From assembly GCF_029542785.1 (NCBI RefSeq), contig NC_083378.1, positions 372,001 through 436,000 of the forward strand: 64,000 nt of DNA, read 5' to 3'. The position numbers were made by a program, and so were the translations under genes. Positions 1-64,000 of the stretch are shown one piece after another. Each line of letters opens with the position of its first letter. Position 1 is the stretch's first letter. This stretch comes from Malassezia japonica. Taxonomy: Eukaryota; Basidiomycota; Malasseziomycetes; Malasseziales; Malasseziaceae. A model generated the notes under the pieces. The model searched no databases, was not told the DNA's origin, and saw nothing but the letters and a program-made list of their open reading frames with translations.

Positions 1-634
1 GCGGGCTCTGTCGTTCCTGCCTCTGTCGCAGGCGCATTATGAGCCGCAATTCCATCAACTTCCCCCGCTTCCTGCTCGTCCTCTTCAAACTTGTGCCGCA
101 ACACGCGCTGCGGCCGGGTGTGGGCACTTGCCGAGCGGACCGTCGAGCCTGCATTAGCTTCAATACGTACGTAGTTTGCGCAGGCTGTTGCCCACACTGC
201 GCGGACCTGTACTCATCGTCAGGCTGCCACGCAGCGTGCGCGATCCCGGCGGCGGCCCCGGCGTCACACACGCGTCCAACGCGGCGCCTTTCTGTGTCGG
301 ACTGTCGGTCGGCGGCGGCGGCGGAGGCGGCGGCGCGGCCGCGCCGGACGCATTGTCCGCGCTATAGATATGACTTATCCGCGGCGGAGTCGGCAGCGGA
401 CTCGCGTCCGTATCTGGCACGGTCCCCGCGCGCTTCGGCGTGCCTGGCGTCGCGCCCTGCGCCATGGCCATCTCCATGGCGCCACGCGGTGTTGTTGTGT
501 TGGACGGAATTATTTTCACGTGTCGTCCGAATGAAGCGCACGTGGTGACCTTAATTTCAGCTGACAAGCGTGCATGCAGCCGTGCATGCATTGAGCTGAG
601 CGTCTTCGCGCCGTAGAAGTTTTCCTTATCCAGC
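1..634 (-). CDS. Unknown Pro-rich protein, 3' end beyond window
   Basis: I do not recognise this protein. The reading frame runs leftward and continues past base 1 after one 22-nt intron at 158-179, whose splice sites (GTACGT, branch CTAAT, GCAG) match all others in the window and whose removal keeps the frame open to the window edge. The visible part has a stretch of eight prolines, many Pro/Thr/Ser residues and, after the intron, an acidic FEEDEQE patch, so it is probably largely disordered. The first possible ATG (634-636) overlaps the start codon of the transporter gene on the other strand, so translation may instead start at an internal Met near 588 or 478. Fungal low-complexity proteins of this kind cannot be assigned from the sequence alone. 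Confidence 0.5.
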
Positions 635-2341
635 ATGTCTGAGCCCGTACTTCAGCCCGGAGGCATTGAGAAAGACTACCACACCGGCGTCCTGAACGAG
701 AAGCTCGAGCATGGCGGTCTCGGTCTCTCTGGCTCGGACGTTCTCTCGCACCACGTCGAAGCTTCGGCTGTGGACGAAGTGTACGCGCGCAAGGTGTATG
801 TGCTCAACAAGATCATCAACGAGCACATCGGCATGACCTGGTGGCACTATGGCCTGTTCCTCGTGTGTGGTGTTGGCTGGTTCCTGGACAATGCGTGGTT
901 GCAGCTGGTCGCGATCATTCTCCCCCAGGTCAAGAACGAGTTCTTCCCCGGTATCACAACGCACGAAGGCATCGCGCAGCCGCGTTTCATGACACTCTCT
1001 GTCTTTGCTGGTATGCTCATCGGCGCTGCGTTCTGGGGTGTGGCTGCAGACATTGTCGGCCGCCGCTTTTCGTTCAACGCGACACTCCTCCTTGCGGCCA
1101 TCTTTGGAACGGCCTCGGGCGGCGCGACGTCCTTTACTGCGCTCGGTGGCCTGTTTGGTGCGCTGTGCTTTGGTCTCGGCGGTGCGCTGCCCGTCGACGG
1201 TATGCTCCTGCTCGAGTTCCTGCCCGGTAACCGCCAGAACCTCCTTGCGGGCCTCTCGGTCTTCTGGTCGCTGGGCCAGCTGATTGCGTCGCTGATTGCG
1301 TGGGGTCTCGTGGTCAAGTTTAGCTGCGACCCCGAGGTCATGGGCGACTGTCTGATCAAAAACTCGCGTGGCTGGGTCGCTTCGAACGCCAGCTGGCGCT
1401 ACCTGATCTTTATTATCGGCGGCATTACCTTCTTTTGCTTCTTTTTGCGTTTCATCGTGTTCCGCATCCCCGAGTCGCCCAAGTACTTCCTGGCGAAGGG
1501 CCGCGACGCGGAGGCGGTTGATGCGATGCACCGCTTTGCCAAGATGTGCGGCCGTCCGCTGCCTGAGGACATGCTCTCTGTGAGCATTCTGCGCTCGGCC
1601 GCGGGCCAGGACGAGTACATGGACTACAAGGAAGAGGTCGTGCGTTCCAAGCTCGGCTTTGTCGACAGCGCCAAAATGTCCCTGCGCAACCTGCGCGAGG
1701 ATCTCGCGCGCAGCTCGAAAGGCAACACGCGCTCCGGCATCAAGGCCCTGTTTGCGACGCGCCAGCTCGGCTACACGACCGCGATGATCTGGCTGCTGTG
1801 GGCTATCATCGGCCTGGCCTACCCCCTCTTTTCTTCGTTCATTGTGCTGTACCTGGGTGACAGTGCGTCGGGCCCTGACTCGACGTACATGACCTACCGC
1901 AACTACGCGATTGTGTCGGTGTGTGGTGTGCCCGGCAGCATTATCGCCGCATTCCTTGTCGAGATTCCCCGCTCGGGCCGCCGCGGTGCGCTGATGATCA
2001 GCACGCTCCTTTCCGGTGTCTTCTTGTTCGGCTTCACGGGTGTGCACACGCCGAATGGCTCGCTGGCCTTTAGCTGTCTCACGACCTTTTTCCAAAACAT
2101 CATGTACGGTGTGCTGTACTGCTACACGCCCGAGTCCTTCCCTGCACCTTTGCGTGGTACGGCCGACGGTATCAGCGCGTCGCTCAACCGCATCACCGGC
2201 ATGGTCGCCGTGATTGTCGCAATCTACGGCTCGTCGGCAAACCCCTCGGCGCCCATCTACATTGCTGCGGCGCTCTTTATTGTCGCTGCGCTGCTGATGC
2301 TCACGCTGCGCGTGGAGACGTCGCACCGTACTGCACTCTAA
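635..2341 (+). CDS. MFS transporter, SV2/SVOP-like (12 TM)
   Basis: A 568-residue major facilitator of the plasma membrane or an endomembrane. About 70 hydrophilic residues precede the first membrane segment (WWHYGLFLVCGVGWFLDNAW, about 70-90). The loop between segments 2 and 3 carries the family motif GVAADIVGRR, and the stretch GGALPVDGMLLLEFLP with the following SVFWSLGQLIASL is typical of the fungal SV2/SVOP-like group. A long central loop (about 290-370) is charged and separates the two six-helix halves. Single exon. The substrate cannot be deduced; relatives move organic acids, phosphate esters or nicotinate-like compounds. The end lies only 14 bp from the end of RPB7 on the opposite strand. 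Confidence 0.85.
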   Translation: MSEPVLQPGGIEKDYHTGVLNEKLEHGGLGLSGSDVLSHHVEASAVDEVYARKVYVLNKIINEHIGMTWWHYGLFLVCGVGWFLDNAWLQLVAIILPQVKNEFFPGITTHEGIAQPRFMTLSVFAGMLIGAAFWGVAADIVGRRFSFNATLLLAAIFGTASGGATSFTALGGLFGALCFGLGGALPVDGMLLLEFLPGNRQNLLAGLSVFWSLGQLIASLIAWGLVVKFSCDPEVMGDCLIKNSRGWVASNASWRYLIFIIGGITFFCFFLRFIVFRIPESPKYFLAKGRDAEAVDAMHRFAKMCGRPLPEDMLSVSILRSAAGQDEYMDYKEEVVRSKLGFVDSAKMSLRNLREDLARSSKGNTRSGIKALFATRQLGYTTAMIWLLWAIIGLAYPLFSSFIVLYLGDSASGPDSTYMTYRNYAIVSVCGVPGSIIAAFLVEIPRSGRRGALMISTLLSGVFLFGFTGVHTPNGSLAFSCLTTFFQNIMYGVLYCYTPESFPAPLRGTADGISASLNRITGMVAVIVAIYGSSANPSAPIYIAAALFIVAALLMLTLRVETSHRTAL

Positions 2342-2355
2342 GTCTCTCATTGCGT

Positions 2356-3000
2356 CTAGTCAAAAGGTCCCAGGTAGTCCTCCTTCATCGTCCCAATGGC
2401 AAACTGCATTAGTCACCGTACGTACAATCTCGTTTGCATCCACACGCGTGCCCACGATACGGATCCGCACCTTGCGGCCCTTGACGAGGTTCTGGGTGAG
2501 CCTGGGCACGTACATCGGTCGGCGAGACAAACTCGGGCGGATTCGCGTCCGGCTGGAACTTGTAGTCGATGGGCAGCAGGTGCGACGAGACAAAGATACT
2601 CAGTGGCCCCACTTCGGCAAAGAAGCCCATTTTGTTCACATTGGTGACGAGCGCGTCCATCACTTCGCCGTTGAACTGGGTCAGCGCTGCAACGTACCGG
2701 CTTCAGGACGATCGCCTGGTATTTGCTGCGGAACTCGGCGAGGCCCGTTCCAGGCATCACCTTGCCCTGTCCGACATCCATGATCGACACGACCTTGATG
2801 ATATAACCCTGCGTGAGCGTCGCGACGTACGTATTTCCCGGTACACGTGCCCTCGACGTCGTCCTTGAGCTTGCGCGACACTGCGTTAGGGCGGAAACTT
2901 ACAGAACTCGACCATCGACGGCCCATAGAATGACGGATGGAGCTCTGTCCGGTGATCCAAGTTTTTCTGCGTCAGCCGCGCGACCTACCAAGAAGAACAT
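2356..3000 (-). CDS. RPB7: RNA polymerase II subunit Rpb7 (seven exons)
   Basis: Stalk subunit of RNA polymerase II that pairs with Rpb4. Exons: 2989-3000, 2903-2966, 2831-2880, 2698-2808, 2514-2675, 2426-2491 and 2356-2403. The spliced product has 170 residues, close to the usual 171-172. It starts MFFLKNLDHRTELHPSFYGP, contains VEGTCTGKYGYII of the N-terminal RNP-like domain and GFFAEVGPLS with IVGTRVDANEIFAIGTMKED of the C-terminal S1/OB fold, and ends DYLGPFD. All six introns (2967-2988, 2881-2902, 2809-2830, 2676-2697, 2492-2513, 2404-2425) are exactly 22 nt. The first exon is 12 nt. The gene shares a 68-bp divergent promoter with RTF2 containing CACGTGAT. Confidence 0.96.
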
Positions 3001-3046
3001 GCCGTATGCTCCACGTCCGAGGCGAAGCGGCGACGGCCTCCACGGC

Positions 3047-3054
3047 CACGTGAT
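3047..3054. promoter_or_regulatory. CACGTGAT promoter motif, RPB7/RTF2
   Basis: E-box-type octamer in the 68-bp gap between two divergent starts. The same word occurs in four other promoters of the window; see findings. CACGTG is the core site of Cbf1-like bHLH factors. Confidence 0.5.
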
Positions 3055-3068
3055 CCACCTCCACCAGG

Positions 3069-3921
3069 ATGGTACGTCGTGTGGCTGACGCAGGGAAATG
3101 ACGGTGGCTCGATCGCGAAGCGCGACGATCTCGTGCGCACCAAGGCGGCGGCGAATGAAAAAGTCGACAAGGACGAGGTGCGGCACTCGCTCTGGTCGCA
3201 GTGCCGCCTTACGAAAAAGCCGCTGAGTGCGCCAATCATGGCCGACCGACTCGGCCAGCTCTACAACAAGGACGGCGTGATTGAGTACTTGCTGCGGCGC
3301 GCGCAGGACGAGGCGACGGACGTGGAAAACAAGGCGGCGGGGCATATCAAAGGGCTTAAGGACGTGCGCCAGGTCAAGCTCGCGCAGAGCGCTGCGGGCG
3401 AGGACGACGACCACGCCTACCCCTTTTCGTGCCCCCTGACGCAGCGCGCGCTCACGGGCAAGTTCAAGACGGTGTGCTTGTGGCCGTGCGGATGCGTGGT
3501 GAGCGAGTCCGGCCTGCGCTCCACGACGGGCCTGCAGGGCAAAAAGGACGAACAAGAGACGCCGTGCCCGGTGTGCGAGACGCCCTTCTCGCCCCAGGCC
3601 CTGGCCGAGGGCCGCACGACGCTCGACTCGGACCTCGTGTGGCTCAATCCGCCCGAGGACGAGCAGAGCGAGCTGCGCGCCCTGCTGTCCCAACGCAAGA
3701 ACAAGCGTAAAAAGAACGAGTCGAGCGAAAAGCGCGCCAAGCCGCGGCTGCCGACGCTCAACGACGCCGCGCCCGGTGCGTACGCGGCGCAGCAGGTGCG
3801 TGTGGCCCAGGCGAACGCCGCACACAATGCGCCCGGCGCAAAAGAAAGCGAGGCCATTTCGTCGCTCTACCGCAAGACGCCGTCGAAGCGCGATGTGTGG
3901 CTCGGCAAGCAAGCTTCATAG
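3069..3921 (+). CDS. RTF2: Replication termination factor 2 (Rtf2)
   Basis: Exons 3069-3071 and 3094-3921, 276 residues. The only coding part of exon 1 is the ATG; a 22-nt intron (3072-3093) follows and exon 2 begins GNDGGSIAKR, the invariant Rtf2 N-terminus. The protein has an Rtf2-type RING-like zinc region at about 114-165 (CPLT at 114, LWPCGC, CPVC at 159), then a basic KNKRKKNESSEKR tract and a C-terminal YRKTPSKRDVW motif. Rtf2 in fission yeast stabilises replication forks paused at termination sites and affects splicing of some introns; in vertebrates it is removed from stalled forks by the proteasome. Ends 6 bp from the convergent CCCH gene. Confidence 0.93.
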
Positions 3922-3927
3922 TGTACA

Positions 3928-5175
3928 TTACAAACCCTGGTCTACTTCGTGGTCGCTCGCGCCTTCGTCGGTCATATACGACGACACCGACGAGGTCTCG
4001 GACATGTCGTCCGCCTCACCGAGGCTGTCGAGCGAGATAAAGTCGTTTTGCTTTGCAAAAGCCTTGGCGCCCTTGCCCTGGGGATGCACAACTTCCGGCG
4101 CAGGGTCCACTTCGAACGGCTCGTCACGCGCAGCCGCGTCGTCGCGCACAAACAGCGTATCTGGCGGCGCCTCGGAGGCGCGCGCCGAGTGCGCGAGGCG
4201 GCAGTGCGTATTTTCGCACTTGCCGTGCTCCGCAAACTCGGGACACTCTTTTGCGTGGCGCTCGGTGCACTCGGCGCCTTTTTCGCAGTAGCCGAGGCGC
4301 AGGAACGCGCGGCAGAGCGGCGCATCCGGCGCCATGTCCGCATGGGTATACTTGCACGCCTCGCCGTTGCGGCACTGCCCGCTCCGCAGATAGTGGACGC
4401 AGTGCGGCATGGTGTGGGCCGTCGGCGTGTGCGGCAGGCGGCACTGCGCATTCGTGCAGCCTGTCGCCTTGAGCGCACCCGGGCACAAGGCGCGTTTCGC
4501 CTCGTCGTGCACAAACGGGCACTGGGCACCCCGGCGGCAGGCGCCGGTCCGAGTAAAGTAGGCACAGAGCTCTTTCGGCTTGCGTGCGCGCTGCACGCTG
4601 GTGATCATCTTGGTGAGCTTCGCGAGGCGCTTGGCACGGCCCGCGTTGGCGCGCGCCGCGCGGCGGTCGGCGACGAGCTGCTTGTTGATCAGGTTTCCGT
4701 TCTTGGTCCGGATGTATGCCTCGCCCTTGATCGACGTCTGCAGCGGCGTCGAGCTACTGGGCTGGGGCTCGGCGGTGGACTTCTTCACGAGCTTGGTGCC
4801 GCTCTCGTCAAAGACAAAGACGACGCCGTCGACGAGCACTTCGCCCATATTGTCGCCCCGGCGCACCGTGTCCTTTTTCGGGCGGAAGGTGTGCTCTTTT
4901 GCACTCGACGCAGCTGCGGCCGCGTACGGATCGTATACCGCCTTGTTCACGAGCGCCATGCTCGTCGCCGAGCGCCGCTTGACCCAGTCCTGTGCCTCGC
5001 CTTGGCCAGCGCCACTCCCGTGCGTAAAGACCAGCGAGCGGTTCTGCGAGCCACGCGCCGCGCCACGCCCCCGGCCACGCCCCCGGCCGCGGCCGCGCAT
5101 CTGATCGCGGCGGTGGTCGATCGCGCCGCTGAGCTGCGCGATCTGCGACACGAGCGCCGCCTGCTCGTCGTCCAT
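3928..5175 (-). CDS. Five CCCH zinc-finger protein (ZC3H3-like)
   Basis: A 415-residue single-exon protein. An RG repeat follows the N-terminus (about 27-42). Five tandem fingers lie at about 204-328: three of type C-X8-C-X5-C-X3-H and two with C-X8-C-X4-C-X3-H. The tail is acidic (DEPFEVDPAPEV, EADDMSETSSVSS). This spacing of five fingers after a basic helix is that of animal ZC3H3 (Smicl) and its fungal relatives, which bind poly(A) RNA and act in mRNA export and polyadenylation; that role is inferred. The ATG (5173-5175) overlaps an ATG of MMS19 on the other strand in the tetramer CATG, so MMS19 probably uses its next Met. Alternative: another nuclear CCCH RNA-binding factor. Confidence 0.8.
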   Translation of the reverse strand: MDDEQAALVSQIAQLSGAIDHRRDQMRGRGRGRGRGRGAARGSQNRSLVFTHGSGAGQGEAQDWVKRRSATSMALVNKAVYDPYAAAAASSAKEHTFRPKKDTVRRGDNMGEVLVDGVVFVFDESGTKLVKKSTAEPQPSSSTPLQTSIKGEAYIRTKNGNLINKQLVADRRAARANAGRAKRLAKLTKMITSVQRARKPKELCAYFTRTGACRRGAQCPFVHDEAKRALCPGALKATGCTNAQCRLPHTPTAHTMPHCVHYLRSGQCRNGEACKYTHADMAPDAPLCRAFLRLGYCEKGAECTERHAKECPEFAEHGKCENTHCRLAHSARASEAPPDTLFVRDDAAARDEPFEVDPAPEVVHPQGKGAKAFAKQNDFISLDSLGEADDMSETSSVSSYMTDEGASDHEVDQGL

Positions 5176-5209
5176 GGTAGAATCGGCCGACAACTCCACC
5201 TTTTTCTCG

Positions 5210-8200
5210 ATGGAGGCAGCGATCGGTGCGTACGTCCGAGGGACGTACGAGGAGGTCCCACCGTCGGTCCTCGCGGACGTGAGCGAGGAGCGTGTCTCGC
5301 TCCTGGAGCTCGTCAAGGCGATTGGGCCGCACCTCACGAGCGAGAACGATGCGGAGCGCACGATGGCCGTGTCGCTTCTGAGCCGCGTCGTATCCCACCT
5401 CGCCGCGCAAGGGCCGCATCCCCAGCTCACGAAGCAGATCATCCGCACGCTCACCGCGTTCTTTAGCGAGAAGCTCAGCGATGCGTCGGCGCTCGCCGAT
5501 GCCGCGAGCCGTCTCGGGAACGACGCGACGCTCGTGCCGGCGTCGGCGCCCCGTGCGGCGACCGCCGCCGCCGAGCAGCGCACGCTCGCGCAGAGCCAGA
5601 TGCTCGTCGACTGCCTCGATGCGCTGCTGGCGCTGAGTGGCGTCGGCTTTGCCAAGGACCAGGTCGTGGACCGCAACCACTTTGGTGGCGAAGAGGCGCG
5701 CGTCGTCAGCGACGCGCTCTTTTCCTCGCTCGAGCTGCGTGCGCATCCCCAGACGCTGCGCTACACGGCCGTGCGGCTGCTAGACTCGCTCGTGGCACGC
5801 AACCGAGCGGGCCTCGCGGCGATGCGCACCGTCGACGGCGAGCGCGGCCCGCCGGGGTCCGCCTTTGTCCAGGGCTACACCAAGCTTGTCGCGGGCGAAA
5901 AGGATCCCCGTGTGCTGCTCATCCACTTTGGCCTCGCGCGTGTGCTCCTGCTGGAGTGGGAGATGGAAAAGGCCCAGGTCGAGGCGTTCTTCAACGTGAT
6001 CTTTTGCTACTTTCCGATTACGTTCCGGCCGCCGCCCGACGACCCGTACCACATCACGCCGGAAATGCTCAAGGACGCGCTGCGTGCGTGCATCAGCGCC
6101 TCGCCCGCGTTTGCGCCGATGGCTATGCCGCTGCTCCTCGAAAAGCTCAGCGCAAGCGGGGGCTCAGCCAAGGTCGACGTCCTGCACACGCTCAACAATG
6201 CGCTGCCGGTGTACGGCCGCGCGGCGACCGAGGCGAACGCGGACGACGTATGGGCCTTTCTCAAGCTCGATATCCTCCAGGCGACCGACGATGAGTCCGC
6301 GCAGTGGGCACAGACGACGCTCACGACCATGCTGCGCATCCTTTACGCGGACGCAGAGCCTCAAGGCATGGCCAACGTCGTGCTCGACGAGTGCACCAAC
6401 GAGCTCAAAGAGCCGAGCAAGTCGCTCGCCAAGACCTGCATGAAGATCGTGCAGAGCCTCATCGACGCGACGCCGGCGACGTCGGCAATGGCCCTCAAGG
6501 CCGTGCTCACGCTCCTCCTCGGCAAGCTGGAGGAGGGCGACGAGGACGAGACGCATATCCTCGCGCTCCTCGCCGCGCTCCTCGACCTCGTGCAGCGCGT
6601 ATACACCGGCGAGAGCCAGCGCACGTACGACAGCGACGGGCGGCCGCTCGACGCGTTCCACGACACGCTCTTTTCCGCGCTCACCCGAGGCCTCGAGCGC
6701 CGTGCGGACGTCGCGGCGCTCCACGGCCTCGTGATGCTCGTGCAGGTGCCGGGCTTTCTGCGCGCGGACGAAGTCGACTACGCCACGCGCTGCATCCAGA
6801 CCGTGCTGCTGGCGCCCGAGGCGGACGACGCACTGCGCGAGGCGGCGCTCGCGGGCCTCGACCGGATCCTCTCTGCGAGCAAGCGCTCGATCGAGGAACA
6901 CACGCTCCCGTTCCTCCTCGAGCAGCTGCCGTACACGCTGCCCGCCGAGGCGGACCTCTTCCGCATCCGCCTCGCTCTGGGGGCCCTCGCGCGTCTGTGC
7001 ACCGCGCCGGACCTCTTTGACGCGTTCGTCGTGCGGGTGTGTGCGCTGCTTGCGTCGGCGTGCGGCGCACAACGTGCGGATGCGCGCACCGTCGGCTACG
7101 CGTGCGCGCTGCTTGCCACGCTCCAAGTGTGCCTCGAAAAGAAGCTCGCGGCGCAGCATACGGATATACCCAAGTATGCCGCGAGCCTCCCCTTGCGCCT
7201 CGTCAACCTGCTCAAAGGCGCACAGAGCGACCGCGTCGCGGCCGACGTCGCGGTTGTGCAGTATACCTGCGAGATTCTCGCAGTGCTCGTCCCGACGCTC
7301 TCTGCCGAGCGCCAGGAGACCATCCTGCGCGAGTGCCTCGCGGCGCTCTCGGCCTGTGCGCCGGTGCCCCGCGCGGATGCGCCCGAGACGGACGCGAACC
7401 TGATCGGCGTCGTTGCGGCGCTTATCGTCGGCGCCAAGCGCCAGGCCGCGCTGCCGAGCGGCGACGCACTCTCGTGGATCGAGGCGACGCACGCGTTCCT
7501 CGTCGACCGCCCCGACCGCGCCGGCGACACGTTCGAGAGCCAATCGGCCTACTTTCTCCTGTGTGCGCTCGCGAACAAGTACGCGGACGTCGCGCAGCTC
7601 GAGGCGAAGCTCGACGCGCTCTGGGCGCCGCTCGTGTCGACGCGCGCGCTCCCTCGGCGCATCCAAGGCGTCTATGCGTGGGTGTGGCTCGCGCGCGGCC
7701 TCCTTGCGCGCGGCAGCGACGTCGGCGCCGCGATGCTCGACCGTTTGCAGCGCGAGCTCTTTGGCGACGCGACGCTCGGCGCGGCGGCCGCCGGCGCACT
7801 CAGGGTGCTTGCGACGCACGACGAGCTGCTCTCAAAGGCCAACGGCTTCCAGCTGCGCCTGCTCTACAAGCAGCGCCTGCTCGACCGCCTCTTTCCCGAA
7901 TTTGTCGCGGGCTACCGAAAAGGGGGCGCGGAGCAGACGACCTATCTCATTGCGCTCGCGACGCTGCTGCCGGCGCTGCCCGAGGCGACGCTCGTCGACA
8001 AGGTCATTGCGCTCTTGCCGCTGCTCGTGCACACGCTCAGCATCCCGGATGCGAATGCGCGCGCGTCGGCCGCGAATGCGCTCCACGCGGCGCTCGCCCA
8101 AGTGCCGGAGCGGCTCGAGCCCGACGACCCGCCGAGCGCGCTCGCCGCCGCCCTCGACGAGCACCTCGCGACGCTCATTCCGCACCTCGTCGCAAACGTC

Positions 8201-8422
8201 ACGCCGGGGCCGTACAGCCCGCCGCGCACGCGTACGGCGGCGTTCCAAGTGCTCTCGGCGCTCGTGCCGCGTATTGTGCACGACACGCTCGTACCGTACC
8301 GCCGCACGGTCGTCCAGGCGCTCGGCGTCGCGGCGCAAGGTGTCGACGATCCCCGCCGCACAGTGCGTGTACACGCAGTCGACTGCCGCGACGTGTGGTA
8401 CCGTATCAATGTGCTAGAGTAG
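5210..8422 (+). CDS. MMS19: MMS19/Met18, cytosolic Fe-S targeting HEAT protein
   Basis: Large alpha-helical HEAT-repeat protein of the cytosolic iron-sulfur targeting complex, which hands clusters to DNA polymerases, XPD and other nuclear enzymes. From the Met at 5210 it has 1070 residues; the in-frame ATG at 5174 would add 12 but overlaps the start of the divergent gene. N-terminal family signature: VSLLELVKAIGPHLTSEN and RTMAVSLLSRVVSHL. The central part matches the MMS19 N-terminal domain (HFGGEEARVVSDALFSSLE, MEKAQVEAFFNVIFCYFPIT). The C-terminal HEAT block ends QGVDDPRRTVRVHAVDCRD, as in yeast Met18. Single exon, very GC-rich. Ends 4 bp before the stop of COQ6. Confidence 0.93.
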   Translation: MEAAIGAYVRGTYEEVPPSVLADVSEERVSLLELVKAIGPHLTSENDAERTMAVSLLSRVVSHLAAQGPHPQLTKQIIRTLTAFFSEKLSDASALADAASRLGNDATLVPASAPRAATAAAEQRTLAQSQMLVDCLDALLALSGVGFAKDQVVDRNHFGGEEARVVSDALFSSLELRAHPQTLRYTAVRLLDSLVARNRAGLAAMRTVDGERGPPGSAFVQGYTKLVAGEKDPRVLLIHFGLARVLLLEWEMEKAQVEAFFNVIFCYFPITFRPPPDDPYHITPEMLKDALRACISASPAFAPMAMPLLLEKLSASGGSAKVDVLHTLNNALPVYGRAATEANADDVWAFLKLDILQATDDESAQWAQTTLTTMLRILYADAEPQGMANVVLDECTNELKEPSKSLAKTCMKIVQSLIDATPATSAMALKAVLTLLLGKLEEGDEDETHILALLAALLDLVQRVYTGESQRTYDSDGRPLDAFHDTLFSALTRGLERRADVAALHGLVMLVQVPGFLRADEVDYATRCIQTVLLAPEADDALREAALAGLDRILSASKRSIEEHTLPFLLEQLPYTLPAEADLFRIRLALGALARLCTAPDLFDAFVVRVCALLASACGAQRADARTVGYACALLATLQVCLEKKLAAQHTDIPKYAASLPLRLVNLLKGAQSDRVAADVAVVQYTCEILAVLVPTLSAERQETILRECLAALSACAPVPRADAPETDANLIGVVAALIVGAKRQAALPSGDALSWIEATHAFLVDRPDRAGDTFESQSAYFLLCALANKYADVAQLEAKLDALWAPLVSTRALPRRIQGVYAWVWLARGLLARGSDVGAAMLDRLQRELFGDATLGAAAAGALRVLATHDELLSKANGFQLRLLYKQRLLDRLFPEFVAGYRKGGAEQTTYLIALATLLPALPEATLVDKVIALLPLLVHTLSIPDANARASAANALHAALAQVPERLEPDDPPSALAAALDEHLATLIPHLVANVTPGPYSPPRTRTAAFQVLSALVPRIVHDTLVPYRRTVVQALGVAAQGVDDPRRTVRVHAVDCRDVWYRINVLE

Positions 8423-8426
8423 CTAG

Positions 8427-10213
8427 CTACATACGCTTTGTCGATCCTGCGCCTTGCAGCAGCACCTGCTTCAGCGGCCCCAGCTCGTTCACCACGTCCA
8501 GGCCGGTCGAGCGCGCCCAGACCAGCGCCTGGAGCGCGGCCTGGCGCACGGACTGCGCGAGCCCGCCGTGCTCCGTGTACGGCGACGCAGGGCGCGTCGC
8601 AAAGAGCCAGTGGAGGTGGTCGGTGACGGAGAGCATCGCCTGGTTCGGCAGGTAGCGCGCCGCTTCGTAGGGACGCAGCGCGCTGTCCGTGCCAATGTCC
8701 ATGCCGTCGGCGGCAGCGGCGGCGAGCGTGTCATTCAGCGCACGCACGTCCTGGATGCCGAGGTTCAGGCCCTGGCCCGAGAGAGGGTGCGTCGTGTGCG
8801 CCGCGTCCCCGACGAGCACCGTGCGCCCTTGGCCCTCGCCACGCGCCGCGCCGCCGGGTGTGAGGCCCAGCGCGGTGAGTGCGCCGGAAATCAGCGCCGA
8901 CGGCGTAGGGAGCGACGTGTGCAGGTTGCGGTTCAGCGTGCTCCCGAGGTAGCACCCCGCGTGCTTGAGCTGCAGGGGAAAGGATGCGACGCTCTTTACG
9001 TCTACCGCGTCGCCCAGCGGGGGGACCGTGCCGAGGTGCGCACTCGGCGCGCGCTCGCCGAGCACCTGCTCCGCGTGCACCATCTCGGCGAGGATCGCGG
9101 CACGGAACGCGGCGACATCAGGCTCGGGCAGCGCCGCGAGGTCTTTGGCCTCGTACACGAGCCGCTCGAGCGCGTCCCACGGCAGGCGGAATCCAGCGGA
9201 AATGAGCGCAGCAAGCAGCGTCGGCATCTCGTTCTGCGCCGCGTCGTGGCGGTGCAGTGCGCCGAGCGCGTCGGCAAGGGGAGGGGGGAGTGCCCACACG
9301 ATCGTGCCGGTGCTCGGCGAGAGGGGAAGGAAGGCGAGCGTGCCCGTCGGCAGGAAGCGCTGCCACGCGCTCTGGTCGACGAGCGGCTCGGCGCTCTGCG
9401 GCGCAATGCCGGTGCGCAGCGTCGCGACGAGGCCTTTGCAGTGGTACGGCCATCCGAAGCTCTCGATGCTAGAAAACTTGCGCACCGGCGAGTTGTGCCC
9501 GTCCGCGCCGACGAGCAGGCGCGTCGCGATCGCCCGCGTCTCGTTCTCGCGCTCGAGCTCGAGGAGCGGCCAGGCGTTTTGGCTCGGCGCGGTAATGTTT
9601 GCGACGCGCGTCTTGTCCAGGATCTCGACCGAGACATTGCACGACGGCTCGGCCGTGCGCGCCTGGATCAGGCGGTAGAGCGCCTGCTGCACGTTGGAGA
9701 TCTCGACCATCGAGCTGAGCGCGCCGTCGGGCCCGGGCCCGGGCCCAAACTCTGCACCGGCGTCCGAGAGGCCGTCCCAGACGCGGATGCGCTCGACGGT
9801 GCGCATGCGCGACCAGTCCAGGTAGGCGTCTGCGCCGATTTCTGGTTTAGTACAGCAACGTACGCTTCATCCACGCGAGGTTGTCCATGTTCATACTAAT
9901 CACGCGGTTCTCCCACTGCACGCCGTCGTGCGCCGCCGTAGCAGCGCGCGTCGTGCTTTTCTTCTGATCCTGCCACGATGCAAAGCGCGACAGGTCCATC
10001 GTGTCCACCAGCGCGACCTTCATCGGGGGGAGTGCGGGATTCGCAACTGCGTCAGTCATGCGACGTACCCAGGCCACCCAGCATCGCGAGGCCGACCACG
10101 CCTCCGCCCACAATCACGATATCCGTATCACTCTTTGCAGGCGTATGCGCAAAACGCACAGGGACGTACATGCGCCGCAGCAGCGGCGCCCGCCGCACGG
10201 CCAAAGCACGCAT
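8427..10213 (-). CDS. COQ6: Ubiquinone biosynthesis monooxygenase Coq6
   Basis: FAD-dependent monooxygenase of the mitochondrial matrix that hydroxylates the coenzyme Q ring at C5. Exons 10069-10213, 9864-10046 and 8427-9841; 580 residues after removal of two 22-nt introns (10047-10068, 9842-9863). The first 25 residues are rich in Arg and Ala with no acidic residue, a good matrix-targeting presequence. The FAD-binding GGGVVGLA sits at about 36-43, the DG motif in LLVGADGHNSP, and the GD motif in LVGDAAHTTHPLSGQG. KVALVDTMDL is the second beta strand that meets FAD. The start at 10213 leaves a 41-bp promoter shared with AFG2. Confidence 0.95.
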
Positions 10214-10254
10214 CCTCGCAAGAGAATGGCTCCTGCGCAGCTTAGTCAGCAACC

Positions 10255-12526
10255 ATGGCGCTGACCGCTCCGCTGCAGGTGACGGTGCGCGGCGCCGGCG
10301 CGTCGCTCGCGGCCGATGCACGGATCCTCGTGCACGGCGATACGCTCAAGAAGCTCAAGATTTCGACAGGGGCGCATGTCGTGGTGCGCAAAGACACCGC
10401 GCTGTTTGCAGGGACAGCGTGGCCGGCGTTTGACCTCGCGCCGCATACCGTGTCGCTGCCGGCAATGCTCGCGGTGCCCGCGGGCCTTGCTGATGGCGAC
10501 AAGGTCGACGTGGACCGTGTTGCGACGGCCAAGCACGACGGGCTTGTTGCGCAGCGCCTGCGCGCGTCGATCACCGAGGTGAAGGACGACCTCCTCCAGA
10601 CGCTTCTTCGCACGGTGCTCCTGCACACCATCGTGGACATTGGCATTGTGCAGCTCGGGTCCGAGCTCGAGTTTGCTTTCCAAGGGCGCACGTACCGCGC
10701 GACATTCACCGACGCGGACGTCGACGAAAAGGAGCACGCCGAAAAAGGGACCTTGGTCCTCGTCACGCGCCAGACGCAGCTCACGCTCACCGAGGCGCAG
10801 GACGCGCCGGCCGAGGCGCTGGTCGACGCGGCGGCGTATGAGGCACTCGGTGGGCTCGACACACAAATCGCGGCGATCCGCACGCTCGTCGAGCTTCCCC
10901 TGACGCGCCCGGCGCTCTTTGAACAGTACGGTCTGCAGCCGCCCCGTGGCGTGCTCCTCTACGGCCCGCCGGGCACCGGCAAGACCTCGCTCGCACGAAC
11001 CGTCGCGGCGTCGCTCCAGGCACACGTGCTGACCATCAACGGCCCCGAGCTCAGCTCGACATACCACGGCGAGACCGAGTCGAAGCTGCGTGCCGTTTTC
11101 GAAGCTGCACAGTCGCACGAGCGCAGCGTCATTATCATGGACGAGATCGACGCACTTGCGCCGCGCCGCGATGCCAGCGCGTCCGTGCAAGGCGAAGGGG
11201 CCGGTGAAGTCGAGCGCCGCGTCGTCGCGACGCTCCTTACGCTCCTCGACGGCGTGCAGACGTCGACGGGGCGCGTGGTCGTCATTGCCGCGACGAACCG
11301 CCCCAACGCACTCGATCCTGCGCTGCGCCGGCCGGGCCGCCTGGACCGCGAGATTGAGATCGGCGTGCCGGACCGGCCAGCGCGCTGTGCAATCCTCGGC
11401 GTGCTCCTGCGCAGGGTCCCCCACGCGCTGAGCGACGACGATCTCGACCTCGTTGCCGGCCGCACGCACGGATACGTCGGCGCCGACCTCTCGGCGCTCG
11501 TGCGTGAGGCAGGCATGGCGGCGATCGCACGCAGCGTGTCGCTCGATGGAAGCATTGCGCACCTCTCGCTCGGTGACGCGACGCCAGAGAAAGTGACGCT
11601 CGCCGACTTTGGGCACGCACAGATGATTGTGCGCCCGTCGGCGATGCGCGAGGTGTTTGTCGAGACGCCCAAGGTCGCCTGGTCGGACATTGCGGACAAT
11701 GGAGACCAGGTCGGCCCGAGCGGCGAGCGCCTGCCGAGCGTCCAGCGCCAGATCCGCGAGTGCGTCGAATGGCCTCTGACGCACGCACATACCTTTAAGC
11801 GCCTAGGCATCCACGCGCCAAAGGGCGCGCTCTTGTACGGCCCGCCGGGCTGCAGCAAGACCATGACCGCCAAGGCGCTCGCGAAAGAGAGCGGCCTCAA
11901 CTTTCTTGCGATCCGCGGCCCCGAGCTCGTGAGTAAGTACGTGGGCGAGTCGGAGCGCGCGATCCGCGAAATGTTCCGCCGCGCGCGCGCCGCTGCGCCG
12001 TCCATTTTGTTCTTTGACGAGCTCGACGCGATCTCGGGTGTGCGCAGCATGGAGTCGAATAACGCGTCGAACGACCGCATTGTCGCGAGTCTCCTTACCG
12101 AGATGGACGGCATCGATACCGAGAACCACGTCGTGGTGGTCGCCGCGACGAACCGGCCGGACTGCATCGACCCTGCGCTGCTGCGCCCCGGGCGCCTGGA
12201 CCGCCTGGTGTACGTCGGCCCGCCGAATGCCGACGCACGCCGCAAGATCCTCGAGATGCGCGCGGCCAAGATGTCGGTCGCGGCCGACGTCGACTTTGGC
12301 GCGGTCGCCGAGCGCGCCGAGGGATGTTCGGGCGCGGAGGTCGTCTCGATCTGCCAGGAAGCCGGCATCCTTGCTATGAACGAAGATATGGACTGCAAAG
12401 AGGTACGTCGCCCTCCTAACCTAGATCGCCGCCCGGCACTGGGACGCCGCCGCGCGCGCCATGAAGCGCCGCATCACCCCCGCGATGCTCGGCCACTATG
12501 CCGCGTGGCGCCAGTCGCTTTCGTAG
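10255..12526 (+). CDS. AFG2: AAA-ATPase Afg2/Drg1, 60S ribosome maturation
   Basis: Cdc48-type double-ring ATPase that strips Rlp24 from cytoplasmic pre-60S ribosomes. Exons 10255-12402 and 12425-12526, 749 residues, with a 22-nt intron ending in CTAG. The N-domain covers about 1-195. D1 has Walker A GPPGTGKT (237-244) and Walker B IIMDEID (293-299). D2 has GPPGCSKT (529-536), the Cys-Ser variant typical of Afg2 rather than Cdc48, and Walker B ILFFDELD (584-591). Sensor and arginine-finger motifs AATNRP and RPGRLDR are present in both rings. The last exon (AARHW...HYAAWRQSLS) restores the conserved Afg2 C-terminus, which supports the intron. Confidence 0.95.
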
Positions 12527-12559
12527 CCTCCACCATCGGGATCGGGCCAAACACTTCGC

Positions 12560-13843
12560 ATGGCGTCCGACACGCGGCCGGGCGTGCGCGACCGGGGCCT
12601 GTCGACCGCAGCGTCGAAGCTCATGTTTCCGCCGCTGCACCAGGCAGACGATCCACGCTTTCATAACCCGATTCTGCAGCATCCGTTGCTGGACTGCGAG
12701 CAGCTCCCGATTCCGACGCTCGACGGAGAAGTGGTGCAAGTGCCCGAGCACCTCTTACCCCTGTCGGAGGACCTCGATACGGATACGCTGCCGATCGAGC
12801 AGCATCCGTCCTATCCGTTTGGCAATCCCTTTTTTATTCACCATGCTCCGCATACCCTGCAGCCCGCCGGCTCGTCGCAGCCCAAGCTCGATCCACGCGT
12901 GCATTCGAAGTTGTCGATGCACACGCCGAGCGATGCTGCGCGCGACGATGCGCTGAGCTGCGTCGCGAGCGGCACGGCCAGTGCACAGGCCGCAGTCGAG
13001 GCCAAGCGCCGCGGCGCGGACGCGGACGCGGACGCTGCGGCCGGCCCCTCTTCGTATACCCTGCAGCCGGACGGCTCGGTGGTGCTTGCGCCGCACTTGC
13101 AGATGCGTGCGCAGGTCATGACGGTGCCGCAGCCACCGACGTGGCCTTTCCGGCACTATGGCCCCGGCCCCAGCGCGCGGCCCTATGCGGCGCTCTTCCG
13201 CAGCGGCTGGCCCGGCGAGTCGGCGCCGGAAGTGAGCATCTGGGCCGACTTTGCACTCGAGACGCTCGTCCCGCGCCCGCGCCCCGACTCGTACACGCTC
13301 CCCTCGTCGCTGCAGCATCCCTACGCCCAAGGCGAACGCTCCGAGCGACGTGCGCGCCCGTCCGAGATCCCTGCGGCGCTCGGCATGGAGACCGCCGAGA
13401 CGGACCACTTGTGGCTCGACGATCCTACGGATATTTCCGGCTCGCTTTCGGACCACGGCCTGGACGAGGACGCGGCGAGCTGGACTGCGTCGGCGATTGC
13501 GGCGATGTGCAACACCGAGATCGCGCAGCCCGACGAGCTCTTTTCCGATGGCCTCGCGCCGAAACCGAGCCGCCTCTTTTCGCCGGCGCCCCGCGCGCGG
13601 CAGACGTCGTCGGCGTGGATGCAGGAGGGCCATGACTTTTGCCATACACTCCTCTCGGTCTATGCGCGCAAGCAGCGCAGTACACAGACCAAGCGGCGGC
13701 GCGAGCATGCCGCGTCGCCGGGCGACGTGTACGAGTCGCGCAAAAAACACCGCATCGACGGCGTGCCGCTCGCTATGGATCTCGGCCCGCCCACCGACGG
13801 CGACCGGTGGGTGTGGGGCGTGAGCGATGCGCTCGAGCGGTAG
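12560..13843 (+). CDS. Unknown 427-residue protein
   Basis: Single exon, same strand and 33 bp downstream of AFG2. I do not recognise it. Features visible: a Pro/His-rich N-terminal third ([17 protein letters not shown]), a region with [19 protein letters not shown] and [15 protein letters not shown] that looks folded (many aromatics), an acidic middle ([21 protein letters not shown]) and a basic tail with a possible nuclear localisation signal TKRRREH and SRKKHRID. It ends with [13 protein letters not shown]. No membrane segment or signal peptide. The dense Trp content of the centre argues that it is a real conserved protein, not a random frame. Confidence 0.6.
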
Positions 13844-14104
13844 TATATCCTAGCTATGTCCTATACATCCATCACCCATGGGGCGGAGCAACGCCTCCTT
13901 CCCCAACACGCGCGGGCCACCCCAGGGCTGCGCCGCAGCCAGCGCTCCTGGTCAGGCGCTGCATGCGCATCGCCGCGTGGCGCGGCCGAACCACGCCATT
14001 TTCGGCGACCCCAAATGTCTACGTAAGCAGTGAGTGTGCCACGTTTGAGAATCTTGGGCGCGTTCGCATTTCGCGCAGACGTGCATCTAGTTTCTCCAGC
14101 CCCC
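13844..14104. other. Intergenic region upstream of ERG13
   Basis: 261 bp between the unknown gene and the HMG-CoA synthase start, unusually long for this window. It holds TATGT-rich bases right after the upstream stop that may serve as polyadenylation signals, ATCACCCAT at 13870-13878 (partly like a sterol regulatory element, ATCACCCCAC) and a pyrimidine-rich run before the ATG. I see no gene or RNA here. Confidence 0.4.
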
Positions 14105-15558
14105 ATGTCGCAACGTCCCGAGAACGTCGGTATCAAGGCCATCGAGGTATACTTCCCCAAGCGCGTACGTACCCCCTCTTGACGCAGTGCATTTCTGAAG
14201 CGGATCTGGAGGAGTTCGATGGCGTGTCGAAAGGCAAGTACACGATTGGCTTCGGCCAGCAGTACATGGCCTTTACCGACGACCGCGAGGACATCCAGTC
14301 GTTTGCCTTGACCGCCGTGTCGAACCTGCTCGAAAAGTACAACGTCGACCCCAAGAACATTGGCCGCCTCGATGTGGGCACCGAGACGATCATCGACAAG
14401 TCAAAGGCCGTCAAGACGGTGCTGATGGACCTCTTTGCATCGCACGGCAACACGGACATTGAGGGCATCGACTCGAAGAACGCGTGCTACGGTGGCACCG
14501 CTGCGCTCTTTAATGCGGTCAACTGGATCGAGTCCAGCTCGTGGGACGGCCGCGAGGCGATTGTGTTTGCGGGCGACATTGCGATCTACGCCGAGGGCAG
14601 CGCGCGCCCGGTCGGCGGCGCGGGCGCGGTCGCGATGCTGATCGGCCCTAATGCCCCGCTAGTCATGGAACGTACGTCTCTTCTTCTCACCCAGCCGTGC
14701 ACGGAACGCACATGATCAACGCTTGGGACTTTTACAAGCCCGATCTCTCGTCCGAGTACCCCCAGGTCGACGGCCCTGAGACGCTGCAGACCTACCTCGG
14801 CTCGGTGGATGCTTCGTACGATGCTTTCCGTGCCAAGTACAGCAAGCTCGCCAAGTCCAAGGGCCTGCCGCTGAACAAGAGCGCGACGTCGCAGGACCCG
14901 CGCGCCGACTTTAGCCTCGCGGACGTCGACTTTGTCGCACTGCACTCTCCTTACGCAAAACTCGTGCAGAAGGGCTTTGCTCGCATGGTACGTTTCTCTT
15001 CTCACCCAGCTTTACAACGACTACCTCGCCGATCCCACCAACGAAAAGTACGCCGAGGTGCCCGCCGAGTACAAGGACCTCGACCGCCGGTCAACCATCA
15101 CCAACAAGGACCTCGAGAAGCTCTTTACCGCGCTCGCGAAGCCCCTCGGCAACGAGAAGCTCGAGCCGGGTATGGACACGGTGCGCCGCTGCGGTAACAT
15201 GTACACCGGCTCGCTGTACGGCGGCTTTGCCTCGCTCCTCTCGAACAAGTCGAGCGAGGAGCTGCAGGGCAAGCGCATCCTGATGTACTCCTTCGGCTCG
15301 GGCTGCGCCGCCTCGATGTTTGTCATCCGCGTCGCGGGTGCTACGGACAAGATCCGCGCGACGCTCGACCTGACGGAGCGCCTCGCGGCCATGCAGGTCG
15401 TGCCGTGCAACGCGTACGTCGACGCGCTCAAGACGCGCGAGGCGACGCACAACGCGGTCGCTTACGACCCGCAGGGTTCGCTCGAGGACCTCTGGAAGGG
15501 CGCCTACTACCTCGCCAAGGTCGACGACAAGTACCGCCGCTTTTACGAGCGCGTTTAG
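14105..15558 (+). CDS. ERG13: Hydroxymethylglutaryl-CoA synthase
   Basis: Cytosolic enzyme that joins acetyl-CoA and acetoacetyl-CoA to HMG-CoA, the entry of the mevalonate and ergosterol pathway. Exons 14105-14164, 14188-14671, 14695-14987 and 15010-15558; 461 residues, normal for the family. Introns are 23, 23 and 22 nt. The catalytic Cys lies in [13 protein letters not shown] (about Cys120), the general-base Glu in [16 protein letters not shown], and the catalytic His in [15 protein letters not shown]. Family N-terminus: [29 protein letters not shown] follows. The C-terminal [12 protein letters not shown] loop is intact. The gene has a longer upstream region than its neighbours, consistent with regulation. 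Confidence 0.96.
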
Positions 15559-15571
15559 CCGTAGCTTACTG

Positions 15572-15579
15572 CACGTGAT
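15572..15579. promoter_or_regulatory. CACGTGAT promoter motif, NOP12
   Basis: The octamer sits between the ERG13 stop and the NOP12 start, 29 bases before the ATG at 15608. Confidence 0.5.
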
Positions 15580-15607
15580 TTCAAAAATTTGGTTGCTGCT
15601 GACCGCG

Positions 15608-17557
15608 ATGGGGAAGGAGCTTGGCGTGAAGGGATCGAAAGGCGCCGAGGGCGGCCTTTTTTCGCGTGCAGCGGGCTTTGATGCAGAGCTCGATGCGATG
15701 TTTGCCGCTGCGCCGCCGGTCGTGAAGCGCGCGCCTGTGCAGGCCGAGAAGGAGGACGATGAGGAGGACGATGAGGAGGTGGAGAAGGACGAGGACGAGG
15801 ACGAGGACGAAGAAGAGGACGAAGAAGAGGACGAGGAAGAGGACGAGGAAGAGGACGAGGAAGAGGACGAGGAGGAGGAAGAGGAAGAAAATGACGATGG
15901 CGATGAAGAGGTCGAAGATATCGACGAGGTCGACGAAGCCGACATCGAGCCGACCAAAGCTGCCAAAGCTGCCGACCCCAACTCGGTGCCTGCCGATACC
16001 GAGCTCGAGGAACTGTCCGGCGCCGAGGACTGGGACGAGGACCAGATGCAATCGTTCATCGACGGCGACGCTCGGTCCAAGTCCAAGCAAAAGGTGCCTC
16101 TCGAGGACCCCAAGGATACCGATGTCGGCCGCAACAAGCGCACGATCTTTGTCGGCAATATTCCGATCGCCGCCGTGACGAGCCGCGCGCTGCGGAAGCA
16201 GCTCATTCGGCACATCGAGAACCTCTCGCCCTACCCCGAATGCACCAAGATTGTCTCGCTGCGTTTCCGCAGCGTCTCGTTCCGTGTGCCGACCAACGAC
16301 TTTGCGCAGGACGAAGAGGCGGCGAATGCCGCGAGCAAGCGCCGCGAGCGTGCGCGCAAGTTCCGCGAGATGCAGGGCGAGAAAGACAAGGAGGACCCCA
16401 CGCCAAGCCAGCCGCTGCTCACCGCGCAGCAGAAGCGCAAGATTGCCTACATCAACCAAGAGGTCAATGAGAAAGCAGACGCGGTGAATGCGTACGTCCG
16501 TATCGGTGAGCCCCGCATGGTCCACGCCGAGCTCGCCAAGCACAGCAAGACAGATGCGGCGTACGACGCGCGTGTCACGGGCGCGGTCCTTGCCGCGCTT
16601 CTTGCGCGTGCGATGGACAACTCGCTCTTTAGCGAGCGCCATCTGCGTGCGGACCTCGTCACGCCGCTGGCCCCCCACGAGATTATTGAGTCTGGCCTGG
16701 ACAAGGTCCGCCTCGCCGACGGCACACCGCTCGGTGGCCACAGCACGAGCCAGGATCTGAAGCGCACGCTCTTTGTCGGCAACCTTGACTTTGAGGCGGG
16801 CGAAGAAGAGGTGCGTGCGCTCTTTGAGAAGCTCGTGCGCGAGGAGCGCGGCGAGCCGCCGGCGGCCGCCGCGTCGTCGCTGCGTCTCGATGGCGCGTCT
16901 GGGCAAGGCACGCGCCGCGGCGAGTGGGTGCAGAGCGTGCGTATTGTGCGCGACAAGGCGACGCAGCTCGGCAAAGGCTTTGCGTACGTCAAGTTTTACG
17001 ATGTCGCGTGCGTCGACGAGCTCCTCGCGATGCACGAGGCCGAAGAGGCGTTCATTGCCGCCAAGCGCCCTCAGGCACGCGGCAAAGTCAAGCAGGTCGC
17101 CAAGCCGATCGAGCTCGCCGACGGCGAGACCTTCCGCCGCCGCATCAAGCTCCGCAAGCGTGCGCTGCGTCTGTCGCGGTGCAAGAATACCAACACGAGC
17201 GAGCGGCCACGGAAGCGCCCGGCATCCGACTCTCCGCGCACGCCGCCCAAGCGCCGTGCGGACGCGTCGCGTGTGCGTTCGTCTGGCGCGCCGACGCCGA
17301 ACGGCTCCTCGCCGACGGTACGCCGCTCGGCCGCGGAGCGGGAGAAGAACGCGTCATACCTTGCGTCGCTCAGCAAGGACCAGCGTGCACTCGCCAAGAA
17401 GAGCGACCCCGAGCGCCAGGCGCGCCGCATGAACAAGAAGCAGGGCAAGAAGGCCGCCGAAAAGGTCAAGGCGGCGGTCGGCAGCAAGCGCGACAAGGTC
17501 AAGCTGCCGCAGCGCTCGGCGGCGAAGAAGATGGCGGGGAGTAAGAAGGCCAAGTAG
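15608..17557 (+). CDS. NOP12: Nucleolar RRM protein Nop12/RBM34-type
   Basis: Pre-60S assembly factor that binds 25S rRNA precursors. 649 residues from the Met at 15608 (MGKELGVKGSKG); an in-frame start at 15575 is possible but would overlap the CACGTGAT promoter motif at 15572-15579. N-terminal third: a run of about 80 Asp/Glu residues (residues about 50-135). RRM1 begins KRTIFVGNIP (about 177), RRM2 KRTLFVGNLDFEAG (about 384) with KGFAYVKF as RNP1 of RRM2. The tail is Lys/Arg-rich, as expected for a nucleolar protein. A 12-bp tandem repeat codes for the acidic run. The stop TAG abuts the stop of VPS9 on the other strand with no base between. Confidence 0.9.
   Translation: MGKELGVKGSKGAEGGLFSRAAGFDAELDAMFAAAPPVVKRAPVQAEKEDDEEDDEEVEKDEDEDEDEEEDEEEDEEEDEEEDEEEDEEEEEEENDDGDEEVEDIDEVDEADIEPTKAAKAADPNSVPADTELEELSGAEDWDEDQMQSFIDGDARSKSKQKVPLEDPKDTDVGRNKRTIFVGNIPIAAVTSRALRKQLIRHIENLSPYPECTKIVSLRFRSVSFRVPTNDFAQDEEAANAASKRRERARKFREMQGEKDKEDPTPSQPLLTAQQKRKIAYINQEVNEKADAVNAYVRIGEPRMVHAELAKHSKTDAAYDARVTGAVLAALLARAMDNSLFSERHLRADLVTPLAPHEIIESGLDKVRLADGTPLGGHSTSQDLKRTLFVGNLDFEAGEEEVRALFEKLVREERGEPPAAAASSLRLDGASGQGTRRGEWVQSVRIVRDKATQLGKGFAYVKFYDVACVDELLAMHEAEEAFIAAKRPQARGKVKQVAKPIELADGETFRRRIKLRKRALRLSRCKNTNTSERPRKRPASDSPRTPPKRRADASRVRSSGAPTPNGSSPTVRRSAAEREKNASYLASLSKDQRALAKKSDPERQARRMNKKQGKKAAEKVKAAVGSKRDKVKLPQRSAAKKMAGSKKAK
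15787..15890 (+). repeat. 12-bp tandem repeat coding for acidic tract
   Basis: Imperfect repeats of GACGARGARGAG, about eight copies, inside NOP12. They code for an uninterrupted Glu/Asp run. The purine-only strand makes the tract prone to slippage, so copy number may vary between strains. Confidence 0.8.
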
Positions 17558-19477
17558 CTATGTCATTTCTAGTAAACGATCGATGGCCGTCTCGACGTTA
17601 CCGTGGCACTCTTGCAGGATAAGCAGCAGCACCGAGTCCTCCGCCTGGGGAAAGATGGACTTGAGCGTCTGCGTTCCGGCCTCCCAGTCCACCGACGTGT
17701 CCCCCTCGAAGCTCGCCTCGGACGCGGGGGGGCGCTGCGCCGCCGCGACGTGGTGCGACGGCGAGTCGCGCGTCTCGTCGTCGTCGGCAAGTGTGCGGGG
17801 AACAAAGCCGCTGCGCCACTGCGGAGGACGCGCAGGCGTGTCAAAGGCGGGCGACGTGTCCGAGCGGCGCACGTCGTCGTCGTCGTCCTCGAGCACGGCG
17901 AGCGCATTGCCGCGCAACGGCGCATTCGGCGCGGAGCCACGCCGGGGCCCCTGTGCGGCGCTGGGCGCAGGCGTCTGCAGGGGGCGCTGGACGTCGCTCG
18001 GCCCGAGTGCCTCGTCGATGCGCTCGTACAGCAGCTTGCCGAGTGCGCCCATCGGCCGCGAGAAGCTCGATGTGAGACCCGCACGCGCCGCCTCGCCGGT
18101 GCGCTGCAGGAACTGGCGCGCGTCGTCTGCGATGGACACGGCAGCGACCTGTGCATGGAGCGGCAGCGAGCTGTTGTCGGCGGCGGCGGCGGCGGCCGCT
18201 TCCGCCTCGAACTCCGCGCCGGCGCGCTGGACATGCGCGTCAAACTCTTCTTGAGTGACGTTCGAGAGCTGGGTATGATCCATGCTTTCAATAAACGAGA
18301 TGGCGCCGGACAGGCTCGAGAGGTAGTAGTCCGCCTCGCTCGACGGGCGGTGGGGGTTCTTGAAACGCAAGATGTACTCGACATTCGACACGAGGTGCGG
18401 CGGGTTCGCACGCAGCAGCACGAGGATCAGGAGCGGAACAAATGCGTCGGCATTCTCCTCTTTTCCGAGGTGCCGGATCAGGCCAAAGATGACTTTGCAG
18501 CAGTTGAGAATGCAGATGATCTTGTCGCGGGGCGCGCGGTAGTGGTTGATCTTGAGCAGCTCCTGCACTGCAAAGTCGTTGAAGCGCGGCGAGTGCGAGC
18601 CGCACGCCATGTCGAGATGGCGCTCTTCGACCCAGGACAAGAGGCGGATGCGCTGGGAGAGGACCTGATCGCGCTCAAGGTCGTTTGTCTGGACGCTCCA
18701 GTGGCCTTCCTGGGCGATGGCGGGGGTAAATGTGTAGGTATACAGGCGGTTCATGATCAACTTTTCCATCGCCTCGGTCGCCTGGTCAAAGTCGGCGTCG
18801 GAGAGCGACGCCCAGACGGACGCCTCGGCCATGCGTGCCGAGATAAAGTCGAGAAAGTCAAAGATCAGCTTGACTTGGTCCGCGGGCTTGTACGGGCGCT
18901 TGGTGAAGCCACGGAAGAAGCTGCGCACGTACTCGTTGACAGGCACGGCACTGCGGTGCTTCATCTGCTCCAGGAAGCGATTAAAGTCGAAGGGCTTTGG
19001 AGCGACGGGTTTCGGCGCTGCTTCCGCTCTGGACGAGGATGCAGACGGCGTCGCGGGTGCCGCCGTGGGCGGGGAAGGTCCTGTGGGCTGGGACGTTGCG
19101 TGCGGAGCCGTATCGGCGGCCTTGCCCTTGTCGCTCGGGGTCGATGCGACGTTTGGCTCGGGGTCGGCTTGCGGCGCCTTTTCGGTCTCGAGCTCGCTTG
19201 GTGCTGGCACGTCTGCTGCGTTTTCAGCTTTGGGCTCGCTCGCTGCCGGCGCGCTCGCTGCCTTTTCCGCTTCGGGCTCGTCTGCAGCGGGCCCATCCGC
19301 CTCGTTGCCCGCGTCTACCTCGTGCTTCTGGCTCGGCTCGTCGCTCCCCACGTCCTCCTTCTTGCTCTCTTTCTCTCCAGGTACATCACCTCCTTCCTCC
19401 TTGCTCACTTCATCGCGTCCGACATCGGTCGCCTTCTCGGTGTCGTCCGCCACTTGCTCCTTCGCCCCTTTTGCCAT
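17558..19477 (-). CDS. VPS9: Vps9-type Rab5 GEF with C-terminal CUE domain
   Basis: Guanine nucleotide exchange factor for Rab5/Vps21 in endosomal traffic; 639 residues, one exon. The first 150 residues are a low-complexity Ala/Glu/Pro/Lys region. A helical bundle begins at FDFNRFLEQMKHRSAVPVNE (about 160). The VPS9 fold proper follows with NRLYTYTFTPA, LSWVEERHLDM, RAPRDKIICILNCCKVIF and FVPLLILVLLRANPPHLVSN, which includes the conserved Asp/Pro/Tyr surface. The last 40 residues (DWEAGTQTLKSIFPQAEDSV...AIDRLLEM) are a CUE ubiquitin-binding domain. This order matches yeast Vps9. Shares a 77-bp divergent promoter with KIN28. Confidence 0.94.
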   Translation of the reverse strand: MAKGAKEQVADDTEKATDVGRDEVSKEEGGDVPGEKESKKEDVGSDEPSQKHEVDAGNEADGPAADEPEAEKAASAPAASEPKAENAADVPAPSELETEKAPQADPEPNVASTPSDKGKAADTAPHATSQPTGPSPPTAAPATPSASSSRAEAAPKPVAPKPFDFNRFLEQMKHRSAVPVNEYVRSFFRGFTKRPYKPADQVKLIFDFLDFISARMAEASVWASLSDADFDQATEAMEKLIMNRLYTYTFTPAIAQEGHWSVQTNDLERDQVLSQRIRLLSWVEERHLDMACGSHSPRFNDFAVQELLKINHYRAPRDKIICILNCCKVIFGLIRHLGKEENADAFVPLLILVLLRANPPHLVSNVEYILRFKNPHRPSSEADYYLSSLSGAISFIESMDHTQLSNVTQEEFDAHVQRAGAEFEAEAAAAAAADNSSLPLHAQVAAVSIADDARQFLQRTGEAARAGLTSSFSRPMGALGKLLYERIDEALGPSDVQRPLQTPAPSAAQGPRRGSAPNAPLRGNALAVLEDDDDDVRRSDTSPAFDTPARPPQWRSGFVPRTLADDDETRDSPSHHVAAAQRPPASEASFEGDTSVDWEAGTQTLKSIFPQAEDSVLLLILQECHGNVETAIDRLLEMT

Positions 19478-19554
19478 TGCGCACGGCCGTAGGAAGAGAG
19501 TGTTGACTGCGAAAAAATTGCAAATTTCGCAAGTCGGCCCAAGCGTTCACCGTG

Positions 19555-20701
19555 ATGGCGAGCGAGGCGACGCGCCGCAGTAACCATGCGGTGCGCGCCA
19601 AGTACGAAAAGATTGACAAGATTGGCGAGGGTACCTTTGCCGCCGTCTTCCTAGCTCGCAATGTCCAGACCGGGACCAAGGTTGCGATCAAGAAAATCAA
19701 GACGGCCGCCGCCGGCACGCGCGACGGGATCGATATCACGGCGATGCGCGAGTTCAAGTTCCTCAAGGAGCTGCATCACCCCAATGTCGTCGCGCTGCTG
19801 GACGTATTTTCGTCCGGTGCGAGTGCGCCGTCGATCAACCTGGTGCTGGAATACCTCAATACGGACCTCGAGGCGATCATCAAAGACCGTGCCCTGCTCT
19901 TTTCCGCGAGCGACATCAAGAGCTGGATGCTGATGCTCTGCCGCGGCATTGAGTACTGCCACCGGAACTACTGCTTGCACCGCGTACGTTTTCCATCTGA
20001 CTTTCAGGACTTGAAGCCCAACAACTTGCTCATCTCGCCGTCCGGCGAGCTCAAGATTGCCGACTTTGGCCTGGCGCGCGAGTGTGGCGACCCCGGCGCG
20101 CGCATGACGTCGCAGGTCGTTACGCGGTGGTACCGTTCTCCCGAGCTCCTTCTCGGCGCACGCTCCTACTCGGCCGGCGTCGACATGTGGGCGGTCGGCT
20201 GCATCTTTGCGGAGCTCATGCTGCGCACGCCCTACCTCCCTGGCGAGTCGGATGCGACACAGCTCACTACGATCCTACGTGCACTCGGCACGCCGACCAG
20301 TGCCGAGTGGCCGGTACGTTGCTTTTCTTACCCAGCAATATGCGACGCTCCCCGATGCCGGCAAGCTCGAGTCGTTTCCGAAGCAGAATCTCGCGTTCCT
20401 CTTTACCGCCGCCTCGAGCGAGACGCTGGATCTGCTCGGCGCGTGCTTGCGCTACGACCCGCTGAAGCGCGTGCGTGCGTCCGAAGCGCTCCACCACGCC
20501 TACTTCCGCGCCGGCCCTCTGCCGACGCCCCCCGCCCATCTCCCCCGCCCTGCCCAGAGCGCGGAGGAGCCCAAGGTGGAGATCGAGGCGCCCCCCGCGC
20601 CGGTCCCTGCCGCGCCCAAGGCCGCTGGCGGCAAGCGGGCGCTGACCGACGACGAGATTGCGCATCGCAAGCGTCTCGCACATCGCGTCGCGTTTTCGTA
20701 G
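19555..20701 (+). CDS. KIN28: CDK7/Kin28 kinase of TFIIH
   Basis: Cyclin-dependent kinase that phosphorylates Ser5 of the RNA polymerase II tail. Exons 19555-19983, 20008-20313 and 20336-20701; 366 residues. Introns of 24 and 22 nt; the first falls exactly between Arg143 and Asp144 of the HRD catalytic loop. Catalytic Lys46 in VAIKKIK, DFGLAR at about 162, activation-segment Thr in MTSQVVTRWYRSPELL (about Thr177). VVTRWYRSPELLLGAR and the GIDITAMREFKFLKEL helix are those of the CDK7 group, not of Cdc28. The glycine loop reads GEGTFAAVF, with Ala where Gly or Tyr is common. The tail ends ALTDDEIAHRKRLA, like the end of other fungal Kin28 proteins. Confidence 0.93.
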
Positions 20702-20728
20702 CCAGTGGGGCTATGGTGCTATAGCGAT

Positions 20729-21557
20729 TTAGATCTTCTTGTCCTTGACAAGCTCTGATGGTCAGAAAAAAAGTACGTACTCTCCACGTCCGCAACGGCG
20801 CTCTCGAGGATCTGCTTCTGCACCTTGTCGTCAGCAAGGCTCTCGGTGACCTTGCGGATGACAGTCTCGGTGAGCAGGTTCTGCTCAGCCTCGCGCTGCT
20901 GGGCCTCGTAGCGCACCCACGAGTCGAGGACCTGCTTGACCTCGGCAGCGATGGCGGTGCGCTGCTTGAGCTCATAAGCGTCCTTCTCGGCCTGGATCGT
21001 CTCCTTGGCGATGGCGTAGAGACCCTTGGTCACGTCCACGACATCGGACTTCTGCGAGACCTGGTCGATGCGGTTCTGCACGGCCTTGGTGTGGCCGGCG
21101 CGGGCCTCGTTCAGGATACCGGCGATCTTGTCGATCGTCGAGTTAGCCCAGTCCTGGTAGGGCTGGACGACCGAGCGACCGACGAGAGTCGCAAAGATCA
21201 GGAAACCAGCCAAGATCACGGTCTCGTCGTTGGCCACGTAGAGCTCGTTCGAGACGGTGAAGGCAGTGAGACCGGCACCGAGAGTGACCCAGGTGGTCTT
21301 CGAGACCAGCGAGTTGCCCGGGAGCGCGTCAATGAGCGACGACGCCTTCGCCTCAGGGGAGGGCTCTGGAAGGTCAGATCACACGTGTTACCTACTGTCG
21401 GAGTAGAAGCGAGCGCTGTGCGGTGTTAGCATTTGATCGAGAGAATCGGTACGTACGGAGCAGCCACCGCAGGCATCACAGCCTGGCGGGGAATGGCCGC
21501 GGCAACAGCGCGGCGGGTCGCGGCTTGCGCACTACGGGTAGCGACGCGAAACACCAT
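20729..21557 (-). CDS. ATP4: F1Fo-ATP synthase subunit b (Atp4)
   Basis: Peripheral-stalk subunit of mitochondrial ATP synthase. Exons 21457-21557, 21396-21415, 20781-21365 and 20729-20754; 243 residues against 244 in yeast. Introns are 41, 30 and 26 nt, clearly longer than in most genes here and with T-runs. A basic presequence (MVFRVATRSAQAATRRAVAA) is followed by the two membrane spans (VTLGAGLTAFTVSNELYVAN and ETVILAGFLIFATLVGRSVV) and a long amphipathic helix. The last exon adds only eight residues (LVKDKKI end). Exon 2 is a 20-nt microexon. Divergent from the mitochondrial kinase gene, with CACGTGAT at 21627 between them. Confidence 0.95.
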
Positions 21558-21626
21558 GTCGGTTCTGGTAGACAAAATCCAACCCGCCCGCCGAGCAGCC
21601 CCGAGCCGGCACGGCCCGCTGGCACT

Positions 21627-21634
21627 CACGTGAT
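21627..21634. promoter_or_regulatory. CACGTGAT promoter motif, ATP4/kinase
   Basis: The octamer lies midway in the 146-bp divergent promoter of two nuclear genes for mitochondrial proteins. Confidence 0.5.
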
Positions 21635-21703
21635 GTCCACGTGGATGTGGAGCCGGCCCCAGGTCCGGGGTAGGTGGACGCCGTGGACGACTGTGGTGCC
21701 AGG

Positions 21704-23139
21704 ATGTACGTGCGGGGATCGCTGACCGCAGGGCCTACCAGATTTCACAAAAGGTCTGGAAGCAGATCGATCGATTTGCTGCATTTCCACAGAATGGCGT
21801 GTCGCTGCGCCAGATGGTGCTCTTCGGGCGGAATACCAACCCGGGCACCCTGCTGCTTGCGAGCTCCTTTCTGATGGAGGAGCTTCCGGTGCGCATGGCG
21901 CACCGCGTCAAGGAGCTGAACGAGCTCCCGTATGATTTGGCCAAGATGCCGTCAATCATCAAGGTCAAGAACTGGTACGCACAGTCCTTTGAGGACATGG
22001 TCGAGTTCCCGGCACCCCGCCTCCCGGACTCGATCCAACGCAAGCTCTCCAAGTCGATCGCAAACGAGACGGAGCAGGACGAAGTGCCTTCTACACCGAA
22101 TCCGAGTCTGGGCGAGAATGCGCGCCTCGAGGACGGCGTGTCCAAGTCGCATCTCACGGCCAACAAGAACTGGTCGACCAGCGAGCCGGGGCTGCGCCGC
22201 CGCCCGATCCTCAACTACGGCACACAGACCCGGCTCGACGATATCAAGTGGCCGATGGAGGTCGTGGACTACAACACCAACTTTACGCGCTGCCTCGAGC
22301 GGATCAAGCGGCGACACGATGCGGTCGTCACGACCGTCGCGCAGGGCGTTTTGGAATACAAGCGCGCCAAACGCTCCTCGCAGCACCAGGCGGACGTGCA
22401 AGAGTTCTTGGACCGCTTCTACATGTCGCGCATCGGCATTCGGATGCTGATCGGACAGCACATTGCGCTCGGCCGCTCGATCGAGTCATCGCACGACTCG
22501 CTGGGCTACCTCGCCGCCAAGGCCTCGCAGGGGACCGTGAGCGACGCGAGCGGCACGAGCCCGGAGGAGTACGTCGGAATCATCTGCACGAATACCAACG
22601 TCGGCGCGGTGGCGCACGAGGCGATCGAAAACGCGCGATTTGTCTGCGAAGAGCACTACGGCCTCTTCCGCGCACCGCCGGTGCAGCTGGTGTGCCCGAA
22701 GAACCTGACGTTTATGTACGTCCCGAGCCACCTCAACCACATGCTGTTTGAGCTGCTGAAAAACTCGCTGCGTGCTGTCGTCGAGCGCTACGGCACGGAA
22801 AACGAGGACCATTTCCCGGCGATCAAGGTGATCGTCGTCGAGGGCAAGGAAGATATCACAATCAAAATCAGCGACGAGGGCGGCGGAATTCCTCGCTCCG
22901 AAGTCCCGCTCGCCTGGACATACATGTACACCACGGCGCGCTCCGAGGATCTCGATCCAGACTTCCAGTCGAGCGACTTTCACGCGCCGATGGCGGGCTT
23001 TGGGTACGGCCTCCCGCTCGCGCGTCTCTATGCGCGGTACTTTGGCGGCGACTTGAAACTGATCTCGATGGAGGGCTACGGCACCGACGTATACCTGCAC
23101 CTGAATCGGCTGTCTTCCAGCAGCGAGCCGCTGCCGTAG
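21704..23139 (+). CDS. Mitochondrial pyruvate dehydrogenase-type kinase
   Basis: Protein kinase of the PDK/BCKDK family, which inactivates 2-oxo acid dehydrogenase complexes by Ser phosphorylation. The frame is open from 21732 but has no ATG; removing a 26-nt intron (21706-21731, GTACGT, CTGAC, CGCAG) joins AT to G and gives MAYQISQKVWKQIDRF, a normal fungal PDK start. 469 residues. Conserved pieces: FPQNGVSLRQMVLFG, the N box FELLKNSLRAVVERYG, G1 DEGGGIP and G2 GFGYGLPLARLYARYFGG. An extra acidic, Ser-rich insertion of about 60 residues follows the first helix bundle. Which substrate complex it serves (PDH or branched-chain) cannot be decided here. Confidence 0.9.
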
Positions 23140-23174
23140 TTTATGTATAGCGACTCTGCACTGCACCCTTCTCA

Positions 23175-25028
23175 CTAATGCACTACGGGGCCATGGGGGG
23201 GAAGATAGGGCGCAGGCACCGGCGGATATCCGCGCGCTGGCGGCTCGCCATACGCTTCCGGCGCATACGGCGCTTTGGGGTACGGCGCATCGTACTCGGG
23301 CATCGGCCGCCCATCGAGCGGCGCGCCGTACTCGTCGACAGGCACCGCCGCATCGTACGGCACACCGCGGTCCATATATGGGCCAGGAGGCACCCCGTAC
23401 GGCGGCGCGTACGGAGCACTGCCGGGCGGCGGGCCATAGGGGGGGTACATCTCCTGCATCGCCATCTCCTCTTGCCGCACATAGTTGGGGTACATCGGCG
23501 GCATGGGGTGGATGCCCATCTGATCCATATCAACAAACACGTCGTACTCTTCGAGCCCACGCAGGTCGGGATAGGCCATAAACGAGTTGATATCGTCGCG
23601 CGGCATGCGCTGCGGCGTATAGTCGAAGCGGTCCACATCGCGCTGCGTCCGCCGCGAGTAGGCGGGCGGCTTCCGGACGAGCTCCGCCTCAAATGGCTGG
23701 TGCCGCCGCGTGGGCTGCGGCGTATCGAGCAGGCGCTTCTCGCGGTCGAGCTTGCGCCGCTTCCGGTTCGTGTCGTCAATCAGCGTCCGGCGCACGGACG
23801 CCGCCTGGTCCCGCCAGTTGACCCACGCCGTCTCATCCTCGACCTTGGCCCAGCGCTCGCGCTCCTTTTCTTCATGCTCGAGCCACTTCTCGAGCAGCAC
23901 AAGCCGGCGGTCTTTCCGCGTATCAATAATCGTGTGCAAGAGCTGCAGCTCGGGGTGCGTTCCGGCATGAATCATTTCGCTCTCAGCCTCGAGCTCTTCC
24001 ATGCGCTCGTTGTACAGACGGTCGCGCAGCATCGCATATCCGATCTCGGCGCGCGTAAGAAGGTCGAGCGCCTCGTGTCGCCGCTGCATCGCCTCGACAT
24101 CGTCCTGCTCGGTCGACTCGAGGACCGGCGCGTCGGCGTCGGCGTCGGCATCGGCATCGGCGTCGGCCGCCTCGGCGTCTTTTTCGTCTTCGTCCACACC
24201 GCCCTCGTCGCCCGCCTCGTCTTCGTCGTCGGCGACCTCCGCCGCATCTTCCTCGGCGGGCTCGACAGGCTCTTCGGCCGTAGCTCCGGGCTCGTCGGCC
24301 GCTTCGCTTGGCGGCGCCTCGGCGTCCGACTCGATGCGCTCGCCCATCTCCGACTCGGGCGAGTTCTGGCGGCTAGTCGCCGCAGACGGCGGCACGGAGC
24401 TTTCGGGATCCGGCTCCACGAGGAGGCTCGGCGCACCGCCCGTGGCCGCCGCACGCCGCTTGCCTGCGGCCGCGATCACGGCGCGGCGCAGTGTCGAGTG
24501 CACTTTGCGTGGTGTCCCTGGCGCGCTGATTGTCGTATTTCCTTCGTCGTCATCGTCGTTTGCGTCCTCGGGAGAGCTATCATCGCTCAGCGTCGAAGAT
24601 GTTGGGGGAATAGCATGAGGGCGGCGCTGGTCGACGCCGGGCGTCGACGAGGCGAGCGAAGCAAGACCGTCCAGCGCACTGTGTTCTTTGCTCGCCTCCA
24701 TATCGCGCGCTTCGTCTTCGGAGAGCGACGATCCCTCCTCGTCGCTGTACGTCGGGGGCTGCGGCGGCCGTCCTTGGGGCGTGCGCTCCACGTCACTATC
24801 GCCCTCTTCTGTCAGCTCGCTTCCTTCGCTGAATCGATCGTTGGATGCGCGCGTCTCGTCGATTTGCATCGTATCGTGCTCCCCGCGTTCGGGGTGCGTG
24901 TCCGGCTCCATCTTGTCGTCCTCGTGGCCGTCCGAGGCAGTCTCGTCGAAAGGGAGAGGCTCCGTTTCCGCGTCAGAAGATAGCGGAGAGTAAGGCGGTT
25001 CTTTTACCTCTTCGCCGGTTGAGGCCAT
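23175..25028 (-). CDS. Sds3-like Rpd3L histone deacetylase subunit
   Basis: 617 residues, single exon. The N-terminal half is acidic and Ser/Asp/Glu-rich, with an Ala-Asp dipeptide repeat (about 24126-24165). The recognisable part, about 310-440, is an Sds3/Dep1/BRMS1-type coiled coil: EMIHAGTHPELQLLHTIIDT, KDRRLVLLEKWLEHEEKERE. The C-terminal 130 residues are Pro/Tyr-rich and repetitive (YPPYGPPPGSAPYAPPYGVP), a disordered prion-like tail not found in yeast Sds3. Sds3 proteins hold the Sin3-Rpd3 large complex together and are needed for its deacetylase activity; the assignment to Sds3 and not Dep1 is inferred. Shares a 132-bp promoter with YAR1. Confidence 0.82.
   Translation of the reverse strand: MASTGEEVKEPPYSPLSSDAETEPLPFDETASDGHEDDKMEPDTHPERGEHDTMQIDETRASNDRFSEGSELTEEGDSDVERTPQGRPPQPPTYSDEEGSSLSEDEARDMEASKEHSALDGLASLASSTPGVDQRRPHAIPPTSSTLSDDSSPEDANDDDDEGNTTISAPGTPRKVHSTLRRAVIAAAGKRRAAATGGAPSLLVEPDPESSVPPSAATSRQNSPESEMGERIESDAEAPPSEAADEPGATAEEPVEPAEEDAAEVADDEDEAGDEGGVDEDEKDAEAADADADADADADAPVLESTEQDDVEAMQRRHEALDLLTRAEIGYAMLRDRLYNERMEELEAESEMIHAGTHPELQLLHTIIDTRKDRRLVLLEKWLEHEEKERERWAKVEDETAWVNWRDQAASVRRTLIDDTNRKRRKLDREKRLLDTPQPTRRHQPFEAELVRKPPAYSRRTQRDVDRFDYTPQRMPRDDINSFMAYPDLRGLEEYDVFVDMDQMGIHPMPPMYPNYVRQEEMAMQEMYPPYGPPPGSAPYAPPYGVPPGPYMDRGVPYDAAVPVDEYGAPLDGRPMPEYDAPYPKAPYAPEAYGEPPARGYPPVPAPYLPPHGPVVH
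24126..24165 (-). repeat. Hexanucleotide repeat coding Ala-Asp run
   Basis: Six to seven copies of GCSGAY-type hexamers (seen on the plus strand as GCGTCG/GCATCG) in the Sds3-like gene, coding for ADADADADAD. Likely slippage-prone. Confidence 0.75.
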
Positions 25029-25160
25029 CTCCTCCACGACGTGAATCACGCAGGTCTCTGCGTCACGCCGTCCAAAGGGGACGTCGAATGCACGGCGAAG
25101 CGCGTTCCGTCTCTCCACCCGCTTACGTAACGATGACGATAATTTTTTGCGCACTCCACG

Positions 25161-25841
25161 ATGAGCCTCACGGAAGAGCAGACGGACGACGTGCTGTACG
25201 CCGCCCGCGCGGGCGACGTCGAGGCGCTGAACGAGACGCTTCAGGCCCTGAACCAGGATGCTAAGGAGGCCGCGCGCCTTGTGCTCAAGGCGACGAACGA
25301 GTCGGGCAACACGCCGCTCCACTTTGCCGCGGCCAATGGCCACCAGGCGATCGTCGACGTGCTCCTGCCGGAGGCGGACCTCGCCGCGCTCCTGCGCCAG
25401 AACCAGTCGGGAAACACTGCGCTGCACTGGGCGGCGTTTAATGGACATGTCGAGATTGCCGAGGCCCTCGCCAAGCGCGTCGACGCTCTCGAGATCGCCG
25501 AGCCGGAGCAGGCGAAAGAGTTCCGCGCCGCCGAGGACAAGCGCGAGATGGAGCGCCACAATACCGCGGCCGCCAAGGCGAAGCCGGAGGACCAGAGCGA
25601 GGCAGATGTCACCGCGGAGCGCGAGCGCCACGAAGAGCAGCAGCGGGAACGTGCGCTGTGGGATGTGCGCAACGACGCAGGCCGGGGGCCGATGAGCGAG
25701 GCCCAGATGGTCGACCGCGAGGCGGTGGTCCAGATGCTTCTTGGACGCCTTGCGCAGCACGACAAGGGCGGTGCCGAGGCGCCGGCTGCTGCGCCGGTCG
25801 ACGCCGTCGAGGAAAAGACCGCACAGCTGGACATTGCATAG
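25161..25841 (+). CDS. YAR1: Ankyrin repeat protein Yar1, Rps3 chaperone
   Basis: 226 residues, single exon. An N-terminal helix pair (TDDVLYAARAGDVEALNETL) is followed by two canonical ankyrin repeats, SGNTPLHFAAANGHQAIVDV and SGNTALHWAAFNGHVEIAEA, then a charged helical tail containing ERALWDVRNDAGRGPMSEAQ. Size, repeat number and the C-terminal ERERALWDVRNDAGR-type motif match fungal Yar1, which carries free ribosomal protein Rps3 to the nucleus. Function by homology; other small ankyrin proteins cannot be excluded. Ends 13 bp from the convergent carrier gene. Confidence 0.8.
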   Translation: MSLTEEQTDDVLYAARAGDVEALNETLQALNQDAKEAARLVLKATNESGNTPLHFAAANGHQAIVDVLLPEADLAALLRQNQSGNTALHWAAFNGHVEIAEALAKRVDALEIAEPEQAKEFRAAEDKREMERHNTAAAKAKPEDQSEADVTAERERHEEQQRERALWDVRNDAGRGPMSEAQMVDREAVVQMLLGRLAQHDKGGAEAPAAAPVDAVEEKTAQLDIA

Positions 25842-25854
25842 ATCTATCAATGTA

Positions 25855-26819
25855 TTATTCGCGGAGCTCGCGTTTTACGCCTTCGTACACGACAAACTGG
25901 GTCAGAGAAGAGACGTACAAGGGCAGCATTGGCAGGGATCGCACGCACGACCGTCGTACCGGCACCGGCAAAGAGCGCATGCCAGCCGCCTTCGCGGAAC
26001 GTGGCGCGGAGGATGGTGAGGAAACTTGGCGTCGGGCCGCGGAGCGACGCAAGCGGCTCGGCCTGCATCCGCGTCTTGACTACATCGGCCCAGTACGTCG
26101 AGAGCCACGCGACGACGCCGGCAAGCGCGCCAGACACGGCGAGCTCGGCGTTGGACAGCGTGGGGTTCGGGCCAGCGTGCATGCCGAGCATCGTGCGGTT
26201 CAGCAGGGCGTACACAAGAAAGTAGGGGCCGTACCCGATATCACGGATGCACGTCGCACCGAGGCCATGGTATATCGCGCGTATACCTCCGGCCTGCCAC
26301 ACATGTTGGATGGCCTGAAGATACGAGACGCGGCGCGTCGTCGACGTGTTGACTTGCTGCTGGATCTTGAAGAGCTCCATCGGCGAAGTGATCAGAGCCG
26401 ATCCGATACCACTCGCGATGCCTGCCCACCACGTCTGCGCTAGCGTCGGCTCGGCCTGGCGGGCATATGGCCCTTGGAGGAAGGAGAGCGACGCGTCGTA
26501 CAAAAAAAAGATGGACGCATTCATCGCAGCGACGCCCAGCTGAGTAAGACTAACGACGTACCATCGGAGAGAGCACGCCACGAAAGAGGCCTACGACGCG
26601 CTCTTCACGCAGGATCCGGCCAAAGGCATTCAGCGTGCCGGTGTAGTGCGTCGCAAGAAGAGGGACTCCAGGGAGCAGGGGCTGCGACGGACCATGTCCA
26701 CGCGCTGCTTGTGCTTGGAGTCTTGTCTTGACGGTATCAAAGGGGTGCCCAACAAGCACGCTCGCAACTCCGCCGGCAGTTCCGGCGAAGAACTCGACCA
26801 CGCCGGCCGGAAGGCCCAT
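25855..26819 (-). CDS. Mitochondrial carrier (SLC25 family)
   Basis: Inner-membrane solute carrier, 306 residues in exons 26562-26819, 25918-26539 and 25855-25895, with two 22-nt introns. The three repeats each carry the signature: GHPFDTVKTRLQ, TSPMELFKIQQQ and TYWADVVKTRMQ. In the third the leading Pro is missing (Tyr-Trp-Ala-Asp), so one helix kink may differ. Start MGLPAGVVEFFAGTAGG is the usual beginning of helix 1. Best resemblance is to the Ymc1/Ort1/carnitine-carrier branch (amino acid or acylcarnitine transport); the substrate is not determinable by eye. The 14-residue last exon (FVVYEGVKREL) completes helix 6. Confidence 0.9.
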
Positions 26820-26906
26820 TTAGGTTCTCCACAAGATGCGCCGATCCAGCCGATCCGCACGGAGCACTCCCGATCGCCCGATAGAGATAACGTGCTTAAG
26901 GCAACG

Positions 26907-29900
26907 ATGTACAAGGACGATCCTGTGGAGCGTCTGATAGATATCGGCCCGGAAGAGGAGCGCCAGCAGGACCGCACTGGTACACCTGTGCCGCTCCACG
27001 GTACCGAGTCCGCAATGGACTCTGAAAAAAGGTCTGAACTAGACAATACGCCCAAGGAGCGCGAGTCTTGGAAATGGCGCCGCGTACTCGGCCTCCCTAC
27101 GTGCTATTGGATGTGGATCGTGGCTCTCCTCTTGTACTTTGAGCCCAGTATTTCCGATGCACTCAAGTCGACGAATGGGTTGACTAGGCTCAACTTCCAG
27201 CACCTTATCGCCAACACGGCCAAGCCGCAAGGCTCGGCGGCTGGACGCGAAGCGGACCACTTGCAGTGCCGCCTCGCGAATGCGACAGCCGGGCCGCCGC
27301 CGCAATTTGGCAAACGCACGCAAAATGACCGCTTCGTGCACGGCACGAAGCCGACTCTGATCCATAATGCAACGCTATGGACCGGCGAAGACATCCTCCA
27401 TGGCGTCGATATCCAGATGGAGTCGGGCATCGTTACTTTTATCGAAAAGACCGAGCCCGTGCACGTATCCAAGCACAGCTTCGATATTGTCGATGCACAC
27501 GGCCGCTGGGTCACGCCCGGCATTATTGACATGCACACGCACGTCGGGGTGATGGGCATGCCGTACAAAAGCAGCACAGACGACGGCAACTCGCGCCAGG
27601 GCGCGACGCGGCCCATGGTACGCAGTCTGGATGGCATGAACGAGCATGACCAGGACATGCATACCGCCGTCGGCGGCGGTATTACCACGACGCTGGTGCT
27701 TCCTGGCTCGCTGAACAACATCGGCGGCCAGGCCTACACGGTCAAACTCGGCAAGCTGCACGGCCGCCCGCCGAGCTCGCGTGTACTGGATCCCCCTCGC
27801 AGTCTTATTCTTCCTGGCGAGCGCGAAAATGGGCGCGATGCGCTGTACACCAAAGCATCCGGCATGCACCGCGGCGATACCACCACCTCGTTCCGGCACA
27901 TCAAGATGGCGTGTGGCGAGAATGCACGCAAGTACGGCCTCGTGCGCCTGGACGAGGCGTGGAATTTCCGCCGCGAGTTTGAGCGCGCACAAAAACTGCT
28001 CCGGCGCCAGGACGACTTTTGCGCTGCGCTCGAGCATGGCGATACGCCTGCCGAGCCGAGCTTTCCGTCGGAGCTTGAGCTCGACTCGCTGGTGGATGTG
28101 CTGCGTGGCCGCACCAAGGTGCATACGCACTGCTACACGATGAACGACCTCGATGCAATGGTGCGCCACTCGACCGAGTTCTCGTTCCCGATTGCCGCCT
28201 TCCACCATGCGCACGAGACGTACATGGTACCTGAGCTCCTGCACAAGGCCTACGACCACCCCCCGGCGGTCGCCATGTTCAGCACGAATGCGAACTACAA
28301 GTACGAGTCGTACTTTGGCACACCGTTTGCCGGTGCGCTCCTCCGTGCGGCCAACATTACGCCTATCTACAAGAGCGACCACCCCGTGCTGGACACGCGC
28401 CGCCTCGTGCACCAAGCTGCGGAGGCGCACCACTTTGGCCTCGACGAGATCGATGCGCTGAAGTCGGTCACGTCGGCGCCTGCCCACGTCCTCGGCCTCT
28501 CGCACCGTGTCGGCCATGTGCGCAGCGGTGCGGACGCAGACGTCGTGCTGTGGGACCGCCACCCGCTGCAGCTTGGCGCGACGCCGGTGCAAGTTTTTAT
28601 CGATGGCGAGGCCCAACTCGACAACCCGCATGCCTCGGGCGAGGACGTGACGCACTCCAAGCCGCAGTCGGCGCCCCGCCAGCCCGACTACTCGAGTGAG
28701 ATCCAGCGTGTGCACAAGGCCGAGCCTGCGGTGGCCGATGCGCGTGCGCTTGCCTTCCCCACGCCGAGCGAGTACGTGGACAGCGCGGTGCTGCTCAACG
28801 TCAAGTCGTTCTACCACCGGCGCAACAATGGCAGTACGACGCGGATCGTCGCCGAGCACTTTGACAATGCTTCGGGCGTCTTGGTGTACCACGGCGGCTC
28901 GCTCGTGTGCGTCGGCACGGCCGACTGTCTTGCGCTTGCGCCGCACAAGGCACAGCGTGTGAATACGCACGGCGGCACGATTGTCCCTGGCCTGATTTCG
29001 TACGGCGGCACGCTGGGCCTTGCGGATATCCCTGCCGAGGACTCGGCCAAGGCCGGTCAGGACCCGTCGGCGGTGAACGAGTACGCGGAGCTACAGAAGC
29101 GCGTCATTCCCCGTGCGGTGGATGCACTGACGTGGGGCGGTCACGACATGCTCCGTGCGCATGCGTCGGGCGTCACGACGGCCATCTGCGGCCCCGATGT
29201 CATGGGCCCTGTGGGCGGCATCCTGACACAATTTGATACCAATGTGCGCACCATCCTTGATCCCTTTAGCGTGCGTGCGACCGAGGTCGCGCTGCACGTC
29301 GCATTCGATCGTTCCGGCCCCTCACTTGGCGCATTGATCGGCATGCTGCGCCAGGTGCTTGAGGACCCGCCGACACGCGAGTGGAAGCGTGTCGTGGCTG
29401 GCGAGCTGCCGCTGGTCGTCAATGCCGACAGCCAAGAGGTGATTGCGCAGCTGATCCTCCTGCGCAAGTCCTTCCCCAAGGTCCGTCTGGTAATCGACTC
29501 GCTCGGACCGCTGCACATGCTGGCGGAGCACCTTGCCGCAAACGACATTGGCGTGCTGATGCCGAACAAGGTGTGGCTGTACGAGTGGGACAGTCTGGAC
29601 CGCCTGCGTGGCCCGCCCTTTACCCCCGATACCGAGCTGCGCGTTTTGCTCAAGCACGGCGTCAAGGTCGGCATTCGTATTGCCGAGTCCTGGGAGGCCG
29701 CACACCTCATGTGGGAGACGGCGTGGGCCGCTCAAGAGGCGCACGTCACCGACCCCGCTACGATTCTCGAGCTGATTACGACCAAGTATGTTGTTTTACT
29801 GACCCAGTCTGGAATCGCTCCTGGGTCTGCCCGCTGCGCCTGGCGCCGACTTTGTCGTGTACGACGTACGTGCCTCCCCCCCCACTCACCCAGAGCAATC

Positions 29901-29965
29901 CCTTTACGTATGGAGCCAAGGTCCTGGCCGTTGGTACGCCACGCTCGCTCGAGCTGTTTTCGTAG
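26907..29965 (+). CDS. Membrane-anchored tandem amidohydrolase
   Basis: Exons 26907-29785, 29808-29865 and 29894-29965; 1002 residues; introns of 22 and 28 nt, the first with GTATGT. One membrane segment at about 68-84 (WMWIVALLLYF) after a charged cytosolic tail makes it a type II membrane protein, so the catalytic part probably faces the vacuole or cell exterior. First amidohydrolase domain: PGIIDMHTHVG with the metal-binding His-X-His (about 209-211) and SDHPVLDTR with the catalytic Asp. It ends GADADVVLWDRHP. A second, related domain begins near 690; at the metal site it reads PGLISYGGTLG with no His pair, so it looks catalytically dead. Substrate unknown. The start at 26907 is chosen because upstream Mets overlap the divergent carrier gene. 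Confidence 0.85.
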
Positions 29966-30155
29966 CCACCGCTATAAGTGTGCATTCAATTGCATTTTCC
30001 AGATCCAGCCAAAGCTGAATAGTACATGTGGCGAGAGACCACCTCTGCAGTGGCCTGCTCTAGTCTACCTAAACATCCAGAGGCAGGTCCGTACAGAGTA
30101 TTTCCATGCCAAGTTGCAACGAACTGGCAAAACAAACCATCCAACACAAACGCAA

Positions 30156-30699
30156 TTAGATGTAAGTGTCGTAGGCCTGGGGAGCCAGCGTCACAGGAGT
30201 GTTCCTGGTCGTGGTAACGGTGTGCTCAGCGCGGGGCAGAGCGGGCACACGCTTCAGGTCGACGTGCTCTGGAGGTCAGAAAAAAAGTTTTATACGTACC
30301 GCCACGCTCCTTGGCAGCGCGCTTGGCAGCAGCGTTGCTCTTCACACGGCGGATGAAGTCGTCACGGCACTTGGAGTGACGGACGTGCTCAACACGGAGG
30401 TTGACACGCTTCTCCATCTTGCGGTTGCCGACAGTCTTGTACACAATGACACCGACTAGGGTAAGCTTCCTTTTTTAATACATACCAGCACGGGGGAAGA
30501 CACCGTACACAACACCAGTGCGGCCCTGGTAGTACTTGTGCGGCATACCCTTCTGCTCACCGGGGTCAGCGACAATGTCGACAATGTCGCCGGCATGGAA
30601 CGGCCTCAAGAAGCGGCTGACCTGAACCTGGCCATGCTTCTTGAACTGCTTGGCAAACATGTGCCTGGTGCGCGCCCTGTAACCATAGCTGTGCGGCAT
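30156..30699 (-). CDS. RPL21: 60S ribosomal protein eL21
   Basis: Exons 30486-30699, 30300-30455 and 30156-30268; 160 residues, the normal eL21 length. Starts MPHSYGYRARTRHMF, includes GDIVDIVADPGEQKGMPHKY and EKRVNLRVEHVRHSKCRDDF, and ends LAPQAYDTYI. The two introns are 30 and 31 nt with A/T-rich spacers, longer than the 22-nt class. Shares a 183-bp divergent promoter with RPS9 that contains the palindrome TCACGTGA at 30782-30789, so both ribosomal protein genes are likely driven together. Confidence 0.97.
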
Positions 30700-30781
30700 C
30701 TTGACAGATTACTCGATGGTAGGGGAGAAGCGCTGCGGACTCCTTTCGAGGTAGGCGGCGCACCAGTGGAACTATACTACA

Positions 30782-30789
30782 TCACGTGA
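30782..30789. promoter_or_regulatory. TCACGTGA promoter motif, RPL21/RPS9
   Basis: A perfect eight-base palindrome, central in the divergent promoter of two ribosomal protein genes; it can serve both directions equally. Confidence 0.55.
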
Positions 30790-30882
30790 CGAATTATTTT
30801 CTTCGGCCGGAGGAACGCGTGCGCCAGGGAAGAAGAGCGCTGGTGGCCCACGGCTGTTCTCTCACCGCAACGCTTCATCAGC

Positions 30883-31528
30883 ATGCCCATTGCTACTCAC
30901 CACTGCAAGGGCGCGCCCCGTAACTCGAGCAAGACTTACAAGGTCCCCCGCCGTCCTTTCGAGAGCCCTCGTCTGGATGCTGAGCTGAAGCTCGCGGGTG
31001 AGTACGGTCTGAAGAACAAGACCGAGATCTGGCGCATTGCCCTCACTCTGTCCAAGATCCGTCGTGCTGCCCGTGAGCTGCTCAAGCTCGACGAGAAGGA
31101 CCCCAAGCGTCTCTTTGAGGGTAACGCCATCATTCGCCGTCTCATCCGCATCGGTGTGCTCGACGAGTCGCGCATGAAGCTCGATTACGTGCTGGCCCTC
31201 CAGATTGAGGACTTCCTGGAGCGTCGCCTGCAGACCCAGGTGTACAAGAGCGGTCTCGCCCGCAGCATCCACCACGCTCGTGTGCTCATCTACCAGCGCC
31301 ACATTCGGTACGTCTCTATGAAAACTAACCTTTAGCGTCGGTAAGCAGATTGTCACCTCGCCCTCGTTCATCGTTCGTCTCGAGTCGCAGAAGCACATTG
31401 ACTTTGCGCTCAACTCGCCCTACGCCGGTGCCCGCCCTGGCCGTGTTAAGCGCAAGCGCCAGGCTTCGGCCGCCGCCGCCGAGGGTGGTGACGAGGAGGC
31501 CGGCGAGGAGGAGGAGGAGGAGGAGTAA
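30883..31528 (+). CDS. RPS9: 40S ribosomal protein uS4
   Basis: Exons 30883-31307 and 31336-31528; 205 residues; one 28-nt intron that falls before RVGKQIV, in the middle of the S4 domain. [37 protein letters not shown] and the S4 RNA-binding segment [20 protein letters not shown] are intact. The tail is acidic (EEEEEEE), as in other fungal uS4. Near the N-terminus seven residues (IATHHCK) sit between MP and [11 protein letters not shown] that I do not know from other species; see findings. Confidence 0.95.
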
Positions 31529-31765
31529 TTTCCTTCGCTCCCCACTCCCTATTCCCATGACCATGGGTGCACACCAGTCTTCTCCTGGTGAAGGTGCTCA
31601 CGGTGGTACCTGGGCACTCGGGCTCGTCAGCGCATTTGTATTTTCCCTGGCCTCGCTGGGCTAGAAAACGCGCTGGCAAGCATGTTGCTAGACATAGTGA
31701 CGACAAAAAGCAATACGAGAAGTGAAGACCTATGTTTGGGATATACGAGTGATCATCACATAGCG
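31529..31765. other. Intergenic region between RPS9 and SPN1 ends
   Basis: 237 bp between two convergent stops. It holds a 35-codon ORF (31557-31664) that ends in a hydrophobic segment, and a hairpin (CACCAG at 31572-31577 pairing with CTGGTG at 31585-31590, seven-base loop). Neither is a firm gene. The rest is probably the two 3' untranslated ends. Confidence 0.4.
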
Positions 31766-32944
31766 CTAGCGCCGTGCGTTGGCATCCTTCAGGCGCGACC
31801 GGAAGCGGTTCAGGCGCTGGTGGTTGGCGATGCGCGATTGGTTGTCGTGGTCGTTTCCGCTGCCGCTCACATGGCTACGCGGCGCGACCTGGAAGCCGGT
31901 GGTGACCGCCTGCGGAATACCGACATGCCGGCGCGACGCGTCCAGGCTCGGCGCCACATTCACCTGGCTCGAGGGGTTGTACGGCGAGTTTTGGTACCAC
32001 TCGGCCTGCGACACATGGCGGTCACGGTACGAGGCGGAGCGCTTCAGGATCGGGCGCGTCCACACCTCAATCAGGTGCTCGGCACTGCGCTTGATCGGCG
32101 TCTCGACGCGCTTGCACAGCGAGTAAAAGACCACGACACGGCCCAGGCCGCTCATCTTGAGACTGATGGTATCGATCGTCATCTTTTCCAGCACACCAAA
32201 CAGCTGCTTTTGGATATTCAGAGCAGGCAGACTGCGGTCGGGCAGCGGCTCGAGCCAGCGCTTGACGCCTTCCAGCAAGTTGTTGTCCAGAATCGCCTGG
32301 TGCAGATGCGTCTTTTGCAGCGTGCTCACGACGCGGGGAAGCAGGCGCAGCTTGGCCGTCGCAGGCTGCTTGAACTTGTTCGCCTCCTCATCCTCGTCTG
32401 CGGCAATAATCATATCGGTACGCAGCGCCGACACTTCCTCGTCGGCCATCAGCTCGAGATCGTCTTCGCCAGCCGCACGGCGACGCGTCGACCTCCGCTT
32501 GCCAGACTTGAGCGCGGCATCAATCTGCGCATTGACCTGGGCGCGGATCACTGCGTCAGCTAGAAAAAAACGTACTCTCTTTAGACGAGAGCGCGGCGGG
32601 CTCCTCGGCTTCGGCGGGCTCCTCTTCCACCGGCGCATCGTCGTCGACGGTATGCTTTGCTTTTTTTCTGGGTCAGTCAAAGCACCTACTTCTTCTTAGG
32701 GACACTCGAGACCGCCTCGTCAGCCTCGCGGCGGGGGATGCTCGGCAGATCGCCCGCACTCTCGGCGGCCTCGCCGTCGGCCGTGGGGGGGACGTCGGCT
32801 ACTTCTGCGATCAGACGCGCCACGCACCGTTATCAGACACCTCCTCATCCGAGTCGCCACCTGCATTAGCCGTTTATTCCATGCGCATACCGAAAATCTG
32901 CCTGTGATCCTAGAGTCAGCGCAACCACCTACCACGTCCGCCAT
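31766..32944 (-). CDS. SPN1: Transcription elongation factor Spn1/Iws1
   Basis: Partner of Spt6 on elongating RNA polymerase II. Exons 32933-32944, 32891-32909, 32828-32860, 32690-32804, 32576-32667 and 31766-32550; 351 residues. Five introns of 23, 30, 23, 22 and 25 nt; three of the exons are only 12, 19 and 33 nt. The spliced N-terminus is acidic and disordered ([35 protein letters not shown]). The conserved TFIIS N-terminal-like domain spans about 170-290: [54 protein letters not shown] and [22 protein letters not shown] end. Frames join without a break only when all five introns are removed. Confidence 0.93.
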
Positions 32945-33027
32945 GCTGTGTGGATCGTCACAGTCAACGACACACACCTCCACGCGAGCCCGAGACGTGC
33001 CCCCGGCAAACTCGAGTGCCTAGTAGG

Positions 33028-33035
33028 CACGTGAT
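33028..33035. promoter_or_regulatory. CACGTGAT promoter motif, SPN1/striatin
   Basis: The octamer lies in the 208-bp divergent promoter, nearer the SPN1 side. Confidence 0.5.
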
Positions 33036-33152
33036 TGTGCCCCACCCTGCGCCGGCCGCGTCGCTGCAGCGGCGTGCGTCGCTCCATCGCTACGCTCCGG
33101 CAGGCGATCGTGTGTTGAGCAGTGTCTGTGCACCAAGCACGGCAGGCTATCT

Positions 33153-35275
33153 ATGGCGTCGTACTCTATGAACGGCGCAATGATGAACTCGGGTGGGGCG
33201 AATGCTTCGCATGACACGGCCCACTCCGAAGCGCCCGAATACACCCTCTCTGGCGTGCTGCATTTCCTGCAGAGCGAATGGCGGCGCTACGAGCACGACC
33301 GCAACAGCTGGGCGATTGAGCGTGCAGAACTTCGCGTACGTGGCACGACTAACAACAGGCGCGCATTGCTCTGCTCGAAGGCGAGCGCCGCGGCGTGGAA
33401 AATGTCAAGAACGACCTCCTGCGTCGTATCAAGATGCTCGAGTACGCCCTGCGTCAGGAGCGCTTCAAGGGTCTGTCGGGCACTCCGGCCTCGTCTGTGC
33501 CTCCGGGAATCGCCTCGAAGCAGGCGAGCGAGAAGGGCAACGGCACGCCCTCGCCGCAGAACGAGGAGGTGGCACAGGCTGCACCGCCCAGCACTGCTCC
33601 GGAAGCGCGTACCAACGGCAACGGTAATGGAAAGGGGCAGGGCGCATCGAACAGCAGTGTCAAGCTGCCGCTCGGCGTCAAGGACGCCAAGGGGCGCGCC
33701 AAGAGCCGCGCCTACTTGCAGCAGTGCCTGCAAGAGATCGCGTACCTAACAAGCCCCACGACCCTGAACCCGATCGCGGACAAGATCGAGCACGAGGGAG
33801 GTGGCGCAGAAGCCGGTCCACCGCGCCCGCGTCTCTCGCTCCTCGAGCACCACGGTCTGTCGAGCGAAGAAAAAGGGGTATCTGGCACGCCTATGCCGCA
33901 TACCGACGACCCCTTTTCGCGCCTTTCTGTCCCGAAACCCAACGCTACTGCGGGTGTCGGTGAGCGCGAGGCAGCCGACGAGTGTGCCGATACGCTTGCT
34001 GCCAAGCCCGATGCCGTGCTGGCTGCTGCTGCCCCCGTTTCTGCTACGAATACCGAGTCGTCCTCTGCCCTCCCCCCCGCCTCTGCCCCTATTTCTGCCC
34101 CTGCCTCTGCCCCAGCCCCTGCGTCTGAGAATGCTGCTGCCGTCTCTGCGTCGGCCTCTGCCTCGTCTACGTCCTCGGTTCAGCCTCCGATTAGTGTGCC
34201 GGACGTGCAGCTCTGGAAACTAAAAAACACGATCCAGGCGCACTTTGACTCGGTACGCGCAGTGGTCTTTGACCAGGTCGGCGACCGTCTCTTTACGGCC
34301 TCGGACGACTGCACGATCAAACACTGGAACGTTAAGACCGGTGCAGAGGAAGCCACGCCCGAGCTGCTCACGACGCTGCGTGGTCACCAAGGCGCCGTTA
34401 CCTGCCTGGTGCTTTCCAAAGAGCAGCAGCGTCTGTACAGTGGCTCGCTTGACTCTACCGTGCGCACATGGAAGCTGACGGATGGCGAGGTGCCGAGCAG
34501 TGCGTTGGTCGCTGACCAGTCGCAGGCGGTGTGGGATCTTGCGCTGTTCCCCTACCATGGACAAGAAGATGCGCTGCTTGCGACGGCCTCTGCCGACGGC
34601 ACTGTGAAGTTGTGGTGGACCGACAGTGCGGTGCCTGAGCGTCTGCACCTCAGCTGGGACTACTTTGGCACGCAGCCCGAGGAGAGTGCACAAGCTGAGC
34701 GTGCCTCGCTCGGTACGCTGCCCGTCCCGACGTCTGTCACTGCGATCCCAGCCAATCTTCGCGTGTGTGCCGTGTCGTTTTCGAACGGTGTCGTAAAGAC
34801 CTTTTCGCTCGAGACTGGCAAAGAGCTGAAGCGTCTTGCGTCAAATGTGGCCCCTGGCGAGCATTCGAATGCGCATGCCAATATGGTGGTGGCTCACCCT
34901 ACCCTGCCCCTTGTGGCCACCGCGCAAGAGGACAGCTATATCCATATGTACGATGTGATGACCGGCGCCTGTACACTTTCCCTCCATGCGCACGGCGACA
35001 GTGTGTCGTGCATTGACATTGACCCCTCGGGCCTGACGCTCGTCAGTGGCTCGCACGACTGTACTGTGCGCTTCTGGGACATTGACAACCCCCCCGCGCC
35101 GCAGGATGCGCCTGAGCAAAAGCAGGACATGCCCACATGTTCTGCGGTATGCTTCCAAGAGATCCAGCCCCATCAAGTCAAGGCCAACGAAGGCGTGCTG
35201 TCTGTTGTATACCATCCTACTGCCCCCCTCGTTGCGACGGCGGGTGCAGACGGCACTGTGCGTCTCTTTGGCTAA
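33153..35275 (+). CDS. Striatin, STRIPAK scaffold with WD40 domain
   Basis: Exons 33153-33335 and 33359-35275; 699 residues; one 23-nt intron. The N-terminal striatin domain (YTLSGVLHFLQSEWRRYEHD, then a coiled coil RARIALLEGERRGVENVKND) includes the caveolin-binding and PP2A-dimerisation region. A Ser/Ala/Pro-rich linker (about 240-340) precedes six or seven WD40 repeats starting ALKNTIQAHFDSVRAVVFD-like and ending GADGTVRLFG. Striatins organise STRIPAK, the PP2A-kinase complex controlling fungal fusion, septation and development. The budding-yeast counterpart Far8 lacks the WD40 part; this protein is of the complete type found in filamentous fungi, basidiomycetes and animals. Confidence 0.94.
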
Positions 35276-35297
35276 AGTGTTTGGTATTTTACGTAGC

Positions 35298-35364
35298 AAA
35301 AACATAATTGTCTCATAAGAGACACTCTTCTCTGATCATGATTGTCATCCTTACTGCAGGGACC

Positions 35365-35395
<31 letters not shown>

Positions 35396-35417
35396 TTCGT
35401 ATGCTACCCGAAGGTGC
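35298..35417 (-). ncRNA. U6 spliceosomal snRNA
   Basis: Read on the minus strand from 35417: a 5' hairpin GCACCTTCGGGTAGC, then AAAATTGGAACGATACAGAG with the invariant ACAGAGA box, GATTAGCATGG, the internal stem-loop bases CCCTGC and AAGGATGACA. These are the diagnostic parts of U6 in order and spacing. The 3' part is not like the human or yeast tail: it forms a hairpin GTCTC-TTAT-GAGAC before a T5 terminator at 35298-35302, which marks RNA polymerase III termination. No intron is seen. No TATA box lies 25-30 bases upstream; an ATTATAA is about 80 bases upstream (near 35493). The exact ends are inferred. Confidence 0.93.
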
Positions 35418-35787
35418 GAATAGTAGTGCAATTCGTAGACGACCCCCTTTGCGATTCTTGACGCGAATCAGTGCGGAATTTCCTTGGCCGTTATAATGCG
35501 GGGTGACTAATCCTGCGCAGAATGGCGCGATGGTCGGCACGCGGGGGGAAAAGCTCTGCGTGAGCTTACAAAACAGTCAACCGCGCCTAAACCTGCCCCC
35601 GGTCCGCCGTTGCCATTATCTCCGGGCCTTCTTGCGTTGGTGCTGAAGAACTGTCTTCTGAGACAGTTGTACTGGCCTGCAGGTTTGGAAGGATCCACCC
35701 GTTGATTGTATATTCACTTGTAATTGAGCACGCCACAGCCCGAAGGGGCCTTCGAGCAAGCCAAGTCCGACAAACGAGACTGGCACA
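35418..35787. other. Intergenic region between U6 and the Pin4-like gene
   Basis: 370 bp with no convincing gene; it must hold the U6 promoter and that of the next protein gene. It contains a perfect inverted repeat AACTGTCT/AGACAGTT with a four-base loop (35649-35668) and CGAAGG-GG-CCTTCG (35741-35754). A minus-strand frame near 35600-35680 reads like a mitochondrial presequence but has no start codon. Confidence 0.4.
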
Positions 35788-37879
35788 ATGCCTGACCAGA
35801 GCTTACTACATTCCTTCGACTCTTTGAGTGTTGGTCGTGAGGCGTCTCCACGTCTCGCAGCACAAGACCCGCTCGTGAAGGACATGTATTCGTCGCCCAA
35901 TAGCGCGCCTCTGGATGCGCCACTTTCTTTTTCTCCTTTTCAAGTTCCGAATGCCTTGCCGCCGATGCCAGAAGGCGTGACGCCCAACATGTATTCGTCG
36001 CGCTTCCAGCACCTCTTTGCGAATGGCGTGCCGCCGCCCAGCGATGGGTCGTCGCTCACGCGCAGCAGCTCTAATGAGGACGAGATGTTTGGCCAGCAGC
36101 CTATCGACGGCGGCTTTGAACTGCCCGGCGCTGCGCCAGGTGCGCGCCCCACTCTCCCCTTTTACTCTAATACATGGGGAGCTCCAGGTGCGCCGGCGAG
36201 CATTGCGACGCCCGCGATATCGTTTGGCGGCGACCGCAATATGCCCGCAGGTGGCTCCGCTGCGATGCAGCCGCCGCTCCAGCTCGGCGCGGGCCCGATC
36301 CGCTTTGGTGGCCAGCTGCCCACCGCGCCGGCGAGCAGCGATACGGACATCATCCCCACTGCGATTGTCATCAAAAATATTCCGTTTAACATTAAGCGCG
36401 AGCAGCTTTTGCATGTTATTGTACGTTTCTTTCTTTATGCTAACGCAGCGCGACCTGGGGATTCCCGTGCCTTATGCCTTTAATTACCACTTTGACCAGG
36501 GCATTTTCCGTGGGCTCGCCTTTGCCAACTTCCACTCGCCCGCCGAGGCAAACGAGGTGGTGGCGGCGCTGAACGGCCTCGACGTGAGCGGCCGTAAACT
36601 GCGCGTGGAATACAAAAAGGTGCTGCAAGCCGGTGAAAAGGAGCGTATCGAAAAAGAAAAGGCCATCAAGCGGATGCAGATGCCGCACTCGGGGGACAAG
36701 GAGCGCCGGAAGGACAAGTCGCTTACGCCCGAGTTTGCGGGCCTGCCGCCCCTCGGTGGCCTTTCGCCGAGCCCTGCGCGTGTCGCGTCGCCCGGTGCCG
36801 CGCTGCTCAACGGCTTCTCGCCGCCGTCGGCCGCGTCTGCGCTGCCGTCGATGGCGCACAAGGACGGTAAATCGGTGCACGACCCGTCGCCGTTTGTGCG
36901 CCCGACCGACGCGCAGCACGACACACCGCTCGACCTTAACGATGCCGGCACACTGGAGATCTACTCGCGTGTGCTCCTGTTCAAAGACGACCGCATGCGC
37001 GACGAACTCGCGTTTAGCCGGTGTCTTACTCCCGCCGAGCGCCGTACGGTGCACCTGGTGGCCCAAAAGCTGGGATTGTATCACTACACCGTCGGCACGG
37101 CCGACGACTGCCACGTCTTGGTGACCAAGTTTGAACGCCCCCAGCACGCCTCGCCCAAGGCCGAGCACGACGCGCCGTTTGGCGAGCGTCCTCAGCGCCT
37201 TGACCTGCGGGGCAAAAAGTCGGTTCCCGACATGAAGCGCGCGATGCAGTCGGAGCGCGACGTGCTGCACGAGCTGGAGCGCGCCGCGAGTCCCGCGAAG
37301 CGCAACCTCCTTGCCCCGACCGCCGCGATTGGCGCGCACAAGTCCAACACGAATTTGCGCGAGAGCTTTGGCTATACACAGGACCGGCGCTTTGACGCAT
37401 TTAACAACTTTGGTGCGAACAGCGCCGCGCCCAACATCTTTGCCTCGCCTTTCGACATCCCTGTTGTGCCGCACGTCGCGCGGCCGAACAGTGTGGATAT
37501 TGAGCGCCTGGAACAGTACCATAAGCATGCCCACCCGGCCTCTTTCCGCTCGCGCTCGCCGCTGGCACACTCGGGCCTCCCGCCGAGCGCCTCGTCGCCT
37601 GTGCCCCCGATGGCGCATAGCACCGGCGCGCTGGAGGCCCCGGTGCCCGGCCTGCCCCACCGCCCGCATCCCACCCGCAACATGCCGGTTGACTTGATGC
37701 TCGACGGGCACGCGGCCAAATCGCGCAGCCGCATGGCACCCCCTTCGCACGCATCCGCCCCGGAGAAAGGGCGCAGCAAGCACGAGGGTCGCACTGCACC
37801 ACCACATTCGGAACACGATACGACATCGCCACGACCGGTCCCGCCAACGATCACCACGAGCTCCTCGAATGATGAATGA
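35788..37879 (+). CDS. RRM-R3H RNA-binding protein (Cip2/Pin4-like)
   Basis: Exons 35788-36420 and 36449-37879; 687 residues; one 28-nt intron inside the RRM after KREQLLHVI. The N-terminal 190 residues are Ser/Pro-rich. The RRM (about 195-285) has AIVIKNIPFNIKREQLL as RNP2 and GLAFANFHSPAEANEVVAAL as RNP1. An R3H domain follows (about 390-450: LEIYSRVLLFKDDRMRD and ERRTVHLVAQKLGLYH, with the Arg-X3-His motif). This RRM plus R3H order is that of fission yeast Cip1/Cip2 and budding yeast Pin4, proteins that shape stress mRNA levels. The rest is disordered. Role inferred from the family. Confidence 0.85.
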
Positions 37880-38003
37880 ATAAAGACTCATGGCCAGACG
37901 CGTTCTTATACCTGCATCCATTCAGTCGACCCCTTGCCCCGACCTCGTGCGGCGGTCGGGGTGCCATAGCACGAATTAATTGCTGATTCCTCCACGTGCC
38001 GCC

Positions 38004-39812
38004 ATGGAGCACGATGTGCGTTGTGTGCAAGGCGTGGTGTACGGTGCAAGTGCGCAGCGTGCGGCGGCGCATGCAGGATTAAGCGAGGCCGACGTAGCGC
38101 AGGCCATCGAGCAACTACACGTTCACGCACAGCCGTGCGCGAAGCGCTCGCCGCGGCGCCCGCCGCCGAGCGTCGCGGGCATCCTCTGGCAGCGCCCCCC
38201 GCTGCTGATCCCCACGCAATCCAAAGTGACGCCGGTTACGCTGAGCCGCCTCGCGTTTGAGGAGGCGAAGCGCGCGGGCCTTGCGGTGCACGGCGCTCCG
38301 AGCGTGTTCAAGCATACATCGGCGGCCAAGGAAGCGGGCATGAGCAGCTCTGCGCCGGTCTCGCCGTGGGGGCGCCCGCGGGCGTGGGCGAGCAACGCGT
38401 CGCCCGCACAGGGGCGCAGCGCGCTCGTGCAACACAGCCCTGCGATCTCGATCCAGATGCACGCGTCGCCCCCGACGTCGGTCGAAGCGAGCCCGACGCG
38501 GGCGCCGCGACAGGCCAAGACCTGGGCGAAGCCCAAGTCCAAGGCGCAGAGCATGGAGCAGCTCTATGCGCGTGCGCATGAGCGCTTTGATGCGCCACTC
38601 ACCGTGCCGGTCGGCCTGATTAACCAAGGCAATTCGTGCTTTGCGAGTGTCGTACGTCGCCCGACTCACCCAGATCCTCCAAATGCTCGTGTACTGCCGT
38701 CCGCTGTACAACTTTCTTACAGAGCTCCACGCGATCGTGCCGCAAGACCTGTCGAACTCGACGCCGCTGCTCGAGGCTGTGTACGTGCGAAAGACTCACC
38801 CAGATTCCGCTTCTACACAGAGATTCCGCTGGCAGACGACCGCGTGCTCGAGACGGACGTCGACCCTATCCTCCCCGACTATGTCTACGACGCAATGCGG
38901 CTGCACAAGCGCTTTGACCTCTTCCAGCTGGGCCACCAGGAGGACGCGGAAGAGTTCTTTAGCCTCGTCCTGAGCACGCTCCACGACGAGGTCCTCCTCG
39001 TGGAGCAGCGCGCTGAGGCGCGCCGCAGCGCAGACCGCAGTGCGCACCGCCGCATGGCCAGCATGCCGCAGCTCGATACGCACACCGATGACCACGTCGA
39101 GCAGCGCGAAATTACGCGCCCCGAAAGCCCCGAGCAGGACCAGTGGCTCGAGGTCGGCCAAAAGGGCAAGACATCCCTCACGCGCACCGCAACCACGCGC
39201 GAGGGGCAGTCGCCCGTGTCGCGCATGTTTGACGGAAAGCTGCGCAACGTGCTCACCATTCCCGGCTCCAAAACGAGCATCGTGCTCGAACCATACCGCT
39301 CGCTTCCGCTGGATATCCAGCCCGACTCGGTGCGCACGATCGAAGACGCACTGCGCCACATTACCGTCCCGGAAGAAATCTCGGGCGTCTGGTCGCCGGG
39401 CCGCGGCGCATTTGTAGACGCCACCAAGCAAGTGCTGATCGAAATGCTGCCCCCGGTCCTCGTCCTCCACCTGAAGCGCTTCGTCTTTGACGAGGTGGGC
39501 GGCGTGCAAAAAAGCTGCAAGACGATCACGTACGGGCACACGCTCGCCATCGATCCCGCGGTGCTCTCTGCGCCGCTGCGCCGCGCGGACCCCGCGCCGC
39601 AATATAAATTGTTTGGCGTGGTCTACCACCACGGCCGCCTCGCGACCGGCGGGCACTACACCGCTTCGGTCCTGCGCCAGGACGGCTCAGGATGGATGCA
39701 CATCGACGACACCTACGCACGCCCTATACCCGCCGAAGACGTGCTGCGTGCCGACCTTTGCAACGAAGGGACGACCAGTCCGGCCTACCTGCTTTTCTAC
39801 CACAGACTGTAG
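38004..39812 (+). CDS. UBP3: Ubiquitin-specific protease Ubp3/USP10-type
   Basis: Exons 38004-38651, 38674-38780 and 38804-39812; 587 residues; introns of 22 and 23 nt. After a disordered N-terminal 200 residues the Cys box reads GLINQGNSCFASVILQMLVY (catalytic Cys212; the intron follows ASV). Then LGHQEDAEEFFSLVL and the His box FGVVYHHGRLATGGHYTASV (catalytic His536), with the third member in the following WMHIDDTYARP. VILQMLVYCRPLYNFLTEL is typical of USP10/Ubp3, which with Bre5/G3BP removes ubiquitin from COPII and ribosomal proteins. The stop TAG directly abuts the stop of SYF1. Confidence 0.92.
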   Translation: MEHDVRCVQGVVYGASAQRAAAHAGLSEADVAQAIEQLHVHAQPCAKRSPRRPPPSVAGILWQRPPLLIPTQSKVTPVTLSRLAFEEAKRAGLAVHGAPSVFKHTSAAKEAGMSSSAPVSPWGRPRAWASNASPAQGRSALVQHSPAISIQMHASPPTSVEASPTRAPRQAKTWAKPKSKAQSMEQLYARAHERFDAPLTVPVGLINQGNSCFASVVRRPTHPDPPNARVLPSAVQLSYRAPRDRAARPVELDAAARGCVRAKDSPRFRFYTEIPLADDRVLETDVDPILPDYVYDAMRLHKRFDLFQLGHQEDAEEFFSLVLSTLHDEVLLVEQRAEARRSADRSAHRRMASMPQLDTHTDDHVEQREITRPESPEQDQWLEVGQKGKTSLTRTATTREGQSPVSRMFDGKLRNVLTIPGSKTSIVLEPYRSLPLDIQPDSVRTIEDALRHITVPEEISGVWSPGRGAFVDATKQVLIEMLPPVLVLHLKRFVFDEVGGVQKSCKTITYGHTLAIDPAVLSAPLRRADPAPQYKLFGVVYHHGRLATGGHYTASVLRQDGSGWMHIDDTYARPIPAEDVLRADLCNEGTTSPAYLLFYHRL

Positions 39813-42800
39813 CTACAACAGATCGTCGTCCTCGCCACCGACCTGCTCGGCATTGGCCGCGTCCTGCGCCGGCCGCGACAAGGCGCTTGCCGAGACGAAC
39901 GCGGGCGCATCGCCCTTGGCCTGCGCCTCGACCATCGCCATGGGGTCGGCGCCTTCGGCCGCGGCGGGCGCCTCGCCGGTCTCGACCGAGGAGAGGACCG
40001 TGGCGAGCTCGGTGTTGTACTGCGCCTGGACGCTGCGCTTGATACGCACTGGGTCAGTAAGGGGTAGTACGTACGCATTTCGCGGAAGGTATCTTCGGTG
40101 CCCGCCTCGATCTCGAACGTGTTCCACGTCTTCCAAAACTCTGGCTGCGTCTTGGGGTTGCAGAACTGGCTCGCGTGTGCGTAGATCGCACGCGCACGCT
40201 CGTTTTCGCCGAGCTTGCGCTCCATCGCGGCAAAGCGCTGGCACAGCAGCGCCGTCTGGCGGTCGGGCAGCGCCTCGATGCCCGCCTCGTAGATGGGGCG
40301 CGTGGCCGCCAGGCCGTAGTTCGCAGAGGCCTTGGCGGCGTAGAAAATGTACATCTCGTAGCGGTCGTTGACGGCAACAGCCTTGGTCGCACGCTCGTAG
40401 ATGCTCATCGCCTTGCGCACCAGGCCGTGCTCCTCCTCAAACTGGCCGTACTGCAGGTAGAGCAGTTTGGCAAACTTGGGGGGGCACTTTTCGAGCGCCT
40501 GCTCAAACAGGTCGCGCGTACGTTCGAGGCGCGAGCCACCCTGCGTCAGTAAAAGTACGTACGTATCGCTTGGCAAACTTGCTCAAGTACACGTTCCACA
40601 GCTCGAACGCGACGGGATACGTAAAAACCTCGACGCCACGCTCGTACACCTTGAACGACTCTTCAAAGTAGTGCTGATCCTCGAGGAACGTGGCGTAGTT
40701 GATGATCGTCTGTGCATTCGCAATCTTCAGCTCCATGATCCGGTCGAACGCCTGCTTGGCGCTCTCGATCGACCCGAGCGACTCTTGCAGATCCGTATAG
40801 AGGCCCCAGAGCTTGAGGCTTTTAAAGAGGCGGCTCTGGGGGGGGAGCGTGTCGTCATAGTACGACACGGCCTGGATCTTGTTCTGGCCGCTGGGGCCCG
40901 CCGTCGCACGCGACAAGACACGCAGCGCCTCGTCATAGTTCCCGTTGCGCACCTCCATCTCGGCCCACGCACACCAAACCTCGGCGAGGTCGTCCACGCG
41001 GCGGTACGGCACCTTGATCGCACGCTCCAAGATTTGGCGCGCAGACGGAAGATCACGCAGTGCCTTGCTGGGATCCGTGCGTGCCATCGAGCCGCCGTCC
41101 TCATAGAAGCGCGCAAAGTGCAGATAGAGCTGGTGCAGGTTCGGCGTCGCCTTGCGGGGATTAATCGTCTCGATCGCCTGCTTGTACGTCTCGATCACCT
41201 TCTTGTCCTGATCGCCCCACAACGCGACGCGCTTCTCCCACTCTTGCACGTCGTCGGGGTTGCGGCGAAGAAGCACGTCGTTCACAAGGAAGGGCCGGCG
41301 CTCCATCAGCTCCTCAAACTCTTGCATACGCTGGTCAACCTCGGCCTCGCGCTCCTCGACCGGCGCCGCGTCCTCGTCGTCCTCCGCGAGCTCTTCCATC
41401 ATGAAGCTGATCACATTCTCGCTCGTCTCGGCGTACGCGTCAAAGATCTGCGTAAAGTCGCGCACCGTCACGACCTGCTTCATGCCTTGCTCAAAGGTAT
41501 CGCGGGCGGCGACCAGGTCGCCACGCTTGATATAGTACGTCGCCAGGCCCGTCCACAGACGCCCGGCCTGGTCGGGGAAGCGCGCAAGACCGTCGACCTC
41601 GACGATGCGGTGCACCGGCAGCTTGGACGGGTCCGCGGCTTCGGTCTCGCTCGCAGGCTCAATGACGGAGCCGTCGGCGTTCTTTTCCAGGGGGGCACAC
41701 GCCTCCTCCTCCTCGCGGCTCAGCCCAATCTCCTCCGGGAAGCGCTCGGTGAGCTCCAGCCACTCGATCAGCAGCTGGAACGGGCTCTTGCCGTCAGGAC
41801 TGATATAGGTGCCGGCGAGCGCTTTGCGCGCAAGCTGCAAGAGGATCTTGGACGCCTCGAGGATGCGTTTCTGCGCCGTGACACTCAGCTCGTCCTCGTC
41901 CTCGTCCTCCTCTTCCGGTGCGATACTCGACTGCGCGCCATCCGCATAGCACGGCGCGCCGCGGTGGTCGACCAGCAGGCGGACATACCGCTCCGAGAGA
42001 CTGGGGTCCACGCGCAGGTACCGGCGCCAGACCTTTTGCGCGACGTGCCCGCCGCACGTCTCGGCCCAGCGCAGGTAGATCTTCCACACGCGCAGGTGCA
42101 GCGATCCGGGGAGCGTGCGCAGCGCACGATCAAATGTGCGGCGCGCATGCGTACGCGACAAGGCCGGGGAACACTTGGGGTGCACAAACAGATTCAGGTA
42201 GTCGAGCCACAGACGCGGCATCGTCGGCAGCCACATGAGCGCACGCTCATATGCGGCCGCGAGCGAGTGCCATTCCTTCCAGCCCAGCACGCCGTCGAGG
42301 CCGCCTTCGTAGATGTTGGCCTGCTCTTCGGCCTTGCGCGTGTCGAGCAGCGTCGGACCTGCGTCGACCGCGACGCTGTTTGCCTGGAGCATGCGCTTGC
42401 GTGCGGCTGCAGCACCGCCCTGCAGCTCGCCCAGCACGAAACGCGCGCGCGCATCGAGGTACTTGTGCCACAGGTGGTAAGAACGCGGAAACTGGGCCAA
42501 GGCACGCTCGTACACGCTCACGATGCGCTGGAACGCGAGGCGCTGCGACGCATCAGAGAGCAGGCCCAAGAGGCCCACGGCTTCCGACGACATGCCCGCA
42601 TCCGGCAGAGGACGCTTGCGGTAGTTGCTGTCCTCGACATGCGCAATGTACGACATCCACGACCGGAAATTGTCCGTGTTGCGCAGGAGCTCCTGCTCCA
42701 ACACAAGATCGTCCAGCGGCACGAGGTCCTCGTGCGTCGCAGGCGACGGCACGGGATAGCTCAGAGGCAGGAGCGCGCTCAGGCGCCCCAGCTCAGACGC

Positions 42801-42824
42801 GCCGGATTCCTCAGCGCCTGGCAT
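39813..42824 (-). CDS. SYF1: Splicing factor Syf1/XAB2 (HAT-repeat)
   Basis: Scaffold of the Prp19 (NTC) complex in the spliceosome. Exons 40563-42824, 40075-40540 and 39813-40048; 987 residues from MPGAEESGASEL; introns of 22 and 26 nt. About 20 HAT helix pairs are visible, such as FRSWMSYIAHVEDSNYRKRP, SYHLWHKYLDAR, LWLDYLNLFVHPK, VAFELWNVYLSKFAKRYGGS and PEFWKTWNTFEIEAGTEDTF. REMLRIKRSVQAQYN at the last splice junction is the Syf1 signature and shows the intron is right. The frame extends upstream to 42881 but without an ATG. Longer than human XAB2 (about 855), from extra residues in loops. 48 bp from the divergent basic-protein gene. Confidence 0.94.
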
Positions 42825-42872
42825 GGCGGCGACGACGTCGTTCTTTCGCTCGGCCGAACTGGCAAGGTTAGC

Positions 42873-43500
42873 ATGCGCCAAGCGTCGGGGTCGGGTGCGC
42901 GGCGCGAAGGAGGGCGCCTCGCGATCCCCGTGAATGTCGCGGACGAGGATCTGGACGAGTACATTGCCGAGATGATTCTGTCCGAGGCGCGGGCGAAGGA
43001 GCTCGCTTATGAGCGCCGCAATTCGGGGACTTGTACGACGTACGTCGCGTCACTGACCCAGTTCCAAGGCGCCTGCACGCACCAACAAGCGGTTTCTGGC
43101 GTCGATGATACGCAGCGTCGACTCGCACAACCAGCGGCAAGAGGCACACGAGGCAGAGGTCGCACAGGCGCAGCGGCCGAGGGAGCGCGAGCTGCTTCCC
43201 AACCACGGGTCCCGGGGACTGCGCATGGACCGTGCCGAGGCGCGAGCGGGCTCGCGTTGGGATGTGCGGCCTGAGCGCGAGGGGCGCGAGCAGAGTGGCG
43301 ATCGCGAGCGCCGCGATCGTCCCGAGCGATACGACCGCGACCGCCACGAGCGCCCCAGCGGCAATCGGTACGAGCGTCTACGGTCGGACCGCCACGCACG
43401 GCCTACACTCTACCGCACGCGCTCGCCGTCGCCCGAAATTGGGCCGCAGCCTGCTGCTCCTGTGCGCCAGTGGGATGTTGGCAAGGATCTGTCGTTTTAG
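42873..43500 (+). CDS. Small basic, Arg/Asp-repeat protein
   Basis: Exons 42873-43039 and 43062-43500; 201 residues; a 22-nt intron. I do not recognise a named family. The first 55 residues contain the acidic helix ADEDLDEYIAEMILSEARAK. After the intron comes TNKRFLASMIRSVDSHNQ, a motif I associate with small conserved nuclear proteins of fungi, then a long RD/RE/RER repeat region (DRERRDRPERYDRDRHER) and a conserved-looking end QWDVGKDLSF. The alternating-charge tail resembles that of spliceosomal and mRNA-binding proteins. It shares a 48-bp promoter with SYF1. A nuclear RNA-processing role is a guess from these features. Confidence 0.6.
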
Positions 43501-43609
43501 CAGCTGCTATCCCTGACAGTCTGCACGACTTGCCTCGAGACTGTACAATACTACGCTTACCGAATGCGCTCCATCCAGGCCAAGATACGCTCACCTTGGC
43601 TGCCATAAG

Positions 43610-45861
43610 TTATCTACGGAGGCAGTACGCCACGAGCGCCACGAGCACGGCCAGTAGCACGGCCCATAGGATACCCTTTTTTTCTTGCGCACTCACCGAG
43701 AGCACGACGCTGTGCACTGCGCCGGGCTTGTGCACGCTGTGCTCGACATAGAGCGTTTGCTCCTCAGGCACGTAGCGGTACGTTCCGTCGCTGAGCGCAA
43801 CGTGCACCGCCACGCCCCGGAAATGAAAGTCGGGAACGTAGATCTCGGTCGCGGCGTGGATGGACCGGGGGCCATTCTTCCAGCGAAAATGCAGCGACTT
43901 TTTGCGCGCGTCCCACTTGGTCGACAGCGGAATGCCTGCGACCTTGCAAGCGTACGGCCGCAGAATCGCACCGAGTGCACGTCCGCCGCGGTACAGCATC
44001 TCGTCGCGCCGCGCATTGTCGCGGTCCGCTGCGGCGTGTTCAAAGTTGACGATGGAAAAGTCTTCCTGGTTCCACCCATCGCCGAGCGCGACTTTGTTCG
44101 CGGGGTTGTAGTTCCACAGCGTGAATGAAATAAGGTTGCGCTCGAGGCCAGACACGAGCGCGGTAAGGAGCGTCGTCTGCACACGATAGTCGCCCGGACG
44201 CGTGCGCAGTGTATCGTTCACATCGTAGGGGATGCCAACCTCGCCGACCAGGATCGGCACCTCGCCGAGCGACGCGTAGCCCCTGCTACACAGCTGCGCA
44301 AGCTGCTTGTAGTAGTTGCGTGCAAGGCCGCGTGCGCCAAAGTACACTGCAAACAGAATAAACATGCCGCGGCTCAGGCCTTGGACATTCACGCTCATGC
44401 CGTTGTACGCCTTGAAGAAGAGCACGTTTAGGTCGTAAAAGTGCGGTCCATACACCAGGTTTGCCGGGCGCGGCGCCGTGATGACCGTCGCGGCGGTCAG
44501 CGGCGCAGGGCGTGCGCCGTCGTCCGACGTCCACCGCGGCATAAACTCGTTTGGAATGGGCTCGACGAGCAGCAGTGCTTCCGGCGCAGCGTGGTGCAAG
44601 CTGAGTTAGTCGCGCGACGTACCGTTCGCTGAACGCATGCAAGAACGGCGCATACAGGTCCTGGTAGAACTCGATCTTGCGGCGCCCTTGGCCGGGCCGC
44701 GGATCCACTGAAAAGTAGTCCGCCTGCAAGACGATCGGCTTGTTCTTTTGCGCGTCCCACTCCCACACGCCGTGCTCGCGCCAGATGCATCCGGAGGATT
44801 TGCGCGTGTTCGGAAACTCGCGCGGGGCGATCCACACGCTCTTCTTCGGATCGACACGCGTCTTGTGCGACATGCGCGACGGAAACGGCCACGACTTGAC
44901 GTAGAACGGAATGTCCTGTACGTGTCCGTCGCTCAGCGCAAAGCCTTGGAGGGCGGAGGGATAGTGACCAATGTGCAGATCCGTCTCGTAGCACCAGTGG
45001 TGAAACGAGTAGAGGTCGATGTAGCCGCGGTGGGGCTCGTTCATCAGATCAAAGCCGGCAAATGACGGACACAGCACGAGCGCCTCGACGAGCTGCGCGT
45101 ACGCGGCAATGTACGACGCCTGCAAAAAGTCCTGGATGTTTTGGGGACGCGCAGCGCCAGTGTGGTCCGTCTCAAGGCACAGATTCGGCGCAAAAATACG
45201 GCCGCCCCAAAAGAGCGTCGCCATCGTCGCGGGCGCCATCTTTTGGTATCCCGACGGCCAGTTAAAGGGTCCGGTCGGCTCCGCCTTGCCGGGGGGCGCA
45301 GCGCTCGAAAGCGGCTCGCCGTCGGCTTCCGGCACGAGCGCCGCGCCGGTCGCGTGCAGCCGCGCGACGTCGAGGCCGGCGGCGGTAAACGTCCACCCCG
45401 GCGCACCGCTCCCGCCACACAGGCGGCTCCATACGTCCTGGTGCGCACAAACAATCACCTTGAGGCCGTACGCCTCCATTACTGCAAGCAGCTTCTGCAG
45501 GTAGACGACGTACGCCCCGTCGATCGGATGCGCAGGGCACGGGCCGTCATGCGACAGTGCCTCCCACGTCACCAGGAGACGCACGAGCGTCATGCCCCAC
45601 TGCCGCAGGCGCGCGCAGTGCTCGTGCGCCTCGTCCAGCGGAAAGGGACGGTCGACAAACGAGATCGTTTGCGAATTTTTGTAGGCGTCTTGGAGCGACG
45701 GCGCGCTTGGGCTGGGTCAGTCGGGGGACGTACATCTTGCTCACGCCAGCGACATTCACGCCGCGCAGGAGTAGCACACGCCCATGCGCGTCCACAAAGT
45801 AGCGGCCATCAATACGGATGGGCCCGCCGAGCGCCGCACCGCTCAGGTCCGCAGCGGTCAT
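43610..45861 (-). CDS. GH5 steryl-glucosidase/EGCrP-like hydrolase
   Basis: Exons 45734-45861, 44623-45711 and 43610-44600; 735 residues; two 22-nt introns. N-terminal RIDGRYFVDAHGRVLLLRGV with NVAGVSKIPS and RLRQWGMTLVRLLVTWEA, then FAGFDLMNEPHRGYIDL (acid/base Glu) and LLLVEPIPNEFMPRW (probable nucleophile Glu). This is the endoglycoceramidase-related branch of GH5, whose fungal members cleave glucosylceramide (EGCrP1) or ergosteryl-glucoside (EGCrP2/Sgl1). No N-terminal signal peptide; a C-terminal hydrophobic anchor (ILWAVLLAVLVALVAY) suggests a tail-anchored membrane enzyme. Which glycolipid it uses cannot be told. Confidence 0.88.
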
Positions 45862-45882
45862 TGTGTGGAGAAAGGACCATTT

Positions 45883-46863
45883 CTACAGAGACCGGTCGAT
45901 GCTACGGTCGGGATCGGGCCGGCGGCCCCCCGGTACGGCACTGCGTCCTGCGCGTGCGGCCCACAGCGGCGAGAGCTGCAGCGGGGGGATAGGGGGGGAC
46001 GTCGGCTGGGTGCGTGCGTGCGCGCGGGTGCGCTCACGTTCTTCCCGCGTAAGGAGGATCAGGGTATCCGTCAAGCTGCGCACATGGTCGTTGCTGTACT
46101 TGAGTAGCTCGGATAGATTCACATCGAGCGTGTCGACCATGGTTTCCTCCGGCTCGTGCGAGGGCTGCAGCGCGAGCGACATGCGCACTTCGAGCGAGTT
46201 TTGGATGGTGCGCCTCAGGCCCAGGTTCACCGTCTCGGCAAGGTCTACGGCCGCAGCCAGCTTGTCGCAGACCTCGGGCGAAAACGCGCTCGTGGGCGCG
46301 ACGCGGTTCCACTGCTCCAGCGCCAGGTGCAGATTCGCAGTTTGCGGCGTGGGTGGGAGCGCTTCCGGCTCGGGACGTCGCGGCGACATGCTCGCAGGCG
46401 CAGTGACACGCCGCGTGCTTTGTGGTGTGGCTGCACGCTCGAGCGCGAGCGTTTGCATGCGCCGCGTCGCGCTGTGCACGTATTCTTCGCCGAGGTCTGC
46501 GGGTGTCTGGGCGGCCGACCGCAGGGAGTGCATACGCGTCGCACTACCGCTCCGTGGTGATGCAACGCGTGCACTGCCCTGTGACCACGGCATTCGCGCA
46601 GAAGGGGACAGGTGCGCACGCAACGGCGTCTGCACCGGCCGACGCGTCTCGATCGGGGATCGCCCCGGCGTCGCCTCGCTCGTGCTGCGGTGCGCGCGCC
46701 ACTGCCGCGCAGCGACAGACGGAGAGTCCAGGACACTGCTTTCGCTCGAATGGGGACGCGCGCGGTCCGCACTCTCGCGCACGTCTGCGGCGAGCGCCGC
46801 AATATCGGCTTCGTGCCGCTCGCTGCGCCGCATACGGAAGATGGAGGTGCGTATCGCGTGCAT
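45883..46863 (-). CDS. Unknown 326-residue protein
   Basis: Single exon, stop 21 bp upstream of the start of the GH5 gene on the same strand. I do not recognise it. The first 150 residues are Ser/Arg-rich and probably disordered. Residues about 180-285 look folded and helical: LHLALEQWNRVAPTSAFSPE, VCDKLAAAVDLAETVNLGLR, VNLSELLKYSNDHVRSLTDT, ending LTREERERTRAH. No membrane segment. The regular helix pattern suggests a coiled coil, possibly cytoskeletal. Its ATG is 23 bp from that of ATG2 on the other strand, so the two share a promoter. Confidence 0.6.
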   Translation of the reverse strand: MHAIRTSIFRMRRSERHEADIAALAADVRESADRARPHSSESSVLDSPSVAARQWRAHRSTSEATPGRSPIETRRPVQTPLRAHLSPSARMPWSQGSARVASPRSGSATRMHSLRSAAQTPADLGEEYVHSATRRMQTLALERAATPQSTRRVTAPASMSPRRPEPEALPPTPQTANLHLALEQWNRVAPTSAFSPEVCDKLAAAVDLAETVNLGLRRTIQNSLEVRMSLALQPSHEPEETMVDTLDVNLSELLKYSNDHVRSLTDTLILLTREERERTRAHARTQPTSPPIPPLQLSPLWAARAGRSAVPGGRRPDPDRSIDRSL

Positions 46864-46886
46864 GGGCCTCCACTCGATGCGCCACG

Positions 46887-49800
46887 ATGCTGCGTGGCGT
46901 GCGGGGATGGCTCGCTGATTGGCATGTGCCGCGCTTCTCGCTCGATGGCCTCTCCGGCTCCGTGCAGGATGCGCTGGTAGGGTTTCTGGTGCGCACGACG
47001 CTGGGGCGGTTCGTGCGTTCGCGTGAGGAAAGGGGGGCGGACGGTATGCACCTGCACGGCCTCGAGGTAGACACGGACGCAGTCAACGCGCTCATGCCCT
47101 TATCAGTGCCAGCGATGGAGTCGGGGCGTGCAAATGAGATGGAGATCAAGATGCCATGGTCCAATGTGTACAGCGGGAGGATCGACGTAAATATCCGCGG
47201 CGTCCACGCGGTGTTTCGTATGCCGGAAGGCCTCGATGAGGCCATGCTCGTCTCGTCGTTCGCACGCGCGAGCATCGCGCGCGAATCGCTCGGCGCATCG
47301 TACGTGGAAATGGCGCAGACGCTCCCAGAGGCGGAGCGTGATGCACTCGAAAAGACGCTCGAGCATATCGGCGTCCGTGCGCAGCGCGACGCGTCGAGCG
47401 ATGCAGCGCACGAGCCACACATCACCGGGGCATACGTAGACAGCGACGCGCAGACGCCGCTCGCGGCTCTGCTGGGTGCAATGGGGGGCGCACTCATGCA
47501 GCGGCTGCATGTCTGCATCGACGAGCTCGAGATCGAGCTGCAGCACGACGGCCGTGCGCTCGTGCTTATTGTGCCACGCGTCGAGCTCGGGGCAGAGGCA
47601 CACACGCTCGACCTTGCCCCAATCAAGGTGCTTGTGCGGGGGAAAACTTCGCACGAAATCGCAACGACCACAAAAGAGACACGCGTCGCTCTCGACACGA
47701 ATACAGTGCACGTTCCGCCGGTGCGGATCGCCGTGGCACCATCCGACGTTGTCTACCTTGCTGCTTTTGCGCAGACACTCGCGCCAGGCGAGGGCGACAG
47801 CGGGCTGTCGTGCAATGTCGCAGTTGAGTCCATTCATGGCTACCTTGCCTATGAAGAGGAATGCACGGCGTTCCAACATGCACTCGAGACGGACAAGGCG
47901 ATCCGCCAGGCTCACGTACGCGTCGACGTACACGACATTACTATTCGAACCGGTGCCGTGCGCGAATGCCTTGTCAGGACGGCCACGATCGCACATGTTG
48001 ACGCGACCAAGCACGTCGTCCTAGCATCTCTCGACGGGCCGCAAGACGGGGCAGAGGAACCTGCCCACGAATGGCCGCTCGGCCGCCTCCCGACATGGGC
48101 GCCGACGAATAGCCACGCAGTTCGCGCGCACCTTGCGCCGGACACGCGCACAATTGAGCTGGGAAGCATCCTTCTCCATGCCGACCCCAAGCCGCTCTAC
48201 CGCCTCCTTCCGATCTGGAACGCTATCGAGTCCAGCCGGCCGCTCAGCGACTCGATCTGCAGCGACTGCGACGAGGACGTACAGGTCCGTGCATCGTGCA
48301 GTGCCGTACGTGTCACGGTACCACTCGCGCCGTACGACCTGCTTCTCGACGCACGCCGTGTCCAGGTGCGCTCGGACGCTCGCGGCTTGCATGTGGCACT
48401 GGGTGACGTGAGCCTCGCCGATGCTGCCTTGCGCCGCATCGTGCATACGACCGGAGCCACAGTTCACGTCAAAGACCAAGCGCGTCTGGCTCTTGGGCGT
48501 ATATGCCTTGCTGCGGATCACAAGTGTATCGAGACGCTCAGCAGCGCAGCAAGCATCCAGATTCCCGAGTCGTCGGAGCCGGCGCTGCCGCTGGACATCG
48601 CGGTCGACTCGGTCGACGCCGAGCTCCTAATGGACAAAAAGACACTCAAGGTGCGAGCCAGTGCGCTGCAGGCGCGTACTCTCCCAAGCCTCCACGCCGA
48701 GGTCGGCTCGCTCCAGATTGACGGAGAGCATACGTGGGTCGAGGCAATGGGAGCTGAGCATCCCATGTTAGCCATTGACCTCGTTGAACCGTCGCCTGGG
48801 GCTAATTTGCGCGAAGCATGCGTCGTCGTGAACGACTGCCGCCTGCTGGTGCCTCGCAATGTCCTAGACTGGGCAGCCGAGCTCCAGATCCTGCTCTCGC
48901 CATTGAGCAGCACACCGTCTCGCGAACGCACACGCGTCAGCTGCGTCCTTCGCTCGATCCAGCTCGTAGGTGCTGACGATACCAAGGCGTGTGGGTGCAC
49001 GCTCGACGTCGTGTCTGTGCAGATGCAGCAGGACGGTTTCACGTCGGCTTCGGTCCAGTTTGGCGAGGCGGCGCTGGTCCTACACGGCGACGAGGCTGTA
49101 CCGCTAGGACATATCCGCGACGTCCATATCAATGCAAGTGTAGGAGACGCCTCAACGGTGGATGTGCTGCATGCACGGCTCGGACTTGCTGCGAGCGCAG
49201 AAATGCTCCTCGACGTCCAACATATTTTCGAGGAGTACGTTCCAAAAAAGGAGACAACACCTGGAGTGCAGGAAACGCCACAGACGACGTCTTTGGACAC
49301 GGACCCGGTGCAGGATTATTCGTCCGAGCTCGCCGATGTCGAGCAGGATGCTTTTTGCGAGCCGGTTGCTACATCCCTTGATGAGCTGCCTGCCCCGCAC
49401 GCCGCACCGGCCTATCGCATGTCTCCACGGCCTGGACACGATACATTTCCACAAAACATCAGCAGTGCTCTGCTAGAGGAAGACGACGTCGAAATCCACT
49501 TGCTCAATGGGGCAACAATCGCCCCGAAGCGGGCCTACTACGAAACAACCCGTCCTGTATCTCGATATGAGCGAGGAGCCTGGCACATGTCACTGCGCGA
49601 CTTCCAGTGCACACTGGATTTGCTCCCAGAGCCTTCGCTGCACTCTTCCCCTGCCCTGTCCCCTGCCCCTTCTTCCACGCCCTTCCCAATGCTCAATTTC
49701 TCACGCACGCCCAAACCTGCGCGGCGCCCATTCGTGGAGATCCACGCACGCGTACAAGGCGTACACGACCTGTACATGAACCAGTCCCTCCTCACACGCA

Positions 49801-50915
49801 CGGAAATCGTTGTACACGAACTCAAAATTCTCGACGAGTGCCCCACATCAACATGGCATACCTTTCTTGAGCGCGACACGTCGCTACGGGATCCACATGC
49901 TCATGCCGGCCCCTTGGCACGCATTCTCCTCCATTCCATGGCTGCTTCCGAGCATCCGGAAGTGCGTGTCAAGGCCCGCGTCGCGCCTTTGCGCTTGTAT
50001 ATCGACCAGGACGTTAAGGACTTTTTGGAATCCTTTGGCGAGCGCCTCACCCAGGGCAACAATGCATCAGCGTCCGGCACGCCGTTTATCCGCTATGCCG
50101 AAATCTTCCCTGTGCATTTGAAACTCGACTACAAACCAAAACGAATTGACTACAATGGCTTACAACAGGGCTCAAGTTCCGAGCTGATCAATCTCTTCCA
50201 CTTTGACGCGTCGGTCATGGTCCTCCGCCGCGCAACTGTGCATGGGCTCCACGGCTGGGCGCACCTCTTCCGCGTCTTGGACCGCATCTGGGCGCCGGAC
50301 GTACGTGCCAATCAAATTGCCGACGTTGTTGCCGGCATCGCGCCTGTACGCACCGTCGTGAACCTCGGTGCTGGCCTCGTGGATTTAGTGCTTTTGCCCG
50401 TGGAACAGTACCAATCGGACGGTAACCTTGTTCGTGGTTTACATCGCGGAGCCTCTGGCCTTGTCCAGGCCGCCGCGCTCGAGACACTGCGTATTGGAGC
50501 CCAAATTTCTGCAGGAACGCAAGTCCTTCTCGAGCGAGCAGAGCACATGCTCGGCGGCGATGTTGCTGTGCCGCTCGAAGGCGAGACGCTCGAGGCGAGC
50601 CAAGTCTTTGTTCCGGACCGGGTGAGTGTGAATGCCGATGCGCCGCGGAACATGCCCGACGCCGCGCGACAGGCATGGCGTGGTCTTCACCATGGTATGC
50701 AGTCGGCCTCGCGCACGATCCTTGCCGTGCCGCGGCGCGATACGGCGTCGGACGGGCGCTCGGTGGTCCGTGCGGTACCGGTCGCCATGCTCCAAGGCGC
50801 GGTCGGCGCGACGGATGCGTCGCGGCGCCTCTTTGTGGGTATGCAAACGACGTTAGATCCACAAGTGGCTTCGGCTACGGAGCGCAAGTACAAGAGGCGG
50901 GATGCAAGTCGGTAA
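46887..50915 (+). CDS. ATG2: Autophagy lipid-transfer protein Atg2
   Basis: Rod-shaped protein that moves phospholipid from the ER to the growing autophagosome, with Atg9 and Atg18. 1342 residues from the Met at 46887 (MLRGVRGWLADWHVPRFSLD); longer frames upstream overlap the divergent gene. The chorein-type N-terminus has GMHLHGLEVDTDAVNAL and MPWSNVYSGRIDVNIRGVHA. The C-terminal ATG2 block is the clearest: PVHLKLDYKPKRIDYNGLQQ, VMVLRRATVHGLHGWAHLF, RIWAPDVRANQIADVVAGIA and APVRTVVNLGAGLVDLVLLP. Shorter than yeast Atg2 (about 1590), with the middle reduced. Single exon. Confidence 0.93.
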   Translation: MLRGVRGWLADWHVPRFSLDGLSGSVQDALVGFLVRTTLGRFVRSREERGADGMHLHGLEVDTDAVNALMPLSVPAMESGRANEMEIKMPWSNVYSGRIDVNIRGVHAVFRMPEGLDEAMLVSSFARASIARESLGASYVEMAQTLPEAERDALEKTLEHIGVRAQRDASSDAAHEPHITGAYVDSDAQTPLAALLGAMGGALMQRLHVCIDELEIELQHDGRALVLIVPRVELGAEAHTLDLAPIKVLVRGKTSHEIATTTKETRVALDTNTVHVPPVRIAVAPSDVVYLAAFAQTLAPGEGDSGLSCNVAVESIHGYLAYEEECTAFQHALETDKAIRQAHVRVDVHDITIRTGAVRECLVRTATIAHVDATKHVVLASLDGPQDGAEEPAHEWPLGRLPTWAPTNSHAVRAHLAPDTRTIELGSILLHADPKPLYRLLPIWNAIESSRPLSDSICSDCDEDVQVRASCSAVRVTVPLAPYDLLLDARRVQVRSDARGLHVALGDVSLADAALRRIVHTTGATVHVKDQARLALGRICLAADHKCIETLSSAASIQIPESSEPALPLDIAVDSVDAELLMDKKTLKVRASALQARTLPSLHAEVGSLQIDGEHTWVEAMGAEHPMLAIDLVEPSPGANLREACVVVNDCRLLVPRNVLDWAAELQILLSPLSSTPSRERTRVSCVLRSIQLVGADDTKACGCTLDVVSVQMQQDGFTSASVQFGEAALVLHGDEAVPLGHIRDVHINASVGDASTVDVLHARLGLAASAEMLLDVQHIFEEYVPKKETTPGVQETPQTTSLDTDPVQDYSSELADVEQDAFCEPVATSLDELPAPHAAPAYRMSPRPGHDTFPQNISSALLEEDDVEIHLLNGATIAPKRAYYETTRPVSRYERGAWHMSLRDFQCTLDLLPEPSLHSSPALSPAPSSTPFPMLNFSRTPKPARRPFVEIHARVQGVHDLYMNQSLLTRTEIVVHELKILDECPTSTWHTFLERDTSLRDPHAHAGPLARILLHSMAASEHPEVRVKARVAPLRLYIDQDVKDFLESFGERLTQGNNASASGTPFIRYAEIFPVHLKLDYKPKRIDYNGLQQGSSSELINLFHFDASVMVLRRATVHGLHGWAHLFRVLDRIWAPDVRANQIADVVAGIAPVRTVVNLGAGLVDLVLLPVEQYQSDGNLVRGLHRGASGLVQAAALETLRIGAQISAGTQVLLERAEHMLGGDVAVPLEGETLEASQVFVPDRVSVNADAPRNMPDAARQAWRGLHHGMQSASRTILAVPRRDTASDGRSVVRAVPVAMLQGAVGATDASRRLFVGMQTTLDPQVASATERKYKRRDASR

Positions 50916-51084
50916 TATTGCGAGTGATCCCAAATTTCAAATGTCTATAATAGGGGGGGGTAAGGTTATGCAGTCCAGAATCTACGATCGATCCAAATTA
51001 AGCTAAGCGCCGGGTATCCACAGCTGGTACAACAAGTTCAAGGTCCAGGCAACAAGGGAGCGCAGAGCAGGGTCGTACAGGAGA

Positions 51085-53217
51085 TTAGTTGTTGACCAAG
51101 TCCTGCACCTTTTTCACGACGTCCTGCTCGAGCTTGTGAAGCCCCTTGTTGAACTGCTTCTTGTACGTGCTCGTCGTCTGAGACGTCACGACCTTAGCCT
51201 TCTTGTAGTAGCTCACTGTGTCTGACAAGTACTGCTCGACAAATCCAACGCGGGAAAGCGTCAGTTGATTTGCAAACGATTGGGCAGTCAAGAACCCGTC
51301 TGCGTACCCGAGATTTCCAGCGTTCGTCTCCGATGCGGCCGCGCGGCTCACCAAATGGGCGGCGCGGGCAGCAGGGCCACCGCCCAGAATCTTGGACGCG
51401 CGGCGCGAGTGGCTCTTGCTCGACGAACTCGAGTGGTGACTCGGGTGGTGCGAAGCGTGGCTGCTCGTGCTGCTCGAATGGTGGTGGTGGTGGCCCTTAC
51501 CCGACGCCTTGCTCTTGCTCGACTTACCGTGCTTGCTGCTCACCGAGTGGCTGTTGACGACCTGTGCGTTGCGGGCACCCGACGTAGCGTTGCTAGTGGC
51601 GCTCGCACTCGAGTTCGAGTTCGACGACGAGTTGGAGCACACCTTGGCCGAGTTCTTCGTCGAAGCACTAACCTGAGACTTGGCCGAGCGGTAGGAGCTC
51701 GGGAGCGAAGTCGAGCTGATGGTGCTAGAAACCGTCTCGATCGTCTTGTTCGAGACCTTGTCCGAGAAGCCCCATGCGTTGTAGGCACCGTCCATGTAAC
51801 CAGGGAGTGCCGCCTTGAAACACCAACCGGCGTTCTCCTTGCAGTTCTCCATGGTCCAGCTCCAGAAGAGAGCACCAGCCGTAGCGTTACGGTAGGTGTC
51901 CGTCTGAGCCTGGCAGTACTGCGCATTGCTAGAGTGCTTGTTGTTGACACCGTTCAACGAGTTGGGGTTCAGTGCACAAGACCACTCGCCGACCACAATG
52001 TTGCCACGAGCCGTCTTCGAGGTGCTCTGCATCGCGTTCAGGATCGGGCCCTTGATCTGCGAGGTGTGCTTGTTCACGTTCGTCGACTGGTCCTGCTTGG
52101 TAAACACAAAGTAGCTGTGCGTGTCCTGCACCACAAAGTCCGAACGGCCGTTGACAAACTTGGCACCCTGGCTGGGCGAGAAGGCGTCATGGAAGTACAG
52201 CGGAAGATCCTCGGCGTACGAGTTAACCTTGCGCATGGCGTCCATCGTCTTTCCGTACCACGGCCAGAGCCTGTCGTTGTTCTGCGGCTCGTTCAGCAGC
52301 TCGATGCCGACCACGTTGGTGACGTTGGCAAACTCCCTGGTAAGGAACAGGAGGAAGTTCTTGGTCAGGTTCTCGTTCTTCTTGTTGTAGAACTGCACGC
52401 CACCGGTCGAGACACCAGAGTGAGCCTGCGAGTTCTGCGAACCGTACGCTCCGTGGAGATCGACCAGCACACCGATGTCGTACTTGTCGGCCCAGTAGAT
52501 CGCACGCTTCAGATACTTCCACGTGTTGGTGTACACCTCGGTGTAGTCGTTGAAGGGCGAGTCTTTGGTGTGGTTTCCACCAGCGTTCCAGTAACCAATG
52601 GGGACACGGACGGTGTTAATACCCACCGACTTCATCGTCTTAAAGTCCTCCTCCGTGATAAAAGTGTCCCAGTGCTTCTCCAGCAAGGCACGCGCCGACT
52701 TGATACCATTCGACGACGTACCGTAGCCGTTCAGCACGTCGAGCTCAGCAGACTTGCTGCCGGCAGCGCACTTGAAGAGCGAGCCCGCCATCCAGTTCTC
52801 AAGCACAAACCACGAACCGGTGTTGACACCGATCTGCTCACGGTAGCGCATCATGTTGGCGCGCGTCTTGTTGAAACTGGGGAACTGAACGTTGAGGCTG
52901 CCCTTCGGAGTGTACTCGTCGACGATGGTGCAGCCGCTGTTGCCGACCGACTTGCCACTCTGATTGTTGTTGCTAGCCAGCTGGCGGCCACTCGTGTTCG
53001 TCGACGACGACGTCTGGGGCAGGTGCAGGATGGAGGGCAGGCCCCACGACGAATCCTGCTCCGAGTTACCGTTCTGCACCTGCGCCACACGCGCACCACT
53101 GCTGGAGGAGCCCGAAGACGACTTTTGCACCACGGGGACGGGCTTGTAGTTGGCGGCCACCAAAGAGAGCGAGGAGGCCACCTTGGAGAAATCAATGCCA
53201 GGGGAAAGGATCTGCAT
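51085..53217 (-). CDS. Exo-beta-1,3-glucanase (GH5)
   Basis: Cell-wall glucan hydrolase of the fungal exo-1,3-beta-glucanase group, 710 residues, no intron. Catalytic domain about 110-470: GVNTGSWFVLENWMAGSLF, VGINTVRVPIGYWNAGG, acid/base Glu310 in ELLNEPQ, nucleophile Glu411 in VVGEWSCALN. It is followed by a 120-residue Ser/His/Lys tail (GKGHHHHHSSSTSSHASHH) and a C-terminal helix. The N-terminus (MQILSPGIDFSKVASSLSLV) is not a clear signal peptide. Codon use is markedly biased to AAC, TCC, AAG and less GC-rich than its neighbours, the mark of high expression. A TATATAA box lies about 200 bases upstream. Confidence 0.92.
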   Translation of the reverse strand: MQILSPGIDFSKVASSLSLVAANYKPVPVVQKSSSGSSSSGARVAQVQNGNSEQDSSWGLPSILHLPQTSSSTNTSGRQLASNNNQSGKSVGNSGCTIVDEYTPKGSLNVQFPSFNKTRANMMRYREQIGVNTGSWFVLENWMAGSLFKCAAGSKSAELDVLNGYGTSSNGIKSARALLEKHWDTFITEEDFKTMKSVGINTVRVPIGYWNAGGNHTKDSPFNDYTEVYTNTWKYLKRAIYWADKYDIGVLVDLHGAYGSQNSQAHSGVSTGGVQFYNKKNENLTKNFLLFLTREFANVTNVVGIELLNEPQNNDRLWPWYGKTMDAMRKVNSYAEDLPLYFHDAFSPSQGAKFVNGRSDFVVQDTHSYFVFTKQDQSTNVNKHTSQIKGPILNAMQSTSKTARGNIVVGEWSCALNPNSLNGVNNKHSSNAQYCQAQTDTYRNATAGALFWSWTMENCKENAGWCFKAALPGYMDGAYNAWGFSDKVSNKTIETVSSTISSTSLPSSYRSAKSQVSASTKNSAKVCSNSSSNSNSSASATSNATSGARNAQVVNSHSVSSKHGKSSKSKASGKGHHHHHSSSTSSHASHHPSHHSSSSSKSHSRRASKILGGGPAARAAHLVSRAAASETNAGNLGYADGFLTAQSFANQLTLSRVGFVEQYLSDTVSYYKKAKVVTSQTTSTYKKQFNKGLHKLEQDVVKKVQDLVNN

Positions 53218-53590
53218 TATGAATAGGAAATGTATCCGTCCGGCGGATAAAGGGGTAGAGAGAAGAAGCCTGTAACTTGTACGTCCAGCGTACGTAGGGA
53301 ACAGAAAAGTCTAGCAACTCCAGGCCGCGTAGACAAAGGAAGGGGATCGCTCTAGAGCTTCGGCGCTCAGCACGGGATGGGGGATGGGGTCTGGCGGGAG
53401 CACCTTCCGCCCATGTTATATACATTGTTCTTGCACCTGCCCCATTGATCATCTACTGCTGCATTCGCCGTCGTAGCTCGACAGCCGCACAAACCAACTC
53501 CATCGAACATCTACAGCCACGGCGCTCCGTCGAACCCTTTATTGTGGAGGCATCCAGTCAATACTGGCGCATACACCAACTCTACGCTAC
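53218..53590. promoter_or_regulatory. Promoter and leader of the exo-glucanase gene
   Basis: 373 bp between two minus-strand genes. On the minus strand it carries TATATAA (plus strand 53416-53422), followed by a CT-rich stretch next to the start codon, typical of strong fungal promoters. The part nearest the RhoGAP gene (53440-53590) has nothing I recognise and is probably that gene's upstream-facing 3' flank. Confidence 0.55.
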
Positions 53591-56500
53591 TTATGTATCA
53601 CGTGCCGCCAAGCCATGGCCGTGCGCTGGCTCTGGGAAGATATGGCGGTGCATCACGACGAGAATTTTGACCACGTGTGCGGCCTGGCCGAGGCGGTGGA
53701 AGCCTTCGGCCACGCTGCCGGCCGCCGGTGGGGGGGAGAGGAGTGTTGAGCCAAAGACAAGCCCGATATTGTGGGGCGCCATCAGGTTCACTTTCGAGTT
53801 GCGCGCGACGAGCGACAGGTGCGCCGCAAAGCGCTCGAGCGCATAGTAGTGGCTCTTGGGGAGCGTCCGCACCAAGCGGCTCATGGAACGCACACGGCGC
53901 GCTTGGTCGCTGATTTCTTCCGTGTCGACCAGCTGGTGGTAGAACGCATAGGGAACAACGGGCTCCGGGAGCTCGCGCAGCCATAGCTTGATCGTACTCG
54001 CAATAACATGCACGTCGACACGCCGCAGCGCAAGTGTGTGCATCGGCTGCGTACGCAGCGCTTTTTGCAGCGCACTCACCGCCTGCTTCGAGCCAGAGAT
54101 ACGGTAGATCCCTTGCTCGTGCACGCCGCGCGCTTCGATCTCTTGGAGCAGGCACTCGATCGCGGGAGGAAGCGCGCTGTGGTAGCGCTGGTACAGCTCG
54201 CGCAGCGAGACTTGGAAGAGCGCCGCAACGTTGGCACGCCCCTGGTGCTCGGACACCTGCGCAGCGTACTCGCCCGCGTCAAACTCACCGTCGAGGCGGA
54301 CGTGCGGCGCACATTGCAGGCGCGCGAGCCAGTGGCAGAACGAAGCATAGTCGGGCACTTTGAGCGCACACCGCGTGCCGTTTGGGAGCACCATCTCGAA
54401 CACGTACGGGTGCCGCTCGTACGGCCACACCCGAATCAGCGCGCCTTTGCACGAAAAGACGCTGGAGACGCGCGCAGTCGGCACTGCAGCAAGCAGCGCG
54501 TCGGTACGCGACGGCGCCGGCAGCGCCGGCAGCGGCGAGTCGAGCTGCGCACGCGGCAGCTCGAGCGGCGGCGGTGGCGCGTGCGTGTCCACGGCGGGCG
54601 GCTCGATCGCGGCGAGCGCGACGACCTTGGCTTCGTATGCCTGCAGCAGCGGAACGAGGAGCGCGGGCGGCGGGGCGCTGCTGAAAGGCGGCACCGCTGG
54701 GCGGCGTACGTCGCGCATCGCGCCGAGGCGGGCATAGGCCCGGGCGAGGTGCTGTTGCGCGTACACTGCCTCGGCACGCTGCCGCAGCATCACACGCGCC
54801 ATGTCGCGCACCATCATGGGATACGCAAGCGACACGAGATCGCCGCTGGCGTGCACCGGCTGCCGCATGCTCATCGATGCAAGCCACGCAAGCATCCAAT
54901 AAATGTCCGGCGTGCACCGCGCCTGGGACACCGGGCTCGGCTGGATGGCCATGGCGAGCGCCGGAATGCGCTCAGACACCGCCTCCCAGACCGCGTGCTG
55001 GGCCGTAATCGCAGGAGCGACGAGCACATCGGCAATCACCGACTCGATCATGGACAGCGGCAGCGGCGCGTCGGGAAGGCCGCCGACGTCTTTCGCCATG
55101 TGCGCACGCGCCATGCCCGCTGTTTCTAGGAGGATCGCGAGGCGGCGCGCACGGTCGTGCGACGTCGCGACCTGCGCCTCGAGCCACGCACGGACCGTCT
55201 CGTGCATCTCGCAAAGCTCACGCACGCAAAGGGGAAGCGTGTCCAAAAGGCCCGTGTCTTCTTGTGCGCTCGGCGCAGGCAGCAGGCGCACCAGGGTCGC
55301 AAACGTCCGCGGCGTGCCTTGGCTCGCGAGCGCCTGGGCCGCCGCGCACCATCCCGCCGGGGGAACGTGGGAAAGAGAGAGTGCTGCACGCCCGAGATCC
55401 GCATCCCCAAGTGCCGCATACACCGGCGCAAGGACCGACTCGAGGAAGATGTACAGCTCTGCACTCGACGTCCACTCGACGCCTGCCTCGTGCGGCACTC
55501 GGGGCGCGTACGAATACGCGGCCATGGTCGTCACCGCCAGCTTGGGGTACTCTGTGCGCAGACGCTCGAGTGTCTCGAGGAGCTCGGGAATGTCGGAAAG
55601 GCTCGCGTCGCACTCTGCGCGCGCGTCACATAGGAACGCATACACCCCTTCAAAGAGGATCGGATCGGCGAGGAAGTCGTGGGGACACTGCGCCATCCAG
55701 CGTTCGAGCGTCGCGAGGATATTCCCACGAATCGTCGCGACCATCGCCCAGTCGGTCGCCTCGCGCGCAAACGGCGCATTGACTGCGTCGTTCCAGGTGG
55801 GGTACTGGTTCGGGACGTGGTTGCGCGCATGCCACTGCATTTCGCGGCTCGCACTTTCCGCCGTGTCCCAGCGCAGCCGCAGCGCCTCGAGCAGCTGCGT
55901 GCTCGAGAGGATGTTTGGGCGCGAAAGGAGGATCGCGTCGCAGAACGCGGTGCGGTCCAGCTCGATGCTCAGCACACGGAACTCGGGCGGCTCGCGGTCA
56001 GGCAGCGGCGAGCGCACCACGAGGTGCGCGGCACCAAGCGCCAGCACATCGACGATGCGTGCCGTACTCGCCGCGGCAATTTCGACAGCAAAGTGCGAGG
56101 CATCCGCGAGGCGCGCGAGGCCGGCGAGTGCTTCGTTGCTCATGTCCTGCGACATGCGCTTCGCGACGACCAAAGGCGACGCGAGCGAATCGGGCGCACG
56201 GTCCGGAAGCGCACGGAGCTGCAGACTCTCGCTGATACGAACATGCTCGCCACGGCTATCGTAGCGACCCGTCCACAACGGCAAAGCCGGCCACGCGCCC
56301 ACCCCGGCAGCGCCGGGAAGCGCCGCCGGAAAGAGCGTCGGAAAGAGGGGTAGCTGAGCGCCGTCCGCCCAGGCGACGTCGCTCATGCGCCCGCGCTCGG
56401 GGAGGCCGCCGGCCAGCACCGCGCTGCCGAGGTAGTCGGTCACGCCCGTGTGCAAAGGGTATTCGTGCTGCGCAAGCCGCTGAAAGAGGCACTGGTACTC

Positions 56501-58423
56501 GGCGATCGGCGCCACGCATTCCACCGGCTGCGTACGGGGATAGACCGTCGTCATGCGCTGCGCCAGCGCACGCACACGATTAAACTCGGGCTCCTGCGCA
56601 GCGATCTGCACTTCCATGCGCGCCGCCTGTGCCTTGGCACCGAGGTGCGGCGCCGCAGCCTGCGCGAGGCCCGCATTGCCCAGGAACGGGATGCCCACGG
56701 TAGGGTCGTCGGCCCACTGCGTGCTGAGCGAGGTGTGCACGCCTTCCACCCACCCCAGGCCCGCGAGGTCCGTGGCCCATCCCGCGAGCTCAAAGCGGAC
56801 GCCGGGCGGAACGTCGTGCCACAGCGCCTCGATGCATGCCGCGGCGCGCGAGCACAGCGCAGCGCAGATCGCCGCCCACGCCGCATGGTCCTGCAGACGG
56901 CGTGAGGCGCGTGCGACGGCGGCCCAGTGCAGCAGCACTGGTGCGCGTTCCGCAGCGCCCTGGCGCTCGGGCGCTTCGTCGACGAGCAGCTGGCGCAGGA
57001 CGAGGTGCGTAAGCCAGTGCGGCCGCGACGCATCAAAGCGTAGGGAACGAAGAAGCGACTCGGTCACCGCGCTCGCCATGCGGTACGCCGTAATCGGCAC
57101 ACGCACAAACGCCGCGAGGCGGTCCGCGTGAAAGACTTGGATCTGCTGCGCGATCTCAAACGGATCGCGCGAGAGCAGCAAGGGAATGCTCCAGCACGCA
57201 TAGAGGCCTTGCAAAGCCCGGCACGGCACGGCGCGACGCGGCGGCGCGTCCGGCACCCAGTTGGTCGGGACGCACAGGTCGCCTGCAGCGCTTGCGTCGT
57301 GCCACACGCGCATCTGGCGCGCGATCGACGCACAAGCATTGGGCTCGTGTTTTGACAGTGCCGTGGTCAGCTGGTCGGCCTCGTGGAAGAAGAGCGAGGT
57401 GTGCCCGGCCGGGATCTGAGGGCGCTTCCACAAGAGCAGATCGAGGAACGCAGCGATGCGGCGCGTGCACCCCAAGTCGGATGGCACGCAGCCGAGGCGC
57501 TCGGCGAGAAGGAGCGACAGACGTACGTGCTTTAAAAACACGTCAAACGAGACGGGCGACGTGCCGAGCGCGTAAAACACAATGTGCAGAAACGTGCGCT
57601 CGTCCTTGTCTTGCGCACGCAGCGAGTCGTTGGACGAGGTGGCCGTAACGGCACGCTGTGTGCCAAACACGAGCTCGTGCGCCAGCGCCGCGCCGGTCGC
57701 ACGCTCGATCCGCGCCGTCCAGCTCGCGGGCTGCACGCCAGCGCGTACGAGGCACAGCTCAGGGTGCTGGGCAGGGCTGTCCCACGTCGCCACCTGCACC
57801 GAGTCGATATGGACCGACGGCGAGTGCAGTGCACTGGCCTGCGGCGTCGACGGAGACGACGTCGCATGGGCCGTCTCTTCGTCCTCCTCCAGCCCGCTGG
57901 GCCACATCGACGAGCGCACTTGAAAGGTGGCGCGCACTTCCGGCACGAGCGCGCTCGGGACCTTGTAAAAGAAGAGCGTGTCGTGCGCAAGCACCGCCTT
58001 GAACGGGCGCCAGCCGCGGCCGGGCTCGTTGCGCGTCCGCTGCTTCGGAATCGCATCGGACCACCATGCCAGCGACCATGGCCCTGTGCTACGTTTGAGG
58101 AAGCCACAGACTGCATCTGCATCGTCGACAGCTCCCGGTTTGTCGCGCAGGCTCAGGCGGTCAAGGATCGATTGGGGGGGCGACACGACCGAAAGCGTAC
58201 TGATCGACGGCGTGGCACGCAGCGCGCCAGGCTCGGCACGCGCGTGCGCCTGTCGCGTTGCGACACGCACCAGCGGCTCCATCGCAGGAGCGCTCGGCGT
58301 CTCGGGCCGGCTCATATCATAGGCCTGGTGGGAGCTTGGCTCGCCGGCGCCCTGCTCGCTCCGACGATGTAGGGACGGATGAGATGCCATCGGTGCGCTG
58401 ATGGTGAAGGGCATTGCGCACAA
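53591..58423 (-). CDS. PH / RasGEF-like / RhoGAP protein
   Basis: Large single-exon gene, 1610 residues (or 1607 from the next Met at 58414). A PH-like domain begins near 105 (VCGFLKRSTGPWSLAWW). The middle third is helical and resembles a RasGEF catalytic region with its N-motif (FEIAQQIQVFHADRLAAFVR, VTESLLRSLRFDASRPHWLT), though divergent. The C-terminal RhoGAP domain (about 1420-1600) is clear: LPPAIECLLQEIEARGVHEQ, then GIYRISGSKQAVSALQ with the arginine finger, IASTIKLWLRELPEPVVPY and KVNLMAPHNIGLVFGSTLL. A protein combining Ras activation and Rho inactivation would link two polarity switches; Ras exchange activity is inferred. Confidence 0.8.
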   Translation of the reverse strand: MCAMPFTISAPMASHPSLHRRSEQGAGEPSSHQAYDMSRPETPSAPAMEPLVRVATRQAHARAEPGALRATPSISTLSVVSPPQSILDRLSLRDKPGAVDDADAVCGFLKRSTGPWSLAWWSDAIPKQRTRNEPGRGWRPFKAVLAHDTLFFYKVPSALVPEVRATFQVRSSMWPSGLEEDEETAHATSSPSTPQASALHSPSVHIDSVQVATWDSPAQHPELCLVRAGVQPASWTARIERATGAALAHELVFGTQRAVTATSSNDSLRAQDKDERTFLHIVFYALGTSPVSFDVFLKHVRLSLLLAERLGCVPSDLGCTRRIAAFLDLLLWKRPQIPAGHTSLFFHEADQLTTALSKHEPNACASIARQMRVWHDASAAGDLCVPTNWVPDAPPRRAVPCRALQGLYACWSIPLLLSRDPFEIAQQIQVFHADRLAAFVRVPITAYRMASAVTESLLRSLRFDASRPHWLTHLVLRQLLVDEAPERQGAAERAPVLLHWAAVARASRRLQDHAAWAAICAALCSRAAACIEALWHDVPPGVRFELAGWATDLAGLGWVEGVHTSLSTQWADDPTVGIPFLGNAGLAQAAAPHLGAKAQAARMEVQIAAQEPEFNRVRALAQRMTTVYPRTQPVECVAPIAEYQCLFQRLAQHEYPLHTGVTDYLGSAVLAGGLPERGRMSDVAWADGAQLPLFPTLFPAALPGAAGVGAWPALPLWTGRYDSRGEHVRISESLQLRALPDRAPDSLASPLVVAKRMSQDMSNEALAGLARLADASHFAVEIAAASTARIVDVLALGAAHLVVRSPLPDREPPEFRVLSIELDRTAFCDAILLSRPNILSSTQLLEALRLRWDTAESASREMQWHARNHVPNQYPTWNDAVNAPFAREATDWAMVATIRGNILATLERWMAQCPHDFLADPILFEGVYAFLCDARAECDASLSDIPELLETLERLRTEYPKLAVTTMAAYSYAPRVPHEAGVEWTSSAELYIFLESVLAPVYAALGDADLGRAALSLSHVPPAGWCAAAQALASQGTPRTFATLVRLLPAPSAQEDTGLLDTLPLCVRELCEMHETVRAWLEAQVATSHDRARRLAILLETAGMARAHMAKDVGGLPDAPLPLSMIESVIADVLVAPAITAQHAVWEAVSERIPALAMAIQPSPVSQARCTPDIYWMLAWLASMSMRQPVHASGDLVSLAYPMMVRDMARVMLRQRAEAVYAQQHLARAYARLGAMRDVRRPAVPPFSSAPPPALLVPLLQAYEAKVVALAAIEPPAVDTHAPPPPLELPRAQLDSPLPALPAPSRTDALLAAVPTARVSSVFSCKGALIRVWPYERHPYVFEMVLPNGTRCALKVPDYASFCHWLARLQCAPHVRLDGEFDAGEYAAQVSEHQGRANVAALFQVSLRELYQRYHSALPPAIECLLQEIEARGVHEQGIYRISGSKQAVSALQKALRTQPMHTLALRRVDVHVIASTIKLWLRELPEPVVPYAFYHQLVDTEEISDQARRVRSMSRLVRTLPKSHYYALERFAAHLSLVARNSKVNLMAPHNIGLVFGSTLLSPPPAAGSVAEGFHRLGQAAHVVKILVVMHRHIFPEPAHGHGLAARDT

Positions 58424-58969
58424 GGGGGCAGCGAGAGCCCGCTAGTTATACATAACTACGCCACACCCATCTGCACGTAATAGCCGCGCCTTGCAGCTAT
58501 GTGTCGGTTTCTCGTTGTGCCATGGTCCGTTCTAGAGGAGAAAGGGACATGCGCAGGGGCCAGGCAGGGGATTTGTCATCGGCGCGCCGATGATCGGGTG
58601 AGAAAACAAGAAGCAAGAGAGTGGGGAGGGTTGTGTAGCCATGCTGGATGACCTGCAGGATGGTATGCACTCCGCTGGCTAGGGAGAGTAGGGCAAAAGA
58701 CTCGATTCCGTTGCACCGAACGCTGCCCGAAAATAAAAATAATCCCGGACCATGCGATACCATGCATTTCCATAGCTATCTATCAACGCGCGTCGAACAA
58801 GCCTGCCGACCATGTACACCGACTCACGCTCCTTTGTCGTCGCCATCTCTGTATCCACGCTCCTCAGTCTCTGTCGCACACTGTCCTTCTGTCCGTGTCA
58901 TCGGAGGTATCCGTTGTGCACTATATGCTATGCACGAACGAGAGCACAGCACTGATGCCAATATACAAT
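58424..58969. other. Longest intergenic region; 18-bp palindrome
   Basis: 546 bp between the RhoGAP start and the NDUFB2 stop, both on the minus strand. A perfect palindrome TCATCGGCGCGCCGATGA lies at 58576-58593. Short frames exist on both strands (for example minus 58679-58879) but none resembles a known protein. It may hold the RhoGAP promoter, and possibly a non-coding RNA, which I cannot show. Confidence 0.4.
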
Positions 58970-59207
58970 CTAGTGGTGCTCTTCATGGTGGTCACCGTGG
59001 TGGTCCCAAGGGTGGCGCCATCCCTGTGTGTGAGCTTTCCAGCGGTGTACATACTAGCAGAACCGGTCCGTCCTCCTTCATACGGTAAAAGATCCAGAAC
59101 CACATCGTAGCACCCAGCAGTTTCGCGGTCCAGCGGTGGTGGAATGCAGGCTTGTGCGGGTGGAACCCAAACATGGGCTTGTACCAGCCTCCCGGAGCGC
59201 CGGCCAT
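58970..59207 (-). CDS. Complex I accessory subunit NDUFB2
   Basis: Small subunit of mitochondrial NADH dehydrogenase. Exons 59055-59207 and 58970-59023; 68 residues from MAGAPGGWYKPMFGFHP (an in-frame ATG at 59252 would add 15). The membrane stretch LLGATMWFWIFYRMKEDGPV joined over a 31-nt intron (59024-59054, GTATGT) to LLGWRHPWDHHGDHHEEHH reproduces the plant and fungal NDUFB2 pattern: MWFW(I/V)xYR, GPVxLGWRHPW and a His-rich end. The retained-intron reading would destroy this end. Presence of complex I genes argues against a fermentative budding yeast. Confidence 0.9.
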
Positions 59208-59248
59208 CTTGTCCTGGTAGCGAGGAGAGAACGGCGTCGGCCCGGAAA

Positions 59249-59256
59249 CCACGTGG
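59249..59256. promoter_or_regulatory. CCACGTGG palindrome, NDUFB2/SWI3
   Basis: E-box palindrome between the NDUFB2 start at 59207 and the SWI3-type start. It would lie inside or at the edge of the longer NDUFB2 reading (start 59252), which favours the shorter one. Confidence 0.45.
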
Positions 59257-59324
59257 CTTTCGGCCGAAACGCGCGCGCGCCTGTGGGCCGTTCGACGCGC
59301 GGATCCATCATCGCTGTCGAGGAG

Positions 59325-61800
59325 ATGAGTCTCAACGTCAACGGACTCCCTGATAAAGGGCTCCTAAGCGATGCTGCCGTGTTTGCGCGGCTCGATCCGC
59401 TTGCTGCCCCGCTCGTGTCGCACCTGCAGAGCCGCTCGCTCACGGTTCCGACGCGCTCGGCGCCGCTCGATGGCCGCCAGCTCGCCCAGTTTGTCTACGA
59501 TCTGGGCGTCTTTCAAGAAAAGGTGCTGGGTTTCGGCGCTGCGCGCCCTGAGAACCCCAGTGCTGAAAATAAGAGTGCACAACACCCCCTGCGCATTCCT
59601 GCCTCGCTGCTGATGACCCATCCGTCGCTGACGGACTTTTCGGCACTGGACACGAAAGCGCCGCTGTACGCCGTGCTCGAGGCCGCATTTACCTTCCTTG
59701 GCGAGAAGAACGAGAGCTCCTGGGACATGGAGGATGCACAGAAGCGCACGCTCTACGTGGAGATGATTGCGAGCGTCCGCCGCACGCTGCGTGCGTCCAA
59801 CGTCCTCCCGGCGGTGCGCATCGCCGTAACGAGCGACGTGACCGAGGCCGAGGCCACGCACTTGCGTGGAATTGCTGCGCGGATCGGATGTACGTTTATC
59901 TGCTGACCCAGGCGACTGGACCGACGACTCGACGCAGGCGACGCATGTGCTTAAAGTCTCGAACGAGCCCATGTCGGACGCCAGTTCGCACGAAAAGCCG
60001 CCCGAGTCGGAGTACTTCCGCACCGTGGCGCATCACGATAGCAAAGTGCTGATCCACGTGTGGTACCGGCCCGACTCGTACGATACGTGGCTCCCGGACA
60101 AGGACTTTTCCGAGCCGGAGCCTGCGCCGGCGCCGCGCACGTCGGCGTGGGAGATTAGCGCACGCTGGCTGCGCGATGCTGACCTCTACAATGAGCTCAT
60201 GAACGAGGAGGACTACGAGGCGGATGAGGAGGCGGACGACGCGCCCGACTCGAACGACTCGGCGCGCTCCAAGAAACACAACCTCCCCGATTCGATCAGC
60301 GACGATGCGGCGAACAAGCGCATCAAGCTGCTGGTCGGCGCGAAGCCCGCGAATGCCACGCCGATTGACCTCTCTGGCGCACAGCCGATCCCGGGCAAAA
60401 AGTACGAGAGCGAGCCCGTGTCCGGCGGCACACTCGGCAACCTGCCGCAGGAGGCCGAGCCCGCGGCGCCGGCGAGCGCCGAGCCGCTCCCGGTGCGCGA
60501 GGCGGCTACATCTGATGCACAGGCCGGCGACGTGCCCGCGCCTCCGACCGAGCACACGTCGCTGGACGCGGACGAGGTCGCCCAGACTGCGCGCAAGTAC
60601 CTCTCTGAGCAGACGCAGGAAGTGATCGTCCCGTCATACTCGACGTGGTTCGACATGGGCCATATCCACGCGATCGAGCGCCGCTCGCTCCCCGAGTTCT
60701 TCAACAACAAGAACCGGAGCAAGACGCCGACGATCTACAAAGACTACCGCGACTTTATGATCAATACCTACCGCCTGAACCCCTCCGAGTACCTCACGTT
60801 CACCGCGTGCCGCCGCAACTTGGCGGGTGACGTATGTGCGATCATGCGCGTGCACGCCTTCCTCGAGCAGTGGGGCCTGATCAACTACCAGGTGGACCCC
60901 GAGACGCGGCCCGCATCGCTCGGCCCGCCGTTCACTGGCCACTTCCGCGTGCTGGTCGACACGCCCCGCGGCCTCGCGCCGTTGCACCCCGGCACGGCGC
61001 CCGAGGCGCCTGCGCCGCAGCCCGAGAGCGTCAAGCCCGAGACGGACCACGGCGAGATTACGCTCGAGCTGCGCCGCTCCGTCTTCCAGTCGACGCTCAA
61101 AGGCTCGCGGCCAGTGGACTATGCAGAGGCGAGCTCGCTTGCGTCCGAGGCGCAAAAGGAGCTCGAGAATGACGACAAGAAGCCCGCGTACGCGTGCGAT
61201 ACCTGCGGCGTAAACTGCACGCAGTCGCGCTACCAAAGCACGCGCGCCAAAGACTTTGCGCTGTGCTCCAACTGCTACCTCGAAGGGCGCTTCCCCACGT
61301 CGATGTACTCGGGCGACTTTGTGCGCCTCGAGGACGCGGCCTTTAAGCACCCCGGCAGCGCGAATGGCGCGTCGGACGACGACTGGAGCGACGAGGAGAC
61401 GCTCAAGCTCCTCGAAGGCCTCGAGATGTACGAGGAGGACTGGGGCTCGATCGCCTTGCACGTCGGCACACGCTCGCGCGAGCAGTGCATCACCAAGTTT
61501 ATCCAGCTCCCGATCCAGGACAAGTACCTGGACGGCGCAGCGCAGTCGGACCTCGGTCCGCTGAAGTACGCGCCGCGCGACGCTACCGGCAAGCACACGC
61601 CGCTCGTGCCCTTTGCGCAGGCTGAGAACCCCGTCATGAGCGTCGTGGCGCTCCTTGCGAGCGCGGTGAGCCCCGCGGTAGCGAGCGCCGCTGCACAGAG
61701 CGCGCTCGGCGAGCTGACCGACGGCATCAAGAAGCGCATCCAAGAGGCCGGCAAGGAAGGCGCCACAGACGCCATGGCGGTGGACGAGGCGCCCGAGACC

Positions 61801-61836
<36 letters not shown>

Positions 61837-62313
61837 CCCAAGAACGCCGAGGCAGAGGCCCCGAAGCCCGACGCGCCGGCCGTGCCTCGCTCCGAGGTCG
61901 AGCGTGCGGCGTCGATCGCGCTGGGCGCTGCGGCGTCCAAGGCGTACGTCCTTGCGTCGTACGAGGAGCGCGAGTGCCAGCGCCTTGTCCAGCAAGTGAT
62001 CGAGGCGCAGCTCAAGAAGATGCAGCTCAAGATGGCGCAGTTTGAAGAGCTCGAGACGCTGCTCGAGTCCGAGCGGCGCTCGATCGAGGCGGGCCGCAAG
62101 CAGCTCTACGCCGACCGCCTCGCGGTCCAGCGCCAGCTCGCGGCAGTGAACGAGCTGCTGCGCAAGGCAAGCACCGCGCCGCAGGACGTGCGACCGGACG
62201 AGCTCGCGAACGCGTCGAGCGCCGCACAGGGCGTGCCGCAGCAGGGCCCGGTCGTCCGGCAGGGCCCGGCGGTCGGTGCGCCGCAGGGCGGTGCTATGGG
62301 GCGCCTCGAGTAG
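59325..62313 (+). CDS. SWI/SNF or RSC subunit Swi3/Rsc8-type
   Basis: Chromatin-remodelling core subunit (SMARCC family). Exons 59325-59889 and 59912-62313; 988 residues; a 22-nt intron. N-terminal module: RQLAQFVYDLGVFQEKVLG and a BRCT/MarR-like part seen in SMARCC. SWIRM domain about 425-515 (VPSYSTWFDMGHIHAIERRS, YRDFMINTYRLNPSEYLTFT). A ZZ-type zinc finger at about 617 (CDTCGVNCTQSRY, CSNCYLEGRF), SANT at about 678-730 (WSDEETLKLLEGLEMYEEDW) and a C-terminal coiled coil. Acidic loops include a Glu-Thr repeat. Whether it serves SWI/SNF, RSC or both cannot be decided; no second paralogue is in the window. Confidence 0.92.
61801..61836 (+). repeat. Hexamer repeat coding Glu-Thr run
   Basis: Six perfect copies of ACCGAG inside the SWI3-type gene coding for TETETETETE between the SANT domain and the coiled coil. 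In-frame and slippage-prone. Confidence 0.85.
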
Positions 62314-62338
62314 CGATAGCTAGAGTACATGTATCGAC

Positions 62339-64000
62339 CTAATGCGTCTTGTCCTTGGGCGAGTCGCGCCCGTCTCCGTCGAGCTCCGCCTCGCGCTCGT
62401 ACGGCACGCTGACGTTCGCCCATGCGGCGCTCGACTCCTCGACAAAGTCGCGAGTCGCTGCGCGGCGTGCCTGCAGCTGCTCCTTGCGCTGCTCATGCTT
62501 GCGGTTGGCCACAGAGTTGCTAAACATGGGCAGCAGGTAGCGCTCGTCGATCCGCTGGAACCACTGCCCATCCTGGAAGATGAGGTTCGCGCGGTCGAGC
62601 ACGTGGCGGGTGCGCGTCGGCACTTCGCCTGTCTCGTCCGTGTCCTCGACCTCGTCGCGGGTTAGGCTGCGCAGTCCGCCGGGGCCGGCGACCATCGCTT
62701 GGGGCCCGTCCTGCGCAGAGTCGGGCAGCACCTCGTTCAGGTCGATCGGCGACCGGACCTCGCCGAGGCTCGCATCGCGGTAGCGCCCGGCGGGCGTCGC
62801 ACGCGTGCGCAGCTGCGAGGGAAAGCGGGGCGCAGCGATCCACGGCTGCGTGTCGGGGTCCTCGTCGGGGTCGGCGACCGACCCTTCGTCCTCGTCGTCC
62901 TCGACGCCGGTCTGGATCTGGAGGACCTCGAGCATCTGCGCGGTCGTCCCGCCAAAGACAATCACGGTCAGGACCACGGCGACGAGGACGGTTGTCTGCA
63001 GCGCACTCGCATTGGTCCCTTCGATGCCTGCACTCAGCGCAAAGCCGACCGCGCCACGCAGGCCCGCCCAAAAGAGCATAAGCTGGTACTCGCGGGGGAG
63101 CTCGAACGTGGCCTCTGGCAGGCCCGCGCCGCTCGTGCGCTGGCGGTGCTTGGCCCGGAGGTCGGCGAGGCGGTTCAGCGCGTAAGCGATCGGGAACACG
63201 GCGCAGTAGCGCGACACGACCACTGCGGCGAGCGTAAAGATGATGAGCAGGGGCTTGTACACGAGCCCTTCTCCAGTAAAGAGGCTCAGACCAAGGTAGA
63301 TAAAGATAAAGTTCTCCGAGAGGCTCGCGAGCGTCTGGAAGATGTACTTGGTCGTCCGCTGCGTGCGCAGCGACATGTTGTGGTACGCATAGTGTTTGAG
63401 CGTGATACCACAGAAAAGCAGCGACACGATCCCGCTCATCTGCACCGCATTGCTGAAGAAGTAGCTCGTGTACGCCAGCAGCATCACGATACAGCTCTCC
63501 AGCTCGGGGTACAGTCCGAGGCGCGAGTGCTTGAGCAGGAGCGAGCACGACAGGCCGAATGCCACGCCGAGGATCATACTCAGCGAAAAGACGACCCAGA
63601 ACAGGCCCACACCGTGAAATAGCGAGAAGAGTGTGATGGTCGTGTTGCGGAACTTGGACAAGGTCTCGAACATGACGATCGACACGGCATCGTTCAGGAT
63701 ACTCTCGCCAAAGATGATGCTGTACAGCTGGGGGTCCACACGGTACGTGTTAAAGATCGCAAGAATCGTCACGGGGTCCGTCGCACTGAGCGTGCTGCCA
63801 AAAATGAGGCACTCGAGCAGCGTGAGGCGTGGCGACTCGAGGTGCAGGAGGGAGGCGACCCATACGATAACACTGCGTCAGCCACAGTACATACCCAATC
63901 ACGATCGCACTGATAAACGTGCCAAAGAAGGCAAACGTCAGAATCGTGCCAAAGTTGCGGAAGAACTTGGCCTGCCGCAAGTCGTAGCCACTCGCGAGGA
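62339..64000 (-). CDS. NHX1: Endosomal Na+/H+ exchanger Nhx1 (5' part missing)
   Basis: Cation/proton antiporter of late endosomes and vacuoles that sets luminal pH. The gene continues beyond base 64000. Visible exons 63895-64000 and 62339-63872, split by a 22-nt intron (GTATGT) within the helix [14 protein letters not shown]. The family signature [17 protein letters not shown] and the ion-binding [16 protein letters not shown] are intact, as are [19 protein letters not shown] and the late membrane motif [16 protein letters not shown]. The cytosolic tail of about 200 residues is acidic ([18 protein letters not shown]). The GYDL near the window edge and the ATDP and NDAV sequences place it in the NHE6/7/9-Nhx1 branch. 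Confidence 0.94.

What the first reader, a model, noticed from the sequence alone, without database searches (positions are those of the whole stretch)
158..63894. Intron lengths are quantised: 24 of 44 introns are exactly 22 nt, none shorter
I placed 44 introns by protein homology and frame. Lengths: 22 nt (24 introns), 23 (6), 24 (1), 25 (1), 26 (3), 28 (3), 30 (3), 31 (2), 41 (1). The hard floor at 22 and the fixed build (six-base 5' site, seven spacer bases, CTNAY, four bases ending AG) put the branch adenosine at base 17, six bases from the end. This is near the smallest spliceosomal intron known in any eukaryote and implies a spliceosome tuned to one geometry, and probably intron definition with almost no room for U2AF contacts. 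Since 22 is 1 mod 3, retention always shifts the frame, so missed splicing is exposed to nonsense-mediated decay.
Basis: partly seen in the sequence, partly recalled or inferred. Interest (0 to 1): 0.85.

Follow-up and report, generated by a model that had tools for sequence, protein, structure and literature searches.

The report
Fixed 22-nucleotide introns in Malassezia yeast
A Malassezia skin yeast carries thousands of ultra-short introns, most often exactly 22 bases long and practically never shorter, which shows very directly how small a stretch of RNA its splicing machinery can remove.

Summary
Splicing restores conserved proteins; RPB7 alone has six 22-nt introns. In the 8.43-Mb genome, GTANGT-N7-CTNAC-NCAG occurs 2,329 times (backwards control 0); GTACGT sites with a shorter spacer occur 6 times (control 5). 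A gene finder without a length term put 70 of 163 introns at 22 nt and none below; with its branch-point term off, 6 of 197 fell below.

The floor is two floors added: at least 17 nt up to the branch adenosine and at least 5 nt after it. The organism is a Malassezia. U2, U6 and both U2AF subunits are present, so U2AF is not lost. Shorter introns (15-21 nt) are known in ciliates, mikrocytids and nucleomorphs. 'Very short' Malassezia introns are in print; I found no report of a 22-nt mode.

Unexpected: the donor is GTACGT. +4 is C in 77% and A in about 1%, although a METTL16-family gene is kept. No U1 gene and no canonical U1 5' end (ATACTTACCT) was found. No RNA data were available.

The parts
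2404..2988 (-). RPB7 gene part with six 22-nt introns: 2967-2988, 2881-2902, 2809-2830, 2676-2697, 2492-2513, 2404-2425
   Evidence: spliced frame = RPB7; residues 2-167 aligned to chain 3h0g_G (Rpb7), E 6.7e-64; sequences
149..170 (-). 22-nt intron
   Evidence: motif and open frame on splicing only, no homology support
3072..3093 (+). 22-nt intron directly after a start codon in the gene model
   Evidence: gene model
10047..10068 (-). 22-nt intron, COQ6-like monooxygenase (name from sequence reading, not searched)
   Evidence: open frame on splicing, frame broken if kept
12403..12424 (+). 22-nt intron, AAA-ATPase-like gene 10255-12526 (name from sequence reading)
   Evidence: gene model
14165..14187 (+). 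23-nt intron, HMG-CoA synthase gene
   Evidence: Pfam HMG_CoA_synt_N 4-177 runs across the junction at residue 20
14672..14694 (+). 23-nt intron, HMG-CoA synthase
   Evidence: Pfam HMG_CoA_synt_C 180-460 runs across the junction at 181
14988..15009 (+). 22-nt intron, HMG-CoA synthase
   Evidence: Pfam HMG_CoA_synt_C runs across the junction at 279
19984..20007 (+). 24-nt intron, protein kinase gene 19555-20701
   Evidence: Pfam Pkinase 17-302 runs across the junction at 143
20314..20335 (+). 22-nt intron, same kinase gene
   Evidence: Pkinase runs across the junction at 245
20755..20780 (-). 26-nt intron, mitochondrial ATP synthase B gene
   Evidence: gene model; junction at the edge of the Pfam match 74-235
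21366..21395 (-). 30-nt intron, same gene
   Evidence: gene model; junction lies outside the Pfam match
21416..21456 (-). 41-nt intron, same gene
   Evidence: gene model; junction lies outside the Pfam match
21706..21731 (+). 26-nt intron, PDK-like kinase (name from sequence reading)
   Evidence: motif; frame open with or without splicing, splicing would create the start codon
25897..25918 (-). 22-nt intron, mitochondrial carrier (name from sequence reading)
   Evidence: splicing gives the carrier's end and a stop; the gene finder had chosen a 92-nt alternative
26540..26561 (-). 22-nt intron, same carrier gene
29786..29807 (+). 22-nt intron
   Evidence: gene model 26907-29965
29866..29893 (+). 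28-nt intron
   Evidence: gene model 26907-29965
30269..30299 (-). 31-nt intron, ribosomal protein L21e gene
   Evidence: gene model; junction at 110 lies outside the Pfam match 1-88
30456..30485 (-). 30-nt intron, ribosomal protein L21e gene
   Evidence: Pfam Ribosomal_L21e 1-88 runs across the junction at 58
31308..31335 (+). 28-nt intron, ribosomal protein S4/S9 family gene
   Evidence: S4 domain 114-158 runs across the junction at 141
32551..32932 (-). five introns of a TFIIS-N-domain (Iws1-like) gene: 32910-32932 (23), 32861-32890 (30), 32805-32827 (23), 32668-32689 (22), 32551-32575 (25)
   Evidence: open frame on splicing; Med26/TFIIS-N domain at 205-254, beyond all five junctions; the gene finder chose 35 nt for the first one
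33336..33358 (+). 23-nt intron, WD-repeat-like gene 33153-35275 (name from sequence reading)
   Evidence: gene model
35313..35417 (-). U6 spliceosomal RNA gene, ACAGAG box intact
   Evidence: Rfam RF00026, 80.8 bits; sequence
36421..36448 (+). 28-nt intron, gene 35965-37879 (RNA-binding protein by sequence reading)
   Evidence: gene model
38652..38673 (+). 22-nt intron, ubiquitin hydrolase gene
   Evidence: Pfam UCH 203-584 runs across the junction at 216; Malassezia homologues
38781..38803 (+). 23-nt intron, ubiquitin hydrolase
   Evidence: UCH runs across the junction at 251
40049..40074 (-). 26-nt intron, Syf1-like splicing-factor gene 39813-42824 (name from sequence reading)
   Evidence: gene model
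40541..40562 (-). 22-nt intron, Syf1-like gene
   Evidence: gene model
43040..43061 (+). 22-nt intron
   Evidence: open frame on splicing, frame broken if kept
44601..44622 (-). 22-nt intron, gene 43610-45861
   Evidence: gene model
45712..45733 (-). 22-nt intron, gene 43610-45861
   Evidence: gene model
59024..59054 (-). 31-nt intron, small mitochondrial NDUFB2-like gene (name from sequence reading)
   Evidence: open frame on splicing
59890..59911 (+). 22-nt intron, SWI3/RSC8-like gene 59325-62313 (name from sequence reading)
   Evidence: gene model
63873..63894 (-). 22-nt intron, Na+/H+ exchanger-like gene (name from sequence reading)
   Evidence: open frame on splicing, frame broken if kept

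Best explanation
These are genuine U2-type spliceosomal introns of a compact Malassezia genome that have shrunk until they hit a mechanical lower bound. The bound is a sum of two minimal distances, each visible by itself. At least 17 nt are needed from the first intron base to the branch adenosine: a six-base donor, seven free bases, then CTNA. At least 5 nt are needed from the base after the branch A through the final AG. The inferred working is as follows. The donor is read by U1 and then by the intact U6 ACAGAG box. CTNAC pairs with the intact GUAGUA of U2. The seven-base spacer is the shortest thread that spans the two helices. The 5-nt tail lets the first AG after the branch reach the active site for exon ligation without a polypyrimidine tract there. 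U2AF35 and U2AF65, both retained, would act on the AG, the branch protein or the spacer rather than on a downstream tract. Deletion-driven compaction then piles introns up at 17+5=22, with a falling tail above. Shown: sequences, floors, gene presence, restored proteins. Inferred: splicing in cells, branch nucleotide, division of labour, mechanical cause, compaction.
For: Genome-wide 1,784 + 545 strict 22-mers, control 0. Below-floor sites are at control level: 6 against 5. Separate floors: k<7 gives 5 against control 5, j=0 gives 0 against 2, and k=7/j=1 gives 89. With no length term the gene finder puts 70 of 163 introns at 22 nt and 0 below. With its branch-point term switched off it still puts 74 of 197 at 22, with 6 scattered below. 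Of 142 called introns of at most 60 nt, none has a tail under 5; four score best with the branch A before position 17, of which three have a later CTNAY at 17 or beyond and one has no consensus branch point. Spliced RPB7 is intact and other proteins are restored. U2 has a canonical branch-recognition region and U6 is intact. U2AF65 and U2AF35 are present. The same 5-nt tail is seen in Stentor (15 nt, branch A at 10; PMC9505925) and follows by my arithmetic from the 2-nt BP-AG distance of Yarrowia (PMC2483917).
Against: No RNA evidence was available. The gene finder's splice-site matrices were seeded with motif matches of at least 22 nt (5' site, branch and AG; no length term), and candidates under 14 nt cannot hold all signals, so shorter introns with other or weaker signals could be missed. 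With GT-AG as the only signal it overfits (520 introns in 61 fused genes, 76 below 22), though 22 is still the top length with 33. A pure pile-up against a wall does not predict the G/pyrimidine preference at +8/+9 seen in 22-mers (57 and 85% of 99 listed C1 sites; 54 and 90% of 70 called 22-mers against 25 and 69% of 48 introns of 24-45 nt). The cause of the 17-nt limit is inferred; Stentor manages 10.
Confidence: 0.8

Rival explanations
1. A retuned spliceosome prefers the 22-nt geometry actively: 22 is an optimum, not only a wall, supported by altered donor recognition (GTACGT with C at +4 and G-pyrimidine at +8/+9) and perhaps a changed U1 RNA.
For: +4 is C in 1,784 of 2,329 strict sites, and A in only 5 of the 100 non-C sites listed, all on C1. 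The +8/+9 signature is much stronger in 22-mers than in longer introns. ATACTTACCT occurs 0 times in the genome, and no U1 is found by Rfam even at E 10.
Against: The U6 ACAGAG box and U2 GUAGUA are unchanged. 23-, 26- and 30-nt introns use the same donor. The missing U1 may be a search or assembly limit.
Confidence: 0.2
2. Length is under selection for quality control: 22 = 1 mod 3, so retention always shifts the frame and exposes the mRNA to nonsense-mediated decay.
For: All 22-mers shift the frame by arithmetic.
Against: Introns of 24-45 nt are not depleted in multiples of three (20 of 48), and only 47 of 139 carry an in-frame stop inside. NMD genes were not tested.
Confidence: 0.05
3. The 22-mers are recent copies of a mobile intron element (introner) of fixed length.
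For: Uniform length and build; +7 to +9 is CGC in 22 of 99 listed sites.
Against: 97 different 7-nt spacers among 99 listed sites, phases 0/1/2 spread 28/20/22 among 22-mers, and lengths tail off above 22.
Confidence: 0.03
4. The segments are a chance or coding motif, not introns.
For: None beyond the lack of RNA data; one listed window intron (21706) has a frame that is open either way.
Against: Control counts are 0. Removal restores conserved proteins, and retention breaks the frame in 5 of 6 cases looked at.
Confidence: 0.01

Closest known systems
Stentor coeruleus 15-16-nt introns (PMC9505925; first part of six and passages read)
   Same: Length nearly fixed; branch A at a fixed place with a 5-nt tail; U2AF1 and U2AF2 retained
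   Different: Donor-to-branch 10 instead of 17; no strong branch consensus and AU-rich; here CTNAY is strong, the window is 58-69% G+C by 2-kb segment and longer introns coexist
Mikrocytid 16-17-nt introns (PMC10245619; passages read)
   Same: Uniform length, conserved sequence
   Different: Strongly reduced spliceosome and 224 introns; here 2,329 strict 22-nt sites and both U2AF genes kept
Bigelowiella nucleomorph introns, 18-21 nt (PMC10245619 passage; median 19 in the PMC2483917 table)
   Same: Narrow size range at a lower limit
   Different: Hardly any CTRAY branch motif (1.4% in that table)
Yarrowia lipolytica, Trichomonas and Giardia 3' ends (PMC2483917; passages read)
   Same: Branch motif anchored at a fixed short distance from AG with no polypyrimidine tract; Yarrowia's 2-nt BP-AG distance equals the one here
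   Different: Those are intron-poor genomes; Yarrowia introns are long (median 204). Here about one short intron per called gene, and the third base of the branch motif is free
Malassezia short introns (PMC7426719, PMC9241646, PMC4634964; passages read)
   Same: Same genus; 'very short introns' stated; M. restricta median 30 nt
   Different: No mode at 22 nt, floor or branch geometry in the passages read; M. globosa mean 79 nt in that annotation

Membership tests
U2-type (major) spliceosomal introns | GT...AG ends | tested here: met
   All 43 listed window introns; they were found with GT-AG patterns, though the gene finder also allowed GC donors
U2-type (major) spliceosomal introns | Branch motif complementary to U2 GUAGUA | tested here: met
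   CTNAY is the best-scoring 5-mer in 137 of 139 called introns of at most 45 nt (the branch term was part of the model); U2 region intact
U2-type (major) spliceosomal introns | U1, U2, U4, U5, U6 RNAs present | tested here: inconclusive
   U2 and U6 found; U1 not found; U4 and U5 searched only in the window, none there
U2-type (major) spliceosomal introns | Removed from mRNA | not testable with these tools
   No RNA data; only restored reading frames and proteins
Ultra-short, length-restricted introns (Stentor, mikrocytid, nucleomorph kind) | Sharp mode with a hard lower bound below about 30 nt | tested here: met
Ultra-short, length-restricted introns (Stentor, mikrocytid, nucleomorph kind) | All introns within 1-3 nt of the mode | tested here: not met
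   Tail up to 41 nt in the window, longer in C1
Introners | Near-identical copies at unrelated sites | tested here: not met
   97 distinct spacers among 99
Malassezia as source | Nearest named proteins from Malassezia | tested here: met
   63% Malassezia sp. CBS 17886 and 63% M. psittaci, each below one 98% or 92% unnamed record; TTAGGA telomere-like repeat as reported for M. furfur (PMC10100673)

The most novel reading that the evidence does not exclude
The splicing code itself has shifted in this yeast. The donor is GTACGT with A at +4 nearly excluded (about 1%) although a METTL16-family gene is kept. That is a third state beside the known +4A (METTL16 kept) and +4U (METTL16 lost) of Saccharomycotina. 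It would be accompanied by a U1 RNA whose 5' end no longer reads AUACUUACCU, and by a donor extension (G at +8, pyrimidine at +9) favoured when the intron is at the 22-nt minimum. On top of this, the 5-nt branch-to-end tail shared with Stentor and Yarrowia would be a universal limit of the second splicing step, while the donor-to-branch limit (17 here, 10 in Stentor) is what evolves.
Probability: 0.2. Interest if true: 0.8.

Novelty: new variant of a known kind. Interest (0 to 1): 0.6.

Why it matters
How short an intron the spliceosome can remove, and which of its two spans sets the limit, is an open structural question. This genome offers more than two thousand sites of the minimal build in a yeast lineage. 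They come with a conserved branch motif, intact U2 and U6 pairing regions and both U2AF subunits, so the minimum is reached without losing these parts. It separates the limit into 17+5 and makes it testable by adding or removing single bases. It also warns that annotation pipelines with a minimum intron of 30 nt would miss most introns here (120 of 163 called ones are shorter) and break reading frames.

Tried and rejected
U1 compensation idea. Pattern ATACNTACCT gave 57 genome sites, none with T at the variable base. I looked at all 57: 51 sites in 52 loci (loci, read; one site fetched twice) plus 6. 24 of the 52 loci and 1 of the 6 are antisense intron donors by an automatic motif check. Every site not so flagged was scanned with Rfam at E 10 without a U1 hit. 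ATACTTACC[ACG] gave 13 sites, many of them branch-point/AG ends of introns on visual reading, none U1 by Rfam. A U1 loop pattern gave 11 sites: 10 looked like coding sequence and 1 a gene end next to the telomere repeat on visual reading, none U1 by Rfam. RF00003 gave nothing at E 0.001 or 10; that search scored 41 of 132 first-look candidates, so absence is not shown. So neither an ordinary nor a changed U1 is established.

Introner idea: rejected on spacer diversity. Frame/NMD selection: no 3n depletion. 'U2AF lost' idea: rejected. 'METTL16 lost' as cause of non-A at +4: rejected in its simple form, a family member is present. Its best solved relative by score is psilocybin synthase (E 2e-43) ahead of the U6 methyltransferase chains (8e-26), so U6 methylation is not shown.

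Gene-finder calls of 88, 92 and 97 nt in the window were judged fused or antisense models and dropped from my list; 35 nt at 32898-32932 was replaced by 23 nt. The gene finder also missed the RPB7 gene with its six introns. Introns longer than 60 nt on C1 (18 of 130) were not checked one by one and some are probably artefacts. A run with GT-AG as the only signal overfitted and was not used.

Full report
What was checked. The finding says that introns in this window are quantised at 22 nt with a hard floor. I treated the sequence pattern, the reality of the introns and the interpretation apart.

Source. The window is C9:372001-436000 of an unnamed 8,433,779-base genome in 9 contigs. A PHO84-like transporter (635-2341) has its nearest named relatives in Malassezia (63% to Malassezia sp. 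CBS 17886), below one unnamed record at 98%. The spliced ubiquitin hydrolase has M. psittaci 63% and M. yamatoensis 61%, below an unnamed 92% record. The end region of contig C2 carries TTAGGA repeats (L088), the motif reported for M. furfur (PMC10100673, one passage). So this is a Malassezia, possibly of the M. furfur group; the species is not settled.

Pattern in the window. A scan for GTRNGY...CTNAY...AG shows 24 hits at 22 nt against 0-6 at neighbouring lengths, 23 of them with seven bases between donor and CTNAY and one base before YAG; the reversed window shows 2 at 22 nt. My final list has 43 introns: 23 of 22 nt and 20 of 23-41 nt.

Pattern in the genome. GTACGT-N7-CTNAC-NCAG: 922 + 862 sites, backwards control 0. 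The same with A, G or T at +4: 274 + 271, control 0. Exact GTACGT sites with a spacer of 0-6 and 0-1 bases before CAG: 6, control 5. In 264 kb held here (window plus C1:100001-300000), the spacer/tail table has 89 sites at (7,1), then 12 at (8,1), 10 at (7,2) and 5 at (8,2). Spacers under 7 give 5 (control 5) and zero bases before YAG gives 0 (control 2). The floor is therefore two independent floors, 17 nt to and including the branch A and 5 nt after it.

Gene finding without a length term. A small dynamic-programming gene finder of my own (codon scores, splice-site matrices, introns of 10-200 nt allowed) called 132 genes and 163 introns in the 264 kb: 70 of 22 nt, 21 of 23, none below 22. 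Its matrices were seeded with motif matches of at least 22 nt, so it is independent in length only, and it effectively tests lengths from 14 up. With the branch-point term off and introns up to 60 nt, 74 of 197 (or, with a stricter penalty, 69 of 175) are 22 nt, and 6 (or 7) scattered calls fall below. With GT-AG alone it overfits into fused genes: 520 introns, 76 below 22, with 22 still the commonest length at 33. Called introns of at most 60 nt number 30 in 27 window genes and 112 in 105 C1 genes.

Are they introns? Removing six 22-nt segments on the minus strand at 2404-2988 yields one continuous RPB7 whose residues 2-167 align with the solved Rpb7 chain 3h0g_G (E 6.7e-64), with a 2-residue gap in one place. 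HMG-CoA synthase, a protein kinase, mitochondrial ATP synthase B, ribosomal proteins L21e and S4/S9, a TFIIS-N protein and a ubiquitin hydrolase give their Pfam domains after splicing; with RPB7 that is 8 of 8 proteins given. In the seven without RPB7, the domain runs across 9 of 18 junctions; the other 9 rest on the gene model. Seven introns that the gene finder missed or mis-joined also give open frames when spliced; of the six, five break the frame if kept and one (21706) stays open either way.

Signals. In the 70 called 22-mers: +3 A 97%, +4 C 73%, +5 G 100%, +6 T 94%, CTNAY, CAG 93%. Genome-wide +4 is C in 1,784 of 2,329 strict sites (77%). Among the 100 non-C sites listed, all on C1, G 55, T 40, A 5, which puts A near 1% by extrapolation. 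Exonic bases are weak (-1 G 45%, -2 A 27%). At +8 and +9, 22-mers prefer G (54%) and pyrimidine (90%); introns of 24-45 nt do so much less (25% and 69%). Among 99 sites listed on C1 the values are 57% and 85%, with 97 different spacers.

Machinery. U6 lies in the window with an intact ACAGAG box. U2 is intact at GUAGUA. U2AF large subunit is at C9:362333-363724, E 3.9e-66, though below the NCBIfam model's curated cut-off when scored exon by exon. U2AF35 is at C4:144362-144892, 60% identical to the human piece used, in one 250-aa frame. A METTL16-family gene is at C8:266816-267695. U1 was not located by two Rfam searches and three patterns, and ATACTTACCT is absent. U4 and U5 were searched only in the window; SF1 and NMD factors were not searched.

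Mechanism. The most economical reading is a geometric wall. The donor must sit in U6 and the branch region on U2 at once, and seven free bases are the shortest link seen; after branching, five bases are the shortest tail that still presents AG. The 5-nt tail equals that of Stentor's 15-nt introns (branch A at 10; PMC9505925) and follows from Yarrowia's 2-nt BP-AG distance (PMC2483917; my arithmetic). So the tail limit may be general while the donor-to-branch limit differs among lineages. Genome compaction then pushes introns to the wall. This is inference; the +8/+9 signature of 22-mers and the +4C donor are not explained by it.

Compared with what is known. Shorter length-restricted introns exist in Stentor, mikrocytids and the Bigelowiella nucleomorph (PMC10245619, passages); Trichomonas has 23-nt introns called among the shortest known (PMC12316389, passages). 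Constrained BP-AG distances are known in Yarrowia, Trichomonas and Giardia, all intron-poor (PMC2483917); the Ustilago maydis median there is 95 nt. For Malassezia, 'very short introns' is stated in a review (PMC7426719, passage); M. restricta mean/median is 37.2/30 nt and M. arunalokei 68.1/40 (PMC9241646); M. globosa mean 79 in another annotation (PMC4634964). Searches listed no paper whose title or abstract start names a 22-nt mode or branch geometry in Malassezia; three of these listings were capped (30 of 74, 30 of 186, 40 of 91). Two relevant papers I know of (M. sympodialis proteogenomics 2017 and genome 2013) are not held, so prior mention cannot be excluded.

+4 and METTL16. In Saccharomycotina, METTL16 presence goes with +4A and absence with +4U (PMC10581693, passages; the word Malassezia does not occur there). 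Here a METTL16-family gene coexists with +4C, a state that rule does not cover. Whether U1 or another factor compensates is open.

Verdict. As a phenomenon it is a new variant of a known kind; the record-size, U2AF and NMD parts of the interpretation are weakened.

Noticed in passing
L088 (C2:1413700-1413950): Tandem TTAGGA repeats near a contig end, not TTAGGG; TTAGGA is reported for M. furfur (PMC10100673, passage). Suggests chromosome-scale contigs.
   Followed up: partly
22-nt introns on C1 and in the window: G at +8 and pyrimidine at +9 are enriched in 22-nt introns but much less in longer ones; no explanation found.
   Followed up: partly
whole genome G000: No U1 RNA found and no ATACTTACCT site at all.
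   Followed up: yes
window 2404-2988 (-): RPB7 is cut by six introns, all exactly 22 nt, the densest cluster in the window.
   Followed up: yes
window 3072-3093 (+) and 21706-21731 (+): One intron begins directly after the start codon in the gene model; at the other, splicing would create the start codon from AT and G.
   Followed up: no
L009 (U2 gene): The U2 Sm-site region reads ATCTTTTTCG, where the Rfam consensus has AUUUUUgg.
   Followed up: no
L042, C8:266816-267695: METTL16-family methyltransferase whose best solved relative is psilocybin synthase; the match runs over an in-frame stop, apparently an intron.
   Followed up: partly
L037:1524-1622 and 2264-2347: Possible box C/D snoRNA below Rfam's cut-off, starting about 20 nt after an intron-donor-like site, and a tRNA gene.
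   Followed up: no
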